Source: Geodermatophilus sp. TF02-6 (GTDB lineage: Bacteria; Actinomycetota; Actinomycetes; Mycobacteriales; Geodermatophilaceae). From it: a stretch of 64,000 bases of DNA. The stretch is taken from assembly GCF_003319115.1 (NCBI RefSeq), contig NZ_QOHF01000009.1, forward strand, positions 1 through 64,000, in the 5' to 3' direction. This document shows, one piece after another, positions 1 through 64,000 of this stretch. Within the stretch, counting starts at the first letter, position 1; every line of letters starts with the position of its first letter. Position numbers and translations under genes: made by a program. Under the pieces are notes generated by a model. That model was not told where the DNA came from. It saw nothing but the letters and a program-made list of their open reading frames with translations, and searched no databases.

Positions 1-133
1 TTCCTTGAGCAGAACCGATCCTCTCGCAGGACCCCGCGCCTATGCAGTGACACTCCCTTCAGCCCGCCGACCTGCACATCCTCGGGCCGGAGAATGGCTC
101 ACACGCCAATCCGTTGAGAAAACCTCAGTCCTG

Positions 134-146
134 TTGTATGATACAA
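134..146. promoter_or_regulatory. 13-bp perfect palindrome, possible operator
   Basis: TTGTAT-G-ATACAA is a perfect palindrome with 6-bp arms in an AT-richer patch of otherwise GC-rich DNA. Its form suits a dimeric repressor, but no intact gene follows it before the insertion sequence. It may be the leftover control region of a gene lost in the rearrangements here. Bases 150-158 and 199-207 form another pair of 9-bp inverted arms (ggcggtccg / cggaccgcc), perhaps an old element end. Nothing else is recognisable in 1-194. Confidence 0.25.
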
Positions 147-194
147 ACCGGCGGTCCGTTTTTTGTGGTTGAGTCTGCAAACCCATCCTATCAA

Positions 195-277
195 GAGGCG
201 GACCGCCCCTCATTCAAACGCGCCGCGGAATCCGCTGTCGATCAACCCCGTGAATAACCCTCCTACTTCATCCAAGA
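195..277. repeat. Left copy of 83-bp direct repeat flanking the IS
   Basis: This stretch is identical, base for base, to 2062-2144, and the two copies directly abut the two ends of the insertion sequence. The simplest reading is a target-site duplication of 82-83 bp; the exact length is ambiguous by one base because base 2062 can belong to the terminal inverted repeat or to the duplication. Long, variable duplications are a known hallmark of IS1634-type elements. Confidence 0.85.
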
Positions 278-2062
278 CCTGAGTTGGGTCAATTGCTTTA
301 GTGCCTTGCGTCGCGCTGGTTGAGTGCATTCAGGATTTCCTGCGCCTCGGGGGTGAGCGCGGCTGGAAAGGTGCTGGTTACGCCGTTGATCTGGACGGTG
401 GCCGACCGCAGCGGCTTGAGGGCGCGCAGCACGCGGCGCAGGGACAGGCCGGTGCGGTTCTGCACGGTCCGGGAGACCGCCAGTGCGGCGAACACGATCG
501 TGAGGTGGGCCTCGATCGCGTCGCGGGTGCGAGCGAACAAAGGCCTGGCGGCGAGGTCGGTCTTGCTCATGCGGAAGGACTGCTCGACCTGCCACAGGTC
601 GTGGTAGCTGCCGATCACCTCGGCCGCGGGCATGAGGCTGGCAGGGATGTTGGTGACGTAGCCCTTCAGCCCGACCAGTCGCTGCGCTCTGGCCAGCGCG
701 GCCTCGTCGAGGGAGCGGGCGCCGTTGCTGGTCTTGACGAACCGGGGTGCGCGGGCGGCCCGCTCGCCGTCGACGACCTCCCGGGCCCGGGCCTCCTGGG
801 CGGCGAGGGTCTTGCGGTCCCGGGCTGCGCGTGTGGCCGAGTAGGCCCACACCGCTCGCCACGAGCCCGTGTGCTCAGCGGGATCCCATACGGGTTCGGC
901 CCGTCGGGCGGTGTCGTTCTCCCCGACCTTGCCGCCCTTACTGCGACCGGTTTTGGGGGTGATGGTGTCGATGATCTGGCCGTTGGTGAACGCGTCGCCG
1001 TGCCAGTGGAAGTGGGACTCCAGATCGATCGGCGCCCGGGTCACCCGCGACCCGACGACGAACCGCAACTGCGCCTCGTCCAAGGCCTTCAGATTCGCCG
1101 CGGAGAGCATCCCGGCGTCGGCGACGATCACCAGGTCGGCGATCCCATGTCGGGCTTGGAACGCGGTGATGATCGGGATCAAGGTGTGAGTCTCGGCCTT
1201 GTTGCCCTCGAAGCAGCCGATCTCCAGCGGAAAGCCCTGCCGGTCGACCAGCAGCCCGACCACGATCTGGGGGTCGACGCGGCGTTCCTTGGAGAACCCC
1301 ACCTTCCGGAGGTCGTCCTCCTTCTTGGCCTCGAAGTACAGCGTCGTCACGTCGTAGAGGCACAAGCTCACATCCCCGCTGGCGCAGGCGTGGGCGTAGC
1401 AAGCCGCGGCGACCTGGTCGCGGTAGGCGCCGGTGTGCGCGCGACGCAGCGTGCGCTTGCGGGTCGACAGGCTCACCGACACCCGGCCCAGCTCGGCCAG
1501 TACCCGGTCGACATCGAGCAGCGAGGTGGGCTCGGCGATCCGGGCGATCACCAGGTCCCGGAACACGTCGTCACCGACGCGGTCCAGGCCCAGGCTGGCG
1601 TACACCCCGGCCAGCGCCTCGTACAGCAGCCCCGAGGACGTCTTCAGCACCCGCGCCGCAGGCACCACCGGCCTGCTGACCGGGCCATCGGCGGAGCCGC
1701 GGAACAGAGCCGGCGCGGCCGGCGGCGGCACCATCACGGTCTTCCGGACAGCCGGGGTGATGCCCAGGTCCAGCACCCCTTGAGCGTCGTCGACCAGCAG
1801 TCGCTGGGCCTGATCCATCAGCAGGCCCAGCTCGGCCTCATCCCGGGCCGAACCGACATGACGCACGATCCGCCGCCGGCCCCCGACGGACTCAGCGATC
1901 TGCACTGCGGTGGCCCCCGAAGCGGTGCGCACCCGCCGGACCAGGCCACCCACGCAACCCTACCGACCCCGATTAGTGCCTCAGCAGCACACTAAGCCTG
2001 CGCGAAGACGCAGGTCAGCGCGATCCGACATCGAAACGTCCTCCACCGTGACCCAACTCAGG
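278..2062. mobile_element. IS1634-family insertion sequence, complete
   Basis: An element of about 1.78 kb bounded by 14-bp terminal inverted repeats: CCTGAGTTGGGTCA at 278-291 and its exact complement at 2049-2062. It holds one transposase gene on the minus strand and is flanked by identical 83-bp direct repeats. Intact ends, an open transposase frame and undiverged flanking repeats all suggest a recent insertion and a possibly active element. Confidence 0.9.
298..1953 (-). CDS. IS1634-family DDE transposase
   Basis: A 551-residue transposase that fills the insertion sequence. It should cut and join the element ends using an RNase H-like DDE active site. Candidate acidic residues lie in YDVTTLYFE, in VADAGM, and near the C-terminus in WQVEQSFRMSK, the arrangement expected for IS4-like families including IS1634. 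The frame starts with GTG at 1953 and is open throughout, with no frameshift. Length is typical for the family. No passenger gene is present. The subfamily call rests on overall sequence resemblance and the long flanking duplication; an IS database comparison would settle it. Confidence 0.9.
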   Translation of the reverse strand: MGGLVRRVRTASGATAVQIAESVGGRRRIVRHVGSARDEAELGLLMDQAQRLLVDDAQGVLDLGITPAVRKTVMVPPPAAPALFRGSADGPVSRPVVPAARVLKTSSGLLYEALAGVYASLGLDRVGDDVFRDLVIARIAEPTSLLDVDRVLAELGRVSVSLSTRKRTLRRAHTGAYRDQVAAACYAHACASGDVSLCLYDVTTLYFEAKKEDDLRKVGFSKERRVDPQIVVGLLVDRQGFPLEIGCFEGNKAETHTLIPIITAFQARHGIADLVIVADAGMLSAANLKALDEAQLRFVVGSRVTRAPIDLESHFHWHGDAFTNGQIIDTITPKTGRSKGGKVGENDTARRAEPVWDPAEHTGSWRAVWAYSATRAARDRKTLAAQEARAREVVDGERAARAPRFVKTSNGARSLDEAALARAQRLVGLKGYVTNIPASLMPAAEVIGSYHDLWQVEQSFRMSKTDLAARPLFARTRDAIEAHLTIVFAALAVSRTVQNRTGLSLRRVLRALKPLRSATVQINGVTSTFPAALTPEAQEILNALNQRDARH

Positions 2063-2144
2063 AGGCGGACCGCCCCTCATTCAAACGCGCCGCGGAATCC
2101 GCTGTCGATCAACCCCGTGAATAACCCTCCTACTTCATCCAAGA
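2062..2144. repeat. Right copy of 83-bp direct repeat flanking the IS
   Basis: Identical to 195-277. Its last 20 bases or so read in frame as the start of the surviving ATPase fragment (YFIQE), while an in-frame TAA at 2122-2124 lies just upstream. The ATPase gene was therefore already truncated before the element landed. Confidence 0.85.
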
Positions 2145-2511
2145 GTTCGGACGAGCGGTCTGGAACCTGGCAGAAGGCCCCGACATCACCAAGGCAGATG
2201 CGTTGGCCGCTCGAGACCTGGTTGAGGCTGAACTCGACGAGAGCTTCTTCCGAGCTCGCGTACAGAGATCTTCTCCCGAAGAACTGCGATACATGCGCGC
2301 GATGGCCGAGCTCGGCCCCGAGGCTCAGAAGGCTTCCGAGGTCGCCGACGTACTCGGTCGCACGTCCGAGCAGGTCGCACCGCTACGGGCACGGCTCATC
2401 AGCAAGGGCTTGTTGTACACACCGAGGTACGGCTTCGCGAAGTTCACCGTCCCGCAGTTCGACCGCTTCATGCGCCGGTACATGACACTCGAGGAGGTGC
2501 CACCGGTATGA
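2125..2511 (+). pseudogene. C-terminal fragment of an AAA-type ATPase with winged-helix tail
   Basis: In this frame the translation begins PSYFIQEFGRAVWNL, typical of the lid and C-terminal region of actinobacterial AAA ATPases of the archaeal-ATPase kind. It continues through a helical domain and a winged-helix-like tail (VADVLGRTSEQVAPLRARL, then GLLYTPRYG) to a stop at 2511. The Walker A and B motifs and the whole N-terminal half are missing, and the frame is closed by TAA at 2122-2124. Upstream sequence on both sides of the insertion sequence does not continue the protein. An internal ATG at 2203 could give a 102-residue product but there is no sign it is used. Confidence 0.7.
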
Positions 2512-2563
2512 GCTCTATTCACGACTCCGAGGCCAGGAGTCCGGGGCACGCCACGCGCTTCCG

Positions 2564-3070
2564 TCAGCCGAACAGGTACTCCGCGACCGGGGCCCACGGG
2601 CCGCCGAGGTAGCGCCACAGGCCCAGCCCCCGCGCCGGCACCCGCTCGGGGGTGAACCCGGCGGCCAGCCGGTCGTGCAGCGCCCGGGCCATCGCGGGCT
2701 CGACCTTGTTCTGCACGGTGACGTGCGGCGCGTGCCGCTGGCGGTCCTGCCGGGTCAGCCAGGGATCCCAGGCCGCCGCCAGCCCGGCCCGCAGCGCGGT
2801 GAGCTCCGGCGAGTCGAGGGTGTAGGCCACCCCGCGGCCGAGCAGGCGCAGGCCGGTGACGGCGACGTCGAACGGCGGACGGCGGGCCGCCTCGGCCAGG
2901 TCGGCCGCGACGGCGTCCTCGTGCTCGCCGGGCAGCGCGTGGAACAGGGTGACGTGCGCGGCCAGGTGGTTGCGCTCGGCCGGGAAGTGCGCGGCGCGCA
3001 GCCGGTCGAACCGCTGCTGCGCCTCCTCGCCGAGCAGCAGGGTCACGACGAGCGGCTCAGCCGACGTCAC
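2564..3070 (-). CDS. 2'-5' RNA ligase / 2H phosphoesterase family protein
   Basis: A 168-residue protein with the two histidine motifs that define the 2H phosphoesterase superfamily: HVTL near residue 39 and HVTV near residue 115, about 75 residues apart as expected. Members act on cyclic phosphates or 2'-5' linkages in RNA or nucleotides; the substrate here cannot be told from sequence. Length fits the single-domain family. It is a cytoplasmic protein with no signal or membrane segment. It stands alone on the minus strand, separated from glgC by a repeat-filled gap, so it probably has its own promoter. Confidence 0.8.
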   Translation of the reverse strand: MTSAEPLVVTLLLGEEAQQRFDRLRAAHFPAERNHLAAHVTLFHALPGEHEDAVAADLAEAARRPPFDVAVTGLRLLGRGVAYTLDSPELTALRAGLAAAWDPWLTRQDRQRHAPHVTVQNKVEPAMARALHDRLAAGFTPERVPARGLGLWRYLGGPWAPVAEYLFG

Positions 3071-3129
3071 CGATCAACCCGCTCCCGGCCCCTCCTGGCG
3101 TGCCCGAGCTTGTGAAGGGCTCGGGGAGG

Positions 3130-3228
3130 ACGGCGGCCTCCCTGCAGTAAGAGGACCCCGTCCTCCTCACCCCTCGCAAGCTCGGGGCGAGCCTCGGAAC
3201 GGGGCCGGGGGCAGGGAGGCCCTTCTTC
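3130..3228. repeat. GC-rich palindromic repeat, type A copy interrupted by a type B copy
   Basis: The outer arms ggcctccctgcag (about 3135) and gggggcagggaggccctt (about 3207-3224) are the two ends of the type A repeat seen elsewhere in the window. Between them sits a type B unit, gaggaccccgtcctcc followed by cccctcgcaagctcgggg. The arrangement looks like one repeat inserted in another. It lies at the 3' end of glgC and could also act as a transcription terminator. Confidence 0.7.
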
Positions 3229-4456
3229 AGACATGGGCGCGGGCCCCCTTGCCCAGGACGGTCACCCCGCCGGCGCTGACGTGGTAGCGCTCGCGGTCGG
3301 CGGAGAGGTCGACACCGATGCGCGCCCAGTCCGGGACGACGACGAACTTGTCGAGGATGGCCCGCCGCACGTAGGCACCCTCGCCGACGTGCACGCCGTC
3401 CATGAGCACGCTGTCCTCCACCCGGGCGCCGCGCTCGACGCGGACGCCGGGCGAGACGACGGAGTTGTGCACCGACCCGCCGCCGATGATCGCGCCGGCG
3501 CTGACCATCGACTCCTCCGCGCGGCCGCCGAGCACGAACTTCGCCGGCGGCTGTTGCGGCGGCAGGGTGAGGATCGGCCAGCGGTCGTTGTAGAGGTTGA
3601 ACACCGGGGTGACCGACACCAGGTCCATGTGCGCGTCGAAGTAGGAGTCGATCGTCCCGACGTCCCGCCAGTAGCCGTGGTCGCGCTCGGTGGCGCCGGG
3701 GACGACGTTGGTGGAGAAGTCGTACACCCACGCCTGCCCGGCGTCGGACAGCATCGGCATGATCGAGCCGCCCATGTCGTGCGCGGACTCCTCGTCCTCG
3801 GCGTCCTCGCGCAGGGCCTCGAGCAGCGCGTCGGTGGTGAACACGTAGTTGCCCATGGAGGCGAAGCTCTCCTCGGGCGAGTCCGGCAGCCCCGGCGGGT
3901 CGGCCGGCTTCTCCAGGAAGCCGCGGACCCGCCCGTCGGCGTCGGAGTCGATGACGCCGAACCCGGTGGCCTCGTGCCGCGGCACCCGCAGGCCGGCGAT
4001 GGTGACCCCGGCCCCGGTCTGCTGGTGCTGGTCGATCATCTGCGCGGGGTCCATCCGGTACACGTGGTCGGCGCCGAAGACGACGACGATGTCGGGCCGG
4101 GCGTCGTAGATGAGGTTGAGGCTCTGGAAGATCGCGTCGGCGCTGCCGGTGTACCAGCGCGGCCCGAGGCGCTGCTGCGCCGGCACCGGGGTGATGAAGT
4201 TGCCCAGCATCTGCGACAGCCGCCAGGTGGTGGTGATGTGCCGGTCGAGGCTGTGGCTCTTGTACTGGGTGAGGACGGCGACCTGCCGGATCTCGGCGTT
4301 GACCAGGTTGGACAGCACGAAGTCGATGAGCCGGTAGTTGCCGCCGAAGGGGACCGCCGGCTTGGCCCGGTCCTGCGTCAGGGGCGCCAGCCGTTTGCCC
4401 TCTCCACCGGCGAGGACGATGCCGAGGACCCGGGGACCACCACGCATGTGGCGCAA
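3227..4456 (-). CDS. glgC: Glucose-1-phosphate adenylyltransferase
   Basis: ADP-glucose pyrophosphorylase of 409 residues. It makes ADP-glucose from glucose-1-phosphate and ATP, the committed step of bacterial glycogen and alpha-glucan synthesis. The N-terminal nucleotidyltransferase domain carries the pyrophosphorylase signature [10 protein letters not shown] followed by [17 protein letters not shown] and the substrate motif FLEKPAD; the C-terminal quarter is a left-handed beta helix of hexapeptide-like repeats. Length is normal. ATG at 4456 is used here; a second ATG three codons in (4447) is equally plausible. It is divergent from glgA across a 150-bp gap, the usual actinobacterial arrangement, suggesting coordinated control. 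Confidence 0.97.
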
Positions 4457-4506
4457 CGTAGCGGGTGACGCGGATCACCGCCGCTCCGCGCGCTGCACGG
4501 CCCCGC

Positions 4507-4596
4507 CCCGAGCCTGCGAAGGGTGCGGAGGACGGTGGCCCCCCTGCAGGGTCCCGTCGCGAGCGTGCGAGCGGCGGGGGGCAGGGGGGTCCTTCT
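4507..4596. repeat. GC-rich palindromic repeats between glgC and glgA
   Basis: A type B unit in reverse orientation (gagcctgcgaagggtgcgga) is followed at about 4537-4595 by a complete type A unit in reverse orientation: ggcccccctgcagggtccc, gcgagcgtgcgagc, ggggggcaggggggtccttc. The type A unit has complementary outer arms and can fold into a long hairpin. It lies directly upstream of the glgA start, so it would be in the leader of the glgA transcript or overlap its promoter. Confidence 0.75.
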
Positions 4597-4608
4597 AGGG
4601 TGGGGGCC

Positions 4609-5781
4609 GTGCGCATCGGCATGGTGACGAGGGAGTGGCCGCCGGACGTCTACGGGGGCGCGGGTGTGCACGTCGAGCACCTCGCCGCGGCGCTGCGTGC
4701 GCTGCCGGACGGTCCCGAGCTCGACGTGCACTGCTTCGGCGGGCCGAGACCGGACGCGACCGGCCACGAGGTGCCCCCGGGGCTGGAGAAGGCCAACGGC
4801 GCGCTGCAGGCGCTCGGCGTCGACGTCGAGATCGCCGGGGCGCTGGCCGAGGTCGACCTGGTGCACAGCCACACCTGGTACGCCAACGCCGCGGGCCTGT
4901 TCGCCTCGCTGGTGCACGGCACGCCGCACGTGGTGACCGCGCACTCCCTCGAGCCGCGCCGGCCGTGGAAGGCCGACCAGCTCGGCGGGGGCTACCGGCT
5001 CTCCTCGTGGGTCGAGCGCACCGCCTACCTGGCCGCCGACGGGGTGATCGCGGTCAGCGCCGGCATGCGCGACGACGTGCTGGCCGTCTATCCCGAGCTG
5101 GACCCCGCGCGGTTGCACGTGGTCCACAACGGCGTCGACGCCGAGGCCTACCGCCCGGTGCCCGACCCCGGCACCGTGCGCTCCCTCGGGGTCGACCCCG
5201 ACCGGCCCTACGCGCTGTTCGTCGGCCGGATCACCCGGCAGAAGGGCGTGACGCACCTGCTCGCCGCCGCCGAGCAGCTGCCCGCCGACGCCGGCCTGGT
5301 GCTGTGCGCCGGGGCCGCGGACACCCCGGCGGAGCGCCAGCAGGTCGCCGACGCGGTCGCCACGCTGCAGGCCCGGCGGGACGGCGTCGTCTGGATCGAG
5401 GCGATGCTGCCCCGCGAGCAGCTGGTCCCACTGATCACCGGCGCCACGGTGTTCGTCTGCCCGTCGGTGTACGAGCCGCTGGGCATCGTCAACCTGGAGG
5501 CCGCCGCCTGCGGCACCGCGGTCGTGGCCAGCGCCGTGGGCGGCATCCCCGAGGTGGTCGACGACGGCCGCACCGGGCTGCTCGTGCCCTACGACCCCGA
5601 GGACGCAGCCGCCTTCGAGGCCGGCCTGGCCGCGCGGATCGCCGAGCTGCTGGCCGATCCGCCGCGGGCGGAGGCGATGGGCGCGGCCGGCCGCGAGCGG
5701 GTGCTGGCCGAGTTCGGCTGGCCGGCGGTGGCGCAGCAGACGGTCGGGGTCTACTCCGCCGTCCTCGACGCGCGGAGCTGA
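4609..5781 (+). CDS. glgA: Glycogen synthase, actinobacterial GT4 type
   Basis: A 390-residue glycosyltransferase of the GT4 (retaining, GT-B) fold that moves glucose from ADP-glucose to a growing alpha-glucan; mycobacterial homologues make maltose-1-phosphate or glycogen. N-terminal GREW-like region PPDVYGGAGVHVEHL binds acceptor and the C-terminal half has the E-x7-E motif in EPLGIVNLEAAACG. Length matches the roughly 390-residue actinobacterial form rather than the 470-residue enterobacterial one. Start chosen as GTG 4609 (VRIGMVTREWPP); the frame is open further upstream, but that part is encoded by the intergenic repeat. Divergent from glgC. Confidence 0.95.
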   Translation: MRIGMVTREWPPDVYGGAGVHVEHLAAALRALPDGPELDVHCFGGPRPDATGHEVPPGLEKANGALQALGVDVEIAGALAEVDLVHSHTWYANAAGLFASLVHGTPHVVTAHSLEPRRPWKADQLGGGYRLSSWVERTAYLAADGVIAVSAGMRDDVLAVYPELDPARLHVVHNGVDAEAYRPVPDPGTVRSLGVDPDRPYALFVGRITRQKGVTHLLAAAEQLPADAGLVLCAGAADTPAERQQVADAVATLQARRDGVVWIEAMLPREQLVPLITGATVFVCPSVYEPLGIVNLEAAACGTAVVASAVGGIPEVVDDGRTGLLVPYDPEDAAAFEAGLAARIAELLADPPRAEAMGAAGRERVLAEFGWPAVAQQTVGVYSAVLDARS

Positions 5782-5796
5782 CCGCCGCCGCGGCTG

Positions 5797-5910
5797 GTAC
5801 CGTCGCGCCGCCGGCCTGGTGCCGGCGGCGCTCGCGCAGCGAAGACCGGTGCGAACCCGGCGCTGTCCCGCAACTGTGATGGCCTCCCGGCCTCAGCCAG
5901 ATCGCCTGCC
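5797..5910 (+). ncRNA. Cobalamin riboswitch
   Basis: The conserved B12-element core is clear: gaagaccggtgcgaacc, then ggcgctgtcccgcaactgtg, and the B12 box agccagat near 5895. It sits about 90 bases ahead of btuF. The sequence between the B12 box and the btuF start is GC-rich and can fold, ending in a ggaagg ribosome-binding site, so control could be by blocking the ribosome site or by early termination. It predicts that btuFCD is switched off when adenosylcobalamin is plentiful. The 5' boundary is approximate. Confidence 0.93.
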
Positions 5911-6001
5911 CCGCGTCGTGTACCGACCCTCGCGGCAGGGGTCGCGCATCGGGGCCGGGCGCCCCTGGGCGGCCGCGTGCCGCCTCCCGGAAGGCTCCCC
6001 G

Positions 6002-6934
6002 TTGCTCCGCACCACCCCGCGCCGGCTCGCCCCGGTCGCGCTGCTGCCCCTGCTCGTCCTGTCCTCGTGCGGCGGGAGCGAGCCCCCCGCCGAGGGCGCC
6101 GCCACGACCGCCTCGGCCGACGGACACCCGGTCACCGTCACCGGCGACGACGGCGAGCTGACCCTCGACCAGCGGCCGGAGTCCATCGTGTCGATGTCGG
6201 CCTCGGCCACCGAGATGCTCTTCGCGATCGGCGCCGGCGGGCAGGTCGAGGCGGTGGACAGCACCTCGGACTTCCCGGCCGAGGCGCCGACCACCGACCT
6301 GTCGGCGTTCACCCCGAACGCCGAGGCGATCGCCGCCCGCTCCCCCGACCTGGTCGTCCTCAGCGACGACCTGAACGGCATCGTCGGCGCCCTGGACGCG
6401 CTCCAGGTGCCGACCCTGCTGCTCGGCGCGGCCGACACGCTCGACGAGAGCTACGCCCAGATCGAGACCCTGGGCGAGGCCACCGGGCACGCCGAGCAGG
6501 CCGCCGACGTGGTGGCCGGCATCCAGGACCGGATCGCCGCCGCGGTGGACTCCGTCCCGGACTCGGTGCAGGGCATGCGCGTCTACCACGAGATCGACCC
6601 GAGCTTCTACTCGGCGACCAGCGACACCTTCATCGGCGGCGTCTACGCGCTGTTCGGGCTGGAGAACATCGCCGACGGCGCCGCCGACCCCGCCGGGGGC
6701 TACCCGCAGCTGTCCGCCGAGTACGTCGTCGGCCGGGCGCCGGACCTGGTCGTGCTGGCCGACACGGTCTGCTGCGGCGAGAACGCCGCGACGCTGGCCG
6801 CGCGACCGGGCTTCGACACGGTGCCCGCGGTGCAGCAGGGCCGGGTGCTGGCCGTCGACGACGCCGTCGCCTCGCGGTGGGGGCCGCGGGTCGCCGACTT
6901 CGCCGAGTCCCTCGCGGCCGAGCTGCGGAGCTGA
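6002..6934 (+). CDS. btuF: Vitamin B12 ABC transporter substrate-binding lipoprotein
   Basis: A 310-residue periplasmic-binding-type protein of the BtuF/FecB class (two lobes joined by a helix). The N-terminus is a lipoprotein signal with lipobox LVLSSC, so the mature protein is anchored by Cys at about residue 23. Motifs of the family include PESIVSMSASATEMLFAIGAG and LSDDLNGIV. The start is taken as TTG 6002, preceded by ggaagg, because it gives a clean signal peptide; longer frames run into the riboswitch. B12 is the predicted ligand because of the riboswitch; the family also includes iron-siderophore binders. First gene of btuFCD. Confidence 0.85.
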   Translation: MLRTTPRRLAPVALLPLLVLSSCGGSEPPAEGAATTASADGHPVTVTGDDGELTLDQRPESIVSMSASATEMLFAIGAGGQVEAVDSTSDFPAEAPTTDLSAFTPNAEAIAARSPDLVVLSDDLNGIVGALDALQVPTLLLGAADTLDESYAQIETLGEATGHAEQAADVVAGIQDRIAAAVDSVPDSVQGMRVYHEIDPSFYSATSDTFIGGVYALFGLENIADGAADPAGGYPQLSAEYVVGRAPDLVVLADTVCCGENAATLAARPGFDTVPAVQQGRVLAVDDAVASRWGPRVADFAESLAAELRS

Positions 6935-6949
6935 GCGGAGCGCGGACCC

Positions 6950-8029
6950 GTGACGGCTCCCGCGGGCACCCGACCCGTCGCCGCGGCACCGGCCCGGCAC
7001 CGGCGCCGGACGGCGGTCGTCCTGTCCGGCGCCGCGGTGGCGCTGGTGCTGGCGGCGCTGGCCGGGGTCTGGGTGGGTGCCCTGCCGCTGCCGCCCGGAG
7101 CGGTGCTCGCCACGCTGCTCGACCGCGCGCTCGCCCCCCTCGGCGTGGACGTGCCCGGCGGGCTGGAGGGCACCGGCGCGGCGGTGCTGCTGCAGCTGCG
7201 GCTGCCGCGGGTGGTGCTGGCGGCGCTGGTCGGGGGCGGGCTGGCCGTCTCCGGCGCCGCCTACCAGGGGGTGTTCCGCAACCCGCTGGCCGACCCGTAC
7301 CTGCTGGGGGCGGCCGCCGGTGCCGGGCTGGGCGCGACCCTGGTCATCGCGTACGCGCCCGGGACGTCGCTGGGCCCGGTCGGCGTCGTCCCGCTCGCGG
7401 CGTTCGCCGGGGCGCTGGCCGGCGTCGGCGCGGCGCTGGCCCTGGGCACCGCCGCCGGCGGGTCGTCCAGCGCGACGCTGCTGCTGGCCGGGGTCGCCGT
7501 CGCCTCGTTCCTGGCCGCCGCGCAGACCCTGGTCCAGCAGCAGGACAGCGACGACCTGCGCCAGGTCTACGGCTGGCTGCTCGGCCAGCTCGGCCGGGCG
7601 CGGTGGACCGACGTCGTCCTCGTGCTCCCCTACCTCGGCGCCGCGTGCCTGGTGCTGCTGCTGTGCGGCCGGGCGCTGGACGTGCTGGCGGTCGGCGACG
7701 ACGAGGCCCGCTCCCTCGGCGTGCACCCGGGCCGGCTGCGGCTGCTGGTGGTGGCCGCGGCGTCGCTGGCCACCGCCGCGGCCGTGGCGGTCAGCGGGCT
7801 GATCGGCTTCGTCGGGCTGGTGGTGCCGCACGTCGTCCGGCGGCTGGTCGGCGGCTCGTACGCCCGGGTGCTGCCCGCGGCCCTGCTCGCCGGCGGCGCC
7901 TTCCTCGTGCTCGCCGACCTGGTGGCCCGGGTGGTGCTGGCCCCCGCCGAGCTGCCGATCGGCGTGGTGACCGCCTTCGTCGGTGCCCCGTTCTTCGCCG
8001 GGCTGCTGTGGTCGGGGAGGCGGCGGTGA
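6950..8029 (+). CDS. btuC: Vitamin B12 ABC transporter permease (FecCD family)
   Basis: A 359-residue inner-membrane permease with about ten membrane helices, of the FecCD/BtuC family. Recognisable family segments include QLRLPRVVLAALVGGGLAVSG, GVFRNPLADPYLLG and, near the C-terminus, GLIGFVGLVVPHVVR. It would form the dimeric channel through which cobalamin passes. It starts with GTG 15 bp after btuF and its stop overlaps the btuD start (GTGA), showing one co-translated operon under the cobalamin riboswitch. Confidence 0.92.
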   Translation: MTAPAGTRPVAAAPARHRRRTAVVLSGAAVALVLAALAGVWVGALPLPPGAVLATLLDRALAPLGVDVPGGLEGTGAAVLLQLRLPRVVLAALVGGGLAVSGAAYQGVFRNPLADPYLLGAAAGAGLGATLVIAYAPGTSLGPVGVVPLAAFAGALAGVGAALALGTAAGGSSSATLLLAGVAVASFLAAAQTLVQQQDSDDLRQVYGWLLGQLGRARWTDVVLVLPYLGAACLVLLLCGRALDVLAVGDDEARSLGVHPGRLRLLVVAAASLATAAAVAVSGLIGFVGLVVPHVVRRLVGGSYARVLPAALLAGGAFLVLADLVARVVLAPAELPIGVVTAFVGAPFFAGLLWSGRRR

Positions 8030-8862
8030 CCGGTGCCCGGGTGGAGGTCGTGGGGCTGGGCGCCGCCCACGGTCGCAGCCGCGTGCTCGACGACGTCCGG
8101 CTGACGGTGGCGCCCGGCGGGTGGACGGCGGTCATCGGGCCCAACGGCTCGGGCAAGACCACCCTGCTGCGCGCGGTGCTGGGCGCGCACCCGCACGAGG
8201 GGCTGGTCCGCGTCGACGGCGTCCCGACCGCGGACACGCCCCGGCGGGCGCGGGCCCGCCAGATGGCCTACGCCCCCCAGCGCCCGGTCGTGCCCGACGG
8301 CGTGACCACCGCCGAGTACGTGGGCCTGGGCCGCACCCCGCACCGGCCGCTGCTCGCCGCACCCCGCGCGGGCGACCGGCAGGTCGTGGCCGACGTGATA
8401 GCGCGGCTGGAGCTGACCGACCTGGCCGACCGGCTGGTGAGCACGCTCTCCGGCGGGGAGCAGCAGCGCGCGGTGCTGGCCCGGGCGCTGGCCCAGCAGC
8501 CGCGGGTGCTGCTGCTCGACGAGCCGACCGCCGCCCTCGACCTGGGACACGCCCAGCAGGTGCTCGACCTGGTCGACCGGCTGCGCCGGCAGGACGGGCT
8601 GACCGTGCTCAGCACGCTGCACGACCTGACCCTGGCCGGGCAGTACGCCGACCGGCTGGCCCTGCTCTCCCGGGGGCGGGTGGTCGCCGAGGGGCGGCCG
8701 GCGGAGGTCCTGACGCCGGCGGCGCTGGCCGGCCACTACGGCGCGCGGGCCGAGGTGGTGGCGGGCCCGCACGGCCCGGTCGTGGTCCCGCTCCGGGGGT
8801 CGGGGAGGCGATGCGGATCGGATCGATCCGTTTCCCCGGGTGGTGGCGGGGAAGGCGGATGA
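8026..8862 (+). CDS. btuD: Vitamin B12 ABC transporter ATP-binding protein
   Basis: A 278-residue ABC ATPase that powers the BtuC channel. Walker A GPNGSGKTT, Q-loop region, signature LSGGEQQR, Walker B VLLLDEP and a switch histidine in LSTLHDL are all present. GTG at 8026 overlaps the btuC stop by four bases. The last 20 or so residues are low-complexity and glycine-rich and may be dispensable. Ligand assignment to B12 comes from the upstream riboswitch; the protein alone cannot be separated from siderophore-type FecE ATPases. Confidence 0.9.
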   Translation: MTGARVEVVGLGAAHGRSRVLDDVRLTVAPGGWTAVIGPNGSGKTTLLRAVLGAHPHEGLVRVDGVPTADTPRRARARQMAYAPQRPVVPDGVTTAEYVGLGRTPHRPLLAAPRAGDRQVVADVIARLELTDLADRLVSTLSGGEQQRAVLARALAQQPRVLLLDEPTAALDLGHAQQVLDLVDRLRRQDGLTVLSTLHDLTLAGQYADRLALLSRGRVVAEGRPAEVLTPAALAGHYGARAEVVAGPHGPVVVPLRGSGRRCGSDRSVSPGGGGEGG

Positions 8863-8869
8863 TCGGGTC

Positions 8870-9607
8870 ATGTCGATCGCCGCGCGTTTCCGGGCCGCGC
8901 TGGGCGACGTCGACGACGCCGACCTCGCCGGCCCCGAGCTGCTGCCGGTCCGGCTCTGCCGCGCCTGCGCGCGCACGCTGGGGGTCGACGGCGCCGGCAT
9001 GAGCGTCCTCGACCGCGACGGACGGCGGATCCCGCTGGGTGCCAGCTCCGAGACGGCCGGCACGGCCGAGCGGCTGCAGTTCACCGCCGGCAGCGGCCCC
9101 TGCCAGTCGGCCCAGGAGAACCGCGAGCCGGTCTTCGCGACCTTCGCCGACCTGCAGCGCCGGTGGCCGGCGTTCGCCGGTCTCCTGGCCGAGCACACGC
9201 CCTACCGCGCCGTGGTCGCCCTCCCCATCGGCGAGACGCTGACCGGGCCGGGCGCCCTCGACCTGTTCTTCGTCGACGACGCCACCGTGACCGACCTCGA
9301 CGTCTTCGAGGCCATGGCCGTCGGCGGCCTGGTCACCTCGGTGCTCGGGGAGGCCGCGGTGTGGGCGCCGTGGTCCCCGCAGGGCGGCCCGGCCTGGCTG
9401 CACGGCCCGGCGGCGCGGCGCCGCGCGACGGTCTGGACGGCGATGGGTCGGCTCGCCATGGCGCTGGACACCGACGGCCTCATCGCGCTGGACCTGCTGC
9501 GCGGCGCGGCGTGGACGGCCGACCGCTCCGTCGACGACCTGGCCGAGGACGTGGTCGCCGGCCGGCTCGACCCGGCCGCCCTCCGGCCGCGGGAGGACGG
9601 CCCGTAG
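8870..9607 (+). CDS. GAF domain protein with C-terminal ANTAR-like region
   Basis: A 245-residue cytoplasmic protein. Residues about 10-150 form a GAF-type sensor (LCRACARTLGVDGAGMSV, then TAGSGPCQSAQENREPVF), a form common in actinobacterial two-part regulators. The C-terminal 60 residues (TVWTAMGRLAMALD, LDLLRGAAW, SVDDLAEDVV) look like an ANTAR RNA-binding helix bundle, which would make it an antitermination regulator; this part is less certain. ATG 8870 gives a natural N-terminus; a GTG at 8840 would overlap btuD. No kinase lies nearby. Target RNAs and ligand are unknown. Confidence 0.7.
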   Translation: MSIAARFRAALGDVDDADLAGPELLPVRLCRACARTLGVDGAGMSVLDRDGRRIPLGASSETAGTAERLQFTAGSGPCQSAQENREPVFATFADLQRRWPAFAGLLAEHTPYRAVVALPIGETLTGPGALDLFFVDDATVTDLDVFEAMAVGGLVTSVLGEAAVWAPWSPQGGPAWLHGPAARRRATVWTAMGRLAMALDTDGLIALDLLRGAAWTADRSVDDLAEDVVAGRLDPAALRPREDGP

Positions 9608-9949
9608 CGCCGGAGCCGGTCGGCGTCGACCGCGTCCGGGCGCCCCGGTCGCCGTGCCGCAGGGCCCCCGTCGAGGTGCACGGCGTCGAGGTGCACGGCG
9701 TCGAGGTGCACGAACTCGTGGCCTTGAGCGCCTGACGACCATGACTGGTGCGTCTCGGCGCATCCCGGGAGCCCACCGGTACGCGACCTGCACCAGGTGG
9801 ACCTCGACTGGCACCCGTGGGCGAGGAGCTGCTGTGGCAGCTGGTCGCCGCGCGCGCCCCGTGGCTGCGGGTGCGGTACGCCTTCTTGAGCAAGGACCCC
9901 GTCCTCCCCAGCCCTCGCAGGCTCGGGCCGGTACCCGGGGCGGTGCCCG
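9608..9949. other. 342-bp gap with a 15-bp tandem repeat and a type B repeat
   Basis: No convincing gene. At 9670-9714 the unit gtcgaggtgcacggc occurs three times in tandem (third copy slightly changed). Around 9820-9885 a stretch could encode PVGEELLWQLVAARAPWLRVR, which looks like real coding sequence, but it has no start or continuation, so it may be a gene scrap. At 9890-9945 lies a type B GC-rich repeat (aggaccccgtcctcc, ccctcgcaggctcggg) next to the stop of the DUF6766 gene. Confidence 0.5.
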
Positions 9950-10633
9950 TCAGCCGGTCTGCCCGGTGTCGGCGTGCGCGGCACCCACCGGCTTGGACTC
10001 CGGTGAGCCGCGCTGGCGCAGGTAGACGGCGAAGATCGCCATGGAGCCGACGGCGAGCATCTCCGACTGCCAGTTCTGGAAGGTGCGGTTCCAGAAGTCG
10101 GCCTCGCCGAGGTAGCCGACCCAGCTGACCGGATCCTCCAGGGCGGCGAGCTGCTCGGCGTTGAACGCCGCCCAACCGGCGACCGAGGAGGCCGCCCAGG
10201 TCAGCAGGAACAGCGCTCCCATGAGCAGGCCGAGGGAGCGGGAGAACAGCGCCGTCCGCCAGCCGCCGGCGCGGGCCCACGTCGGGGAGTGCTCGTCGGC
10301 GTGCGGGCCGACGTGCTGGTCCTCGTCGGACTCCCGGCCCTCCTTGCCCGGCTCCTTGGACTCCGACGACCCGCGCTGCACGAGCCAGACGGTCGCGAAG
10401 ATGTAGAGGAAGAACTGCAGGTACTCCGACTGCCAGTTCTCCATCACGTCCACCCCGAACGACGACGAGGTGACGTAGTCGAGGAAGGACACCGGCTCCA
10501 GGCCGTCGGCGACCTGCTGGTGGTTGACGTAGGCGGTCCCGGAGATCGCCTGGCCGAGGAGGAAGACGAGGAACAGCCCGCCGAACACGAGGCCGAGGCT
10601 GTTGTCCCGGAGGAAGCTCCGCCGCTCGCTCAC
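9950..10633 (-). CDS. DUF6766 membrane protein with internal duplication
   Basis: A membrane protein of about 227 residues with four predicted helices. The two halves are clearly duplicates: each has SLGL(V/L) leading into a helix, an N-x-x-Q-x-A segment, a PVS-plus-aromatic segment, then NWQSE, a second helix, and QRGS-x-ESK. The halves are joined by a charged, hydrophilic linker rich in E, D and H. Function is unknown; the family is annotated only as a domain of unknown function. GTG at 10633 is preferred because it overlaps the stop of the upstream small gene (GTGA); an ATG at 10645 is the alternative. Third gene of a tight operon. Confidence 0.8.
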   Translation of the reverse strand: MSERRSFLRDNSLGLVFGGLFLVFLLGQAISGTAYVNHQQVADGLEPVSFLDYVTSSSFGVDVMENWQSEYLQFFLYIFATVWLVQRGSSESKEPGKEGRESDEDQHVGPHADEHSPTWARAGGWRTALFSRSLGLLMGALFLLTWAASSVAGWAAFNAEQLAALEDPVSWVGYLGEADFWNRTFQNWQSEMLAVGSMAIFAVYLRQRGSPESKPVGAAHADTGQTG

Positions 10634-10722
10634 CGGCCCATCCACCCCAGGGCCACGACGTACCCGACCCCCAGCAGGATCACCACCAGGTAGCCCACGA
10701 ACACTGCACGGACGTCCTTCAC
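10630..10722 (-). CDS. 30-residue single-pass membrane peptide
   Basis: A very small gene encoding one hydrophobic helix, beginning VKDVRAVFVGYLVV and ending ALGWMGR. It starts with GTG overlapping the stop of the upstream lipoprotein gene (10719-10722, GTGA), and its stop overlaps the GTG proposed for the DUF6766 gene. Such double translational coupling is strong evidence that it is translated. It could be a small subunit or stabiliser of the neighbouring membrane proteins; no function is known. Composition (basic N-terminus, hydrophobic core, basic C-terminus) fits insertion in the cytoplasmic membrane. Confidence 0.65.
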   Translation of the reverse strand: MKDVRAVFVGYLVVILLGVGYVVALGWMGR

Positions 10723-11120
10723 GGCCCCTCCACCTGACAGTCGTAGGGCGCTTCCCGCCGCGCCTGGCACGCGGCGGCGGCGACCCGCCACCCGGCGTCG
10801 GTCCGGGTGAGGAAGACGGTGTCGTCGGTCATCCGGACCTGGGCCTCGTCACCCCAGACCTCCACCGCCCGGACCGCCCCGCCGCCGAGCGGCAGCCGGC
10901 CGATCGCATCGGTGCAGGGCATCGACTCGTCGGACTCGAGCGCGGCCCGCGTGGCGGGGGTGAGCAGCGCACACCGGGCTGCGGGGTCCCCCGCCGGGTC
11001 CTCGAAGGCCAGGGCCACCTGTCCGACGTCACCCTCCGCGAGGCGCGCGCAGCCGGCCAGCAACCCGGCCAGGGCCAACCCCGCGGCGGTCAGGCACCTC
11101 CTCGTCGTCGAGGTCGCCAC
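10719..11120 (-). CDS. Small lipoprotein of unknown function
   Basis: A 133-residue secreted lipoprotein: a basic N-terminus, hydrophobic stretch and lipobox LLAGC give a mature, membrane-anchored domain of about 110 residues. The mature part has four further cysteines (in ARCALL, MPCTD, AAACQ and YDCQ) that could form two disulfides, and reads as a small alpha+beta fold (RAVEVWGDEAQVRM, TVFLTRTDAGWRV) like NTF2-type or SnoaL-type accessory domains; that comparison is loose. First gene of a three-gene overlapping operon with a 30-residue membrane peptide and a DUF6766 protein. Confidence 0.75.
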   Translation of the reverse strand: MATSTTRRCLTAAGLALAGLLAGCARLAEGDVGQVALAFEDPAGDPAARCALLTPATRAALESDESMPCTDAIGRLPLGGGAVRAVEVWGDEAQVRMTDDTVFLTRTDAGWRVAAAACQARREAPYDCQVEGP

Positions 11121-11269
11121 CCGAGCCTCCCGTCCTCCCCCTCCGTCGTCCCGGCCCTGCGGGCTGGGCCCGACCGCCTACCCGAGCCGGACGACCCGGC
11201 AAACGGTGCCCACCCGCCCGGGGGAACCGGCGGTGCCGACGGCCCGGCCCGGCCTCGTACCGTGGCGGC

Positions 11270-12784
11270 ATGGCGCGGGTGGCGGTGGTCGGCGCGGGCC
11301 TCGGCGGGCTGGCGGCCGCGGCCCGGCTGGTCTCGCTGGGCCATGCGGTCACCGTGCTGGAACAGGCTCCGGCGGTCGGCGGCAAGCTGGGCTGGTACGT
11401 CCGCGACGGGCACGGCTTCGACACCGGCCCGAGCCTGGTGACCCTCCCGCAGGTGTACCGCGACCTGTTCGCCGCGACCGGCGCCCGGCTGGAGGACGCC
11501 GTCGACCTGGTGCGCCTCGACCCCGCGGTCGCCTACCGCTTCGCCGACGGGACGCCGCTGCTCGTGCCGGGCACCCGCCAGGAGGTCCCGGACGCCGTCG
11601 ACGCGGCCCTCGGCCCGGGCACCGGCGCCCAGTGGGCGGCCCTGCTGGCCCGCGCCGGCGCGATGTGGCGGGTCACCGAGCAGCCGTTCCTGCGCTCGCC
11701 GCTGGCCGGCGCGGCCACCCTGGCCCGGCTGGCCCGCAGCGCCTCCGACGTCGCCACGGTCGCCCCCTGGCGCACGCTGCGCGGCCTGGGCGCCGAGCAC
11801 CTGCGGCACCCGGCGCTGCGCACCCTGCTCGACCGCTACGCCACCTACTCCGGATCCGATCCGCGGCGGGCACCGGCGGTGCTGGCCACCGTCCCGTACG
11901 TCGAGCAGGAGTACGGCTCCTGGTACGTGCGCGGCGGACTGCGCCGGCTGGCCGAGGCGGTGGCGGCGCGGGCGGTCGAGCGCGGCGCCGTCGTCCGCAC
12001 CGGGGCTCTGGTGGAGCGGGTGCTGGTCGAGGGCGGGCGGGCGGCCGGCGTGCGCCTGGCCGACGGCGAGGTGCTGGGGGCCGACGTCGTGGTCTCCGGC
12101 GCGGACGCCGCGGCCCTCTACGCCGACCTGCTCCCCTCCTCGCGCGCGACCGGTCGGGTGCGCCGCGACCTCGCCCGCAGCACGCCGTCGCTGTCGGGGT
12201 TCGTGCTGCTGCTGGCGCTGCGCGGCCGCACGCCGGGGCTGGCGCACCACACCGTGCTCTTCCCGGAGGACTACGACGCCGAGTTCGACGCGGTCTTCGG
12301 CGTCGGTCGGCACCGCGGCGCGCCGCGGCCGGTGGCCGACCCGACGGTGTACGTCAGCGCGCCCGATGACCCGGCCACCCGCCCGGACGGTGCCGACGAG
12401 TCGTGGTTCGTGCTGGTCAACGCGCCGCGACACCGTGCAGGGCACGACCCGGCCGGCGGCGTCGACTGGGACGCCCCCGGGCTGGCCGACCGCTACGCGC
12501 AGCAGGTGCTCGAGGTGATGGCCCGCCGCGGGCTCGACGTCCGCGACCGGCTGCGCTGGTGCGTCGTCCGGACCCCGGCCGACCTGGCGCGCGAGACCCG
12601 CAGCGTCGGCGGCTCGATCTACGGGACGTCGAGCAACGGCGCCCGCGCGGCGTTCCTCCGCCCGGGCAACGCCTCCCCCGTCCCGGGGCTGTTCCTCGTC
12701 GGAGGCTCGGCGCACCCCGGCGGCGGGCTGCCGCTGGTGGCGCTGTCGGCGCAGATCGTCGCCGGGTTGGTGGGCCCGGCCTGA
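11270..12784 (+). CDS. crtI: CrtI-family carotenoid desaturase / FAD-dependent oxidoreductase
   Basis: A 504-residue flavoprotein of the phytoene desaturase family. The N-terminal dinucleotide-binding fold VVGAGLGGLAAAARL is followed by the EQAPAVGGKLG motif and DTGPSLVTLP typical of CrtI; the C-terminal FAD-contact motif GGSAHPGGGLPLVALSA is also intact. It would introduce double bonds into phytoene or a related C30/C40 carotene at the membrane. No crtB, crtE or cyclase lies nearby, so it is an orphan gene and could equally be a CrtN/CrtO-like desaturase or ketolase. A CrtA-like monooxygenase lies 42 kb away in the same window. Followed after 26 bp by a regulator gene. Confidence 0.85.
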   Translation: MARVAVVGAGLGGLAAAARLVSLGHAVTVLEQAPAVGGKLGWYVRDGHGFDTGPSLVTLPQVYRDLFAATGARLEDAVDLVRLDPAVAYRFADGTPLLVPGTRQEVPDAVDAALGPGTGAQWAALLARAGAMWRVTEQPFLRSPLAGAATLARLARSASDVATVAPWRTLRGLGAEHLRHPALRTLLDRYATYSGSDPRRAPAVLATVPYVEQEYGSWYVRGGLRRLAEAVAARAVERGAVVRTGALVERVLVEGGRAAGVRLADGEVLGADVVVSGADAAALYADLLPSSRATGRVRRDLARSTPSLSGFVLLLALRGRTPGLAHHTVLFPEDYDAEFDAVFGVGRHRGAPRPVADPTVYVSAPDDPATRPDGADESWFVLVNAPRHRAGHDPAGGVDWDAPGLADRYAQQVLEVMARRGLDVRDRLRWCVVRTPADLARETRSVGGSIYGTSSNGARAAFLRPGNASPVPGLFLVGGSAHPGGGLPLVALSAQIVAGLVGPA

Positions 12785-12810
12785 GGCCCCGAGCTGCGAG
12801 ACTCGGCGGT

Positions 12811-15800
12811 GTGCAGGTCGGATACCTGGGGCCGCTGGAGGTCGGCGACGACGGGCGCACCGTCGCGGTGCCGGGTGCCCGGCTGCAGCAGCTGCTGGTC
12901 GCGCTGGCCCTCGACCCGGGCCGGTGGGTCCCGGCCGGCGCCCTCGCCGACGCGGTGTGGGGTGCCGAGCAGCCGGCCGACCCGGTCAACAGCCTGCAGT
13001 CGCTGGTCTCCCGGCTGCGCCGCGCGCTCGGTCGGCCGGAGCTGGTCGAGCAGTCCGCCGCGGGTTACCGGCTGGGAGTCGCACCCGACGACGTGGACGC
13101 CGTCCGGTTCACCCGGCTGGTCGCAGAGGGCCGGCGGCTGCTGGCCGGCGGGGAGAGCCGCGCCGCCGCTGCGGCGCTCGACGCGGCCCTGGCGCTGTGG
13201 CGCGGCGAGCCGCTGCCCGGCGACGACTCCCCCGAGGCGGCCGGGCGGCGGGCGGCGCTGAGCGACCTGCGGCTGGCCGCGCTGTGCGACCGGGCCGCGC
13301 TGGCCGTGCGCGACGGGCGGGCGGCCGAGGTGGTGCCCCAGCTGGAGGAGCTGGCCGCGGCCTCCCCGCTGCGCGAGGACCTCGCCGGCGCGCTGGTCGA
13401 CGCGCTCGCCGCCGCGGGACGGCCGGCCGCGGCGCTGGCCGCCTACGAGCGGGTGCGCGCGGCGCTGGCCGACTCGCTCGGCGCCGACCCGTCGCCGGAG
13501 CTGCGCGCCCGGCACCTGCGGCTCCTGCGCCAGGGCGACCGCCCGGCGGAGGTGCCGACGAACCTGCGGGCGGCGGTGACCAGCTTCGTCGGGCGCGAGG
13601 ACGCCGTCCGCACGGTGCAGGAACGGCTGGCCGCCTCCCGGCTGGTGACGGTCGTCGGCGCCGGCGGCTCGGGCAAGACCCGGCTGGCCGGCGAGGTCGC
13701 GTCCCGGGTCGTCGCGGCGCAGACCCCGGCGGCACCCGACGGCGTCTGGCTGGTCGAGCTCGCCCCGGTCACCGAACCCACCGCCGTCGCGCAGGTGGTC
13801 CTCGACAGCCTGGGCGGACGGGGCATCGTCATCCCCGACCCGGTGGGTGAGTACCAGCGCCGCGAGGCACGCGAGCGGCTGCTGGAGCGGCTGCGCACCG
13901 CGACCTGCCTGCTCGTCGTCGACAACTGCGAGCACCTGGTCGACGCCGTGGCCGAGGTGGTCGCCGAGGTCCTCGGCCGGTGCCCGGGCGTGCGCGTGCT
14001 GGCCACCAGCCGCGAGCCGCTGGCCATCGAGGGCGAGACCCTCTTCCCGCTGGGCCCGCTGGCCGTCCCGGCCGAGGGGGCCCCGCCCGCAGAGGCGGCG
14101 GCCAACCCGGCGGTGCGGCTGCTGCTGGACCGGGCGCGGGCCGTCGGCGCCGACGTCGAGCCGGACACCGCCGCGGTCGAGATCGTCCGCCGGCTGGACG
14201 GCCTGCCCCTGGCGATCGAGCTGGCGGCGGCCCGGCTGCGGGTGCTCTCCTCCGCCGAGGTCGCCGAACGGCTGGCCGACCGCTTCCGGCTGCTGACCGG
14301 GGGACGGCGGACCGCGACCCCGCGGCACCGGACGCTGCGGGCGGTCGTCGAGTGGAGCTGGGGCCTGCTGACCCCGCTCGAGCGCGAGGTCGCCGAGCAC
14401 TTCTCGGTGTTCGCCTCGGGCGCTCCCGAGGCGGCGGTGGCCGCGGTCGCGCCCAGCCGGCGGGAGGGCGCGGCGGCCGAGGAGCTGGCCGACGTCCTGC
14501 ACGCGCTGGTCGACAAGTCGCTGCTGACCGCGACCCGGACGGCGGAGGGCACTCGCTTCCGCATGCTGGAGACGCTGCGCGAGTACGGCGCCGAGCGGCT
14601 GGCCGAGCTGGGGTTGGTCACCGCGGCCCGCGCCGCGCACGCCCGCTGGTTCACCGAGCTGGTGCGCGTCCAGGACGAGCGCCTGCGCACCGCCGAGCAG
14701 CTCGACGCGCTGCGGGTGCTCGACACCGAGCGGGACGACGTCCTCGCGGCGCTGCGGTTCCTCGGTGACACCGGGGACGCGGCGGGCGCCGTCGACCTCG
14801 CCGTCCACCTGGGCTGGTACTGGCTGCTGCGGGAGAGCGGGCAGGAGGCCACCCGCTGGACGGCGTTCGCCCTGGCGGTGCCCGGCGCGCAGCAGACTCC
14901 GCACGCCGTGCTGGCCGAGGCCCTGCAGACGCTGCTCGGCTTCGCCGTCGGCAGGGACACGGTGGACGTCCGCTGCACGAAGCGGGAGTTCGCCGAGCTG
15001 TCCGAGCGGCTGACCGCCGCGGAGGACGCACACCCCGCGGCGAAGGTGGTGCGGCCGCTGATGCTGTTCATGGGCGGGGAGCGGGAGACGGCCGATGCCG
15101 TGCTCGAGGAGGTCCTGGACGACCCGGACCCGTGGGTGCGGGCGACGGCCCGGCTGGCCCGGCTGATGTACGCGGAGAACGACGGGGACGTCGACCGCGT
15201 GCGCCGCGAGGGCGACGAGGGCGTGCGCGAGTGGGAGGCCCTCGGCGACCGGTGGGGGCTGGCCACGCTGCTGTCCTCGCGGGGGCAGGTGCGCACCGTG
15301 GACGGCGACCTCGTCGGCGCCGCGGAGGACTACGAGCGCGCCCAGGACTGCATCCGGCAGCTCGGCGGCGGCTCGAACGACCACGTGCTCGTCACCATGC
15401 GGCTGGCCGACCTGCGGCTGCGGGCCGGGGACACCGCCGGCGCCCGGCGCCACCTGGCGGCGATGCGCGCACAGCGCTCCCTGGGCGGCGCGGGGGAGCT
15501 GCTGCACGACGTGCTCGTCGCGATCACCGAGGGGGCGATCGCCGTCATCGAGGAGGACGACGCCGGGGTCGCCAGGGCCTGCGCGGTGCTGGACGAGCTG
15601 CTCCGCGCGCTGGGCGAGCCGTCGATGCTCAGCGCGCACAGCGGCGCGATCGGCCACGCGTCGGCGGCTGCGCTGGCGCTGCGCCTGGGCCGCGACGCCG
15701 AGGCGGCCGAGCACGTCCGCGAGGGGTACGCGCAGGCGCTGGTCACCAGCGACCGGCCGATCCTCGCCGCGGTCGGGATGTCGGTGGCGAACTGGGCGCG

Positions 15801-16017
15801 GGCGCTGGGCCGGCACCGCGACGCCGCCGTCGTCCTCGGCGCGACCACCCGGCTGCGCGGCACCGAGGACGCGACCAACCCGATCGTCGTCGAGCTCGTC
15901 ACCTCGCTGCGGGAGGAGCTCGGCGACGAGTACGGCGTCGCCTACGCCGAGGGCCGGGCCCTCGACCCCGACGCGGCGACCGCGCGGATCGACCCGGCGG
16001 TGCTCACGTCGCCGTAA
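12811..16017 (+). CDS. AfsR/SARP-family transcriptional regulator with ATPase and TPR domains
   Basis: A 1068-residue signalling regulator. Domain order: an OmpR-type winged helix (about 1-90, VGYLGPLEV to GYRLGV), a bacterial transcriptional activation domain (about 95-240), an NB-ARC type ATPase with Walker A GAGGSGKT near residue 283, a kinase-2-like LLVVDNCEHL and LATSREPL sensor, then a long helical TPR-like C-terminus. AfsR-like proteins activate secondary metabolism or stress genes on sensing phosphorylation or ligands. Start GTG 12811 gives the canonical N-terminus. No biosynthetic cluster is adjacent; the desaturase 26 bp upstream is the only close candidate target, and that link is speculative. 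Confidence 0.9.
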   Translation: MQVGYLGPLEVGDDGRTVAVPGARLQQLLVALALDPGRWVPAGALADAVWGAEQPADPVNSLQSLVSRLRRALGRPELVEQSAAGYRLGVAPDDVDAVRFTRLVAEGRRLLAGGESRAAAAALDAALALWRGEPLPGDDSPEAAGRRAALSDLRLAALCDRAALAVRDGRAAEVVPQLEELAAASPLREDLAGALVDALAAAGRPAAALAAYERVRAALADSLGADPSPELRARHLRLLRQGDRPAEVPTNLRAAVTSFVGREDAVRTVQERLAASRLVTVVGAGGSGKTRLAGEVASRVVAAQTPAAPDGVWLVELAPVTEPTAVAQVVLDSLGGRGIVIPDPVGEYQRREARERLLERLRTATCLLVVDNCEHLVDAVAEVVAEVLGRCPGVRVLATSREPLAIEGETLFPLGPLAVPAEGAPPAEAAANPAVRLLLDRARAVGADVEPDTAAVEIVRRLDGLPLAIELAAARLRVLSSAEVAERLADRFRLLTGGRRTATPRHRTLRAVVEWSWGLLTPLEREVAEHFSVFASGAPEAAVAAVAPSRREGAAAEELADVLHALVDKSLLTATRTAEGTRFRMLETLREYGAERLAELGLVTAARAAHARWFTELVRVQDERLRTAEQLDALRVLDTERDDVLAALRFLGDTGDAAGAVDLAVHLGWYWLLRESGQEATRWTAFALAVPGAQQTPHAVLAEALQTLLGFAVGRDTVDVRCTKREFAELSERLTAAEDAHPAAKVVRPLMLFMGGERETADAVLEEVLDDPDPWVRATARLARLMYAENDGDVDRVRREGDEGVREWEALGDRWGLATLLSSRGQVRTVDGDLVGAAEDYERAQDCIRQLGGGSNDHVLVTMRLADLRLRAGDTAGARRHLAAMRAQRSLGGAGELLHDVLVAITEGAIAVIEEDDAGVARACAVLDELLRALGEPSMLSAHSGAIGHASAAALALRLGRDAEAAEHVREGYAQALVTSDRPILAAVGMSVANWARALGRHRDAAVVLGATTRLRGTEDATNPIVVELVTSLREELGDEYGVAYAEGRALDPDAATARIDPAVLTSP

Positions 16018-16019
16018 CG

Positions 16020-16079
16020 GGCATGGGAAGCGATACCGGCGTCCCGGGTGCCCGGGACGCCGGTATCGCTTCCCATGCC
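16020..16079. terminator. Perfect 29-bp-stem hairpin
   Basis: The 29 bases from 16020 are exactly complementary to 16051-16079, leaving a loop of only two bases. It starts two bases after the stop of the regulator gene and would end its transcript very efficiently, but there is no U tract and the stem is far longer than needed. The arm contains GGGAAGCGA, also found in the arm of the hairpin at 47799-47866. Confidence 0.85.
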
Positions 16080-16142
16080 TCGATCGGTCGGCTGGCAGGT
16101 CCCGGCGCCGGGAGCGGTGCTGCTCCCCGCGCCCAGCCCCCG

Positions 16143-16243
16143 TCCCGACCGCCTCCCGGGTACCGCCCCGAGCTTGGGGATGGGGAGGAGGCGGTCCTCC
16201 TACCGGGCCTGCGAGGCGTGGGGGGAGGGGTGGTCCTCTCTCA
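16143..16243. repeat. GC-rich palindromic repeat, divergent copy
   Basis: A related but diverged member of the dispersed repeat family: gaccgcctcccggg, ccccgagcttggggatgggg, aggaggcggtcctcc, then gggcctgcgaggcg and ggtggtcct. The gaccgcctcc/ggaggcggtc pair is an inverted repeat. It lies between the regulator and the DrrB stop codon and probably serves as a two-sided terminator. Confidence 0.6.
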
Positions 16244-17068
16244 GGCGCGGCGGCGGTAGGCCCGCACCGCCAGCGGGGCGAAGACCACCAGCAGGCCGGC
16301 CATCCACACCAGCGTCCAGACGAGGTTGCCCGCCACCGGACCGCCGAGCATGAGCCCGCGGACGGCGCTCACCAGGTGGCTGATCGGGTTCACGTCCACG
16401 AACGCCTGCAACCAGCCGGGCATCGTCTCGGTCGCGACGAACGTGTTGCTGCCGAACGACAACGGCAGGATCAGCAGGAACATGATCCCCTGCACGGCGC
16501 CGGCGGTCCGGGCGATCATCCCGACGTAGACCGAGATCCAGCCGAAGCAGAGCGCGAAGCCCATCGACAGGACGAGCGAGGCGAGGATGCCGAGCCACCC
16601 GTTGGTCGCGTCGAAGCCCATCAGGGTGCCGACGACCATGATCACCACGAACAGGATCAGGTAGCGCACCAGGTCCGCCATGACCGCGCCGACCAGTGGC
16701 GCCGACCGACCGATGGGCAGCGACCGGAACCGGTCGAAGACGCCCTTCTCGATGTCGGCGTTGAGGTTCTGCCCCAGCGAGACGCTGGCCATCGCGATGG
16801 TCTGCCCCAGCAGGCCGGGCAGGAGGAACTGCAGGTAGGCCTGCTGCGAGCCGCCGGCGATGGCGCCGCCGAACACGTAGGTGAACAGCCCCAGGAAGAC
16901 GACCGGTTGCAGCGTGACGTCGATCAGCGCCTCGGGCGTGCGCCAGGTCTTGATCAGGCTGCGCCGGGCCAGGACCTGCGCCTGCCGCCAGAGGCTGCTC
17001 GTCGTCGGGGTGCCGCGGTCGGCCAGGGGGACCTGCCGGCCGGTGCCGGCGGGAACGGTGGTGGTCAT
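16241..17068 (-). CDS. ABC-2 type transporter permease (DrrB-like)
   Basis: A 275-residue integral membrane protein with six predicted helices, of the ABC-2/DrrB drug-exporter family. The family segment PLSFGSNTFVATETMPGWLQ followed by NPISHLVSAVRGLMLG is present. With the ATPase encoded just upstream it would form an exporter for hydrophobic compounds, as in daunorubicin resistance. Start ATG 17068 overlaps the ATPase stop (ATGA), so the two are co-translated. The actual substrate is unknown. Confidence 0.88.
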   Translation of the reverse strand: MTTTVPAGTGRQVPLADRGTPTTSSLWRQAQVLARRSLIKTWRTPEALIDVTLQPVVFLGLFTYVFGGAIAGGSQQAYLQFLLPGLLGQTIAMASVSLGQNLNADIEKGVFDRFRSLPIGRSAPLVGAVMADLVRYLILFVVIMVVGTLMGFDATNGWLGILASLVLSMGFALCFGWISVYVGMIARTAGAVQGIMFLLILPLSFGSNTFVATETMPGWLQAFVDVNPISHLVSAVRGLMLGGPVAGNLVWTLVWMAGLLVVFAPLAVRAYRRRA

Positions 17069-18018
17069 GCCGCCTCCTCGGTGGTGTCGCTGGTGGGCCG
17101 GCCGGTGAGGGTCAGGAAGACCTCGTCCAGGCTCGGCAGGTGCAGGGACAGCTCGCTGACGGCGATGCCGGTGACCTGGAGCCGGCCGACCAGCTCGGGC
17201 AGCAGCGAGTCGTCGTCCACGCGGCAGGTGAGCTCGCCGCGGCTGAGTTCGGGCACGCAGCGGGTGAGGTCGACGAGGATCCGCCGCACCTCCTGCGTCC
17301 GGCCCGGGTCGACGGGGCGGACCCGCAGCCGCTGGCCGCCGATGTGGTGCTTGAGCCCGTCGGGGGTGTTGTGGGCGATGACCCGGCCGGAGTCGATGAC
17401 GGTGATCTCGTCGGCCAGGGCGTCGGCCTCCTCCAGGTACTGCGTGGTGAGCAGCACGGTCGCGCCCTCGGCCACGATCCGGCGGACGACGTCCCACATC
17501 TCCTCGCGCTTGGCCGGGTCCAGGCCGGTGGTCGGCTCGTCGAGGAAGATCACCGACGGCCGGCCCACCAGGCTGACCGCCAGGTCGAGGCGGCGGCGCA
17601 TGCCGCCGCTGTAGGTCTTGGCCACCCGGCCGGCGGCCTCGGTGAGGTCGAACCACTCGAGCAGCTCGGCCGCCCGCGTCCGCGCCTGCGCGGTGCGCAG
17701 GCCGAGCAGCTGGCCGATCAGCAGCAGGTTCTGGGTGCCGGTGAGGTCCTCGTCGACCGAGGCGTACTGGCCGGTGAGGCCGATCCGGGCGCGCACCTCG
17801 GCCGGCTGGCGCAGCACGTCGAAGCCGGCGACGCGGGCGCTGCCCGAGTCCGGCTGCAGCAGGGTGGCGAGCACCCGGACGGCGGTGGTCTTGCCCGCGC
17901 CGTTGGGCCCGAGCACGCCCAGCACCGTGCCCTCGGGGGCGGCCAGGTCGACCCCGGCCAGCGCCTGCGTCTCGCCGAACCGCTTGGTGAGGCCCGCGGC
18001 CTCGATCCCGTAGGTCAT
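17065..18018 (-). CDS. ABC transporter ATP-binding protein (DrrA-like)
   Basis: A 317-residue ATPase of the daunorubicin-resistance DrrA type. Walker A GPNGAGKTT, signature YSGGMRRRL, Walker B VIFLDEPTTGLD and the H-loop-like region are intact, followed by the DrrA C-terminal domain ending in the characteristic LPSLDEVFLTLTG. Start ATG 18018 has a good ribosome site (ggagagatcc); a longer frame upstream adds an unlikely N-terminus. First gene of drrAB. The 176-bp region upstream, shared with vapB, holds inverted repeats that may bind a repressor. Confidence 0.92.
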   Translation of the reverse strand: MTYGIEAAGLTKRFGETQALAGVDLAAPEGTVLGVLGPNGAGKTTAVRVLATLLQPDSGSARVAGFDVLRQPAEVRARIGLTGQYASVDEDLTGTQNLLLIGQLLGLRTAQARTRAAELLEWFDLTEAAGRVAKTYSGGMRRRLDLAVSLVGRPSVIFLDEPTTGLDPAKREEMWDVVRRIVAEGATVLLTTQYLEEADALADEITVIDSGRVIAHNTPDGLKHHIGGQRLRVRPVDPGRTQEVRRILVDLTRCVPELSRGELTCRVDDDSLLPELVGRLQVTGIAVSELSLHLPSLDEVFLTLTGRPTSDTTEEAA

Positions 18019-18070
18019 GGATCTCTCCCTCCGTGTCGCTGCCGACGATGGGGGGAGGCGCCCACGCGAT

Positions 18071-18129
18071 CCGCACACGTCGCTGACAGGCGCGCGGAGG
18101 TCGTGTCAGTGCACGTCAGCGATGTGCGG
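18071..18129. promoter_or_regulatory. Inverted repeats between drrA and vapB, possible operator
   Basis: ccgcacacgtcgctgac at 18071-18087 is nearly complementary to gtcagcgatgtgcgg at 18115-18129, and inside them ctgaca (18083-18088) pairs with tgtcag (18104-18109). Clustered TGTCAG-like half sites in a divergent promoter gap suggest binding of a dimeric regulator such as a TetR-type repressor of the exporter, or VapB autoregulation. No regulator gene lies beside it. Confidence 0.35.
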
Positions 18130-18194
18130 CGGCGGTGCGTGATGGCCGGGGCGGAGCCGCTCCCGGCCACGCGCCGAAGGTGTACCGTTGGTGT

Positions 18195-18407
18195 ATGAGT
18201 CGGTCGCGCACCAACATCGAGCTGGAGGACGACCTCGTCCAGCTGATCATGGAGCGGCACGGCGTCCGCACGAAGACCGAGGCGGTGCACCTCGCCCTGC
18301 GCCACCTGGCCGGTCAGCCGATGACCCGCGAGCAGGCCCTCGCCATGCGCGGCGCGCGGGCCCTCGGCACGGCACCGGCCGATGCCGGTCCGGTCGACGC
18401 CGGGTGA
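18195..18407 (+). CDS. vapB: Type II antitoxin, VapB family
   Basis: A 70-residue protein with an N-terminal ribbon-helix-helix (SRTNIELEDDLVQLIMERHG then RTKTEAVHLALRHL), the DNA-binding part of VapB antitoxins, and a short acidic C-terminal tail expected to block the toxin. VapB normally represses its own promoter together with VapC. ATG 18195 is preceded by tgtaccgt a few bases upstream and no ribosome site, suggesting a leaderless transcript. Its stop overlaps the vapC start (GTGA). Confidence 0.88.
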   Translation: MSRSRTNIELEDDLVQLIMERHGVRTKTEAVHLALRHLAGQPMTREQALAMRGARALGTAPADAGPVDAG

Positions 18408-18814
18408 TCCTGGCCGACACCTCGGCGTGGGTGGAGTACGACCGGGCCACGGGCAGTCCTGTGGACCGGCGACTCACCGAGCTGATCGCCACCGACGGGC
18501 TGCTGGCCGTCACCGAACCCGTGCTGATGGAGGTCTGCGCGGGCGCCCGTGACGAGCGGCGAGCCGAGCAGCTGCGCCAGCTCCTCCTCCGCACCCACCT
18601 GCTGCCGGTCGACCCGGCTGCGGACTTCGAGGCGGCCGCACTGGTGTACCGCCGCTGCCGACGTGCCGGCGTGACGCCGCGCGGCATGGTGGACTGCCTG
18701 ATCGCGGCCGTGGCCCGGCGGACCTCGGCGGTGCTCCTCGCCCAGGACGCCGACCTCGATCGGGTCGCCCGGGTGGTCGGCATCGCGGTGGACGACGCCT
18801 CCCTGCGAGCCTGA
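18404..18814 (+). CDS. vapC: Type II toxin, VapC family PIN-domain ribonuclease
   Basis: A 136-residue PIN-domain endoribonuclease. Acidic residues expected to hold Mg2+ are seen in ILADTSAW (Asp5), LMEVCAG, MVDCLIAA and AQDADLDR. VapC toxins usually cut tRNA or rRNA at single sites; the target here is unknown. GTG 18404 overlaps the vapB stop by four bases, the standard coupling for this pair. Length is standard and no inactivating change is visible, so the pair should be functional. Confidence 0.9.
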   Translation: MILADTSAWVEYDRATGSPVDRRLTELIATDGLLAVTEPVLMEVCAGARDERRAEQLRQLLLRTHLLPVDPAADFEAAALVYRRCRRAGVTPRGMVDCLIAAVARRTSAVLLAQDADLDRVARVVGIAVDDASLRA

Positions 18815-18856
18815 GCCCACACGGGTGGCCGGCTCAGGAGCACCGGCCCGATCCGC

Positions 18857-20317
18857 TCACCCCCGGGCGGCGCCGTAGCCGAGCAGCGCGGCCAGGCCGA
18901 GGGCGCTGCGCGGCGCGTAGGCGCCCCGCCACAGGCCGCCGTGCGCCGCGGCGCAGGCCTCGTCCTGCCACGGCTGCTGGTGCGCCGGGCCGCCGCCGGT
19001 GTGCAGGTCGTGCACGAGCAGCGCGGCCATCAGCACGTTGGACGTCGCCGGCTCGAACACCTCGACGCCGAACCGGTGCGCCCCGGCGTAGGCCGCGGCC
19101 AGCGCGCGGTTCTTGACCACCGAGCGGGTGCGGGTCGGCGGCGCGACGTTCATCGACACCGTCGTCCCACCGGCCCGGGCGACCGTCGCCCGCCACCGCT
19201 GCAACCGCTTGGCCAGCGCGTAGTTGGGGCCCTGCTGGGCGACCAGGCTGTCGGCGATGCCGGGATCGCTGCCGGGCACGTACGCCCGCTGCAGCAGCCG
19301 GCCGGCCGAGAGCGTCCGCAGCGGCCGGCCGAGCAGCTTGGCCGTCCGCGAGCGGCCGGCGTAGGCCCGCACCGACTGCTCGACCGCGTCCGCCGGGACG
19401 GCGAAGACGTCGGTCGGGGTGGCGAGGAACCCCAGCGCCAGGTCGTCGCGGGCCGCGGCCAGCCGGACGGTGAGCGCGTCGACCGCCGTCGACACCCGCA
19501 CGTTGGTCGCGCCGTCGGCGTAGACGTAGTTGCCCAGCACCGCCCGCCCGGGCAGGGCGGCGACCCAGTCGGCGACGGCCGGCACCTCGGTGATCAGGTC
19601 CGCGCCGGCCCGAGCCGGATCGGACCCATCGTCCGGCGCCACCGGCACCAGGAGCGTCCCGGCGCCGCGTCGGGCGGTCTCGGCCACCCGCTGCCACAGC
19701 GCCGGGCGGGGCAGGTCGACGCCGGCCACCCGGGCGCCCCAGCGCAGCAGCGCGGTCAGCGGACCCATCTCCGCGCCCGCCCCGAGCACCACCACGGTGG
19801 TGCCGGGCAGGGCGAGCCACTCGGGGTGCGCGGCGACGGTGCGCACCGCCTCGGCGCACGAGGGCTCCACGACCCCGGCCGCCACCCACGCGTCGAGGCG
19901 GCGCAGCAGCGTCTCGCCGCGCAGCCGCTCGCCGTGGTAGGGCACCGACAGCTCCCGCTCGGGCTCGGCGGTGCCGGTCACCTCGGCGGTGGCCAGGGCG
20001 CGCCCGGCCGGAGCGCGGAGCAGGTCGTCCAGGCCGGCCTCCACGCCGTCCGGCCCGGCGACCCGCATCCGCCGGTGCAGCGCGACCAGGCCGGCGTCGG
20101 CGATCGCCAGGGCCGCCTCACGCGAGGCCAGCCCCGCCTCGACCAGCCGGCGGACGTGGGTGAGGTAGCCGGCCCGCCAGTTGGTCTCTCGCTCGGCGGC
20201 CGCGGCTCCGGTCGGGTCGACCGGGCGCAGCGCGTCGGCGACGACCGCCCGGCCCAGCGCCGCGGTGCTGCGCCGACCGTCCGGACCGGCGGGGAAGACG
20301 ACCCCGAGGTCGGCCAT
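18857..20317 (-). CDS. Unrecognised 486-residue protein with a dinucleotide-binding motif
   Basis: I do not recognise the family. The protein is soluble, with an all-alpha-looking N-terminal third (RRLVEAGLASREAALAIADA), a central Rossmann-like beta strand and loop TTVVVLGAGAEMGPLTALL, suggesting NAD(P) or a nucleotide as ligand, and a C-terminal part with SVVKNRALAAAY and VHDLHTGGGPAHQQPWQDEA. The region between has GPNYALAKRLQRWR, which could be an active-site loop of a short-chain reductase-like fold. ATG 20317 overlaps the stop of pepA (ATGA), so the two are co-translated in this genome. Possibly an oxidoreductase; no firmer call is justified. Confidence 0.75.
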   Translation of the reverse strand: MADLGVVFPAGPDGRRSTAALGRAVVADALRPVDPTGAAAAERETNWRAGYLTHVRRLVEAGLASREAALAIADAGLVALHRRMRVAGPDGVEAGLDDLLRAPAGRALATAEVTGTAEPERELSVPYHGERLRGETLLRRLDAWVAAGVVEPSCAEAVRTVAAHPEWLALPGTTVVVLGAGAEMGPLTALLRWGARVAGVDLPRPALWQRVAETARRGAGTLLVPVAPDDGSDPARAGADLITEVPAVADWVAALPGRAVLGNYVYADGATNVRVSTAVDALTVRLAAARDDLALGFLATPTDVFAVPADAVEQSVRAYAGRSRTAKLLGRPLRTLSAGRLLQRAYVPGSDPGIADSLVAQQGPNYALAKRLQRWRATVARAGGTTVSMNVAPPTRTRSVVKNRALAAAYAGAHRFGVEVFEPATSNVLMAALLVHDLHTGGGPAHQQPWQDEACAAAHGGLWRGAYAPRSALGLAALLGYGAARG

Positions 20318-21978
20318 CAGTCGGCGACCGTCGGCGGATTCGGCCCCGTCCCGGGCACCTGGCCCCCTGCAGGGGCCCGCCACGAGCCTGCGAGTGGCGG
20401 GGGGCAGGGGGTCCTTCTCCGAGGGGTCTGGAGGCCTCGGTGCAGGGTCCCACCGCGAGCTCGCGAGTGCTGGGGGGCAGCGAGGTCCTTCCACGGCGCG
20501 CCGGCCTCCAGCCAGCGCAGCAGCGTGCGGGCGCCGAAGCCGGTGCCGCCCTTGACCACCTCGGCGTCGTCCGACCCGGCGCGGGCCGGCCCGGCGACGT
20601 CGAGGTGCGCCCAGGGCAGGTCCCCGGCGAAGGGCCGCAGGAACAGCGCGGCGGTCGTCCCGCCCGGGTTGCCCGGCGCGTTGTTGGCGTCGGCGACGGC
20701 GGACTCGAGCAGGTCGGCGTGCTCCTCGGCCAGCGGCATCCGCCACACCGGCTCCCCGGCGTGTGCGGCGGCGGTGCTCAGCGCGTCGGCCAGCCCGTCG
20801 GTGGTCGCGTACAGCCCGGCGGTGCGGGTGCCGAGCGCGACCTTCATCGCACCGGTCAGCGTGGCGACGTCGACCAGCACCGTGGCGCCCAGCTCGAGCC
20901 GGGCCCACGCCAGCCCGTCGGCGAGCACCATGCGGCCCTCGGCGTCGGTGTTGAGCACCTCCGTCGTCCGCCCGCCGACGTGCCGGACGACGTCGGCCGG
21001 CCGGTAGGACGAGCCCGAGACGGCGTTCTCCGCGGCCGGGACGACGGCGGTGACGGCGACCGGCAGCTCCAGCCGGGCCGCGGCGTCGAGCGCGGCGAGC
21101 ACGGCGGCCCCGCCGGCCATGTCGGTCTTCATCTCGCGCATGCCGGCGGTCGGTTTGATCGAGATGCCGCCGGTGTCGAAGGTGATGCCCTTGCCGACCA
21201 GCACGGGGTGGGCGGCGCCGGCCCCCGGCGGACGGTAGGTCGCGGCGACCACCCGCGGCGGGCTGGCCGAGCCGCCGCCCACGGCGAGCACGCCGCCGAA
21301 GCCCCCGGCCCGCAGCTCGTCGGGCCCGAGCACGGTGACGGTCACGGACGGCAGCCGGCCCAGGCGCTCGACGGCCCGGTCGGCCAGCCAGGCCGGGTCC
21401 TTGGTGTTGCTGGGCGTGTTGACCAGGTCGCGGGCCCAGGCGACCGCCTCGCCGGCGACCTCCCCCGCCCGCGCGGCGGCCGCGACCGCCGGGTCCTCGC
21501 CGTCGGCGGCGACGACCGTGACCGTGGCCAGCCGCGGCGGGTGGGGCGTGGAGGTCTCCCGGAACCGGTAGCCGGCCAGCAGGGCGGCCTCGACGGCGGC
21601 GCGGACCTCCTCGGCGCCGGCCGGGGCGGCCGGGTCGTCGAGCGGCAGCACCAGCCGGCGGGCGCCGTGCTCGGCGAGGGCCTGCGCGCGGCGGACGGCG
21701 GCGCCGACGTAGCCGCGCAGGTCGGGCAGCGTGGCGTCCCCGACCCCGACGGCGAGCACGGTGCGCGGCCGGCGGCCGGGCACCGGCAGGTCCCTGACGG
21801 TGCCCGGCCGGCCGGTGTTGCCCGTGTCGGCGAGCACGCCGGCGAGCAGCCCGGCGTCGACCGGGGCGCTCGGGCCGGGAAGCCACGCGGGCAGCGCCGC
21901 GCCGGTGCCGACGGGGACGGCCAGGACGTCGTCCTCGCCCAGCGCCGGGAGGGTGGCCAGGACCTCGACCCGCGGCAA
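20317..21978 (-). CDS. pepA: Leucyl aminopeptidase, M17 family, with repeat-encoded tail
   Basis: A 553-residue cytosolic metallo-aminopeptidase. The M17 catalytic core is intact: GKGITFDTGG with SIKPTAGM and KTDMAGG, and the signature NTDAEGRMVLADGL holding metal ligands. It removes N-terminal residues from peptides. TTG 21978 is the only start that keeps the N-terminal domain, but the ribosome site is poor and a hairpin ends 7 bases upstream. The natural end appears to be near GARTLLRWLEAG; the last 60 or so residues (rich in R, P and T) are translated from the GC-rich intergenic repeats at 20361-20491, continuing to a stop that overlaps the next gene. Confidence 0.9.
   Translation of the reverse strand: MPRVEVLATLPALGEDDVLAVPVGTGAALPAWLPGPSAPVDAGLLAGVLADTGNTGRPGTVRDLPVPGRRPRTVLAVGVGDATLPDLRGYVGAAVRRAQALAEHGARRLVLPLDDPAAPAGAEEVRAAVEAALLAGYRFRETSTPHPPRLATVTVVAADGEDPAVAAAARAGEVAGEAVAWARDLVNTPSNTKDPAWLADRAVERLGRLPSVTVTVLGPDELRAGGFGGVLAVGGGSASPPRVVAATYRPPGAGAAHPVLVGKGITFDTGGISIKPTAGMREMKTDMAGGAAVLAALDAAARLELPVAVTAVVPAAENAVSGSSYRPADVVRHVGGRTTEVLNTDAEGRMVLADGLAWARLELGATVLVDVATLTGAMKVALGTRTAGLYATTDGLADALSTAAAHAGEPVWRMPLAEEHADLLESAVADANNAPGNPGGTTAALFLRPFAGDLPWAHLDVAGPARAGSDDAEVVKGGTGFGARTLLRWLEAGAPWKDLAAPQHSRARGGTLHRGLQTPRRRTPCPPPLAGSWRAPAGGQVPGTGPNPPTVAD
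20361..20491. repeat. Two GC-rich type A repeats inside the 3' end of pepA
   Basis: First unit 20361-20417: ggccccctgcaggggccc, gccacgagcctgcgagtggc, ggggggcagggggtccttc. Outer arms GGCCCCCTGC/GCAGGGGGTCC and inner arms CGCCAC/GTGGCG are complementary. Second unit about 20432-20491 is the same design with changes (ggcctcggtgcagggtccc, gcgagctcgcgagtgc, ggggggcagcgaggtcctt). Both are read in frame as the C-terminal tail of pepA on the minus strand. Confidence 0.8.
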
Positions 21979-21984
21979 CGGCGC

Positions 21985-22021
21985 GGCCCCGGTCGCCGGC
22001 GTGCTGCCGGCGACCGGGGCC
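21985..22021 (-). terminator. 16-bp-stem hairpin between DUF3117 gene and pepA
   Basis: ggccccggtcgccggc at 21985-22000 is perfectly complementary to gccggcgaccggggcc at 22006-22021, with a five-base loop. It would terminate transcription of the DUF3117 gene on the minus strand. It ends only 7 bases before the pepA start, so in a read-through transcript it would also hinder pepA translation. Confidence 0.75.
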
Positions 22022-22067
22022 GTGTCGTCCTGCGCGGGGCTGCCCGGGGGCAGGTGCGCTGGGGTGT

Positions 22068-22235
22068 TCAGCTGGTCGCGCCCTTCAGTGCCTCGGAGAG
22101 GGCCGCGGCCTCGTCGGGCGACAGCTCGACGACCAGACGGCCGCCGCCTTCGAGCGGTACGCGCATGACCAGGCCGCGCCCCTCCTTGGTGACCTCCAGG
22201 GGACCTTCACCCGTGCGCGGCTTCATGGCCGCCAT
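22068..22235 (-). CDS. DUF3117 domain protein
   Basis: A 55-residue protein nearly universal in actinobacteria, starting MAAMKPRTGEGPLEVTKEG and ending ALKGATS. The family length (55-57 residues) and the pattern of a short beta-rich core (GLVMRVPLEGGGRLVVELS) followed by a helix (PDEAAALSEAL) match. Function is unknown. In mycobacteria it lies between tag and glgA (Rv1211), the same neighbourhood as here. ATG 22235 has a GGAGGC ribosome site a few bases upstream. Longer in-frame extensions upstream are not needed. Confidence 0.92.
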   Translation of the reverse strand: MAAMKPRTGEGPLEVTKEGRGLVMRVPLEGGGRLVVELSPDEAAALSEALKGATS

Positions 22236-22345
22236 GCGTGCCTCCTTCACCGGCCACCCGCGGCCGGCCGGCTGCGGTGTGGCGTCCGTCGATGCTGTGA
22301 GCTCCCCCCATGATCCCGTATCCGGGCTCGGGAGACCAACCCGAG

Positions 22346-22405
22346 GGAAGGGCCCCCTTGCTCCCCACCACTCGCAAGCTCGCGGCGGGGCCCTGCAAGG
22401 GGGCC
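22346..22405. repeat. GC-rich palindromic repeat, type A
   Basis: Forward-orientation copy: gggaagggcccccttgctcc, ccaccactcgcaagctcgcg, gcggggccctgcaagggggc. The arms ggcccccttgc and gcaagggggcc are complementary. It lies between DUF3117 and tag, where it may end the tag transcript. Confidence 0.8.
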
Positions 22406-22466
22406 GTTCCAGTTCGTCACCCGGCTCGGGGCGGCGCCCGGACGGGGCCACCTCACGGGGGCCGTT

Positions 22467-23051
22467 TCACGGGGCGGCGCGGAAACAGGCGGCCACGTGG
22501 TCGTCGACCATCCCGGTCGCCTGCATGAGGGCGTAGGCGGTGGTGGGGCCCACGAAGACGAAGCCGCGGCCCTTGAGCTCGCGGGCCATCGCGGTGGACT
22601 CGGGGCTGGTGGCCGGGACGTCGGCGAGGGAGGCCGGCCGGGGCCGCGGGCCGGTGGGGGCGAACGACCACAGCAGCGCCGAGAGCCCCCCGGGCACCTG
22701 CTGCGCGGCGCGGGCGTTGCCGATCGCCGCCCGGATCTTGGCCCGGTTGCGGACGATCCCCGCGGCGGCCAGCAGCCGCGCCTCGTCGTCCTCGGTGAAC
22801 CGCGCCACCGCGTCGATGGAGAAGCCGGCGAACGCGGCCCGGAAGGCCGGGCGCTTGCGCAGGACGGTGATCCAGGACAGCCCCGACTGGAACGCCTCGA
22901 GGCAGAGCCGCTCGTACAACGCGTCGTCGCCGTGCAGCGGGGTGCCCCACTCCTCGTCGTGGTAGGCGACGTACTCGGGGGCGCTGTCCCCCCATGCGCA
23001 CCTGACCAGCCCGGCACGTCCGACCAGCTCGGCACGGCGGGCGCGGTCCAC
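22467..23051 (-). CDS. tag: DNA-3-methyladenine glycosylase I
   Basis: A 194-residue base-excision repair enzyme that removes 3-methyladenine from alkylated DNA. Family features are all present: the N-terminal zinc-site region VRCAWG, YHDEEWGTP, a helix-hairpin-helix-like LCLEAFQSGLSWITVLRKR, and the C-terminal GFVFVGPTTAYALMQATGMVDDH with its conserved histidine. The length fits the family. The gene is single on the minus strand and keeps its position next to DUF3117 as in mycobacteria. Confidence 0.95.
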   Translation of the reverse strand: MDRARRAELVGRAGLVRCAWGDSAPEYVAYHDEEWGTPLHGDDALYERLCLEAFQSGLSWITVLRKRPAFRAAFAGFSIDAVARFTEDDEARLLAAAGIVRNRAKIRAAIGNARAAQQVPGGLSALLWSFAPTGPRPRPASLADVPATSPESTAMARELKGRGFVFVGPTTAYALMQATGMVDDHVAACFRAAP

Positions 23052-23086
23052 GCCCGGACGCTAGCGCGCAGCGCCGACGGTCCCGG

Positions 23087-23983
23087 TCAGGGGACGGCGG
23101 CGTCGACGTCGGGACGCTCGGCGCGGGCGGGGCTGCGCCGGGTGGCGAGCACGCAGCCGAGCACGACGAGCGGCAGCCCGAGGGCCAGGCCGAGGGTGAA
23201 CGGCTCGTCGAGCAGCAGCACGCCCAGCAGCACCGCGACGGCCGGGTTGAGGAAGGTGATGACCAGCGCCCGCTGCGGGCCGACCTCGCGGATGAGCGCG
23301 AAGAACAGCGCCAGCGCGACGGCCGTGCACAGCACGCCGAGGGTCGCCAGGGCCAGCAGCGCCCGTCCGGGGGCCCGTGCCGCCTCGTCCAGCCGGGGGA
23401 CGGCGAACGGGGCGTAGACCACCGCGGTGACGCTCAGCGCGATCGCGCTGGCGGCCACCCCGGGCACGTCGGGCAGGGCCCGGGTGACGACGAGCGGGGC
23501 GGTGGCGTACCCGACGACGACCAGCGCGACGGCCAGCAGGGGCAGCGGCCCGACCCCGTCGACGTCCAGGCCGAGGAGGACGGCGATGCCGACCACGCCC
23601 AGCCCCATGCCGAGCAGCCGCACCCGGGTCAGCCGCTCCTCCTCACCGGCCAGCCGGGCGGCCAGCGCGGCGACGAACGGCACGGCGGCGACCAGCAGAC
23701 CGGTGAGCGAGCTCGACAGCGACTGCTCGGCGTAGGCCAGCAGCAGCCACGGGGCGGTCATCTCCAGCACGGTGAACAGCAGCAGCGCCCGCCAGTGCCG
23801 CAACGCCGGGCGCAGCTGGCCGCGGGCGACGGTCCACGGCAGCAGGAGCGCCGCGCCCAGGACGCACCGGCCGAAGACGACGACCACCGGAGGCATCGCA
23901 CCGACGGCCACCTTGACCAGCAGGTACGGGACGCCCCAGATGACCGCCATCGCGAGGAACAGCGCCCAGCCCCGCCGGCTCAC
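23087..23983 (-). CDS. EamA-family (drug/metabolite transporter) membrane protein
   Basis: A 298-residue protein with ten predicted membrane helices in two duplicated EamA halves; the second begins near the linker RLDEAARAPGRALL. Recognisable EamA segments are ALFLAMAVIWGVPYLLVKVAV at the N-terminus and FLNPAVAVLLGVLLLDEPFT in the second half. Members export amino acids, nucleosides or other metabolites. The substrate is not predictable. It is divergent from a LysE-type exporter gene 76 bp away, so the two exporters may share a control region. Confidence 0.88.
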   Translation of the reverse strand: MSRRGWALFLAMAVIWGVPYLLVKVAVGAMPPVVVVFGRCVLGAALLLPWTVARGQLRPALRHWRALLLFTVLEMTAPWLLLAYAEQSLSSSLTGLLVAAVPFVAALAARLAGEEERLTRVRLLGMGLGVVGIAVLLGLDVDGVGPLPLLAVALVVVGYATAPLVVTRALPDVPGVAASAIALSVTAVVYAPFAVPRLDEAARAPGRALLALATLGVLCTAVALALFFALIREVGPQRALVITFLNPAVAVLLGVLLLDEPFTLGLALGLPLVVLGCVLATRRSPARAERPDVDAAVP

Positions 23984-24059
23984 CGCTCCTCACCCGCTGC
24001 GCTGCACGACCTCACGGCCGCCATCCTGCTCGAGGCGTCCGACGCCCTACGGTGGTCCC

Positions 24060-24680
24060 GTGGCGCAGTACGGGACGTTCGTCGTCTTCGCCGCGGTGCT
24101 GGTCCTCGTCCCGGGTCCGGACTTCGCCGTGGTCGTGAGGAACACGCTGGCGGGTGGCCCGCGCCGCGGTGCGTGGAGCGCCGTCGGCGTGACGACCTCC
24201 AACGCCGTGCAGGGCGCGGCGGCCGCCGCCGGCCTGGCCGCACTCGTCGTCCGCATCGAGCCCCTGTTCCAGACGATCCGCTGGCTGGGCATCGCCTACC
24301 TGGCGTGGCTGGGGGCGCAGGCCCTGCGGTCCGCCGTCCGCGGGGAGTACCGGGCGCCGTCGGTCGGCGACACGGCGCCCGGTCAGGCGATCGTCGGCTG
24401 GCGACAGGGGTTCCTGTCCAACGTCACCAACCCCAAGGTGCTCGCGTTCTACCTCGCGGTGCTGCCGCAGTTCCTGGGGCCGGGCGCGCCGGTGCCGGTG
24501 CTGCTGGCCTACGCCCTCACCCACGCCGTCCTGTCGCTGGCCTACCTGCTGGCACTCGTCGCCGGGCTGGACCGGGTACGGGTGGTGCTGGCCCGCCGGC
24601 CGGTCCGCCGGGCGCTGGACGCGCTGACCGGCTGCGCGTTGCTGGGTTTCGGCGCCCGGCTGGCGGCCGAGCGGGCCTGA
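24060..24680 (+). CDS. LysE/RhtB-family amino-acid exporter
   Basis: A 206-residue membrane protein with about six helices. The N-terminal hallmark VLVPGPDFAVVVRNTLAGG and the central GFLSNVTNPKVLAFYLAVLPQF are typical of LysE/RhtB exporters of amino acids or homoserine lactones. GTG 24060 is chosen because it places the first helix at the N-terminus; the open frame further upstream encodes no hydrophobic lead. Divergent from the EamA gene. Confidence 0.9.
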   Translation: MAQYGTFVVFAAVLVLVPGPDFAVVVRNTLAGGPRRGAWSAVGVTTSNAVQGAAAAAGLAALVVRIEPLFQTIRWLGIAYLAWLGAQALRSAVRGEYRAPSVGDTAPGQAIVGWRQGFLSNVTNPKVLAFYLAVLPQFLGPGAPVPVLLAYALTHAVLSLAYLLALVAGLDRVRVVLARRPVRRALDALTGCALLGFGARLAAERA

Positions 24681-24803
24681 CCGGGCCGGGTTCCCGGGCC
24701 TGGCAGCGGGCACCGCCCGACCGTGACCGAGGCGCAGCGGTGGCGGTGGTGCTGCGGCGGCGCTGGTACGTCAGCCGCGCCGCCGTCCGCGCCGCCGAGC
24801 GGG

Positions 24804-25361
24804 TCAGCGCCACAGCTCCGGCAGCGGCAGGGTGAAGCCGGGCAGCACGTCCTCGCCGTCGAGCGCGTCCTGACCGCGCCGCACGCCGGCCCCCTCCGGC
24901 CGGTACACGGTGACCGTGCGGTTCTCCGGGTCGACCACCCAGACCAGCCGTGCGCCGGCGTCCAGCCAGGCCAGTGCCTCGCCCGTCACCTCGGCGGCGC
25001 GGTCGGTCGGGCCGACCACCTCGGCGACCAGGTCCGGAGCGAGCGGGAGGAACCCGGGGACCTCGGCGTCGGCCACGCGGTCGGCGCGGACGAAGGCGAC
25101 GTCGGGCGCGCGCACCGTGTCGGGGTCGCGGCGCAGCCGGAAGCCGGTCTCGGCGGCATACAGCCGTCCGAGTCGCTGCTGCTCGACGAACACACCCACC
25201 CGGAGCAGCAGCCTCGCGGCGACCGAGCCGTGCCTCGCCCCCGCCGGCGCCATCGTGCGCAGGACCCCCTCCACCAGCTCGTGCCGCAGACCGTCGTCGG
25301 GCAGCTCGAGCAGCTGCTCGGCGGTCATCGACGCGGCCTGTGCAGCCGGCGCGGTCGTCAT
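24804..25361 (-). CDS. Uma2-family putative endonuclease
   Basis: A 185-residue protein of the Uma2 (DUF820) family, a PD-(D/E)XK nuclease-like fold abundant in actinobacteria and cyanobacteria. The family order is clear: LLELPDDGLRHELVEGVLRTM, then RHGSVAARLLL, then PDVAFVRADR, LVAEVVGP and AWLDAGARLVWVVDPENRTV. The acidic residues of PDVAFV, LVAEV and a downstream Asp would form the nuclease site. Function is unproven; many copies are thought to ride with mobile DNA. It sits alone on the minus strand beside a gene scrap. Confidence 0.85.
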   Translation of the reverse strand: MTTAPAAQAASMTAEQLLELPDDGLRHELVEGVLRTMAPAGARHGSVAARLLLRVGVFVEQQRLGRLYAAETGFRLRRDPDTVRAPDVAFVRADRVADAEVPGFLPLAPDLVAEVVGPTDRAAEVTGEALAWLDAGARLVWVVDPENRTVTVYRPEGAGVRRGQDALDGEDVLPGFTLPLPELWR

Positions 25362-25378
25362 GACGACACCCTACGGCC

Positions 25379-25489
25379 GGTGAGGCCCGGCCGTACCGGG
25401 AGTGGGTCGCCCTCCCCGACGGCGAGCCGGGCACCGACCTGCCGCTGGCCCGCGAGGCGCTGGAGTTCGCCCGCTCGCAGGGCCGCTGA
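25379..25489 (+). pseudogene. Short 3' gene remnant
   Basis: On the plus strand the frame ending at TGA 25487-25489 reads ARPYREWVALPDGEPG followed by TDLPLAREALEFARSQGR and has the third-position GC pattern and composition of a true protein C-terminus. Upstream it runs into the start region of the Uma2 gene with no ribosome site or start codon. It is best explained as the tail of a gene whose front was lost. Family not recognised. Confidence 0.4.
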
Positions 25490-25497
25490 GCAGCCGC

Positions 25498-25965
25498 TCA
25501 GCCCGGATGGCGCGCGGCGAAGGCGGCGAACCGGCGCAGCGAGCGCCGCACCCCGGCGACGACGGCCGGCTCGGCCACCGGCCAGCCGAGCCGGCCGAGC
25601 AGGCCGAGCAGGCCGAAGGGCAGCTCCAGCCGCTCGGTCCACACCAGGGTCGCGCCGGCGCCCCTCGGGACGACCTCGAAGATCCCCGGCCCGCGCACGA
25701 CCCGGCCGGTGTGCTGGACGACGACGCGGCGCGGCGGGTCCCACTCGGTGATGACCATCGTGTCCAGGACGCCGAGGTGCCGGCCGCCCCGCCACGGCAG
25801 CCCGGTGCGCGCGGCGAGCCGGCCACCGACCGCGTGCGGGTCGCCGCCGACCACCTCCACGTCGGTCGCCAGCATCCACTCGCCCTGGCGGGTCCAGTCG
25901 GTGAGCGCGGCCCACACCCGCTCCGGCGGGGCGTCGACGTCCACGGTCTCCACCAGCTCACGCAC
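25498..25965 (-). CDS. SRPBCC-family protein
   Basis: A 155-residue START-like (polyketide cyclase/SRPBCC) fold protein starting VRELVETVDVDAPPERVWAALTDW, the standard first strand and helix of the fold, followed by WMLATDVEVVGGDP and ending in a long helix VRRSLRRFAAFAA. Such proteins bind hydrophobic ligands or act as cyclases; no ligand is predictable. GTG 25965 overlaps the end of the DivIVA-like gene by 8 bp. Last gene of the dapE-LOG-DivIVA-SRPBCC unit. Confidence 0.82.
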   Translation of the reverse strand: MRELVETVDVDAPPERVWAALTDWTRQGEWMLATDVEVVGGDPHAVGGRLAARTGLPWRGGRHLGVLDTMVITEWDPPRRVVVQHTGRVVRGPGIFEVVPRGAGATLVWTERLELPFGLLGLLGRLGWPVAEPAVVAGVRRSLRRFAAFAARHPG

Positions 25966-26329
25966 CGGCGTCCTCCCCTCCCCCGGCGGACCCGGCGTCG
26001 TCCGGGCCCCTCGTCCGCCGCGCGGCACCGGCCTCGGCCAGCCGGGAGCGCAGCGTGGTGATCTGGCCGTCGCGCTCCTCCAACGCGTGCGCCAGCTGCT
26101 CGAGCAGCCAGTCCACCTCGGTCATCCGGTAGCCCCGGACGGTCACCGAGATGCGCAGCCCGCGCAGGTCGTCCGCGGTGACCGGCCGGCCGTCGGGCAG
26201 CGCGACCGGCGAGCGGTCGGGGTCCGCCGGCGGCTGCGTCTCGCCCCGCCCCAGCATCAGCGAGGCCCCGAGGAACAGCAGCCCCCCGACCACCAGGACG
26301 ATGACGAGGAAGACGACGGCCGAGAGCAC
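25958..26329 (-). CDS. DivIVA-domain membrane protein
   Basis: A 123-residue protein with an N-terminal membrane helix (LSAVVFLVIVLVVGGLLFLG), then a short DivIVA-like segment LRISVTVRGYRMTEVDWLLEQL and a coiled-coil helix (EERDGQITTLRSRLAEA). The GYRMxEVDxLL pattern is the DivIVA lipid-binding core. Members mark membrane curvature or division sites. The mycobacterial counterpart lies in the same gene neighbourhood (near Rv1209). An acidic, glycine-rich tail ends the protein. Confidence 0.85.
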   Translation of the reverse strand: MLSAVVFLVIVLVVGGLLFLGASLMLGRGETQPPADPDRSPVALPDGRPVTADDLRGLRISVTVRGYRMTEVDWLLEQLAHALEERDGQITTLRSRLAEAGAARRTRGPDDAGSAGGGEDAGA

Positions 26330-26410
26330 CTCAGGCGACCCCCTCGGCCCGACTCCGCGCCCCGGTGCGCTCCCCGCTCGTTCCTCGCCGCGGTGCTCCC
26401 GGTGCTGTCA

Positions 26411-27246
<836 letters not shown>

Positions 27247-27250
<4 letters not shown>

Positions 27251-28368
27251 GCGTCAGCTCCTGGTCGGGCAGGCGTCGTGAGGTAGGCGACGAGCGCGTC
27301 CTCGGCCGGCTGCAGCCGGTCGACGAGGACGTGCTCCTCGCGGGTGTGGGCCAGCTGGGGGTCGCCGGGCCCGTAGTTGACGGCGGGGATGCCGAGGGCG
27401 GCGAAGCGGGCCACGTCGGTCCAGCCGAGCTTGGCCCGCGCCGGCCGGCCGACGGCGGCCACGAACGCCGCCGCAGCGGGCTCGGACAGGCCGGGCAGCG
27501 CGCCGCCGGCGTTGTCGACGACGGTCAGCGTGACCCCGGCGGCGATCGCGTCGGCGAACACCTCGCGCACGTGCGCCGAGGCTTCGTCCTCGTCCCGGTC
27601 GGGGGCGTAGCGGAAGTTCACCGTCACTGCGCACGAGTCCGGGACGACGTTGCCGGCCACGCCGCCCTCGATGCGGACGGCGCTGAGCCCCTCGCGGTAG
27701 CGGCAGCCGTCGATGTCGACCTCCCGCGCCTCGTAGGCCGCCAGGGTGGCCAGGATGCCGGCCGTGCCGTGGATCGCGTTCACCCCCAGCCAGCTGCGGG
27801 CGCTGTGCGCGCGCCGGCCCGGCACCTCGAGCACCGCCCGCAGCGTGCCCTGACAGCCGGCCTCGATCTCGCCGTCGGTCGGCTCCAGCAGGATCGCGAG
27901 GTCGCCGTAGAGCCAGCCGCGGCGCTCCCGGGCCACCCGGCCGAGGCCGTTCTTGACCGCCTCGACCTCCTCGTTGTCGTAGAAGACGAAGGTGAGGTCG
28001 TGCGCCGGCTGCGCGCCGGGGACGCCGAACCGGCCGGCCAGCCGCAGCATGACCGCGTCGCCGGCCTTCATGTCGCTGCTGCCGCAGCCGTGGAGGCGGC
28101 CGTCCTCGAGCCGGCTGGGCAGGTTGTCGGCGATCGGCACGGTGTCCAGGTGGCCGGCGAGCACCACGCGGGTCGGCCGGTCGAGGTTCGTGCGGGCGAG
28201 GACGGCGTCGCCCACCCGCTCCACCTCCAGGCCGCCCAGGCCGCGCAGCGCCGCCTCGACCGCGTCGGCCAGGGCCCCCTCGGTGCCCGACACCGACGGG
28301 GTGTCGACCAGCGCCCGGGTGAGCGTCAGGACGTCGGCCGACGGGTCCAGCAGGGGGAGGTCGCTCAC
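27247..28368 (-). CDS. dapE: Succinyl-diaminopimelate desuccinylase
   Basis: A 373-residue M20-family zinc hydrolase that converts N-succinyl-LL-diaminopimelate to LL-diaminopimelate and succinate, in lysine and cell-wall synthesis. Metal ligands appear in [20 protein letters not shown], the catalytic/ligand pair YDNEEV and near the C-terminus HTREEHV; the dimerisation domain begins around [20 protein letters not shown]. Start GTG 28368 ([10 protein letters not shown]). Divergent from dapD, the enzyme two steps earlier, and followed by LOG. Confidence 0.95.
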
Positions 28369-28518
28369 GGCACCCGAGCCTACGGGCGCCGTCCGGACCG
28401 GGCCGCCGCAGCGCCGGAGCGTCACCGGCCGGTCACCCGGGTCGTCGCAGCACGCGGACGGTACCTATACCGTCACGCACCGTCCACCCCGGGCCGCCGG
28501 TCAGGTGTCCTTCGGCGT

Positions 28519-28556
28519 GCTCGTGCTCTGCCCACCCTGCTGGGCAGAGCACGAGC
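28519..28556. repeat. 16-bp-stem hairpin in the dapE-dapD divergent region
   Basis: gctcgtgctctgccca (28519-28534) is perfectly complementary to tgggcagagcacgagc (28541-28556), loop ccctgc; pairing extends imperfectly outward. It lies in the gap between the divergent starts of dapE and dapD, where a terminator would be unexpected, so it may be a regulatory structure in the dapD leader or a small mobile hairpin. Confidence 0.7.
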
Positions 28557-28610
28557 GTGCGCACGGGAGGACGTCGGGCCGGCGGCCGGGCGCTCGGTAG
28601 CGTCGTCGCC

Positions 28611-29585
28611 GTGACCGCTCCCGCTCCGCGCTCCGCCGTCGCCGTCGGTCTGGCCACCGTGACCCCCTCGGGCACGGTCCTCGACACCTGGTACCCCGAG
28701 CCCCGGCTCGGCCTTCCCGAGGGGGCCACCCACGGCACGACCCGGCTGAACGCGCTGGAGCTGGCCGGCGAGCTGGGCCCCGACCACGGCGGTCTGGTGG
28801 GCAGCGACGAGGCCCGCGGGGTCGAGGTGATCGGCGTCCGCACCGTCGTCCCCGACCTCGCCGCGCCGCCGGCCGACCCCCACGACGTGTGGCTGCGGCT
28901 GCACCTGCTCTCCCACCGGCTGGTCCGCCCGCGCGGGCTGAACGTGGACGGCGTCTTCGGGCTGCTCGCCAACGTGGCCTGGACCAGCGTCGGCCCGGTC
29001 GAGGCGGCCTCGTTCAACCCGCACCGGCTGCGCGCCGCCCACGGGCAGGTCACCGTGTACGGAGTCGACAAGTTCCCGCGGATGGTCGACTACGTCATCC
29101 CCTCCGGCGTGCGCATCGCCGACGGCGACCGGGTGCGGCTGGGTGCCCACCTGGCCGAGGGGACGACGGTCATGCACGAGGGCTTCGTCAACTTCAACGC
29201 CGGCACGCTCGGCCCGTCGATGGTCGAGGGGCGGATCAGCGCCGGTGTCGTCGTCGGCGCGGACAGCGACGTCGGCGGCGGCGCCTCGATCATGGGCACG
29301 CTCTCCGGCGGCGGGACGCAGGTCATCTCGATCGGCTCGGGCTGCCTGCTCGGCGCCAACGCCGGCATCGGGATCTCCCTCGGCGACGGGTGCGTCGTCG
29401 AGGCCGGTTGCTACGTGACCGCCGGAGCCCGCGTCACCCTGCCCGACGGCTCGCTGGTCAAGGCCGGGGAGCTCTCCGGCCGGGACGGCCTGCTGTTCCG
29501 GCGCAACTCGGTCTCCGGCGCGCTGGAGGCGCTGCCCCGCGAGGGCACCTGGGGCGCCCTCAACGCCGACCTGCACACCAACTGA
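28611..29585 (+). CDS. dapD: 2,3,4,5-tetrahydropyridine-2,6-dicarboxylate N-succinyltransferase
   Basis: A 324-residue trimeric left-handed beta-helix acyltransferase of the actinobacterial DapD type. It transfers succinyl from succinyl-CoA to tetrahydrodipicolinate. The family segments [38 protein letters not shown] and the hexapeptide repeats [19 protein letters not shown] are intact. GTG 28611 (VTAPAPRS) gives the expected length; an earlier start adds a piece of the hairpin region. Divergent from dapE. Confidence 0.95.
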
Positions 29586-29612
29586 AGAAGGACCTCCCCT
29601 CTCCACCCTCGT

Positions 29613-29711
29613 AGGAGGACCCCGGCCTCCCCACCCTCCGCAAGCTCAGTGGAAGGACCCTCCTGCCCCCCGCCACTCGCAGGCTCGTGACGGGCCCCTG
29701 CAGGAGGGCCG
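29613..29711. repeat. GC-rich palindromic repeats after dapD (type B then type A)
   Basis: Type B at about 29613-29650 (aggaggaccccggcctcc, ccctccgcaagctcag) is followed by a full type A at 29652-29710 (ggaaggaccctcctgccccc, cgccactcgcaggctcgtga, cgggcccctgcaggagggcc). The type A arms ggaccctcctgc and gcaggagggcc are complementary. It lies between the convergent ends of dapD and an alpha/beta hydrolase and can act as a two-way terminator. Confidence 0.8.
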
Positions 29712-29774
29712 CCGGGACGGGGCCAGCGGTGCCCGGGAGGAGGCCGGCGCCCGGAGGGGGGCCGCCGGCACCGG

Positions 29775-30905
29775 TCAGCGGGTCCCCGGTCCGGGCGTCT
29801 CCGGGGTGTTCGACGGCGGGGCCGCCGGGACGGCGAGGTGCTCCAGCAGCGCGACGACGAACTCCCGTGGCCGCTCCACGTGCGGCGAGTGCCCGACCCC
29901 GGGCAGCACGACCTCCCGGTACGCGCCCCCGGCCGCGGCGTAGCGGTCCAGCACCGCCCGGGTCTGGGTGACCATCGGCTGCGGTGGGGCGACCTCGGCG
30001 CCCGGCCAGCCCGGCACCGCGCCGACCGAGCCGAGGAGGGCCAGGTCGAACGCCGAGGCGTCGGAGACGATCGTGTCGGCGTCCCCGCGGATCCACAGCA
30101 CCGGTGGCTTGGCCGGTGAGTCGACGATCCCGGAGAGGTCGAGCACGGTGGGCGCCATCGTGTTGAGCACGCCCCGCTCCCCCGGCGCCACCCCGGGCCA
30201 GGTGTCGGAGGTCGTGGCGTCGCCCGGGTAGTGGTCCTCGCCGGTGCGGGTGGAGAGCATGGCGGCCACGAACACGTCCTCGAGCTGCGGGCCGAGCGGC
30301 AGCGAGTCCGGCGCCACGTAGAAGGCGCGGAGGATCGACCGGGGGCTGGTGGGGGCGTCGGCCGTGGTGTCGCCGGCGGTCAGGGCGGCGACGAACTCGG
30401 GGTTGGCCGCTCCTCCGCCCGATCCGGCGCCGTCCGCTGCGAGCCGCCGTCCCTCGGGCCCGGCGGTGCCACCGAAGCCGTACGGGGACACCGGGGCGAC
30501 CAGCACCACCGACGCCACCCGCGCCGGGGCATCGAGCAGGTGCTGCAGCACCACGGCCGCGCCCATGCTCCAGCCGACCAGGTGCACCCGCTGCAGCCCG
30601 AGGGTGTCGACCAGCGCGGCGACGTCGTCGGCCCAGTCGCGCACCCCGCGCCGGGCGTCCACCGGCAGCGGGTCGGTGTCGCCGTAGCCGCGCAGGTCGA
30701 CGGCGAGCGGCCGCGGCCCTCCGGCTCCGGCCAGCGCCAGCAGCGGCTGCTGCCAGAACAGCGCCGAGCTGACGTTGCCGTGGACGAACAGCACCGCCTC
30801 GCCCGGGCCGGCCGGCTCCACCCCGTCGGGGTGCAGCACGCTCTGGGTCAGCCGCGGCGTGGGCACGCGGGTGGCGGTGACGCCGGGCAGCAGGACGTCG
30901 CTCAT
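29775..30905 (-). CDS. Alpha/beta hydrolase
   Basis: A 376-residue alpha/beta-hydrolase-fold enzyme. Oxyanion-hole strand VLFVHGNVSSALFW, nucleophile elbow GWSMGAA (Ser near residue 120) and the C-terminal histidine in LPGVGHSPHVERP mark a complete catalytic triad; the acid is probably in RGDADTIV. A long cap region between the nucleophile and the acid makes it larger than usual. Substrate unknown. ATG 30905 follows a GAGGAG ribosome site. Confidence 0.9.
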   Translation of the reverse strand: MSDVLLPGVTATRVPTPRLTQSVLHPDGVEPAGPGEAVLFVHGNVSSALFWQQPLLALAGAGGPRPLAVDLRGYGDTDPLPVDARRGVRDWADDVAALVDTLGLQRVHLVGWSMGAAVVLQHLLDAPARVASVVLVAPVSPYGFGGTAGPEGRRLAADGAGSGGGAANPEFVAALTAGDTTADAPTSPRSILRAFYVAPDSLPLGPQLEDVFVAAMLSTRTGEDHYPGDATTSDTWPGVAPGERGVLNTMAPTVLDLSGIVDSPAKPPVLWIRGDADTIVSDASAFDLALLGSVGAVPGWPGAEVAPPQPMVTQTRAVLDRYAAAGGAYREVVLPGVGHSPHVERPREFVVALLEHLAVPAAPPSNTPETPGPGTR

Positions 30906-30999
30906 CGGTCTCCTCGCAGGTGGGGGCCACACGCTAGGCGACCAGCGCCTCTGCGCGACAGCGCGGCGCCGTCAGGGTCCCCACCTACAGTCGCAGGTG

Positions 31000-31665
31000 A
31001 TGAGCAGCGGGCGGAGCGCGACGGCACGACCGGTCGGCAGGCCGACGGCGCCCCGGTCTGCCGACCGCCGCCCCGCGCCGCGGCGACGCCCCTCGTCCGG
31101 ACGACGCGCACCGGCCCGACGGGGCGGGCCGGCCGCGGCGTCCTGGGCCTGGCTCGCGGTGGTGCTCGCCGTGGTCGTGCTCGTGGCGCTCTCGGTCGAG
31201 GCCGACCACCCGGAGGTACCCGTGGCGACGGCGGAGTGCACGCTGCCCGCGACCGGGGTGCAGCTCACCGGCGAACAGGTCGCCAACGCCCGGACGATCG
31301 CGCAGGTCGGCCACGACCGCGGCCTGCCCGAGCGGGCCGTCGTCATCGCGCTCGCCACGGCCATGCAGGAGTCGACGCTGCGCAACCTCGACCACGGCGA
31401 CCGGGACTCACTCGGGCTGTTCCAGCAGCGCCCGTCGCAGGGCTGGGGCACGCCCGAGCAGGTGCAGGACCCGGTCTACGCGGCCGGGAGGTTCTACGAC
31501 CACCTGGTGCGGGTCCCGGATTGGCAGACGGGGGAGCTGACCGTCGTGGCAGACGCCGTGCAACGCAGCGCGTACCCCCGTGCCTACGGACGGTGGTCGG
31601 AGTTCGCCGAGGAACTCACCCGGGCCCTGGGCGGCGGCGCGGTGGACCACCTCCGGTGTTCGTGA
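31000..31665 (+). CDS. Membrane-anchored lysozyme-like protein
   Basis: A 221-residue protein: a basic, disordered cytoplasmic N-terminus rich in R, P and A (about 45 residues), one membrane helix (AWLAVVLAVVVLVALSV), then an extracytoplasmic domain of about 145 residues. The outer domain has the lysozyme-like pattern ALATAMQESTLRNL with a candidate catalytic Glu, followed by DSLGLFQQRPSQGWGTPEQV, seen in many actinobacterial cell-wall-acting proteins. It may cut or bind peptidoglycan. ATG 31000 is chosen, with a GTG at 30997 directly in front. Confidence 0.78.
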   Translation: MSSGRSATARPVGRPTAPRSADRRPAPRRRPSSGRRAPARRGGPAAASWAWLAVVLAVVVLVALSVEADHPEVPVATAECTLPATGVQLTGEQVANARTIAQVGHDRGLPERAVVIALATAMQESTLRNLDHGDRDSLGLFQQRPSQGWGTPEQVQDPVYAAGRFYDHLVRVPDWQTGELTVVADAVQRSAYPRAYGRWSEFAEELTRALGGGAVDHLRCS

Positions 31666-31697
31666 GGGCTCGGGCCGACCTCGCGACCCGCACCGGG

Positions 31698-31808
31698 TCA
31701 GCCGAGAGCCGCGGCGAGCGCCAGCACGTCGTCATCGGCGCGACCGGTGTCGCCGTGCACATCGGCCACCGCCGCCGCCAGCGCGGGAGGGACGGCGGCC
31801 GGAGTCAA
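31698..31808 (-). CDS. Possible 36-residue protein coupled to dapC
   Basis: A short frame starting at TTG 31808, which overlaps the dapC stop (TTGA), and encoding LTPAAVPPALAAAVADV followed by HGDTGRADDDVLALAAALG. The composition is actinobacterial-coding-like, alanine-rich with an acidic centre. It could be a real small coupled protein, a scrap of a lost gene, or the tail of dapC in another frame after a frameshift. It has no recognised family. Comparative data would decide. Confidence 0.35.
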   Translation of the reverse strand: MTPAAVPPALAAAVADVHGDTGRADDDVLALAAALG

Positions 31809-32926
31809 TCGGCCAGGCGCTGCGCGGCGGCGCTGATGCGCTCGTCGGTGGCGGTGAGCGCCATGCGCACGTGGCGGGTGCCGGCGGGGCCGTAGAAGGA
31901 GCCGGGGGCGGCGACGATCCCCAGGCCGGCCAGCCAGTCGATCGTCGCCCAGCAGTCCTCGTCCCGGGTGACCCACAGGTACAGCCCGGCCTCGGAGTGG
32001 TCGATGCGGGCCCCGGCGGCGCGGACGGCGGCGGCCAGCCGCTCCCGGCGGGTCCGGTAGCGCTCCCGCTGCCGCTCGACGGAGGCGTCGTCGGCCAGCC
32101 CGGCGGCCATCGCCGCCTGCACCGGGGTGGGCACGAGCAGGCCGAGGTGGCGGCGCACCTCCCACACCCGGCGGACCAGCCCCGGGTCGCCCGACAGCAG
32201 CCCGGCCCGGTAGCCCGCGGCGGTCGACTGCTTGGACAGCGAGTGCACGGCCAGCAGGCCGGTGTGGTCGGCGCCGGCGACCTCCGGGTGCAGCAGCGAG
32301 CGCGGCTCGACGTCCCACCCCAGCGTCACGTAGCACTCGTCGGACACCACGGGTACGCCGTGCGCCCGCCCCCACGCGACCCAGGCCCGCAGCTGGTCGT
32401 CGGAGAGCACCCGGCCGTGCGGGTTGCCCGGCGAGTTCAGCCACACCAGGACGACGCCGGCCGAGCCCGCCGGCGGGGTGTCGGTGCGCCGTACCTGCAG
32501 GCCGGCCAGCACCGCGCCGACCTCGTAGGTCGGGTAGGCGACCTCGGGCACGAGCACCGTGCCCCCGCCGCGCAGGCCCAGCATCGTGGGCAGCAGCGCG
32601 ACGAGCTCCTTGGAGCCGACGGTGGGGATGACCGAGGGGTCGGGCCCCAGCGGGTCGGCCAGGTGCACCCCGAGCCGGCGCCGCAGCCACTCCGCCGCCG
32701 CCGTCCGCAGCGCGGCGGTGCCCAGCGCGGTCGGGTAGCCGGGGGCGTTCCCCGCGGCCGCGAGGGCGGTGGAGAGCACCTCGGGGGTGGCGTCGACCGG
32801 CGTCCCGATGGAGAGGTCCACCACCCCGCCCGGGTAGCGGGCCGCCTTCGCCCGGGCACCGGTCAGCGAGTCCCAGGGGAAGTCGGGCAGCGCACCGGCC
32901 GCCGTCCCCGCGACCGTGGTCGTCAG
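31805..32926 (-). CDS. dapC: Succinyldiaminopimelate transaminase
   Basis: A 373-residue fold-type I PLP aminotransferase that makes N-succinyl-LL-diaminopimelate from the keto acid with glutamate as donor. The PLP lysine is in VHSLSKQSTAAGYR; NSPGNPHG and SDECY are the other cofactor motifs. The N-terminus TTTVAGTAAGALPDFPWDSL matches the family, but no ATG, GTG or TTG precedes it in frame: the only codon in position is CTG 32926, which overlaps the fdxA stop (CTGA) and follows a strong AGGAGG. dapC behind fdxA is the standard actinobacterial order. Confidence 0.93.
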   Translation of the reverse strand: MTTTVAGTAAGALPDFPWDSLTGARAKAARYPGGVVDLSIGTPVDATPEVLSTALAAAGNAPGYPTALGTAALRTAAAEWLRRRLGVHLADPLGPDPSVIPTVGSKELVALLPTMLGLRGGGTVLVPEVAYPTYEVGAVLAGLQVRRTDTPPAGSAGVVLVWLNSPGNPHGRVLSDDQLRAWVAWGRAHGVPVVSDECYVTLGWDVEPRSLLHPEVAGADHTGLLAVHSLSKQSTAAGYRAGLLSGDPGLVRRVWEVRRHLGLLVPTPVQAAMAAGLADDASVERQRERYRTRRERLAAAVRAAGARIDHSEAGLYLWVTRDEDCWATIDWLAGLGIVAAPGSFYGPAGTRHVRMALTATDERISAAAQRLAD

Positions 32927-33249
32927 TGACCCTCCTCCTGCGGCGGCAGCGCGGCGACCAGCGGGTGGTCCCGGCCGATCTTGCCGGTCTTGGCGGCGCC
33001 GCCCGGGCTGCCCAGGTCGGAGAAGAACTCCACGTTGGCGTTGTAGAAGTCCTTCCACCGGTCCGGGACGTCGTCCTCGTAGTAGATGGCCTCCACCGGG
33101 CAGACCGGCTCGCAGGCGCCGCAGTCGACGCACTCGTCCGGGTGGATGTAGAGCATCCGCTCGCCCTCGTAGATGCAGTCCACCGGACACTCGTCGATGC
33201 ACGCCTTGTCGAGGACGTCGACACAGGGCTGGGTGATGACGTAGGTCAC
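32923..33249 (-). CDS. fdxA: Seven-iron ferredoxin
   Basis: A 108-residue [3Fe-4S][4Fe-4S] ferredoxin. Cluster cysteines: C9, C17, C21, C25 in PCVDVLDKACIDECPVDC and C40, C43, C46, C50 in CVDCGACEPVC. It passes electrons to oxidoreductases such as cytochromes P450. Length is typical of actinobacterial FdxA/FdxC. GTG 33249 gives the standard N-terminus VTYVITQPC. Its stop overlaps the CTG taken as dapC start, so dapC is translated behind it. Confidence 0.95.
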   Translation of the reverse strand: MTYVITQPCVDVLDKACIDECPVDCIYEGERMLYIHPDECVDCGACEPVCPVEAIYYEDDVPDRWKDFYNANVEFFSDLGSPGGAAKTGKIGRDHPLVAALPPQEEGH

Positions 33250-33405
33250 GGTGGATCCCTCCCGGGGACGCGGGGCTGTTCGGCCGGCCCGCAGGCCGGT
33301 CGTTGCGATCCTCAGTATGGCCCGTGGCGAGGCCGGGGAACGCGACGGGTGACGCCGCGGGACCCCGCCGGGTGAGGCGGCGCCGCGCCGCGCAGGATCA
33401 CGGAC

Positions 33406-34158
33406 GTGGGACAGAGCCGCACCCCCCTCGACGTCGCGGATCTCGAGCGGCTGGCCGCGCGCGGCTGGCGGGGCTCGGAGGAGGAGCACCTCGGCGACTG
33501 GCTGCTGCGCGCCGGCGGCGGGTTCACCGGCCGGGCCAACTCCGCCCTCGTCGTCGGGGATCCGGGGCTGCCGCTGCCGGCCGCCGTGGACGCCGTCACC
33601 CGGTGGTACGGCGATCGCGGCCTGCGACCGTGCGCGATGCTGCCCGGCCGCCAGTCCCGCGCCGCCGACGCGGCGTTCGCCGCGGCCGGCTGGGAGCGCG
33701 ACGAGGACGTGCTGGTGCTCACCGCGCCGTTGACGGTCCCGCCGGCGGACGGCGTCCCGGTGGAGCTCTCCCCCGCACCGGACGACGCCTGGCTGACCGG
33801 CTACCGCTACCGCGGCCGCCCGCTCCCGCCGGCGGCCCGGGAGGTGCTGACCAACGCCGAGGACGTCGTCTTCGCCTCCGTGCGCTGCGAGCCGCCCCCC
33901 GCCCCGCTGGCCGCCGTCGCCCGCGGGGTGCTCACCGACGACTGGCTCGGGGTCGCGGCGGTCACCGTCGCCGAGCGGCACCGCCGCCGGGGCCTGGCGA
34001 CCGCGGTGATGGCCGCGCTGCAGCGCTGGGCGGCCGACCGCGGCGCCCGGTGGGTGTACCTGCAGGTCCTCGCGTCGAACGCGCCGGCGCGGGCGCTCTA
34101 CCGGCGGGCCGGGTTCATCGAGCACCACCGCTACCACTACCGGTCCGCCCCCGCCTGA
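33406..34158 (+). CDS. GNAT-family N-acetyltransferase
   Basis: A 250-residue acetyltransferase. The acetyl-CoA-binding core is in the C-terminal half: VAAVTVAERHRRRGLATAVMAAL (motif A, R/Q-x-x-G-x-G/A type) and [21 protein letters not shown] (motif B). The N-terminal half has the weaker pseudo-GNAT pattern LGDWLLRAGGGFTGRANSA found in two-domain actinobacterial GNATs often encoded next to fdxA. Substrate unknown. It starts at GTG 33406 and converges on the DUF6113 gene, overlapping it by 44 bp at the 3' ends. Confidence 0.88.
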   Translation: MGQSRTPLDVADLERLAARGWRGSEEEHLGDWLLRAGGGFTGRANSALVVGDPGLPLPAAVDAVTRWYGDRGLRPCAMLPGRQSRAADAAFAAAGWERDEDVLVLTAPLTVPPADGVPVELSPAPDDAWLTGYRYRGRPLPPAAREVLTNAEDVVFASVRCEPPPAPLAAVARGVLTDDWLGVAAVTVAERHRRRGLATAVMAALQRWAADRGARWVYLQVLASNAPARALYRRAGFIEHHRYHYRSAPA

Positions 34159-34522
34159 GCCCCGGGTCGGCCAGCGCCCGGCCGACGGCGGAGGCCGCGG
34201 CCACCACGCCCACCAGCAGGAAGGCCAGGCCGACCCAGCCGAGGGCGCCGCTGCCGACCACCACCAGGTCCCCCTCCGGCCGTCGGGTGCTGGCCGCGAC
34301 CGCGACGACGAGCCAGGTCAGCGCCGGCAGGACGGCCAGCGCCCGCGACCCGGTGAGCCGGGCGGCCAGCCGCACCAGCAGCAGGTTGCCGACGACGGCC
34401 GCCACCACCGAGACCGGCACCAGGACGCCGAGGACCCGCAGCGGCAGCCAGAACACCTCGACCAGCGCCAGCCAGGCGGCCAGCACCACGACGAGCAGGG
34501 CCGCCGCGGCCCGGCGGATCAC
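34115..34522 (-). CDS. DUF6113-like membrane protein
   Basis: A 135-residue protein with about four membrane helices ([73 protein letters not shown]). GTG 34522 overlaps the mshB stop (GTGA), so it is co-translated with mshB, the order also seen in mycobacteria (Rv1170-Rv1171). Function unknown. Its 3' end overlaps the convergent GNAT gene by 44 bp. Confidence 0.82.
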
Positions 34523-35415
34523 CCGGACAGGCCGGCGAACAGGTCGTCCTCCCAGCCGTCGGGCGCGCCTGCGGCCGGGCCGCGCTCTCCGCGCACCAGC
34601 CGGTAGTACTCGATCCCGAGCACCTCCTGGCCGAGGTTGTTCGACAGGGCGAAGAACGGGCCGTCGACGGTGATCTGGGTGGCGTGCGCCCGCATGGCCG
34701 ACTCCTTCGCGGCGGCGTGGGCCCGCCCGTCGACGGCGGCGGCGACCAGCTCGTCCGGGACGGCGAACGGCACCTCGTCGACCTCGCCCAGCGACTCGAA
34801 CGGCGAGGCCTCCCCCAGTGCTGCCATCGCCTCGATGCCCCGGCGCATGACCGAGCGCGGCACGCAGCACCAGTAGACCTTCGCCACCTCCCACACCGGG
34901 CCGAGGTCCGGGCGGTAGGCGGGGTCGGCGGCGGCGTCCACGGCACCCATGGCGACCCGGTGGGCCTGGATGTGGTCGGGGTGGCCGTAGCCGCCGTTCT
35001 CGTCGTAGGTGACGACCACCTGCGGCCGCACCTCGCGGACGACCGCGACGGCGTGCGCGACCGCTTCGTCGAGGTCGGCCCGCCAGAAGGCCCGCGGCCG
35101 GTCGTTGGCCGGCGTGCCCATCATCCCGGAGTCCCGGTAGCGCCCCGGGCCGCCGAGGAACCGCCAGTCGGTCACCCCGAGGGCGTCCATGGCGGCGCGC
35201 AGCTCGGCGATCCGGTAGCCGCCGAGCTGGTCGGCGTGCTCGGGCCCGAGCAGCTCGAGCTCGGGAACGAGCACCTCGCCCTCCTCGCCCAGGGTGCAGG
35301 TGAGCAGGGTGACCTGTGCCCCCTCGGCGACGTAGCGGGCCATCGTCGCGCCGTTGTTGATCGTCTCGTCGTCGGGGTGGGCGTGCACGAGCAGCAGCCG
35401 TCTCTCAGCGGTCAC
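34519..35415 (-). CDS. mshB: N-acetyl-GlcN-Ins deacetylase (mycothiol synthesis)
   Basis: A 298-residue zinc hydrolase of the LmbE/PIG-L family that removes acetate from N-acetylglucosaminyl-inositol in mycothiol synthesis. The zinc and catalytic residues are in VHAHPDDE (His13, Asp15, Asp16) and [13 protein letters not shown] (His near 147). The length and C-terminal [18 protein letters not shown] match MshB rather than the related Mca amidase. GTG 35415. Mycothiol needs cysteine, which links it to the sulfur genes later in the window. Confidence 0.95.
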
Positions 35416-35546
35416 GGTGCTGCATCATCGTCGGCCTACCGGCCGACACCGCGGCCAGGGGCCGTCCCCGACCGCCGCTGAGCCCCACTCGTCCTTCGTC
35501 GGGGGACCCTCCGGGCCCGCCGACGGGCACGACGACTCGTCCTCCC

Positions 35547-36731
35547 CTACTCGGCGTCGACGGGGACGACCTCGCGGGCCTCGGCGAAGTGGCACGCCGA
35601 GGGGTGGCCCTGGCCGCGGTCGACCAGCGCCGGGGCCTGCTCGGCGCAGACGTCCTGCGCCTTCCAGCAGCGGGTGCGGAACCGGCAGCCCGACGGCGGG
35701 TTGGCCGGGCTGGGGACGTCGCCCTGCAGCAGGATTCGGTCCTTCTGCCCGCGCAGCACCGGCTCGTGCAGCGGCACCGACGACAGCAGCGCCTGGGTGT
35801 AGGGGTGCGACGGCGAGGTGTAGACCTGCTCGTCGGTGCCCTCCTCGACGATGCTGCCGAGGTACATGACCGCGACCCGGTCGGAGATGTGCCGGACCAC
35901 CGACAGGTCGTGCGCGATGAACAGGTAGGACAGGCCGAACTCGTCCTGCAGGTCCTCCAGCAGGTTGACCACCTGGGCCTGGACCGAGACGTCGAGGGCG
36001 GAGACCGGCTCGTCGCAGACGATCACCTCGGGCCGCAGCGCCAGCGCCCGGGCGATGCCGATGCGCTGCCGCTGGCCGCCGGAGAACTGGTGCGGGTAGC
36101 GGTTGACGTAGTCGGGGTTGAGGCCCACCCGGTCGAGCAGCTCCTGGGTGCGCTGCAGCCGGCCCTTCTTCGGCGCGACGTCAGAGTGCACCGCCCAGCC
36201 CTCGGCGACGATGTCGCCCACGGTCATCCGCGGGTTCAGCGACGCGTACGGGTCCTGGAAGATGATCTGGACCTCGCGCCGGTAGTCCTTGAGCGCCCGG
36301 CCGCTCATCCGCGCGACGTCGCGGCCCTTGTAGAGGATCGACCCGGACGTCGGCTTCTCCAGCGCCACCAGCAGCTTGGAGACGGTGGACTTGCCGCAGC
36401 CGGACTCGCCGACCAGGCCGACGGTCTCGCCGCGGCGCATGGTCAGGTTGACACCGTCCACCGCGCGGACGTGGCCGATGGTGCGCTTGAACACGATCCC
36501 CTGGGTGAGCGGGAAGTACTTCTGCAGGTCGCGGATCTCCAGCAGCGTCTCCCCGGCCACCGGCTTGCCCGGGCGCGGGGCGGCGGACGCGGCAGTGGCG
36601 CCGGTCGTGGGCTCGGACGGCGTCGTCCGGTCCGTCCCCCGCGAGCGGGAGGTGCTCCCGGCCGCGCCCCGGTGCGCTGCTCGCTCGTCCCCCGCCGCGA
36701 CGCCCCTCGCGGGGACGCTGTGGTCAGACAC
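35547..36731 (-). CDS. dppF: Peptide ABC transporter ATP-binding protein (second ATPase)
   Basis: A 394-residue ATPase of the oligopeptide/dipeptide OppF/DppF type. Walker [10 protein letters not shown], signature FSGGQRQR, Walker [13 protein letters not shown], and the C-terminal oligopeptide domain with its cysteine pattern ([14 protein letters not shown]) are present. About 60 low-complexity N-terminal residues precede the ATPase; later starts are possible. Start ATG overlaps the dppD stop by 8 bp. Last gene of dppABCDF, followed by a GC-rich gap with a probable terminator hairpin around 35495-35526. Confidence 0.93.
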
Positions 36732-37776
36732 CGAGGACCTCCTCGCTGTAGTGGCAGGCCGCCTCGCGGCCGGGGACGACCAGGCGCAGCGGCGGGACGT
36801 CGGTGGCGCACTCCCGCCCGGGTGCCGCGGCGGCGCCGAGCCGGCGGCGCGGGCACCGCGGGTGGAACGGGCAGCCGCTCGGGATGGCGGCCAGGTTCGG
36901 CGGCTGGCCGGCGATCGGCTGCAGCCGGCCGCCCTTGGCCTCCACCTGCGGCACCGAGCTCATCAGGCCGTCGGTGTAGGGGTGCGCCGGGTCGGTGAAG
37001 ACGTCGTCCACGGTGCCCCGCTCGACGATCTCGCCGGCGTACATGACCGCCACGTTGTCGGCGACCTCGTTGACCACGCCCAGGTCGTGGGTGATGAGGA
37101 CCAGGCCCATCCCGGTGTCGCGCTGCAGGTCCTTGAGCAGGTCCATGACCTGGGCCTGCACCGTGACGTCGAGGGCGGTGGTCGGCTCGTCGGCGATGAG
37201 CACCTTGGGGTCGAGGGCGATCGCCATGGCGATCATGACCCGCTGCCGCATGCCGCCGGAGAACTGGTGCGGGTAGTCGTCGACCCGTGACGCCGCGGCG
37301 GGGATGCGCACCCGGTCCATCAGCTCGACGGCCCGCTGCCGGGCCTCCTTCTTGGACGTGCCGCGGTGGGCGCGGAACATCTCGCCGATCTGGTAACCGA
37401 CGCTGTACACCGGGTTCAGCGACGACAGCGCGTCCTGGAAGATCATCGAGATGCCCGGCCCGCGCACCCGGCGCTGCTCGTCCGGCGTCTGCTGGAGCAG
37501 GTCGCGGCCCTCGAACCAGATGCCGCCGCCGGCGATGACCGCGGGCGGGGTGTCGAGGATGCCCATGATCGCCTGGGCGGAGACCGACTTGCCCGAGCCG
37601 GACTCGCCGAGGATGGCGAGGGTCTCCCCCTCGGAGAGGGAGTAGCTCACGCCGTTGACCGCGTGCACCACGCCGGAGCGGGTGCGGAACTCGACGTGCA
37701 GGTCGTCGACCTCGAGCAGCGGGTTGCCCGCCGCGGGCCTGGCCGGGGCGGACGGGGAGAGGTCGGGTCGGGTCAT
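36724..37776 (-). CDS. dppD: Peptide ABC transporter ATP-binding protein (first ATPase)
   Basis: A 350-residue OppD/DppD-type ATPase. Walker A GESGSGKS, signature FSGGMRQR, Walker [15 protein letters not shown] and the C-terminal cysteine-containing peptide-transporter domain ([11 protein letters not shown], then REC) are all visible. It pairs with DppF to drive peptide import. ATG 37776 overlaps the dppC stop (ATGA). Confidence 0.94.
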
Positions 37777-38744
37777 GCGCGCTGCCTCGGGTCGAGGGCG
37801 TCGCGCAGCGCGTCGCCCATCAGGATGAACGCCATCACGGTCAGGGTCAGGACCAGACTCGGGAACAGCACCAGGTGCGGCGCGGTGCGGATGGACTCCT
37901 GACCGGCCTCGATCTGCAGGCCCCAGGAGATGGCCGGCCGTTGCAGGCCGACGCCGAGGTAGGTCAGGGTCGCCTCGGCGGCGATGAGCACGCCGATGGT
38001 GATGGTCGTGTAGACCAGCACCGGCGCCACGGCGTTGGGCAGGATGTGCCGGACCAGGATTCGGCCATTGGAGGCCCCCATGGCCCGGGCCGCGGCCACG
38101 TAGTCCGAGCTCTTCACCGCGATGACCTGGGAGCGCACCAGCCGCATCGCCGTCATCCAGCCGAACAGCGCCAGGGCGAGGGCGACCGCACCGGGGCCGC
38201 GGTCGCTGATGATCGGCAGGTTCGTCGACGGGCCGACGCGCAGCAGCACCAACGCGCCGAGGATGAGCGGCAGGGCGTAGAAGATGTCGGTGAGCCGGGA
38301 CAGCACGCCGTCGGTGACCCCGCCGAAGTACCCGGCGATGGCGCCGACGATGATCCCGAGCACCAGCACCACCAGGACCGCGGCCACGCCGATGATCAGC
38401 GAGTTGCGGGCGCCGTAGACCACGTTGGCCAGGTAGTCGCACCCCTGCTGGTCGAAGCCGAACCAGTGCTGGGCCGAGGGCAGCGCCTTGGAGTCGGCCA
38501 GGTCGCAGGCGCGCGGGTCGGCGCCGCCGGCGAACAGCTGCGGGACGATCGCCATGAGGACGAAGAGCAGGCAGAGCACGGCTCCGATCCAGAACAGCGG
38601 GTTGCGCTTGAGCTCGCCCCAGGCGTCGCTCCACAGGCTGTTCTGCCGCGCCTCGGTGACGTCGACCGACGGGGCCGCCAGCCCGGTGGTCGTGCCGGCC
38701 TCGACCTCGTCGCGGCGCAGGTCCATCTGCTGCTGATCAGTCAT
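37773..38744 (-). CDS. dppC: Peptide ABC transporter permease (DppC type)
   Basis: A 323-residue permease with an N-terminal extension, the OppC N-terminal helix (NPLFWIGAVLCLLFVLMAIV) and five more helices. The EAA loop, which docks on the ATPases, is DYVAAARAMGASNGRILVRH. An insertion with two cysteines (ACDLADS and QGCDYL) lies in the outer loop and may form a disulfide. Start ATG 38744 overlaps the dppB stop by 8 bp. Confidence 0.94.
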   Translation of the reverse strand: MTDQQQMDLRRDEVEAGTTTGLAAPSVDVTEARQNSLWSDAWGELKRNPLFWIGAVLCLLFVLMAIVPQLFAGGADPRACDLADSKALPSAQHWFGFDQQGCDYLANVVYGARNSLIIGVAAVLVVLVLGIIVGAIAGYFGGVTDGVLSRLTDIFYALPLILGALVLLRVGPSTNLPIISDRGPGAVALALALFGWMTAMRLVRSQVIAVKSSDYVAAARAMGASNGRILVRHILPNAVAPVLVYTTITIGVLIAAEATLTYLGVGLQRPAISWGLQIEAGQESIRTAPHLVLFPSLVLTLTVMAFILMGDALRDALDPRQRA

Positions 38745-39660
38745 AGCGGATCCTCGGGTCGAGGACGGCGTAGAGCACGTCGACCACCAGGTTGAAGAAG
38801 ATGAAGAAGAAGACCATCAGCGTCACGATCCCGACGACGACCGCACCCTCCTGGGCCCGGACGGAGTCGAAGACCTCCCGGCCGATACCGGGGAGGTTGA
38901 ACACCGACTCGGTGACGATGGCCCCGCCCAGCAGCGTGCCGATGTCGGCGCCGATGAAGGTCACCACCGGGATGAGGCTGTTGCGCAGCGTGTGCCGCAC
39001 GATCACCGTGCGGTTGGACAGCCCCTTGGCCCGCGCCGTCCGCACGTAGTCCGCCCGCAGGTTCTCCGCGACGCTGGTGCGGGTCAGCCGGGCGACGTAG
39101 GCCAGCGAGCCGGAGGCGAGCACCAGCCCGGGCAGGAGGTAGCTGTACCAGCCCTCGCGGGTGCCGGCGATGGGGAACCAGCCGAGCTTGAGCCCGAAGA
39201 GCAGCTGGGCGACGAAGGCCAGCACCAGGATCGGGATCGAGACGATCAGCGTCGTCGAGACCAGCACCAGGTTGTCGAAGAAGCTGTTGCGCCGGATCCC
39301 GGCGAGGACGCCGGCGATCAGCCCGATGACGGCCTCGAAGACCACGGCGACGATCGTGAGCCTGATCGTGACCGGCAGCGTCCGCTCGATGGTGTCCAGA
39401 ACCGGGCGGCCGCGGAAGTCGGTGCCCAGGTCGCCCTGGAACAGGCCCTTGAGGTACTCCCAGTACTGGGCCCACAGCGGCTCGTCGAGGTGGAACCGCT
39501 CACGCAGCTCGGCGACGACCGCCGGGGAGAGCGGCCGGTCGCCGCCCAGGGCGCGGATCGGGTCGCCCGGGAGGGCGTACACCATCGCGAAGATGAGGAA
39601 GGACGCGCCGAGCAGTACCGGGATGGTGAGCAGCAGGCGGCGCGCGACGTAGCGGCCCAT
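38737..39660 (-). CDS. dppB: Peptide ABC transporter permease (DppB type)
   Basis: A 307-residue permease with six helices. The N-terminus MGRYVARRLLLTIPVLLGAS and the EAA loop DYVRTARAKGLSNRTVIVRH are standard for DppB/OppB. With DppC it forms the import channel. ATG 39660 is the natural start; the frame is open a further 24 codons upstream with no hydrophobic content. Separated from dppA by 140 bp containing a hairpin. Confidence 0.94.
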   Translation of the reverse strand: MGRYVARRLLLTIPVLLGASFLIFAMVYALPGDPIRALGGDRPLSPAVVAELRERFHLDEPLWAQYWEYLKGLFQGDLGTDFRGRPVLDTIERTLPVTIRLTIVAVVFEAVIGLIAGVLAGIRRNSFFDNLVLVSTTLIVSIPILVLAFVAQLLFGLKLGWFPIAGTREGWYSYLLPGLVLASGSLAYVARLTRTSVAENLRADYVRTARAKGLSNRTVIVRHTLRNSLIPVVTFIGADIGTLLGGAIVTESVFNLPGIGREVFDSVRAQEGAVVVGIVTLMVFFFIFFNLVVDVLYAVLDPRIRYD

Positions 39661-39737
39661 GTCCCCCCTCGAGTCGTCGGGCCACCGCAGATCCGCCGGC
39701 GGCGCGGGTACATCGTGCCCCTCACGCGGCACGCGCG

Positions 39738-39782
39738 CCGCCGGGGGCGACCGTCCTGCTCGAACGGGCGCCCCCGGCGGGC
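39738..39782 (-). terminator. Hairpin between dppA and dppB
   Basis: cgccgccgggggcg (about 39738-39750) is complementary to cgcccccggcgg (about 39769-39780) with a loop near 18 bases. On the minus strand it follows dppA. It is likely a partial terminator that lets the binding protein be made in excess over the membrane components, a common arrangement in such operons. Confidence 0.6.
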
Positions 39783-39800
39783 GGTGCGGTCCTGGGCGGA

Positions 39801-41420
39801 TCAGTCGTTGACGGTGACCTCGGAGACCACGATCCGCTGGAACAGGTCCAGCCGGACGTTGTCGACGTGGTCGGAGCGCACCGACTGGATCTTGGTGAAG
39901 AACAGCGGGGCGTACGGCACGTCCTCGGCGACGAGGTCCTCGGCCTGCTGGTAGTCCGCGATGGCCGCCTGCTGGTCGCTCGCCTGGTCTCCCTGGGTGA
40001 TCAGGCCGTTGACCTGCGGGTTGTCGTAGAAGCTGTAGTTCGAGCCCAGCGGCGGGAACGACTGCGGCGTGTACAGCGGGGTCAGGTAGCTCTCCGCGGC
40101 CGGGTAGTCGAAGCTCCAGCCGTAGCGGAACGGGCCGGTGTAGCCCTTCTGCTCACCCAGCGGCAGGTACTCCGAGAAGTCCAGGTTGCCCTGCAGCTGG
40201 AAGTCCACGCCGAGGTTCTGCCGCAGCTGGTTGCCCACGGCCTCCATCCAGGCGTCGTGGCCGGCACCGGCGTTGAACCACAGCGCGATCGGCTGGCTGC
40301 GGTCGAAGCCGGCCTCGTCGAGCAGCTGGTTGGCCCGGTCGACGTCGAACGTGCAGTAGGTGCACGACCCGGAGCGGTAGCCGTCGACGACCGGCGCGAT
40401 GTAGGAGTCGGCCGGGGTCCGGGTGCCGCTGAAGATCGCGTCGGAGATGGCCTGCCGGTCGACGGCCATGGAGAGGGCCTGGCGGACCCGCTTGTCGGCG
40501 AACCGCTGGTCGTACAGCGGGAAGCCGAGATAGGTGATCTGCGAGGACTGGGTCTCGATGAACCGGTCGCCGAACTCGTCCTTCGCCGACTCGATGACGT
40601 CGGGTGGGATGACGTCGACGATGTCGAGGTTGCCGTCCTGGACGTCGGTGTAGGCGGTGCCCACCTCGGCGTAGACGCGGTACTCGACGCCCTCGGCCTG
40701 GGCCTTGTCGTCACCGGCGTAGTCGTCGTACCGGGTCAGGGTGATGCCCTCGCCCGGGACGTAGTCCTCGTCGGCCTTGAAGGGGCCGTTGCCGATCGGC
40801 CGGGTGCCGAACCCCTGGGGGTCCTGGAAGAAGGCGTCGGGCAGCGGGTAGAAGGAGTTGTAGCCGACGACCGCCGGGAACAGCGCGAACGGCTGGGACA
40901 GCTGCACGGTGAAGGTGCGGTCGTCGACGACCTTCAGCCCGGAGAGCTCCGTCGCGGTGCCGCCCTGCAGCTCCTGGAACCCGGCGATGCGGGACAGGTA
41001 GGAGCCGCCGTCCTGGGCGTTCTTCGGGTCGGCGGTGTAGTTCCACGCGTCGACGAAGGACTGCGCGTCGACCGGCGTCCCGTCGTGGAAGGTCCAGCCG
41101 TCCTTGAGGGTGACGGTCCAGTTGGTGTTGTCGGAGGACTCGATCGACTCCGCGACGCCGGTGTACTCGACCTCGCCCTGGGGGGAGTACTTGACCAGGC
41201 CGGTCCACAGCGAGTTGACGACCTGGTCGCCCTCGCTCTCGGTGGTGTTGCCTGGCACGAGCGGGCTCTTCGGCTCGCCGATGTACACGCTGAAGCTGCC
41301 GCCACCATCGCCGCCGCCACCGGCGGACCCGCTGTCGTCGCCACCGCCACAGGCGGACAGCAGCATCGCGCCGGACAGGCCGGTCGCGACGAGCGCAGCA
41401 GCGCGCTTGCTCAACCTCAC
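39801..41420 (-). CDS. dppA: Peptide ABC transporter substrate-binding lipoprotein
   Basis: A 539-residue family-5 solute-binding protein. Lipobox MLLSAC with a glycine/serine/aspartate linker gives a lipid-anchored outer protein. The family signature region is VAESIESSDNTNWTVTLKDG with FHDGTPVDAQSFVDAWN, and the hinge KRVRQALSMAVDRQAI is intact. It captures peptides for the DppBCDF importer; peptide length preference cannot be read from sequence. First gene of the operon, with its promoter in the 41421-41769 gap. Confidence 0.94.
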   Translation of the reverse strand: MRLSKRAAALVATGLSGAMLLSACGGGDDSGSAGGGGDGGGSFSVYIGEPKSPLVPGNTTESEGDQVVNSLWTGLVKYSPQGEVEYTGVAESIESSDNTNWTVTLKDGWTFHDGTPVDAQSFVDAWNYTADPKNAQDGGSYLSRIAGFQELQGGTATELSGLKVVDDRTFTVQLSQPFALFPAVVGYNSFYPLPDAFFQDPQGFGTRPIGNGPFKADEDYVPGEGITLTRYDDYAGDDKAQAEGVEYRVYAEVGTAYTDVQDGNLDIVDVIPPDVIESAKDEFGDRFIETQSSQITYLGFPLYDQRFADKRVRQALSMAVDRQAISDAIFSGTRTPADSYIAPVVDGYRSGSCTYCTFDVDRANQLLDEAGFDRSQPIALWFNAGAGHDAWMEAVGNQLRQNLGVDFQLQGNLDFSEYLPLGEQKGYTGPFRYGWSFDYPAAESYLTPLYTPQSFPPLGSNYSFYDNPQVNGLITQGDQASDQQAAIADYQQAEDLVAEDVPYAPLFFTKIQSVRSDHVDNVRLDLFQRIVVSEVTVND

Positions 41421-41713
41421 GTGCTATGCCTCCCTCGTCCCGCGGTGCGGGGGGAACGGTCAGTTTCCCAGCAGCCACCGCCGTCAGCCGGGCGGCCGGG
41501 TCCCGTACGGACAGGTACCGCAGTCACGCCGGTACGACGGGCGACCCTAGGCGCGTGCGTGGAGGGCGTCCACGGCCGTCATCGACTTGTGACCTCGGGT
41601 CAGCATCCCACGGGATGGGAAGTCGCTTGCACGGGGCAGCCGCACCCCTCCCTCCAGGAGTTGCGGCGCCCCGGCGGCCTTGCCGGACGTCTTCCGCCGT
41701 TCCGCGCCGCCGG
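41421..41713. other. Gap between dppA and csbD
   Basis: No gene is supported. The dppA promoter must lie in the first part. Around 41600 a short inverted pair (atccca/tgggat) occurs. Long open frames through here on the plus strand are high-GC artefacts without start sites. Confidence 0.4.
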
Positions 41714-41739
41714 GTGTGGCGACGGGGTTCACGGGGTAC
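41714..41739 (+). promoter_or_regulatory. General-stress type promoter for csbD
   Basis: GTGT at 41714-41717, a 16-base spacer and GGGTAC at 41734-41739 match the actinobacterial SigB-like consensus GNNT-N14-16-GGGTA(C/T). The csbD ribosome site (gaggagaggag) and ATG follow 13-31 bases downstream. A general-stress origin fits the csbD family. Confidence 0.6.
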
Positions 41740-41769
41740 GCCGGCGACATCCGAGGAGAGGAGTCCGTC

Positions 41770-41940
41770 ATGAGTGGCACGGACAAGATCAAGAACAAGG
41801 CCGAGGAGCTGACCGGCAAGGGCAAGGAGGCCGTCGGCGACGCGACGGACAACCGCGACCTGCAGGCCGAGGGGCAGGCCGACCAGGCGTCGGGGAACCT
41901 CAAGCAGGCCGGCGAGAAGGTCAAGGACGTCTTCAAGTAG
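41770..41940 (+). CDS. CsbD-family stress protein
   Basis: A 56-residue hydrophilic protein: MSGTDKIKNKAEELTGKGKE, then two more short repeats of the K-A-E-x-L-x-G pattern ending KQAGEKVKDVFK. CsbD-like proteins are induced by general stress in many bacteria; the molecular role is unknown. Strong ribosome site gaggagaggag. The upstream promoter resembles a SigB-type promoter, in line with the family. Followed by GC-rich repeats. Confidence 0.93.
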   Translation: MSGTDKIKNKAEELTGKGKEAVGDATDNRDLQAEGQADQASGNLKQAGEKVKDVFK

Positions 41941-41942
41941 CA

Positions 41943-42055
41943 GAGGGACCCCGTCCTCCCACCTGTCGGAGAAGGACCCCCTGCCTCCCCCCGTTCGGCC
42001 CCGTCCAGAGGCTCACCGCGAGCCTGCGAGGGGTGAGGAGGACGGGGTCCTTCAA
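41943..42055. repeat. GC-rich palindromic repeats after csbD
   Basis: A type B forward end (agggaccccgtcctcc, 41943-41958) is matched by its complement near 42037-42053 (ggaggacggggtccttc), enclosing a partial type A (aaggaccccctgcctcccc) and the common core ccgcgagcctgcgagg. The whole region can fold as one long imperfect hairpin and probably terminates csbD. Confidence 0.75.
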
Positions 42056-42090
42056 TCTGTAGGGGGCCGGTGGGACCCGGGACGGAGCCT

Positions 42091-42129
42091 GCGACGGACG
42101 CCGTCCCCTCGAGGGGCGGCGTCCGTCGC
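42091..42129. terminator. Two-sided hairpin between csbD and VOC genes
   Basis: gcgacggacgccgtcccctc (42091-42110) pairs with gaggggcggcgtccgtcgc (42111-42129) with one bulged base and no spacer. Located between convergent genes, it can end both transcripts. Confidence 0.7.
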
Positions 42130-42164
42130 CGTGTGCGGCCTCCGGACCGCAGGAGCCGCGGCGC

Positions 42165-42578
42165 TCAGAGCGGCAGGTCCGCCGTGTCCGCCACCAGCTC
42201 GACCTCGAATCCGTCGGCGTCCTCCAGGTAGGCGGCACGGTGCTGCGGGCCGCCCGCGTACGGGTGGCGGTCGGCGTACAGGAGCGACCAGCCGTGCCGG
42301 AGGGCGTCGGTGACCAGGTCGTCGAGCTGCTGCGCCGTGCCGGCCCAGAAGGCCAGGTGGTTCAGCCCCGCACGGGTCCGCTGGTGCGGCCCGTCCAGCA
42401 CGTCCGGACCGCTCTCCACCACGACGTAGGTCTCCCCCAGCCGCCAGGACCGGCCGGTGGCCCAGGTCCGCTCCCGCTCGTGGCCGAGCGCCTCCAGCAA
42501 CCAGCCCAGCGACGCCTCGGCCGCGTCCAGGTCCCGGACCCAGAGCTCGACGTGGTGGAGGACGCCGCGGCTGCTCAC
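42165..42578 (-). CDS. VOC (glyoxalase/bleomycin-resistance) family protein
   Basis: A 137-residue vicinal-oxygen-chelate fold protein with the two beta-alpha-beta-beta-beta halves (LHHVELWVRDLDAAEASLGWLLEAL; LNHLAFWAGTAQQLDDLVTDAL) and metal-ligand candidates in HHVEL, NHLAF and GFEVELV. Reaction unknown. GTG 42578 overlaps the stop of the SRPBCC-Nudix gene (GTGA), so the two are co-translated. Confidence 0.85.
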   Translation of the reverse strand: MSSRGVLHHVELWVRDLDAAEASLGWLLEALGHERERTWATGRSWRLGETYVVVESGPDVLDGPHQRTRAGLNHLAFWAGTAQQLDDLVTDALRHGWSLLYADRHPYAGGPQHRAAYLEDADGFEVELVADTADLPL

Positions 42579-43357
42579 CCGCCCGATGATGCCGGGCCGA
42601 GGCCGGCGAGGAGGGAACGGACGGCGGGGACGAGCGGGCGGTCGGCCGGGATCCAGCCCAGGTCGTCCAGCTCGTCGGCGCTCAGCCAGCGCAGCTCGCT
42701 GTGCTCGTGCGCGGTGATCTCCCCGTGGGCCACGACGCGGGCCGCCCACACGCGCAGCGTGGAGGCGCCGGGCGGCCCACCGGCGACGACACCGTCGAGC
42801 ACGACCTCCCCCAGGAAGGTCTGCGGGACGACGAGGACCCCGAGCTCCTCGCCGATCTCCCGCACCAGGGCGGTGAGCTCGTCCTCCCCGGGCTCGACCT
42901 TGCCCCCCGGGAACTCCCAGCAGCCGTCGTAGGGCCCGTCCGACCGGCGCGCCACCAGCACCCGGTCGCCGTCCACGAGCGCCGCGCCGACGACCTGGAC
43001 GACGTCGAGCGCGCGCCGGGCGGCCGCGGCGGCGTAGACGTCCAGGTGCGCCCGCACCACCCGCCGGACGCGCCGGCGCAGCAGCACGTCGAGCAGCCGG
43101 CCGAGGACCCCGGGCAGCGACGTCGCCCAGTCGACCTGCTCGTCGACCAGGGTGCCGGCGCCGGTGGCGACGAACCGGCGGGAGTGGGTGAGCCAGCGCC
43201 AGCCGCGCCCGAGCCCGACCGCGTGGACGTCTCGCACCGGCCGGACCGAGACGACCTCCTCCAGCGGCACGGGCCAGGGACGACCGAGGGCCCGGGCGAC
43301 GTCGAACGCCACGGTCAGCGGCGCCTCCACCAGGGTGGTGACACGCAGCTGGGACAC
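42575..43357 (-). CDS. SRPBCC-Nudix fusion protein
   Basis: A 260-residue two-domain protein. Residues about 1-130 form a SRPBCC (START-like) domain beginning QLRVTTLVEAPLTVAFDVARAL; residues about 133-250 form a Nudix hydrolase with an intact Nudix box GGKVEPGEDELTALVREIGEELG preceded by GCWEFPGG, typical of MutT-like (8-oxo-dGTP) pyrophosphatases. Both domains are usually separate proteins; their fusion is unusual. GTG 43357 has a GGGAGG ribosome site nine bases upstream; a GTG at 43366 is the other option. Divergent from the Rrf2 gene. Confidence 0.85.
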   Translation of the reverse strand: MSQLRVTTLVEAPLTVAFDVARALGRPWPVPLEEVVSVRPVRDVHAVGLGRGWRWLTHSRRFVATGAGTLVDEQVDWATSLPGVLGRLLDVLLRRRVRRVVRAHLDVYAAAAARRALDVVQVVGAALVDGDRVLVARRSDGPYDGCWEFPGGKVEPGEDELTALVREIGEELGVLVVPQTFLGEVVLDGVVAGGPPGASTLRVWAARVVAHGEITAHEHSELRWLSADELDDLGWIPADRPLVPAVRSLLAGLGPASSGG

Positions 43358-43393
43358 ACGGTCCACCCTCCCAGACAGGGCAGACTGGCCGCT

Positions 43394-43870
43394 GTGCGCA
43401 TCACCGCCCGGGTCGACTACGCCGTCCGTGCCGCCGTGGAGCTGGCCGCGGCGGCACCCGGCGCCCTGACCTGTGACCGCATCGCCGCGGCGCAGGGCAT
43501 CCCCTCCCGCTTCCTGCAGTCGATCCTGGGCGACCTGCAGCACGCCCGCCTGGTGACCAGCCAGCGCGGCCGCGAGGGCGGCTACCGGCTGGCGCTGCCG
43601 CCGGCGGAGGTCTCCATCGCCCGGGTCATGCGGGTCGAGCAGGGCTTCCTCGCCGAGGTGCACGGCCAGCGCCCCGAGGACGTCGAGTACGCGGGCGCCG
43701 CCGCTCCGCTCGCCTCGGTGTGGGTGGCCGCGCGCGAGGCCTACCGGCGGGTCCTGGAGGAGGTCACGCTGGCCGACGTCGTGGCCGGGGAGCTCCCTCC
43801 GCACGCCGCCGAGCTGGTCGCCGTGGAGAGCGCCTGGCGCTCCTTCGGCGAGCCCGCCGCCCGGGACTGA
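43394..43870 (+). CDS. Rrf2-family transcriptional regulator
   Basis: A 158-residue regulator. The winged-helix N-terminus (VRITARVDYAVRAAVELA, IPSRFLQSILGDLQHARLV, GREGGYRLA) is typical of Rrf2. The three cysteines that hold an Fe-S cluster in IscR and NsrR are absent; the only cysteine is in LTCDRIAA. This resembles CymR, the cluster-free Rrf2 regulator of cysteine metabolism. Placed just upstream of cysC, and close to sir and cysH, it is a good candidate regulator of these sulfur genes. Start GTG 43394. Confidence 0.85.
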   Translation: MRITARVDYAVRAAVELAAAAPGALTCDRIAAAQGIPSRFLQSILGDLQHARLVTSQRGREGGYRLALPPAEVSIARVMRVEQGFLAEVHGQRPEDVEYAGAAAPLASVWVAAREAYRRVLEEVTLADVVAGELPPHAAELVAVESAWRSFGEPAARD

Positions 43871-43915
43871 GGGCCGGGTCGGCACCGCGCCGACGGCCTG
43901 GGCGAGACTGGCGGC

Positions 43916-44467
43916 ATGCCAGCCGCACCGCGCACCGGCGTCACCGTGTTCCTGACCGGGTTGTCCGGCGCCGGCAAGTCCACGATCGCCGACGCCCTGG
44001 TCGCCGACCTCGAGGCCGAGGGCCGGCCGGTGACCCTGCTGGACGGCGACGTGGTGCGGACCCACCTGTCCCGCGAGCTCTCCTTCTCCCGCGCGGACCG
44101 CGACCTCAACATCCGCCGGATCGGCTTCGTGGCCGGCGAGGTCGTCAAGCACGGCGGAACGGTCGTCGTCGCGGCGATCGCTCCCTACGAGGCCGCCCGC
44201 GAGGAGGCCCGGGCGCTGGTCGAGCGGCACGGCCGGTTCCTGCTGGTGCACCTGTCGACGCCGCTGGAGGTGTGCGAGGGCCGCGACGTCAAGGGCCTGT
44301 ACGCCCGGGCCCGGGCCGGCGAGATCCCCGGGTTCACCGGCATCGACGACCCCTACGAGCCGCCCGCGCGCGCCGAGCTGGTCATCGACACCTCGGTCAC
44401 CCCGCTGGCCGAGTCGGTGGCCCGGATCCGCGCCGTGGCGGACGAGCAGCCGGCCTCCGTGGGCTAG
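43916..44467 (+). CDS. cysC: Adenylyl-sulfate kinase
   Basis: A 183-residue P-loop kinase that makes PAPS from APS and ATP. Walker A GLSGAGKST, the APS-binding LDGDVVRTHLSRELSFSRADRD and the RxxGF/IxPY motifs (RRIGFVAG; AIAPYEAAREEAR) are intact. Length is usual for single-domain CysC. 45 bp after the Rrf2 gene, same strand. No sulfate adenylyltransferase (cysD/cysN) is in the window, so APS must be made elsewhere. Confidence 0.95.
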   Translation: MPAAPRTGVTVFLTGLSGAGKSTIADALVADLEAEGRPVTLLDGDVVRTHLSRELSFSRADRDLNIRRIGFVAGEVVKHGGTVVVAAIAPYEAAREEARALVERHGRFLLVHLSTPLEVCEGRDVKGLYARARAGEIPGFTGIDDPYEPPARAELVIDTSVTPLAESVARIRAVADEQPASVG

Positions 44468-44469
44468 AG

Positions 44470-44535
44470 AAGAGGGCCCCTCCGGGGCGTCCCCGCAGGG
44501 GGTCGCGCTCGGGGAGGCCCTGGAGGGGTCGGGTG
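44470..44535 (+). terminator. Terminator after cysC
   Basis: gagggcccctccggggc (from 44473) is partly complementary to the segment ending gccctggaggggtc near 44530, with an inner GC-rich loop. A strong GC hairpin directly after the cysC stop, before the sir leader. Confidence 0.55.
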
Positions 44536-44576
44536 ACCGCTGCCCCCGGTCTGCGCCGGTGTGGGACCATGAGGGC

Positions 44577-44663
44577 GTGACCGGTCGCGCCCTGCTCCTC
44601 GTCGCGCGCCGTCACATCGACCTCGCGCTGGTCAGCAGCGCGGTCTGTCGCTCCGCGCGCTGA
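44577..44663 (+). CDS. Cysteine-type leader peptide upstream of sir
   Basis: A 28-residue frame starting GTG 44577, containing VARRHIDLALV and ending SSAVCRSAR. The RRH-(I/V)-DL and A-(V/M)-C-R pattern matches the short leader peptides found upstream of sulfur and cysteine genes in actinobacteria, whose cysteine codon is thought to sense cysteinyl-tRNA. It ends about 100 bases before sir, and pairing elements follow it directly. It is probably translated for regulation rather than for its product. Confidence 0.75.
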   Translation: MTGRALLLVARRHIDLALVSSAVCRSAR

Positions 44664-44674
44664 TCCCGTCGCCC

Positions 44675-44709
44675 GCGCAGCGTCCGCTGCGCCTCCCGAA
44701 CAGGCAGCG
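44675..44709 (+). promoter_or_regulatory. Candidate attenuator following the leader peptide
   Basis: Three segments can pair in two exclusive ways: GCAGCG at 44677-44682, CGCTGC at 44685-44690 and GCAGCG at 44704-44709. The first pairing forms the tight hairpin 44675-44692 (7-bp stem, 4-base loop); the second frees segment one. Ribosome stalling at the leader cysteine codon (44646-44648) could choose between them. Confidence 0.5.
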
Positions 44710-44764
44710 CCTCCCCGTCCCGCGCCCGGCGCCCGGACGGACGGCGCAGTGAGGAAGACCCGCT

Positions 44765-46456
44765 GTGACCACTCCTCCCCGCACCAGCAGCCGGCCACCG
44801 CGTCGCGACACCGCACCGCGCGGCCAGGGCCAGTGGGCGCTGGGCTACCGGGAACCGCTCAACCCCAACGAGCGGATGAAGAAGGACGCCGACGGCCTCA
44901 CGGTGCGCCAGCGGATCCTCGACACCTACTCCAAGACCGGCTTCGACGGGATCGACCCGAGTGACCTGCGCGGCCGGATGCGCTGGATGGGTCTCTACAC
45001 CCAGCGCGCCCAGGGCATCCCCGGCGGCAAGACCGCCGTGCTGGAGCCCGAGGAGCTCGAGGACTCCTACTTCATGCTGCGCGTGCGCATCGACGGCGGG
45101 CAGCTCACGGCTGCGCAACTGCGGGTGATCGCCGGTATCAGCACCGAGTTCGGCCGGGACGTCGCCGACGTCACCGACCGGCAGAACGTGCAGCTTCACT
45201 GGATCCGCATCGAGGACGTCCCCGAGATCTGGCGGCGGCTCGAGGCGGTCGGGCTGTCGACCACCGAGGCCTGCGGCGACACCCCGCGCGTCATGCTCAA
45301 CTGCCCGCTGGCCGGAATCCTCGAGGACGAGGTCGTCGACGCCACGCCGGTCATCGACCAGACGGTGGCCGAGTACGTCGGCAGCCCGGAGTTCAGCAAC
45401 CTGCCGCGCAAGTGGAAGACGTCGATGTCCGGGTGCGCCGACCACTGCACCGGGCACGAGATCAACGACGTCTCGTTCGTCGGCGTGCGCACCGGGGACG
45501 GCGGGGTCGGCTACGACCTGTGGGTCGGCGGCGGCCTGTCCACCAACCCCAAGCTCGCCCAGCGGATCGGCGTCTTCGTCCGGCCCGACGAGGTGACCGA
45601 GGTGTGGGCCGCGGTGACCTCGATCTTCCGCGACTACGGCTACCGCCGGCAGCGCAACCACGCGCGGATGAAGTTCCTCATGGCCGACTGGGGCCCGGAG
45701 CGGTTCCGCCAGGTGCTGCAGGACGAGTACCTGCACCGGGCGCTGCCCGACGGCCCCGCACCCGCGGCACCCGAGCACGACCAGCGCGACCACGTCGGCG
45801 TGATGCGGCAGAAGGACGGCAACCACGCCGTCGGCTTCGCGCTGCGCACCGGCCGCATCAGCGGCACCCTGCTGGCCCGGGTCGCCGACCTGGCCGACCA
45901 GTACGGCGCAGGCCGCATCCGCACCACCGCCCAGCAGAAGCTGGTCGTCCTCGACGTGCCCGGCGAGCGGGTCGAGGACCTCGTCACCGCGCTGGCCGAG
46001 CACGACCTGCTGGTCCGCCCGAGCGCCTTCCGCCGCGGCACCATGGCCTGCACCGGCCTGGAGTTCTGCAAGCTGGCCATCGTCGAGACCAAGGGCCACG
46101 CCCAGGACCTCTACGCCGAGCTGGAGAAGCGGCTGCCGGACTTCGACGAGCCCGTCTCGATCAACGTCAACGGCTGCCCGAACAGCTGCGCCCGCTTCCA
46201 GACCGCCGACATCGGGTTCAAGGGGTCGATGGTCCGCGACGACAACGGCGAGATGGTCGAGGGCTTCCAGGTGCACCTGGGCGGGCACCTGGGCGTCGAG
46301 GCCGCGTTCGGCCGCAAGTTCCGCGGCCACAAGGTCACCAAGGCCGAGACCGCCGACTACTGCGAGCGGGTGCTGCGCGGCTACCTCGAACGGCGCGAGC
46401 CCGGTGAGCGGTTCGCCGCGTACGTCTCCCGCGCAGAGGAGGCATGGTTGCTGTGA
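44765..46456 (+). CDS. sir: Ferredoxin-dependent sulfite (nitrite/sulfite) reductase
   Basis: A 563-residue siroheme enzyme that reduces sulfite to sulfide in assimilation. It has the two-repeat fold; the [4Fe-4S]-siroheme cysteines are C429, C435, C471 and C475 (TGLEFCKL ... NGCPNSCAR). Siroheme-anion residues appear in DVTDRQNVQLHWIR and NHARMKF. Similar to NirA/SirA of actinobacteria. GTG 44765 has a GAGGAAG ribosome site. Nitrite reductase is the alternative, made less likely by cysH next door and the cysteine-type leader. Confidence 0.93.
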   Translation: MTTPPRTSSRPPRRDTAPRGQGQWALGYREPLNPNERMKKDADGLTVRQRILDTYSKTGFDGIDPSDLRGRMRWMGLYTQRAQGIPGGKTAVLEPEELEDSYFMLRVRIDGGQLTAAQLRVIAGISTEFGRDVADVTDRQNVQLHWIRIEDVPEIWRRLEAVGLSTTEACGDTPRVMLNCPLAGILEDEVVDATPVIDQTVAEYVGSPEFSNLPRKWKTSMSGCADHCTGHEINDVSFVGVRTGDGGVGYDLWVGGGLSTNPKLAQRIGVFVRPDEVTEVWAAVTSIFRDYGYRRQRNHARMKFLMADWGPERFRQVLQDEYLHRALPDGPAPAAPEHDQRDHVGVMRQKDGNHAVGFALRTGRISGTLLARVADLADQYGAGRIRTTAQQKLVVLDVPGERVEDLVTALAEHDLLVRPSAFRRGTMACTGLEFCKLAIVETKGHAQDLYAELEKRLPDFDEPVSINVNGCPNSCARFQTADIGFKGSMVRDDNGEMVEGFQVHLGGHLGVEAAFGRKFRGHKVTKAETADYCERVLRGYLERREPGERFAAYVSRAEEAWLL

Positions 46457-46484
46457 CGGGGCTGCTGTGACGGGGCTGCTGTGA
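46457..46484. repeat. Tandem 14-bp duplication at the sir / zinc-ribbon junction
   Basis: cggggctgctgtga occurs twice in direct tandem (46457-46470 and 46471-46484), and the sir end itself (gttgctgtga) resembles it. Each unit ends in GTGA, so each supplies a possible start codon overlapping a stop; the last is the start of the zinc-ribbon gene. Confidence 0.8.
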
Positions 46485-46678
46485 CCGAGGAGGGGGCCGG
46501 ACGAGCTCGGCAGCGGCCGGTGTCCTCGGGAAGAGTGCGTCAGCTGCCCGTGTTCTGCTGCCCGTACTGCGGGGACGAGGAGCTGACCCCGCACGGGGAC
46601 GGAGGCGAGTGGCACTGCGCCGCGTGCCTGCGGACCTTCACCGTCCGGCTCACCGGGACAGGAGTGCAGACGCCATGA
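46481..46678 (+). CDS. Small zinc-ribbon protein of the sulfur cluster
   Basis: A 65-residue protein with a two-knuckle zinc ribbon: FCCPYCGDEE (C26 or C27 with C30) and WHCAACLRTF (C45 and C48). Small Cys-rich proteins are commonly encoded between sir and cysH in actinobacteria; a role in sulfide or metal handling or as a regulator is possible but unproven. GTG 46481. Its stop overlaps the cysH start (ATGA). Confidence 0.82.
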   Translation: MTEEGAGRARQRPVSSGRVRQLPVFCCPYCGDEELTPHGDGGEWHCAACLRTFTVRLTGTGVQTP

Positions 46679-47400
46679 CGACCGCGATCCGGCCGACCCC
46701 CGAGCTGGCCACTCCGGAGTTGGCAGCAGCGGCCGACGCCCGCTTCGAGGGGATCGCCGACCCGGTCGAGCAGGCGCTCGCCGTGCTGCGCTGGGCCGGG
46801 GAGACCTTCGGCGACGACTTCGCGATCACGTCGTCCATGGCCGACGGGCTGCTGGCCCACCTGGCGTCCCGCGCCGTCCCGGGTGTGCACGTGGTCTTCC
46901 TCGACACCGGCTACCACTTCGCCGAGACGATCGGCACCCGCGACTGGACCAGCGGGGTGCTGCCGATCACGCTGGTCGACGTGCGCCCCGCCCAGACGGT
47001 CGCCGAGCAGGACGCCGAGTACGGTCCCGAGCTGCACCGGCGCGACCCCGACCTGTGCTGCTCGCTGCGCAAGGTGCAGCCGCTGGCGACCGCGCTGGCC
47101 GGGTACGCCGCGTGGGGCTCGGGCGTGCGCCGCGACGAGGCGCCCACCCGCGCCGGCACGAAGGTCGTCGACTGGGACGCCAAGCGCGGCATGGTGAAGG
47201 TCAACCCGCTGGCCGCCTGGACTCAAGGACACGTCGACGCCTACGTCGCCGAGCACCAGGTCCCGGTCAACCCGCTGCAGGAGATCGGCTACGCCTCCAT
47301 CGGCTGCGCGCCGTGCACCCGTCCGGTGGCCCCGGGCGAGGACCCGCGCGCCGGGCGCTGGGCCGGTCACGGCAAGACCGAGTGCGGCCTGCACCTCTGA
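46675..47400 (+). CDS. cysH: Phosphoadenylyl/adenylyl-sulfate reductase (APS-type)
   Basis: A 241-residue thioredoxin-dependent reductase that makes sulfite from activated sulfate. The iron-sulfur signature of APS reductases is present: C128-C129 and C211-x-x-C214, plus the C-terminal catalytic ECGLH motif (C238). That pattern indicates an APS-using [4Fe-4S] enzyme rather than a PAPS-only one. P-loop-like region SSMADGLLAHL. ATG 46675 overlaps the previous stop. Together with sir it forms a reduction pair. Confidence 0.93.
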   Translation: MTTAIRPTPELATPELAAAADARFEGIADPVEQALAVLRWAGETFGDDFAITSSMADGLLAHLASRAVPGVHVVFLDTGYHFAETIGTRDWTSGVLPITLVDVRPAQTVAEQDAEYGPELHRRDPDLCCSLRKVQPLATALAGYAAWGSGVRRDEAPTRAGTKVVDWDAKRGMVKVNPLAAWTQGHVDAYVAEHQVPVNPLQEIGYASIGCAPCTRPVAPGEDPRAGRWAGHGKTECGLHL

Positions 47401-47466
47401 AGGACCTCGTCCCACCCCACGACACGCTTCGCGCGCCGCGGGCCCCTGGAACGAGGCCGTTCCAGC
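47398..47466. repeat. Repeat-like terminator after cysH
   Basis: aaggacctcgtcccacccca near 47400 and gaacgaggccgttcca near 47450 are degenerate repeat arms with a GC-rich loop between. It directly follows the cysH stop and probably ends the sulfur operon. Confidence 0.5.
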
Positions 47467-47474
47467 GCGGCAGG

Positions 47475-47777
47475 ATGACCACCGTGCCCCGACCGCCGCG
47501 CCTGTCCCCCGACGAGCTCGCCGCCGCCCTCTCCGAGCTGCCGCTGTGGTCCGGGGACGGCGACGGGATCCGCCGCAGCGTCGAGCTGCCCGGCTTCGCC
47601 GACGCCGTCGCGGCGATCGTGCGGATCGGGTTCGTCGCCGAGCGGATGGACCACCACCCCGACGTGGACCTGCGCTGGCGCACCCTGCACCTGACGTTGG
47701 TCACCCACTCCGCGGGCGGGGTCACCGAGCTCGACCTGGAGCTCGCCCGCCGGATCGATGCGCTCTTCCCCGGCTGA
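47475..47777 (+). CDS. phhB: 4a-hydroxytetrahydrobiopterin dehydratase
   Basis: A 100-residue pterin-4a-carbinolamine dehydratase that regenerates pterin cofactor. The family core is intact: GFADAVAAIVRIGFVAERMDHH-type helix, the HHPDV motif and LRWRTLHLTLVTHSAGGVTELDLELA. No phenylalanine hydroxylase is nearby; in many bacteria the protein has a separate, little known role. ATG 47475 follows a GGCAGG ribosome site. Confidence 0.9.
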   Translation: MTTVPRPPRLSPDELAAALSELPLWSGDGDGIRRSVELPGFADAVAAIVRIGFVAERMDHHPDVDLRWRTLHLTLVTHSAGGVTELDLELARRIDALFPG

Positions 47778-47798
47778 CAGAGGACCCCCTCCTCGACG

Positions 47799-47866
47799 CG
47801 ATCATGAAATCCGGGAAGCGACACGCCGGGAAGCGACGGCGTGTCGCTTCCCGGACTTCATGATCG
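47799..47866. repeat. 29-bp-stem hairpin after phhB
   Basis: cgatcatgaaatccgggaag and on (47799-47827) is complementary to 47838-47866 with a single mismatch (G-U in RNA), leaving a ten-base loop. The loop and both arms share GGGAAGCGAC. It lies between convergent phhB and DUF3037 genes. The arms share GGGAAGCGA with the 16020-16079 hairpin, suggesting one family. Confidence 0.85.
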
Positions 47867-47907
47867 TTGAGGAGACATGATCGCCGGAGAGGGGCGCCGG
47901 GCGGGGC

Positions 47908-48300
47908 TCAGTCGGTGATCGGCAGGACGAGCAGCCGCAGCAGCCGGTCGGCCTCGGCGTCCGGGTCGTCGGTCAGGCCGGTGTGCACCGGCCCGGGCTG
48001 GACGACGGTGCTGCGCGGCGCGGTCAGCCAGCGGAACCGCGAGCCCAGCGCCTCCCGGCCGGCGGCGCCCGAGGCGGGATCGGCGGCGCAGACGTCGGCC
48101 GCCGCCTGCAGCGCGCGGCGGACGGCGTCGGCGTCGGCGGTCGGGTCCAGGGCCCGCAGCCGGTCGACGTCCAGGTGCACCCGGGAACCGAGGTAGTCGC
48201 GCTGCCGGCAGTAGACGAGGACGCCGGCGTTGAGCGCCTCGCCCCGCTCCACCCGGGGGACCACCCGCAGGACGGCGTACTCGAAGGTGTCCCGGCTCAC
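47908..48300 (-). CDS. DUF3037 domain protein
   Basis: A 130-residue soluble protein of the DUF3037 family, beginning SRDTFEYAVLRVVPRVERGEALNAGVLVY, with the characteristic segment VERGEALNAGV. Function unknown. Genes of this family usually sit beside a HipA-like kinase, as here. Start GTG 48300 overlaps the HipA stop (GTGA), so they are translated together. It may be a substrate, partner or antitoxin-like regulator of the kinase. Confidence 0.88.
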   Translation of the reverse strand: MSRDTFEYAVLRVVPRVERGEALNAGVLVYCRQRDYLGSRVHLDVDRLRALDPTADADAVRRALQAAADVCAADPASGAAGREALGSRFRWLTAPRSTVVQPGPVHTGLTDDPDAEADRLLRLLVLPITD

Positions 48301-49253
48301 CGCCGGCCCACCCCCTCCGGCGGGGGCGGGCCGAGCCACGACAGCCGGTTGCGCCCCCGCGGCGCCGTCCGGCGCGACCCGCCCGCGGCCGCGGTCGCGA
48401 CCAGCGGCGGCAGCCAGGAGTCCCGCGCGGCCAGCCGGGCCACCAGCTGGTCGGCGTAGCGGGCGCGGACGTCCGAGAGGACCCCGGCCTCCCCGAGAAG
48501 GACCCCGTCCTCCCCAGCCTTCGCATGCTCAGGCCGGGGCTCGGGACGGCGCCGGTCGAGCTCGGGGCGCTGCCCTGGCCGGGGCCACCCGTGGGCGGCC
48601 TCCGCGAGCCAGTCGTCGGGCACCTGGGCCAGCACGCCCTCCAGCACCGCCCGCGTGACCCGCGGCGCCAGCGCGGCGTCGGCGGCCAGGACGTCGGGCG
48701 CGCACTCGATGAGCGCGTGCTGGGAGGCGTCGTAGGGCCGGGCCACCGCGGCCGCCGCCCCGGGCCAGTGGTGGTGGAAGGTCAGCGCGGCGCCGTGGTC
48801 GATCAGCTGCAGCCGGCCGTGCCAGAACAGCATGTTCGGGTTGCGCCAGGAGCGGTCGACGTTGCCCACCAGCGCGTCGAACCACAGCACCCGGCCGGCC
48901 AACTCGGGGTCCACGCCGTCGGCACCGGCCTCGAAGTCCAGCGCGCCGGGCAGGTAGTCCAGCCCGAGGTTGACCCCCGCCGAGCGCTGCAGCAGCTCCT
49001 GCACCTCGACGTCGGGCTCCCCCACCGCCAGCTCCGGCGCCACGTCGACGGTCACCAGCGCCGGCACCGGCAGCGACAACGCCCGCGCCAGCTCGCCGCA
49101 GACCACCTCGGCGACGAGCACCTGCACGCCCTGCCCGGCGGCCCGCCACTTGACCACGTAGGTGCCCAGGTCGTCGGCCTCCATCAGCCCCGGCAGCGAA
49201 CCCCCCTCGCGCAGCGGGGTGACGTAGCGGGTGGCGGTGACGGCGGGCAGCAC
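48297..49253 (-). CDS. HipA-like kinase family protein
   Basis: A 318-residue protein with a HipA-like kinase fold. The ATP-lysine strand is YVVKWR, the catalytic-loop equivalent is GNVDRSWRNPN and the metal-binding motif is LIDHGAALTF. It lacks the N-terminal dimerisation domain of E. coli HipA. Residues about 236-252 are encoded by a GC-rich intergenic repeat inserted in frame. GTG 49253. Co-translated with DUF3037. Target and toxicity are unknown; a translation or persistence role as for HipA is only possible. Confidence 0.85.
   Translation of the reverse strand: MLPAVTATRYVTPLREGGSLPGLMEADDLGTYVVKWRAAGQGVQVLVAEVVCGELARALSLPVPALVTVDVAPELAVGEPDVEVQELLQRSAGVNLGLDYLPGALDFEAGADGVDPELAGRVLWFDALVGNVDRSWRNPNMLFWHGRLQLIDHGAALTFHHHWPGAAAAVARPYDASQHALIECAPDVLAADAALAPRVTRAVLEGVLAQVPDDWLAEAAHGWPRPGQRPELDRRRPEPRPEHAKAGEDGVLLGEAGVLSDVRARYADQLVARLAARDSWLPPLVATAAAGGSRRTAPRGRNRLSWLGPPPPEGVGRR
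48496..48546. repeat. Type B repeat inside the HipA-like gene
   Basis: aggaccccgtcctcccca, gccttcgcatgctcagg and ccggggctcggg form a type B unit lying within the coding frame of the kinase gene, replacing an expected variable linker. It keeps the frame open on the minus strand. Confidence 0.75.
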
Positions 49254-49289
49254 AGTGGCCGCGACCCTACCGGCGGGCACACTGCACGC

Positions 49290-49838
49290 GTGGGCCTGCT
49301 CCGTGCGACCTCCCCCGCCGACCTGGCCGGCGTCCCGTTCACCTACCCCGAGGTGGGCGCCACCCGCGACGCCGTGCTGCCGGCCGGCTACGACCGCGTC
49401 GAGCGCTCGGTCGTGGTCGGCTCCGGCCGGGAGGCCTTCGAGCGGGCGGCGGCCGCGGTGTTCGACTGGCGGGCGCAGCGCGGCGTCGGGCTGCGGGTGC
49501 GGGCGAGCGGGCCGGCGTCCGAGCCGGGCACCGTCGTCGTCCTCACCGCCGGGTGGCCGCGGCTGGGCTACCACATCCCCTGCCGGGTGGTCTGGGCCCG
49601 CACCGGCGGGGACGAGCGCGGTTTCGCCTACGGCACGCTGCCCGGGCACCCGGAGCGCGGCGAGGAGGCGTTCCTCGTGCGGATCGGCCCGAGCGGCGAC
49701 GTCGCCTTCACGCTGCGGGTGTTCTCCCGGCTGGCCTCGCCGGCAGCCCGGCTGGGCGGCCCGGTGAGCCGGTTGGTCCAGCGGCTGGCCACCCAGCGCT
49801 ACCTGTCGGCGATCCGCGAGGCGGCCGCCGGCCGATGA
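49290..49838 (+). CDS. DUF1990 family protein
   Basis: A 182-residue protein of the DUF1990 family. The hallmark PFTYPEVGATRDAVLPAGYD near the N-terminus and GFAYGTLPGHPERGEEAFLVR in the second half are clear. SRPBCC-like fold expected. Function unknown. GTG 49290; divergent from the HipA-like gene 36 bp away, so they share a short promoter gap. Confidence 0.9.
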   Translation: MGLLRATSPADLAGVPFTYPEVGATRDAVLPAGYDRVERSVVVGSGREAFERAAAAVFDWRAQRGVGLRVRASGPASEPGTVVVLTAGWPRLGYHIPCRVVWARTGGDERGFAYGTLPGHPERGEEAFLVRIGPSGDVAFTLRVFSRLASPAARLGGPVSRLVQRLATQRYLSAIREAAAGR

Positions 49839-49895
49839 GTCCGGGGCGGCCGCCCGGTCGCAACGACGGAACGGTCGTCGACCGAGGAGGGGCTC

Positions 49896-51050
49896 GTGGG
49901 GCTGGCGGAGGACGTCGAGGCGGTCGTGGCACCGCACGTGGCCGCGGGCGCGGTGCCCGGGGCGGCCTGGTGGGTCGCCCGGGACGGCGAGGTGGCCCGC
50001 GGCGCGGCGGGGACCCACACGCCCGGCGGGGACGACCCGGTGCGGCCGGACACCGTGTTCCGGATCGCCTCGACGACCAAGCCGGTCGTGGCCGCGGCGG
50101 TGATGGCCCTGGTCGACGAGGGCCGCCTCGGCCTGGACGACCCGGTGGACACCCTCCTCCCCGAGCTCGCCGACCGCACCGTCCTCACCGACCCGGCCGA
50201 CCCGGCCGCGGGGACGGTGCCGGCCCGCCGGGCGATCACCGTCCGCGACGTCCTGACCCTCCGGCTGGGTCTGGGCATGGACTTCACCGCCCCGTGGCCC
50301 TCGCCGACCGTCGTCGCGGTGCAGGCCGCCGGCCTGCCGCTGGGACCGCCGGCTCCGCAGGCCGCTCCCGGGCCGGACGAGTGGCTGCGCCGGCTGGCCA
50401 CGGTGCCGCTGGCGTACCAGCCGGGCGAGCGCTGGCTCTACCACACCGGGGCCAGCGTGCTCGGCGTCCTCGTCGCTCGTGCCGCCGGCCGCCCGTTGCC
50501 CGAGGTGCTCACCGAGCGGGTGCTCGAGCCGCTGGGCATGACCAGCACCGGCTTCGGCGTGCCGGAGTCCGCCCGGGACCGGCTGGGGCCGCACTGGACC
50601 CCGCCCGACGACGACGGCGCCCGCGCCGTCTACGACCCGGCGGACGGTCAGTGGGCCCGCCCGCCGGCGTTCCCGGACGGCGGCGACGGCCTGGTCTCCA
50701 CCGTCGACGACCTGGCCGCGTTCGCCGGCATGCTGTGCGCCGGCGGCGTCGCGCCCTCCGGTGACCGGGTGCTCGGCGCGGAGGCGGTCCGGGCGATGAC
50801 CACCGAGCAGGTCGGGCCGGTGGACGACGAGGGCGGCGGGTGGGGCCTGGGCATCGGCGTGCGCCGCACCGACGAGCCGGCCGGCCGCTCCGCCGGGTCC
50901 TACGGCTGGGACGGCGGCCTGGGCAGCTCGTGGTGGACCGACCCGGTCACCGGTACCACGGCGGTCCTGCTCACCAACCAGATGTGGTCCTCGCCGCAGC
51001 CGCCCGCGCTCTTCGGCGACTTCCGGGCCGTCGCCTTCGGCGCCAGGTAG
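49896..51050 (+). CDS. Beta-lactamase family serine hydrolase
   Basis: A 384-residue class-C-like (AmpC/esterase EstB) serine hydrolase. The S-x-x-K motif STTK (Ser59, Lys62) and the Y-x-T/N motif YHTG are intact; the third motif near the C-terminus reads GWDGGLGSSW, typical of the esterase/D-peptidase branch. No signal peptide, so it is probably cytoplasmic. Substrate could be an ester or D-amino-acid peptide; true beta-lactamase activity is doubtful. GTG 49896. Confidence 0.87.
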   Translation: MGLAEDVEAVVAPHVAAGAVPGAAWWVARDGEVARGAAGTHTPGGDDPVRPDTVFRIASTTKPVVAAAVMALVDEGRLGLDDPVDTLLPELADRTVLTDPADPAAGTVPARRAITVRDVLTLRLGLGMDFTAPWPSPTVVAVQAAGLPLGPPAPQAAPGPDEWLRRLATVPLAYQPGERWLYHTGASVLGVLVARAAGRPLPEVLTERVLEPLGMTSTGFGVPESARDRLGPHWTPPDDDGARAVYDPADGQWARPPAFPDGGDGLVSTVDDLAAFAGMLCAGGVAPSGDRVLGAEAVRAMTTEQVGPVDDEGGGWGLGIGVRRTDEPAGRSAGSYGWDGGLGSSWWTDPVTGTTAVLLTNQMWSSPQPPALFGDFRAVAFGAR

Positions 51051-51090
51051 TCGCCTTCGGCGCCAGGTAGCCGCCGTTGGCGGCAGGTGG
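51031..51090. repeat. 20-bp tandem repeat covering the serine-hydrolase stop
   Basis: tcgccttcggcgccaggtag is present at 51031-51050 and 51051-51070, with a changed third copy at 51071-51090. The first contains the gene's final codons and stop, so the duplication added a second stop-bearing tail outside the frame. Confidence 0.85.
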
Positions 51091-51119
51091 TCGCCTCCGC
51101 CGCGGCGCGCCCGTCGTCC

Positions 51120-51929
51120 TCAGGACGCCGCGGCCCGCTCCCGCTCGATCAGCTCCTTGCTGCGCACCAGCCGCAGGGACGTGACCACGAGCAGGCCGCC
51201 GACGACGTTGAACAGCGTCGTGTACCAGAACCAGGCCAGCCAGTCGCCGTAGCCGTACGGGGCCCCGGCGTGCAACGCCCCGAAGAGGACCAGCGAGTCG
51301 AGGACGGAGTGGAACAGCACCAGCCCGGCGAGCAGGAACGCCCCGGCCACCGCCGCGGCCAGTTTCCCCGCCTCGGAGTCGGCGCCGTGCTGCATGCGGG
51401 TCATGAGCGTGATGAAGGCGCCGGCCAGCAGGGCCAGGCACACCGAGCGCAGGTCCAGCGGCGCCTCGACGAAGGCCCGGCCGGACTCGATCGCGGTGGC
51501 GCCCAGCTCGGGGATGGCGTGCACGACCAGCCACATGACCAGCCAGCCGCCGATCAGGTTGGCGATCAGGGTGCCCGCCCACAGCCGGCCCAGCTGCCCG
51601 AGGCCCGCCCGGCCCGCGACCACCGCGGTCACCGGCACGAGGAACCCCTCGGTGAACAGCTCGCTCTTGGCCAGCAGCAACGCGACGAAGCCGATGCCGA
51701 ACGCCAGCCCCGCCAGGAGGTGACTGCCGGTCTCGGCGTAGACGGCGAGCATCGCCACGACGCCGGTGGCCACCTCGAGTCCGCCGGCCAGACCGGTGGT
51801 GAGCACCTCCCGCCAGGAGCGGTGCAGCCGCTGGGCCCCCTCGTCGACGATCCGGTCGAAGGCCTGGGCGACCTGGTCCTCGACCGGGGCGTCGGTCTCC
51901 CCCAGCCGCTCGCGTGCCGACTCCGCCAC
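51120..51929 (-). CDS. Formate/nitrite transporter (FNT) family channel
   Basis: A 269-residue membrane protein with six helices of the FNT family. Typical half-helix motifs are seen in FGIGFVALLLAKSELFTEGFLVPVT, LAGTLIANLIGGW and FHSVLDSLVLFGALHAG. Members conduct formate, nitrite or hydrosulfide. An acidic N-terminal helix of about 40 residues precedes the channel. Substrate unknown; sulfur genes lie nearby, so hydrosulfide is one candidate. Divergent from katE. Confidence 0.85.
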   Translation of the reverse strand: MAESARERLGETDAPVEDQVAQAFDRIVDEGAQRLHRSWREVLTTGLAGGLEVATGVVAMLAVYAETGSHLLAGLAFGIGFVALLLAKSELFTEGFLVPVTAVVAGRAGLGQLGRLWAGTLIANLIGGWLVMWLVVHAIPELGATAIESGRAFVEAPLDLRSVCLALLAGAFITLMTRMQHGADSEAGKLAAAVAGAFLLAGLVLFHSVLDSLVLFGALHAGAPYGYGDWLAWFWYTTLFNVVGGLLVVTSLRLVRSKELIERERAAAS

Positions 51930-52037
51930 GGTGGCCCCCTCCGGCCGGGACCTCCGGGCGCCTCCCGGGACCGGATGGCACCTACCCTTCCCGGTGTCGG
52001 AGCACGCACGAGTGACGTCCGCCGCTGCGAGCAGGCC

Positions 52038-52063
52038 GGTTGCCTGGTGACGGCCTCGGGTAG
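52038..52063 (+). promoter_or_regulatory. General-stress type promoter for katE
   Basis: GGTT at 52038-52041, a 16-base spacer and GGGTAG at 52058-52063 fit the same SigB-like consensus as the csbD promoter. katE ATG lies 41 bases after the -10. Large catalases are typical general-stress genes. Confidence 0.5.
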
Positions 52064-52104
52064 CGCGGAACGACCGCGAGCAAGCCGGTCACCAAGGAGA
52101 AGCC

Positions 52105-54225
52105 ATGCCCCCCGCCCGCCACCCCGACCAGTCCGCTCCCGCCACCGTCAGCCCCACCGGAGTGGGGTACGAGGGTCCCCGTTCCGGCCGCGACCCGAGA
52201 GGGCAGGCCGGTGATGCGCTGACCAGCCCCAACGGTGTCCGCATCCCCGACACCGACCACTCGCTCAAGGCGGGCCCGCGCGGTCCGGTCCTGCTCGAGG
52301 ACTTCCACCTGCGCGAGAAGATCAACGCGTTCGACCACGAGCGCATCCCCGAGCGGGTGGTGCACGCCCGCGGCGCCGGCGCGCACGGCGTCTTCACCGC
52401 CAACGGCGCCGCCGCGAAGGTCACCCGGGCCGCCGTCCTCGCCGAGAAGGGCCTGCAGACGCCGGTCTTCGTGCGGTTCTCCACCGTGCTGGGCTCACGC
52501 GGCTCGGCCGACACCGCTCGGGACACCCGCGGGTTCGCGACGAAGTTCTACACGAAGGAGGGGACCTGGGACCTGGTCGGCAACAACATCCCGGTCTTCT
52601 TCATCCAGGACGCGATCAAGTTCCCCGACATCATCCACGCCGGCAAGCCGCACCCGGACCGGGAGATCCCGCAGGCGCAGTCGGCGCACGACACCTTCTG
52701 GGACTTCGTCACCCTCCACACCGAGGCCACCCACCACACGATGTGGAACATGAGCGACCGGGGCATCCCGCGCAGCTACCGGATGATGGAGGGCTTCGGC
52801 GTCCACACGTTCCGGCTGGTCAACGCCGACCGGGAGACCGTGCTGGTCAAGTTCCACTGGAAGCCCAGGCTCGGCGTGCACTCGCTGACCTGGGAGGAGG
52901 CGCAGATCGCCGCCGGCGTCGACCCCGACTTCCACCGCCGCGACCTCGCCGACGCCATCGAGGCCGGCGCCCACCCCCAGTGGGACCTCGGCATCCAGGT
53001 CTTCCCCGACACCCCGGAGGAGACCTTCGAGGGCATCGACCTGCTCGACCCGACCAAGATCGTGCCGGAGGAGCTCGCGCCGGTGCAGGTCATCGGGACC
53101 CTGGTGCTCAACGCCAACCCGACCAACTACTTCGCCGAGACCGAGCAGGTGGCCTTCAACACCGGCCACGTGGTGCCGGGCATCGAGTTCACCAACGACC
53201 CGCTGCTGCAGGGCCGCAACTTCTCCTACCTCGACACCCAGCTGCTGCGCCTGGGCGGCCCGAACTGGCGGCAGATCCCGATCAACCGGCCGCACGCCCC
53301 GGTCAACGACAACACCCGCGACGGCTTCCACCAGCACGCGGTCCACACCGGCCAGGCGCCCTACACGCCCAACTCCGTGGACGACGGCTCGCCGTTCCCG
53401 TCCGACTGGGCCGACGCCGGGTACGTCAACGTGCCGCGGAAGATCGAGGGCGAGGCGGTGCGGGCCAGCCAGTCCTCGTTCGAGGACCACTTCAGCCAGC
53501 CGGCCATGTTCTACGCCAGCCTGTCCGAGCCGGAGAAGGTGCACCTCACCGAGGCGTACACGTTCGAGCTCGGCAAGTGCTACGAGCAGGCGGTCAAGGA
53601 GCGGGCGCTCGGCGTGCTGGCCAAGATCGACGCCGACCTCTGCGAGAAGGTCGCCGCCGGCCTGGGCCTGCCGGCACCGGAGCCCGACCCGGTCGAGCAC
53701 CTCGCCCCCTCCCCGGCCCTGCGCCAGGTGACGGACGAGACGTTCCCGGTGGACGGCCGGATCGTCGGGGTCGTGGCCGGTCCGGACGCCGACGTCGCCG
53801 GGATCACCGCGCTGCGCACCGCGCTCGAGGCGGAGAGCGCGGTGGTCAAGGTGATCGCCCCGGCCGGCGGCACGATCGGCTCCGGCTCGGGGACCGAGAT
53901 CGTCGAGCGGACCTTCCTCACCGCTCGCTCGGTCGAGTTCGACGCGGTGGTGGTCGCCGCCGGCGCGCCGAAGGACAAGGACGTCAAGGCGGTGATCATG
54001 CTGCAGGAGGTGTTCCGGCAGCTGAAGGCCGTCGGGGCGTGGGGCGACGGCGCGCAGGTGCTCACCGCGGCGGGCATCGACACCTCCGCGCCGGGCGTGC
54101 TGGTCGCCGACGACCCGCAGGCGCTGGCCACCGAGCTGCTCGCGGCGATGGGGAAGCACCGGGTGTGGCAGCGCGCCGACCTGGTGACGGCCAGCGCGGT
54201 GCCCCCGGCCGTGCCCGTCGGCTGA
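52105..54225 (+). CDS. katE: Large-subunit catalase (HPII/KatE type)
   Basis: A 706-residue monofunctional heme catalase that breaks down hydrogen peroxide. The catalytic His region [20 protein letters not shown]-like (here [13 protein letters not shown]), the Asn motif [17 protein letters not shown] and heme-Tyr region near [15 protein letters not shown] are intact. The C-terminal 150 residues form the DJ-1/PfpI-like domain typical of large catalases ([17 protein letters not shown]). ATG 52105 with AAGGAGAAG ribosome site. Confidence 0.96.
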
Positions 54226-54270
54226 CAGCCGGAGGAGCCGACCGGGGTCATCGAGCGGCCGAGCGGCCGA

Positions 54271-54312
54271 CGCCGCCGGGCCCGGGTCCCGAGGGACCCC
54301 GGCCCGGCGGTG
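54271..54312 (+). terminator. Terminator after katE
   Basis: cgccgccgggcccgggtccc (54271-54290) pairs with gggaccccggcccggcggtg with two mismatches and a two-base loop. It sits 46 bases after the katE stop. Confidence 0.75.
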
Positions 54313-54447
54313 CTCCTCGCCGTCGCCCGGTCGGTCGCCGGCACGCTCCGGGCGACGCGGGCCCGCACGCCCTGCTGACGTCCTCCGGCCCGCCCAGCGG
54401 GCGGCCGCGTCGAGCGCGCGAGCCCCGACCTGCCTAGCCTCGGCAGC

Positions 54448-55146
54448 GTGGACGGCGACCGGCTGGCGACCCTGCACGTGTGGGAGGTGCCCGGCCGGGC
54501 GGTGCCCGCGGCGCTGCTGCGGATGGCCGCCGACCGCCGTCCGCTGCGCCGCGCCCCCGGGCTGCGCTTCGCCAAGCTGCTGGGCACCGGCAGCGGGCGC
54601 ACCTTCACCGTGGGCGACGCCGACCCCCGCCGGTGGGCGCTGCTGACGGTGTGGGACGACGAGCACGCGGCGACCGCGTTCGAGGACGGTCCCGTCGTCC
54701 GCCGGTGGCAGCGGATCGCCGACGAGCAGTGGACGGCCCGGCTGCGCCCGTTGGCCGCCCACGGGCGGTGGTCGCGGCGGGAGCCGTTCGGACGGCCGCA
54801 GCCGCGGCGGTGGGACGGCCCGGTCGCCGCGGTCACCCGCGCCCGGCTGGCCCCCCGCACGGCGCTGACCTTCTGGCGCGCCGTCCCCCCGGTCTCCGCC
54901 GACCTGCACGAGAGCCCCGGCCTGCGCCTCGCGCTCGGCATCGGCGAGGCGCCGCTGGGCCTGCAGGGCACGTTCAGCGTGTGGGACTCCGCGGCGGCGC
55001 TGAACTCCTTCGCCTACGGCCGCGCCCCGCACGCCGCGGTGGTCACCCGGACGGCGCAGGAGGGCTGGTACGCCGAGGAGCTGTTCGCCCGCCTCGGCGT
55101 GCTGTCGGCCGAGGGGACCGTGGCCGGCCGCGACCCGCTGGCCTGA
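54448..55146 (+). CDS. CrtA-like monooxygenase (spheroidene monooxygenase family)
   Basis: A 232-residue protein of the spheroidene monooxygenase (CrtA) type: duplicated ferredoxin-like halves with the family segments LRFAKLLGTGSGRTFTVGDADP, RWALLTVWDDEHAA and SFAYGRAPHAAVV. CrtA adds keto groups to acyclic carotenoids in purple bacteria; actinobacterial homologues are widespread but mostly uncharacterised. A CrtI-family gene lies at 11270-12784. GTG 54448. No other carotenoid gene is adjacent. Confidence 0.8.
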   Translation: MDGDRLATLHVWEVPGRAVPAALLRMAADRRPLRRAPGLRFAKLLGTGSGRTFTVGDADPRRWALLTVWDDEHAATAFEDGPVVRRWQRIADEQWTARLRPLAAHGRWSRREPFGRPQPRRWDGPVAAVTRARLAPRTALTFWRAVPPVSADLHESPGLRLALGIGEAPLGLQGTFSVWDSAAALNSFAYGRAPHAAVVTRTAQEGWYAEELFARLGVLSAEGTVAGRDPLA

Positions 55147-55148
55147 TC

Positions 55149-55206
55149 GGCCATCCTCCAGGGGCCCTCCGCCTGAGCGCGCGAGGCGTGGGGGGGAGGA
55201 TGGTCC
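55149..55206. repeat. GC-rich palindromic repeat, divergent type A
   Basis: ggccatcctccaggggccc, ccgcctgagcgcgcgaggcg, ggggggaggatggtcct: same layout as type A with complementary arms ggccatcctcc/ggaggatggtcc. It sits between the convergent CrtA-like and GNAT genes. Confidence 0.75.
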
Positions 55207-55209
55207 TGC

Positions 55210-55725
55210 TCAGAGCCGGCAGGTCAGGTGGATCTCGTCGCGGTCGTCGCCCGGCGCCACCCGGACCGCTCCCGGCATCCGACCGAACTCGCGGTAGCCG
55301 AGCCCCTGGTAGAAGGCCTCGATGCCGGTGCCGCCGCGCACGGTGAGGTGCAGGAACTCCAGGCCGCGCTGCCGGGCGATGGCGTGCACCCCCTCCATCA
55401 GGACGCGCCCGAGGCCCCTGCCCTGCCGGCTGGGGTGCACCTGCACCCGCAGCACGGTCGCCCAGTGCCGGCGCAGCGGGCTCATCGACAGCGACAGGAC
55501 GGCGAACCCGGCCACCTCGCCGTCCACCCGCAGCAGCGCGACCACCTCGCGCCCCTCGTGCACCCGCTCCACCACGGCGTCGAGGACCGGCGCCACCTCC
55601 TCCGCCGTCACCGGGGGGACGAAGCCGACCGCTCCCCCGGCGTTGCTCACCTCGGTCCAGCAGGTGAGCAGCTGCGACCGGAGCTCCTCGTCGACGGCTC
55701 CGACCGGGCAGACCTCGGCGCGCAT
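55210..55725 (-). CDS. GNAT-family N-acetyltransferase
   Basis: A 171-residue single-domain acetyltransferase. Acetyl-CoA loop VQVHPSRQGRGLGRVLMEGV (Q-x-x-G-x-G), and the C-terminal strand/helix FLHLTVRGGTGIEAFYQGLGYREFG are typical. Substrate unknown. ATG 55725; other in-frame starts upstream (to 55791) add a non-conserved tail. Confidence 0.9.
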   Translation of the reverse strand: MRAEVCPVGAVDEELRSQLLTCWTEVSNAGGAVGFVPPVTAEEVAPVLDAVVERVHEGREVVALLRVDGEVAGFAVLSLSMSPLRRHWATVLRVQVHPSRQGRGLGRVLMEGVHAIARQRGLEFLHLTVRGGTGIEAFYQGLGYREFGRMPGAVRVAPGDDRDEIHLTCRL

Positions 55726-55922
55726 GGGCCCGATTCTCCCGGGTGCTCGCCGGCCCCCGGACGGGGGCGGACCGGCACCCGCGTGGCTCACAGGGAACGC
55801 CCAGGTGCCGTGGGTCAGGAAACGCGTCGTCCGCGCCGTCGAGCCCTGTCCCGGCCGCGACCGCCGGGGCTAGCGTCCGGCTGTCCCGGGGCGGGACGAC
55901 GGCCGGCACGCGGGGAGGGGCC

Positions 55923-57422
55923 ATGACCTGCACGATCGCCCGCAGGGGGGCGGTGCTCGCGGCGACGACGCTGCTCGTGGGGCTGGTCCCGGCGACCGCG
56001 GTCGCCGACCCCGCCCAGCCCGACGCCGACCAGCCCGGCGCCCCGAGCCCGGGCGCGCCCGGCATCGGGGACCCGTACTACCCGCTGGACGGCAACGGCG
56101 GCTACGACGTCGGCCACTACGACCTGGACCTGCGCTACGACCCCGCGACCGACGTCCTCTCCGGCACCGCGACCGTCGCGGCGACGGCGACCCAGGCCCT
56201 CTCCCGCTTCGACCTGGACCTGCAGGGCCTGCAGGTCCACGCGGTGACCGTCGACGGCGCGCCGGCGACCTGGACCCGGGACGGACAGGAGCTGGTGGTC
56301 ACCCCGGCGCGGCCGCTGTGGCCCGGCGAGGACTTCGCCGTCGCCGTCACCTACGACGGCGTGCCCGCCACGCTCACCGACGAGCTCGGGGAGTCGGGCT
56401 TCTTCCACACCGACGACGGCGCCCTGGTCGCCGGCCAGCCCCACGGCGCGGCCACCTGGTTCCCGGCCAACGACCACCCGCTCGACGCCGCCTCGGTCGC
56501 CGTGTCGATCACCGTCCCGGAGGGGCTGCAGGGGGTGTCCAACGGCGCGCTGGAGGGCAGCCAGACCCGCGACGGGTGGACGACGTGGTCGTGGGACGCG
56601 ACCGAACCGATGGCCACCTACCTGGTGACGCTGGCCGTCGGCCACCTCGACCTGCGCGCGTACCAGGCCGGCGGAATCCGGTACTGGGACGCCGTCGACC
56701 CGGCCCTGGCCGACCTCGACCTGGACCCGGCGACCGAGGGGCCGCCCGCCGGCGAGGTCGTCGACGCCGCCCTGGCCCGGCAGCCGGAGGTCATCGGCTT
56801 CCTCTCCGACACCTTCGGCCCGTACCCGTTCGGCACGGCGGGAGCCATCGTCGACGACGTCCCCGACCTGCCGTTCGCCCTGGAGACCCAGACCCGGCCG
56901 GTGTACTCCCCCGTCTTCTTCACCGACGAGGAGACCGCCGACTCCGTCGTGGTGCACGAGCTGGCGCACCAGTGGTACGGCGACTCCGTCCGGCTCGCCG
57001 CCTGGCAGCACATCTGGCTCAACGAGGGCTTCGCGACCTACGCGGAGTGGCTGTGGGCCGAACGCGAGGGCATCGAGACGGTGCAGCAGCAGTTCGACGA
57101 GCTGTACGCCGACGCGGAGACGGAGTTCGCCGGGTCGGGGCCGTCCTTCTGGAGCGTCGTCATCGGTGACCCGGGTCCGGCCACCGACCTGCTGTTCCAC
57201 CCGGCCGTGTACTACCGCGGTGCCATGACGCTGCACGCCCTGCGGCTCGCGGTCGGCGACGAGGCGTTCTTCGACATCCTCCGGGAGTGGGCCGCCTCCC
57301 GGGCCGGGCAGGCCGTCACCACCGGCGAGTTCGTCGACCTCGCGGAGAAGGTCTCCGGGCAGGACCTCGACGCGCTGTTCCAGGCCTGGCTGTTCACCCC
57401 GCAGCGGCCGGCGCTCGGCTGA
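55923..57422 (+). CDS. Secreted M1-family metallopeptidase
   Basis: A 499-residue zinc aminopeptidase-like protein. Signal peptide of about 28 residues (ending ATAVADP), a proline-rich linker, an N-terminal beta domain (VGHYDLDLRYDP) and a gluzincin catalytic domain with H345-E-L-A-H349 and E368 in NEGFATYAEW as zinc ligands. The substrate-recognition loop reads FALETQ instead of the usual GAMEN. It lacks the C-terminal helical domains of full aminopeptidase N, as in other secreted actinobacterial forms. ATG 55923 with GGGAGGGG ribosome site. Confidence 0.92.
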   Translation: MTCTIARRGAVLAATTLLVGLVPATAVADPAQPDADQPGAPSPGAPGIGDPYYPLDGNGGYDVGHYDLDLRYDPATDVLSGTATVAATATQALSRFDLDLQGLQVHAVTVDGAPATWTRDGQELVVTPARPLWPGEDFAVAVTYDGVPATLTDELGESGFFHTDDGALVAGQPHGAATWFPANDHPLDAASVAVSITVPEGLQGVSNGALEGSQTRDGWTTWSWDATEPMATYLVTLAVGHLDLRAYQAGGIRYWDAVDPALADLDLDPATEGPPAGEVVDAALARQPEVIGFLSDTFGPYPFGTAGAIVDDVPDLPFALETQTRPVYSPVFFTDEETADSVVVHELAHQWYGDSVRLAAWQHIWLNEGFATYAEWLWAEREGIETVQQQFDELYADAETEFAGSGPSFWSVVIGDPGPATDLLFHPAVYYRGAMTLHALRLAVGDEAFFDILREWAASRAGQAVTTGEFVDLAEKVSGQDLDALFQAWLFTPQRPALG

Positions 57423-57434
57423 GCCCCGACCGGG

Positions 57435-58991
57435 TCAGGCGACCGGCACCCGGCGCAGCAGCCGCAGCGCCGCGGTCATCACCCGCGCGTAGCGGTCCAG
57501 CGGCATCCCGGGCAGCGGTCCCAGCGGCAGTCCGCGCTGGACGGCGACGGTCTGCGCCTCGGTGACGGCGAGGATGCCCTCCCGGCCGTGCCGGCGCCCC
57601 AGGCCGGAGTCGCCCATGCCGCCCATCGGCGCGTCGTGGGATGCCCAGGCGGCGGCGTAGCCCTCGTTGACGTTCACCGTGCCGGCGCGGATGCCGGCGG
57701 CGACCGCGGCGCCCCGCCGCGGGGTGGACCACACGGAGGCGTTGAGGCCGTAGGGGGTGTCGTTCGCCCGCCGCACCGCCTCGTCGGCGTCGCGCACCCG
57801 GGTCACGGTCGCCACCGGCCCGAAGGTCTCCTCGCGGGCGACCGGCACGTCCCCGCCGACCCCCTCGAGCAGGGTCGGCTCGTGGAACAGCGGGCCGAGG
57901 TCCGGGCGGGGGCGGCCGCCGGCGAGCACCCGGGCCCCCGCGGCCACGGCGTCGGCGACGTGCCGGGTGACGACGTCGAACTGCGCCCGGTTGGCCAGCG
58001 AACCCATCTCGGCGTCCCAGCCGAACCCGCCGCCGAGCCGGATCCGCCGGGTGCGCTCGGCCAGCGCGGGCACGAAGCGGTCGTACACCGCGTCCTCCAC
58101 GTACAACCGCTCGAGGTGCATGCACAGCTGGCCGCCGTTGGAGAAGCAGCCGCGCACCGCCCCCTCGACGGCCCGGTCGAGGTCGGCGTCGGCCAGCACC
58201 AGCATCGGGTTCTTGCCGCCGAGCTCGGCCGAGCACGAGACCAGCCGGCGGCCGCACCGCTCGGCGACGGTCCGCCCGGTGGCGGTCGACCCGGTGAACA
58301 CCAGGTGGTCGACGCCGTCGACCAGCGGTGCGCCCAGCACCGACCCGCGGCCGGTGACCACGCCGAGCAGCTCCCGCGGCAGCCCGGCGCGGACCAGCAG
58401 GTCGACGGCGGCCAGGGCGGAGAACGGGGTCTGCGCGTCCGGTTTGAGCACCACGCCGTTGCCGCCCAGCAGCGCGGGGACGGCGTCGGACACCGCCAGC
58501 GCCATCGGGGTGTCCCACGGGCTGACGACGCCGACCAGCCCCTTCGGCCGGCGGTGCACGACCGGCCTGGTCAGCCCGGGCAGTGCTCCGCGCCGGCGCT
58601 CCGACCGCAGGTGCCGGGCCGCGGACCGGGCCGCGTAGCCGGCGCTGCGCGCGACGTCGACGACCTCCTCGAAGGCGCTGACCCGGGCCTTGCCGGTCTC
58701 CACCTGCAGGACGTCCATCAGCTCGTTCCGCCGCTGGACGACCAGGTCGCAGAAGCGCAGCGCGACGCGGCACCGGTCGGCGACGGGGCGGGCGGCCCAC
58801 TCGGCCTGGGCCGCCCGCGCCCGCCGCTGCGCCTCGCGCACGTCGTCGGCGGTGCACGTGGGCACCTCCCCGACCGGCGAGCCGTCGAACGGTGCGCGGG
58901 AGCTCTGCCGCGGCCGGCCGGGGGCCGCGGTGACCAGCGTGGCCAGGCGGGTGAGGAGGCCGGCGTCCAGCCGGTCGGCGGCCGTCGTCAT
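57435..58991 (-). CDS. gabD2: Succinate-semialdehyde dehydrogenase (NADP+), GabD2 type
   Basis: An aldehyde dehydrogenase of 518 residues. Catalytic Cys is in NGGQLCMHLERL, the general-base Glu in SAELGGKNPMLV, and the cofactor loop FTGSTATGR; the insertion motif after the Cys (MHLERL) is typical of the actinobacterial GabD2 group. It oxidises succinic semialdehyde to succinate, which could feed the nearby Sdh enzyme. ATG 58991. Convergent with the M1 gene (12 bp between stops). Confidence 0.88.
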   Translation of the reverse strand: MTTAADRLDAGLLTRLATLVTAAPGRPRQSSRAPFDGSPVGEVPTCTADDVREAQRRARAAQAEWAARPVADRCRVALRFCDLVVQRRNELMDVLQVETGKARVSAFEEVVDVARSAGYAARSAARHLRSERRRGALPGLTRPVVHRRPKGLVGVVSPWDTPMALAVSDAVPALLGGNGVVLKPDAQTPFSALAAVDLLVRAGLPRELLGVVTGRGSVLGAPLVDGVDHLVFTGSTATGRTVAERCGRRLVSCSAELGGKNPMLVLADADLDRAVEGAVRGCFSNGGQLCMHLERLYVEDAVYDRFVPALAERTRRIRLGGGFGWDAEMGSLANRAQFDVVTRHVADAVAAGARVLAGGRPRPDLGPLFHEPTLLEGVGGDVPVAREETFGPVATVTRVRDADEAVRRANDTPYGLNASVWSTPRRGAAVAAGIRAGTVNVNEGYAAAWASHDAPMGGMGDSGLGRRHGREGILAVTEAQTVAVQRGLPLGPLPGMPLDRYARVMTAALRLLRRVPVA

Positions 58992-59005
58992 CGCAGTCCT
59001 CCCCG

Positions 59006-59160
59006 GCCCCCTTGCAGGGTCCCGCCGCTGGCCCCGTCCAGAGGCTCGTCCCGAGCCTGCGAGGCGGCCCCTCGCAGGGGCCCGCCGCGAGCTTGTGAGC
59101 GGTGGGGGGCGAGGGGTCCTTCGAGGGGTCCTTCCACGGTGGGGGGCAAGGGGGTCCTCG
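59006..59160. repeat. Nested GC-rich palindromic repeats between gabD2 and the flavin reductase
   Basis: An outer type A copy is split: ggcccccttgcagggtccc, gccgc at 59006-59029 and cggtggggggcaagggggtc, ct near 59136-59158. Between them lie a partial type B core (gtcccgagcctgcgaggc) and a complete second type A copy at 59066-59121 (ggcccctcgcaggggccc, gccgcgagcttgtgagcggt, ggggggcgaggggtccttc). The split halves rejoin exactly, which shows insertion of one repeat into another. Confidence 0.8.
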
Positions 59161-59161
59161 T

Positions 59162-59878
59162 TCAGCCGCTGGGGCCGAACCGCTCGACCCGGATGTCGGG
59201 AGCCGGCACGCCGATCCCGACCAGCAGCTGGCTGGCCGCCTCGGCGAAGGACGCCGACCCGCACACGTAGGCCGTCCGCCCCGGCTCCACCAGCGGCGCC
59301 AGGTCCGCGGCGGTCAGCCGCCCCGCCGGCCGGGCGCCGTGCGGCTCGCGGCTGGTGACCACCAGCGCCCCGGCCCTGAGCAGCTCGTCGGCATAGGGCA
59401 GCTCGGCGAGGGTGCGGGTGGAGACGGCGGTGCGCAGCAGGTCGGTGCGGCCGAGCTCGCGCGCGGTGCGCAGCATGGCCACCAGCGGGACGACGCCGGT
59501 GCCGCCGCCGACCAGCAGCGCCGGCATCGCGCCGTCCCACACGAACCAGCCGCCGATCGGGCCGCGCACCTCCAGCCGGTCACCGGGCTCGACGACGTCG
59601 GCGAGGAAGGTGGAGACCTCGCCCTCGAAGAGGCGCTCGACGAACAGCTCGACCAGCGGGTCCTCCGGTGCGGAGGCGACCGAGTAGGACCGCTGCGCGC
59701 GGTAGCCGTCCGGGGCGGTCAGCCGGACGACGTAGTGCTGGCCGGCCATGTGCCGGACGCGGTCGGCGACGTCGAGCCGCAGCTGGACGGCGTCCTCGAG
59801 GGGGTGCCGCACGTCGGTCACCGTCGCCGTCCGCCAGCCGCCGCTCGGTGCGGTCGGGCGGTGCGGCAGCTCAGTCAC
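59162..59878 (-). CDS. FAD/NAD-binding oxidoreductase (ferredoxin-reductase-like)
   Basis: A 238-residue flavin reductase of the FNR family: FAD motif RSYSVASAP, the NAD-binding GGGTGVVPLVAML and the C-terminal YVCGSASFAEAA region. No ferredoxin domain. It overlaps the molybdoenzyme gene by 8 bp, downstream of it, so it probably supplies or removes electrons for that enzyme, as seen in other actinobacteria with this pair. Confidence 0.9.
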   Translation of the reverse strand: MTELPHRPTAPSGGWRTATVTDVRHPLEDAVQLRLDVADRVRHMAGQHYVVRLTAPDGYRAQRSYSVASAPEDPLVELFVERLFEGEVSTFLADVVEPGDRLEVRGPIGGWFVWDGAMPALLVGGGTGVVPLVAMLRTARELGRTDLLRTAVSTRTLAELPYADELLRAGALVVTSREPHGARPAGRLTAADLAPLVEPGRTAYVCGSASFAEAASQLLVGIGVPAPDIRVERFGPSG

Positions 59879-60479
59879 CCTGGTAGCGCTGCTCGCGCCA
59901 GGGGTCGCCGCGGTCGTGGTAGCCGTTCTGCTCCCAGAAGCCGGGCTGGTCGCGCTGCAGCAGGGTCAGCCGGGTGACCCACTTCGCGCTCTTCCAGAAG
60001 TACAGGTGCGGGACGAGCAGCCGCACCGGGCCGCCGTGCTCGACGGGCAGCGGCCCGCCGTCGTACTCCCACACGACCCAGGCCCGGCCACCGGTCACGT
60101 CCTCGAGCGGGAGGTTGGTGGTGTAGCCGGTCTTGGACGTCGCCACGACGAAGTGCGCGTCGGCCGTCGGGCGGGCCGCCTCGAGCAGGGTGTCGACGCT
60201 GACGCCGGCGAACCAGGTGTCGAACTTCGACCAGGTGGTGACGCAGTGGATGGCGCCGCGGTACTCCGAGCGGGGCAGCCGGTGGGCCTCGTCCCAGGTC
60301 CACGCCGTCGGGTTCTCCACCCGCCCGTCGACGGTGATGCTCCAGGTCTGCGGGGCGATGCGCGGGGTGGGCTCGGCGGTGAGCACGGGCCAGTCGCGGC
60401 CGACGTCGTACTGGCCCGGCGGGAGCCGGGGGTCGCGGTCGCGGCGGCGGCCCAGGAAGCCTCGGGTTGGTCCAGCCAT
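59871..60479 (-). CDS. Sulfite-oxidase-like molybdopterin oxidoreductase
   Basis: A 202-residue protein with the sulfite-oxidase Mo-cofactor fold only. The Mo-ligand cysteine is in AIHCVTTWSKFDTWF, and contacts lie in ATSKTGYTTNLPL and LYFWKSAKWV. No signal peptide and no heme domain, the form usually paired with a flavin reductase, which follows here. Possible roles are oxidation of sulfite or repair of oxidised methionine. ATG 60479 is chosen over a longer start at 60539. Confidence 0.9.
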   Translation of the reverse strand: MAGPTRGFLGRRRDRDPRLPPGQYDVGRDWPVLTAEPTPRIAPQTWSITVDGRVENPTAWTWDEAHRLPRSEYRGAIHCVTTWSKFDTWFAGVSVDTLLEAARPTADAHFVVATSKTGYTTNLPLEDVTGGRAWVVWEYDGGPLPVEHGGPVRLLVPHLYFWKSAKWVTRLTLLQRDQPGFWEQNGYHDRGDPWREQRYQGD

Positions 60480-60579
60480 GGCCTGCTCCTCCCCTGCCGG
60501 GGTCCCGGCCACCCCTGGCCGGGCTGTGGTGCGGCGCACCTGCGCGGCCGGTGCGGGCGCACCCTACCGCCTCTCCGGG

Positions 60580-60593
60580 TGAGGGCAGCCTTA
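60580..60593. promoter_or_regulatory. Possible iron-regulator (DtxR/IdeR) box
   Basis: On the minus strand TAAGGCTGCCCTCA matches 12 of 14 positions of the DtxR/IdeR half-consensus TTAGGCTNNCCTAA. It lies in the divergent gap between the molybdoenzyme and sdhC. Both flanking products include iron- or cofactor-rich proteins, so iron control is possible. Weak on sequence alone. Confidence 0.3.
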
Positions 60594-60654
60594 CGAGAGC
60601 TGTGTCACCCGTGGTTACGTGGCCGACCGAACGGCAACGACCTAGCTTGGTGCT

Positions 60655-61359
60655 GTGGTGACGGTGACACAACCCGGCCAGCGCAGGACGCCCAGGGCCG
60701 CGAGGACCAACTCGGTCGGCAAGAAGGTCGTGATGGCGGTCAGCGGCATCATCATGCTGCTGTACCTGGTCGCCCACATGATCGGGAACCTCAAGGCCTT
60801 CGCCGGCCGCGAGACCTTCAACAGCTACTCGCACTGGATCCGCACCATCGGCGAACCCGCCGTCCCCGCGCAGACGTTCCTGACGATCATGCGGATCCTG
60901 CTGGTGGTCACCGTGGTCGCGCACTTCTGGGCGGCGATCTCGCTGTGGCGGCAGGCCCGGCGTGCCCGACCCCAGCGGTACGTGACCAAGAAGCCGGCGG
61001 CCCAGAGCTACGCCTCGCGCACCATGCGCTGGGGCGGCGTGATCGTCCTGGCCTTCATCGTCTACCACATCCTCGACCTCACCCTCGGGGTGGCCAACCC
61101 CGAGGGCCCCGGTACCACGCCCTACGACCGGCTGGTCGCCGGGTTCTCCAACCCCCTCGTCGTCGCCTTCTACACGATCGCCCTGGTCCTGCTCGGGATG
61201 CACCTGCGGCACGGGATCTGGAGCGCCACGCAGACGCTGGGGCAGAGCAACAAGCGGCGCGAGAAGACGGTCAACCACTTCGCGCTGGCGTTCTCCGTGC
61301 TGCTGATCGGCGGGTTCCTCATCGTCCCGTTCAGCGTCCTCCTCGGGATCATCGACTAA
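60655..61359 (+). CDS. sdhC: Succinate dehydrogenase cytochrome b subunit
   Basis: A 234-residue membrane anchor of the Bacillus/actinobacterial single-subunit type with five helices. Heme-ligand histidines are likely in LVAHMIGNL, VAHFWAA, VYHILDL and GMHLRHGIW. It carries electrons to menaquinone from SdhAB. GTG 60655 (a second GTG follows at once). First gene of sdhCAB. Confidence 0.93.
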   Translation: MVTVTQPGQRRTPRAARTNSVGKKVVMAVSGIIMLLYLVAHMIGNLKAFAGRETFNSYSHWIRTIGEPAVPAQTFLTIMRILLVVTVVAHFWAAISLWRQARRARPQRYVTKKPAAQSYASRTMRWGGVIVLAFIVYHILDLTLGVANPEGPGTTPYDRLVAGFSNPLVVAFYTIALVLLGMHLRHGIWSATQTLGQSNKRREKTVNHFALAFSVLLIGGFLIVPFSVLLGIID

Positions 61360-61371
61360 GGAGCTCCCGCG

Positions 61372-63301
<1,930 letters not shown>

Positions 63302-63318
<17 letters not shown>

Positions 63319-63390
63319 GAGAGCCCAGCGCAGCGACGAGTGACCGAGCTGCGCGCAGCGACCAGTGACGACCAGCGGAGCTACGAGTGA
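63302..63390. repeat. Four copies of a 17-bp motif across the sdhA-sdhB junction
   Basis: agcgcagctacaagtga (63302-63318, the sdhA end), agcgcagcgacgagtga (63327-63343), gcgcagcgaccagtga (63353-63368) and agcggagctacgagtga (63374-63390) are variants of one unit, each ending in GTGA. The first contains the sdhA stop and the last contains the sdhB GTG start, so the spacer seems built by duplication of the gene end. Confidence 0.8.
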
Positions 63391-64000
63391 CAGCCACACG
63401 TGAGGGCGCGACCTTCGCCACCGGCACGGCCGGCGACGACCCCGCCATGGAGAAGCACGACATGACCCTGACCCTGCGGGTCTGGCGCCAGAAGGGCCCG
63501 CAGCACAAGGGGAAGATGGTCACCTACCGGGTGACCGACATCTCGCCGGACATGTCGTTCCTCGAGATGCTCGACGTCCTCAACGAGCAGCTGATCCTCG
63601 CCGGCGACGACCCGGTGGTCTTCGACCACGACTGCCGCGAGGGCATCTGCGGCAGCTGCGGTCTGATGATCAACGGCCAGGCGCACGGCCCGGAGCAGAC
63701 GACGACGTGCCAGCTGCACATGCGCAAGTTCAAGGACGGCGACTCGATCGACATCGAGCCGTGGCGCGCATCGGCGTTCCCGGTGATCAAGGACCTGTCG
63801 GTCGACCGCCGCGCCCTCGACCGGATCGTCCAGGCCGGCGGGTACATCAGCGCCCCGACCGGCACCGCGCCGGAGGCCCACTCGATCCTGGTCGCCAAGA
63901 AGGACTCCGACGCCGCCTTCGACGCGGCCACCTGCATCGGCTGCGGCGCCTGCGTGGCGGCGTGCCCGAACGCGTCGTCCATGCTGTTCACCGCGGCCAA
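63387..64000 (+). CDS. sdhB: Succinate dehydrogenase iron-sulfur subunit (partial)
   Basis: The first 204 residues of the iron-sulfur subunit; the gene runs past the window end. The [2Fe-2S] cysteines are in [13 protein letters not shown] with a fourth in TTCQLHM, and the first four-iron cluster motif is [13 protein letters not shown]. Passes electrons from SdhA to SdhC. GTG 63387 comes from the last copy of the 17-bp repeat; the N-terminal 25 residues are variable. Confidence 0.93.

Follow-up and report, generated by a model that had tools for sequence, protein, structure and literature searches.

A family of two-stem palindromic repeats often positioned behind CTGA stop codons in Geodermatophilaceae

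The window, the entire 64,000-nucleotide stretch of Geodermatophilus sp. TF02-6 DNA that was analysed, contains 13 copies of a palindromic repeat (covariance model, E ≤ 1e-5) belonging to a family confined to the Geodermatophilaceae and often placed precisely 3' of the stop codon context CTGA. The copies are probably non-autonomous mobile elements that a putative enzyme moves in the form of a folded single strand of DNA, and they are best read as REP-like elements that obey a CTGA landing rule. A RAYT transposase usually accompanies repeats of the REP kind; here a comparable copy number and a family-wide spread occur with no Y1 transposase detected in 112 genomes.

Architecture, copies and distribution

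The repeat unit is an imperfect palindrome of about 60 bp with two stems and a conserved 12-nt loop core. The core, CGAGCNTGCGAG, occurs 347 times genome-wide (4.73 Mb) compared with 29 times for the pattern read backwards, and CGAGCNTGCGAGNGGTGRGG occurs 171 times compared with none reversed. The types A and B distinguished in a sequence-only reading of the window do exist, as arm variants of one architecture with a common core. The covariance model places 76 copies in 859 kb of the TF02-6 genome, with 70 outside called ORFs; tandem gaps hold 43, convergent gaps 23 and divergent gaps 3, with the remainder being 6 copies within called ORFs and 1 at the edge of a fetched stretch. Genes were called using our own codon-usage caller (81-89% of bases covered in the TF02-6 contigs), so some gene ends will be wrong or missed. 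The suggestion that copies often sit between convergent genes thus applies to 23 of the 76, the tandem arrangement being the more frequent, and the sharper description is that the GGTCCTTCT end, termed the tail, faces a stop codon in 57/75 copies and a start codon in 18/75. Two TF02-6 copies on separate contigs are identical across the compared columns. Identity with a known structured RNA family was rejected, with no Rfam match at the gathering score across the window.

All 11 sites listed in the sequence-only reading hold the repeat, ten of them with a covariance hit starting at most 55 bp from the listed position, and the list missed two diverged copies at 16144-16204 (+, E 4e-9) and 47396-47460 (-). 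The latter adjoins, with 1-nt spacing, the CTGA stop of the gene that ends at 47400, and the gap at this site is only 16-17 bp in five relatives (G024, G009, G003, G014 and G015). A further diverged copy at 55147-55212 (+) fills the gap between two convergent stop codons, a gap that measures 3 bp in G013, 4 bp in G009 and 5 bp in G015. The top model score of the window belongs to the type A copy at 22344-22407 (-), and G014 and G008 are without a copy at this gene pair. At 4493-4598 (+), a partial copy (4493-4539) precedes a complete type A one (4535-4598) that stands directly before CTAGG, with no counterpart at the same gene pair in G013. Type B copies are found at 9887-9950 (-, E 1.1e-11), with weaker outer arms, and at 48493-48556 (-) within the called ORF 48297-49253(-). 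The C-terminal end of another called ORF, 20317-21978(-), holds a type A copy at 20358-20421 (+) and a second copy at 20431-20494 (+, E 9.6e-11). The type A copy at 29649-29712 (-) is part of a mosaic that begins immediately behind the CTGA stop of the gene that ends at 29585.

Copies nest inside one another, and mosaics and split copies also occur. Three nests are present in the window, located with the covariance model and resolved by eye from the sequence. The nest at 3134-3226 (-) consists of an outer type A copy on the + strand (head 3134-3147, tail 3207-3226) with its inner part replaced by a type B copy on the - strand (model hit 3146-3209), and the outer tail ends 4 nt past GGCCC and adjoins the stop codon of gene 3227-4447(-). 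In the nest at 41970-42069 (+), a type A copy on the - strand is split in two by a type B copy on the + strand (model hit 41994-42057). The third nest, 59004-59161 (+), has three levels, an outer type A copy (head 59004-59028, tail 59138-59161), a type B head (59029-59064) and an inner type A copy (model hit 59063-59126); the site originally listed at 59006 is the outer half of this nest. Its outer tail adjoins the stop TCA (59162-59164) exactly 4 nt after GGTCC.

Repeats of this family are found in 96/112 Geodermatophilaceae genomes and in 1/247 other genomes of the order, and a single genome can carry as many as a few hundred of them. Relatives in which the pattern has no match include G041, G057, G069 and the genera g21-g23. 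A covariance search of genomes was positive in 25/25 of the same genus and 0/16 others, and since 129 first-look candidates were scored per genome its counts are floors. Phages and plasmids as the vehicle were rejected, as neither the pattern search of viral contigs nor a query of phages and plasmids with one window copy gave a match. No prior description of the family was found in open PMC papers, a search that could miss a report in a subscription journal.

Placement at stop codons and variation between species

Independent of any model, 71 of 1,547 gene ends have GGACC exactly 4 nt downstream of the stop codon, compared with about 6 at the average farther offset. These comprise 33/792 TF02-6 gene ends and 38/755 gene ends of relatives, and the corresponding count in four other families is 1/296. 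The stop is CTGA at 65 of the 71 sites, among which orthologous sites of relatives count more than once, compared with 785/1,548 called gene ends. A profile search gave 159 hits (137 full length, 130 anchored), and an opposing stop lies 0-6 nt after GGTCC in 48 of the 130 anchored copies, 28 of them at exactly 4 nt; random placement of the 114 in-gap copies gave a mean of 11.2 and a maximum of 20 over 1,000 runs. Spacings of 0, 1, 2, 3 and 5 nt account for 20 of the 48, and 82 of the 130 anchored copies adjoin no called stop.

Of the 38 gene pairs that could be compared across three or more genomes, 28 are never filled, 10 are mixed and none is always filled, so that 10/10 occupied comparable gaps are polymorphic among 9 congeners and the fixed positions that would speak against mobility are not found. 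Some of the polymorphic gaps have empty sites of 3-17 bp, and gaps 33 and 62 are filled in one species only. This mixed presence, the short empty sites and the nested copies support the mobility proposed in the sequence-only reading. At gap 44 the profile missed the diverged copies of TF02-6 and G008, which were recognized with the covariance model and by eye, respectively, and with or without them the gap counts as mixed. G080 and G003, which carry other sequence at gap 52 (173 and 276 bp, respectively), were coded as empty there. The changes needed on the tree were counted for nine mixed gaps, all but gap 42, from a presence table compiled by hand. Gap 52 needs two and gap 44 three, and gain is therefore not established at every site; some changes may be precise losses. 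By eye, no target-site duplication of the kind left by a MITE of a DDE transposon is visible at gaps 44, 52 and 56, a small set of sites with diverged flanks.

Empty alleles with CTGA at the same codon occur at gap 44 (G009) and gap 56 (TF02-6), indicating that an element bringing its own stop codon is not the general case, although individual exceptions are possible, gap 62 of G014 with its differing gene end being one candidate. GTGA or TAG stands in other empty alleles at gaps 44 and 56 and in those of gaps 1 and 52, so the direct pairs that point to CTGA as the target are few.

Selection of the copies as transcription terminators or mRNA 3' stabilizers, spread by ordinary recombination with their position selected afterwards, is unlikely to be the full explanation. 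The predominance of tails facing stops, the rarity of copies in divergent gaps (3/76) and the filling of gap 52 in G080 and G003 with other sequence are all in keeping with it. Selection for a hairpin, however, needs neither the exact +4 spacing nor the C before TGA, and at gap 52 three species have gaps of 3-5 bp, too short for a hairpin, at the same gene ends. The T run of an intrinsic terminator does not follow the hairpin, the tail being TCCTTCT, and a terminator scan of window positions 1-20000 gave two matches, neither at a copy. A terminator role alone, also raised in the sequence-only reading, is thus insufficient because it leaves the exact spacing, the nesting and the empty sites unexplained; a putative secondary effect of the copies as hairpins at mRNA 3' ends is possible. 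The many orthologous gene ends that are filled in some species and empty in others form a natural experiment on the effect on mRNA ends of a hairpin 4 nt behind the stop.

Fold and folded strand

Both stems covary. The set used (A2) comprises 122 copies from 85 loci of relatives, none of which was used in model building, and was aligned by fitting to the covariance model, which favours the structure. In this alignment 96.5% of cells are paired, and the covariation score of 0.478 compares with 0.192 in shuffles, is reached by 0/500 of them and falls to 0.02-0.09 when the structure is slid. Both sides are changed in 349 cells compared with 132 in shuffles (0/500 reach it), and in 13 pairs compared with 11.0 in shuffles (21/500 reach it).

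The folded strand is the one ending GGTCCTTCT, as identified by its wobble pairs, with 265 G.T compared with 19 A.C cells on this strand and 71 compared with 16 after dropping the three consensus-wobble columns, a bias that is partly inherited between copies. The bias is equally strong whether copies are sense (39:4 in 36 copies) or antisense (40:5 in 33 copies) relative to the head-side gene, which argues against selection of the copies as terminators or mRNA 3' stabilizers, and the 6 ORF-internal copies do not show it (6:4). For the folded strand of five window copies, the calculated folding energies of -33 to -40 kcal/mol, with z-scores of -2.3 to -2.9 against shuffles, would suit a terminator. 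A hand count in the one-contig genome G024 with the origin assumed at base 1 gave 59 and 41 on the two replication strands among the first 100 of 135 places, a bias that was not used because it is weak and confounded with gene strand.

Candidate mechanisms and comparison with known systems

The REP-like element with a CTGA landing rule would move as folded single-stranded DNA, and its movement would copy the element. A sequence-specific nuclease may cut beside CTGA, and most other landings would be removed by selection against gene damage. Extending this, we tentatively suggest a new class of actinobacterial mobile DNA in which the stop codon CTGA might serve as a safe landing pad, an undescribed kind of transposase or nuclease inserting a folded single strand immediately after the gene so that the protein is spared, and later copies landing in the loops of earlier ones to give nested hairpins at gene ends. 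The base-exact landing rule at stop codons, together with the lack of a detected Y1 transposase, gives a defined search for a new mobilizing enzyme.

A RAYT-like mover, as proposed in the sequence-only reading, or another Y1 transposase is not supported as the present mover. Y1_Tnp (PF01797) matched 0/112 Geodermatophilaceae genomes with 5/14 named controls positive, and the RAYT model NF047646 matched 0/112 over the cut-off with 1/14 controls over, leaving five sub-cut-off matches (E 0.39-0.71). A REPtron-like gene between copies was rejected, as the 23 genes with copies on both sides look ordinary by eye over their first 60 residues and none is transposase-like. No long version carrying a gene was seen in the sequence examined; among 27 orphan head/tail pairs within 5 kb, none with complementary arms has a gene between its halves, and 9-nt complementary arms are found in three, with the halves 59, 109 and 110 bp apart.

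According to PMC3733652, PMC2817692 and PMC8266576, REP/BIME sequences with RAYT are short palindromes in high copy number, mostly intergenic, in both orientations and forming mosaics; RAYT (TnpA-REP) sees the folded single strand, and REP ends can supply or adjoin stop codons. The present repeats share with GTAG REPs the short palindrome, high copy number, mostly extragenic location, both orientations and the occurrence of dimers and mosaic clusters, here as nests and split copies. That they are relics of a GTAG-type REP family, with the RAYT gene lost in the ancestor of the family and only recombination changing them now, is nonetheless improbable. CTA or CCA begins 2 nt after GGTCC in 42/249 copies and with a following C (not counted in all) corresponds to GTAG/GTGG two nucleotides off the hairpin on the other strand, and GTAG REPs often supply the TAG stop of flanking ORFs as described in PMC3733652. 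On the folded strand, however, GT[AG]G is found 0-2 nt 5' of the hairpin in only 5/232 copies and the tetranucleotide CTGA lies on the reverse side, 3' of the hairpin. The identical copies on separate TF02-6 contigs and the gaps filled in single species argue for movement after any such loss. In contrast to REPs, with a length of 20-40 given in PMC3733652, the Geodermatophilaceae repeat is about 60 bp with a conserved loop core, its copies nest in each other and neither RAYT nor another Y1 transposase was detected in 112 genomes. The CGTC-tagged REPs, in the same source (PMC3733652), are a palindromic family apparently without a dedicated transposase, as here. They have CGTC at one end, whereas the present family has as its neighbour, at a distance of 4 nt, the CTGA at the stop of a gene, and the 5' tetramer is CGTC in 6/232 copies.

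Another improbable reading is that no dedicated enzyme is involved and that replication template switching and gene conversion between copies spread and nest the palindromes. The mosaics, the chimeric copies with a type A head and a type B tail (L010:11562 and L023:215) and gap 27, where the copy type behind a given stop codon varies from species to species, would fit, but homology-driven exchange alone would not pick new sites beside CTGA, nor would it leave one and the same stop codon with a filled gap in some species and an empty one of 3-17 bp in others.

Miniature elements derived from IS200/IS605 have a directional hairpin next to a fixed tetranucleotide and show no target duplication; the present repeats are like them in the first two features and, at the few gaps inspected by eye, seemingly in the third. 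The Geodermatophilaceae repeats differ in that no Y1 transposase gene was detected in the family and no autonomous parent was found, and in that their tetranucleotide follows the hairpin on its 3' side in the folded strand. The mycobacterial interspersed repetitive units (MIRU) were reportedly described by Supply et al. in 1997. As outlined in PMC12548453, MIRU is a short actinobacterial repeat that seems mobile and lands at a translation signal, in which it resembles the present family. MIRU are described at start codons with an ORF inside, whereas the Geodermatophilaceae repeats are hairpins after stop codons, their tails facing stops about three times as often as starts.

Fold and distribution of the element

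The repeat is confirmed at each position listed in the sequence-only reading, and in 859 kb of the Geodermatophilus sp. TF02-6 genome a covariance model constructed on 40 copies (R1) identifies 76 copies at E<=1e-5, the window holding 13. Extrapolation by density gives about 400 copies in the 4.73-Mb genome, where the core CGAGCNTGCGAG occurs 347 times compared with 29 for the reversed pattern. Along the strand ending GGTCCTTCT, from head to tail, the element has an outer stem of ~10 pairs, a bulge, an inner stem of 7 pairs and the conserved loop core CGAGCNTGCGAG, followed by GGTCC and four mostly pyrimidine bases. The two types previously distinguished, A and B, are arm variants of this one plan. 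An alignment termed A2, of 122 copies at loci of relatives with none from the R1 building set, was fitted to the model, which biases its statistics in favor of structure; paired cells make up 96.5%, both sides are changed in 349 cells (132 in shuffles), the covariation score reaches 0.478 (0.192 in shuffles; 0 of 500 shuffles attain either value), and 13 pairs have changes on both sides compared with 11.0 (21 of 500 shuffles reach 13).

The pattern CGAGCNTGCGAGNGGTGRGG is present in 96 of 112 Geodermatophilaceae genomes, and the control pattern matches in none of them. It occurs in 47 of the 298 genomes of an order sample (51 being Geodermatophilaceae), with a single match in one of the 247 genomes outside the family (G173), and in a class sample of 246 genomes only the source genome carries it. 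Copy number is uneven within genera, with 0 to 52 matches in genus g18 and 0 to 75 in g19. Among the matches listed, named records are mainly Geodermatophilus, Blastococcus, Modestobacter or Trujillonella, and a few are labeled only Geodermatophilaceae, Frankiales or Bacillus (marked unverified); viral contigs, plasmids and phages gave 0 matches. The family is real, strongly structured, lineage-restricted and, as described below, polymorphic.

Placement at stop codons

The 76 copies are distributed over tandem gaps (43), convergent gaps (23), divergent gaps (3), called ORFs (6) and the end of a fetched stretch (1), which bears out in part the earlier remark that they often sit between convergent genes. 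Of 75 copies, 57 have a stop codon on their tail side and 38 on their head side. The source genome and eight congeners together give 159 profile hits, of which 137 are full length and 130 are anchored at GGTCC. An opposing stop lies 0-6 nt past GGTCC in 48 anchored copies, at exactly 4 nt in 28, and the other 82 have no adjoining called stop. When the 114 in-gap copies are placed at random (1,000 runs), the mean is 11.2 and the maximum 20.

The same spacing appears independently of the model, with GGACC beginning exactly 4 nt past the stop in 33 of 792 genes of the source genome (5, 8, 8, 8 and 13 at offsets 0, 1, 2, 3 and 5) and in 38 of 755 genes of the relatives (10, 10, 3, 2 and 2), over a background of ~3 per position in each set between offsets 6 and 30. 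In four other families of the order it is found at +4 in 1 of 296 genes. The 71 stops with GGACC at +4 read CTGA in 65 cases, GTGA in 4 and TTGA in 2, orthologous sites being counted more than once, and CTGA makes up 785 of all 1,548 called gene ends. For 51 of these sites a profile hit occurs no more than 90 nt away; the other 20, three of which are one orthologous site, include decayed copies and chance matches. Although non-stop CTGA is commoner in gaps (985 compared with 785 CTGA stops), of the 35 copies that adjoin CTGA, 33 do so at a called stop; no stop is called at the other two, one of which falls where a fetched region ends. No description of this landing rule was found in the open-access papers searched.

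The Peptidase_M17 gene at 20317-21978 (minus strand) holds two copies within its final 180 bases, apparently in frame and past the Pfam domain, which spans residues 181-486 of the 553. The ends of this gene in G024, G013 and G009 have no copy in the 60 bases viewed.

Empty sites and nested copies

Positions 1-104000 of the source contig were compared with matching regions in the eight congeners, with coverage unequal among them. A total of 38 gene pairs could be compared in three or more genomes: 28 never hold a copy, 10 hold one in some genomes only (mixed), and not one is filled throughout. The space numbered gap 52 (55147-55209) holds a copy between two convergent stops in the source genome and G024, is 3, 4 and 5 bp long in G013, G009 and G015, and has other sequence in G080 and G003. 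The empty site reads GTAG-CCCC-CTAC in G009 and GTAG-CCCCT-CTAC in G015 over the two convergent stops, and the filled relatives use TGA. Gap 44 (47401-47474) is filled in the source genome, G013, G080 and G008 and is 16-17 bp in five others, and gap 56 is empty in the source genome and filled in all eight relatives. A tree from 39 genes was used to score nine of the ten mixed gaps; on it gaps 33 and 62, each filled in a single species, need one change each, gap 52 two and gap 44 three, so that gain and loss, or repeated landing, are both to be considered. In gap 27 the copy types differ between species after the same stop codon.

Three copies are broken in two, the halves carrying complementary 9-nt arms and standing 59, 109 and 110 bp apart, a distance of one or two copy lengths. 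Inspection by eye shows a three-level nest at 59004-59161 with the outermost tail at +4, a type A copy at 3134-3226 that encloses a type B copy of opposite orientation and whose outer tail likewise lies at +4, and a further nest at 41970-42069; in these the inner stem and core of the host copy are cut or lost. The sequence CTGGAAC (often GGTGANGTNCTGGAAC) recurs directly 5' of the head GGCC at 22406-22427 and in gaps 18 and 27 of G009, G014 and G015, and may be a third arm type; the commonest 5' tetramer is GAAC (25 of 232 copies). At locus L037 (G000:C3:93105) short tandem GGGGTCCTTCGA runs follow the tail, as if by slippage amplification.

Proposed mode of insertion and candidate movers

The exact tetranucleotide spacing and the orientation of the copies, together with their empty sites and nesting, point to a folded element that inserts site-specifically. 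Two copies of the source genome on separate contigs (L010:8343 on C13 and L023:16669 on C53) are identical over the compared columns, suggesting recent activity; gene conversion could also have produced this identity. A putative terminator role may be secondary.

The GGTCCTTCT strand has 265 G·T and 19 A·C pairs (71 and 16 without three consensus-wobble columns), and because each G·T turns into A·C on the opposite strand, the GGTCCTTCT strand is the one kept foldable. RNA folding of five window copies favors it over the complement by 3.5 to 8.4 kcal/mol. A role in host transcripts is an unlikely origin of the bias, since G·T:A·C ratios are alike in copies sense (39:4, 36 copies) and antisense (40:5, 33 copies) to the head-side gene, with 6:4 in six copies within ORFs (counts omitting the two outermost pairs and including the inner consensus wobble); inherited changes could, however, carry the bias over. 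The folded-strand bias suggests that the element would move via a single-stranded intermediate, as in REP and IS200/IS605-like DNA.

The nearest kind is the GTAG REPs, whose ends, according to a survey, frequently supply the TAG stop for flanking ORFs (PMC3733652); E. coli TnpA-REP is reported to need the GTAG motif and to cut at CT on either the 5' or the 3' side of the hairpin (PMC8266576). The family works like a REP but differs in two defining features, the tag on the folded strand and the RAYT transposase, and is therefore not classed as one. MIRUs set a precedent in actinobacteria for a repeat that lands at a translation signal (PMC12548453). The RAYT-like mover suggested by the sequence-only reading was undetected in the 112 Geodermatophilaceae genomes, with 0 matches to PF01797 (Y1_Tnp; named controls positive in 5 of 14) and 0 over the cut-off of a RAYT model. 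None of 23 copy-flanked genes inspected by eye resembles a mover, and the sequence examined showed no long version with a gene inside it. The DDE_Tnp_1 transposase gene at 298-1905 (minus strand, 535 amino acids) shows no sign of connection with the hairpins and, flanked by 87-bp copies at 191-277 and 2058-2144 (99% identical), is by its looks an ordinary insertion sequence.
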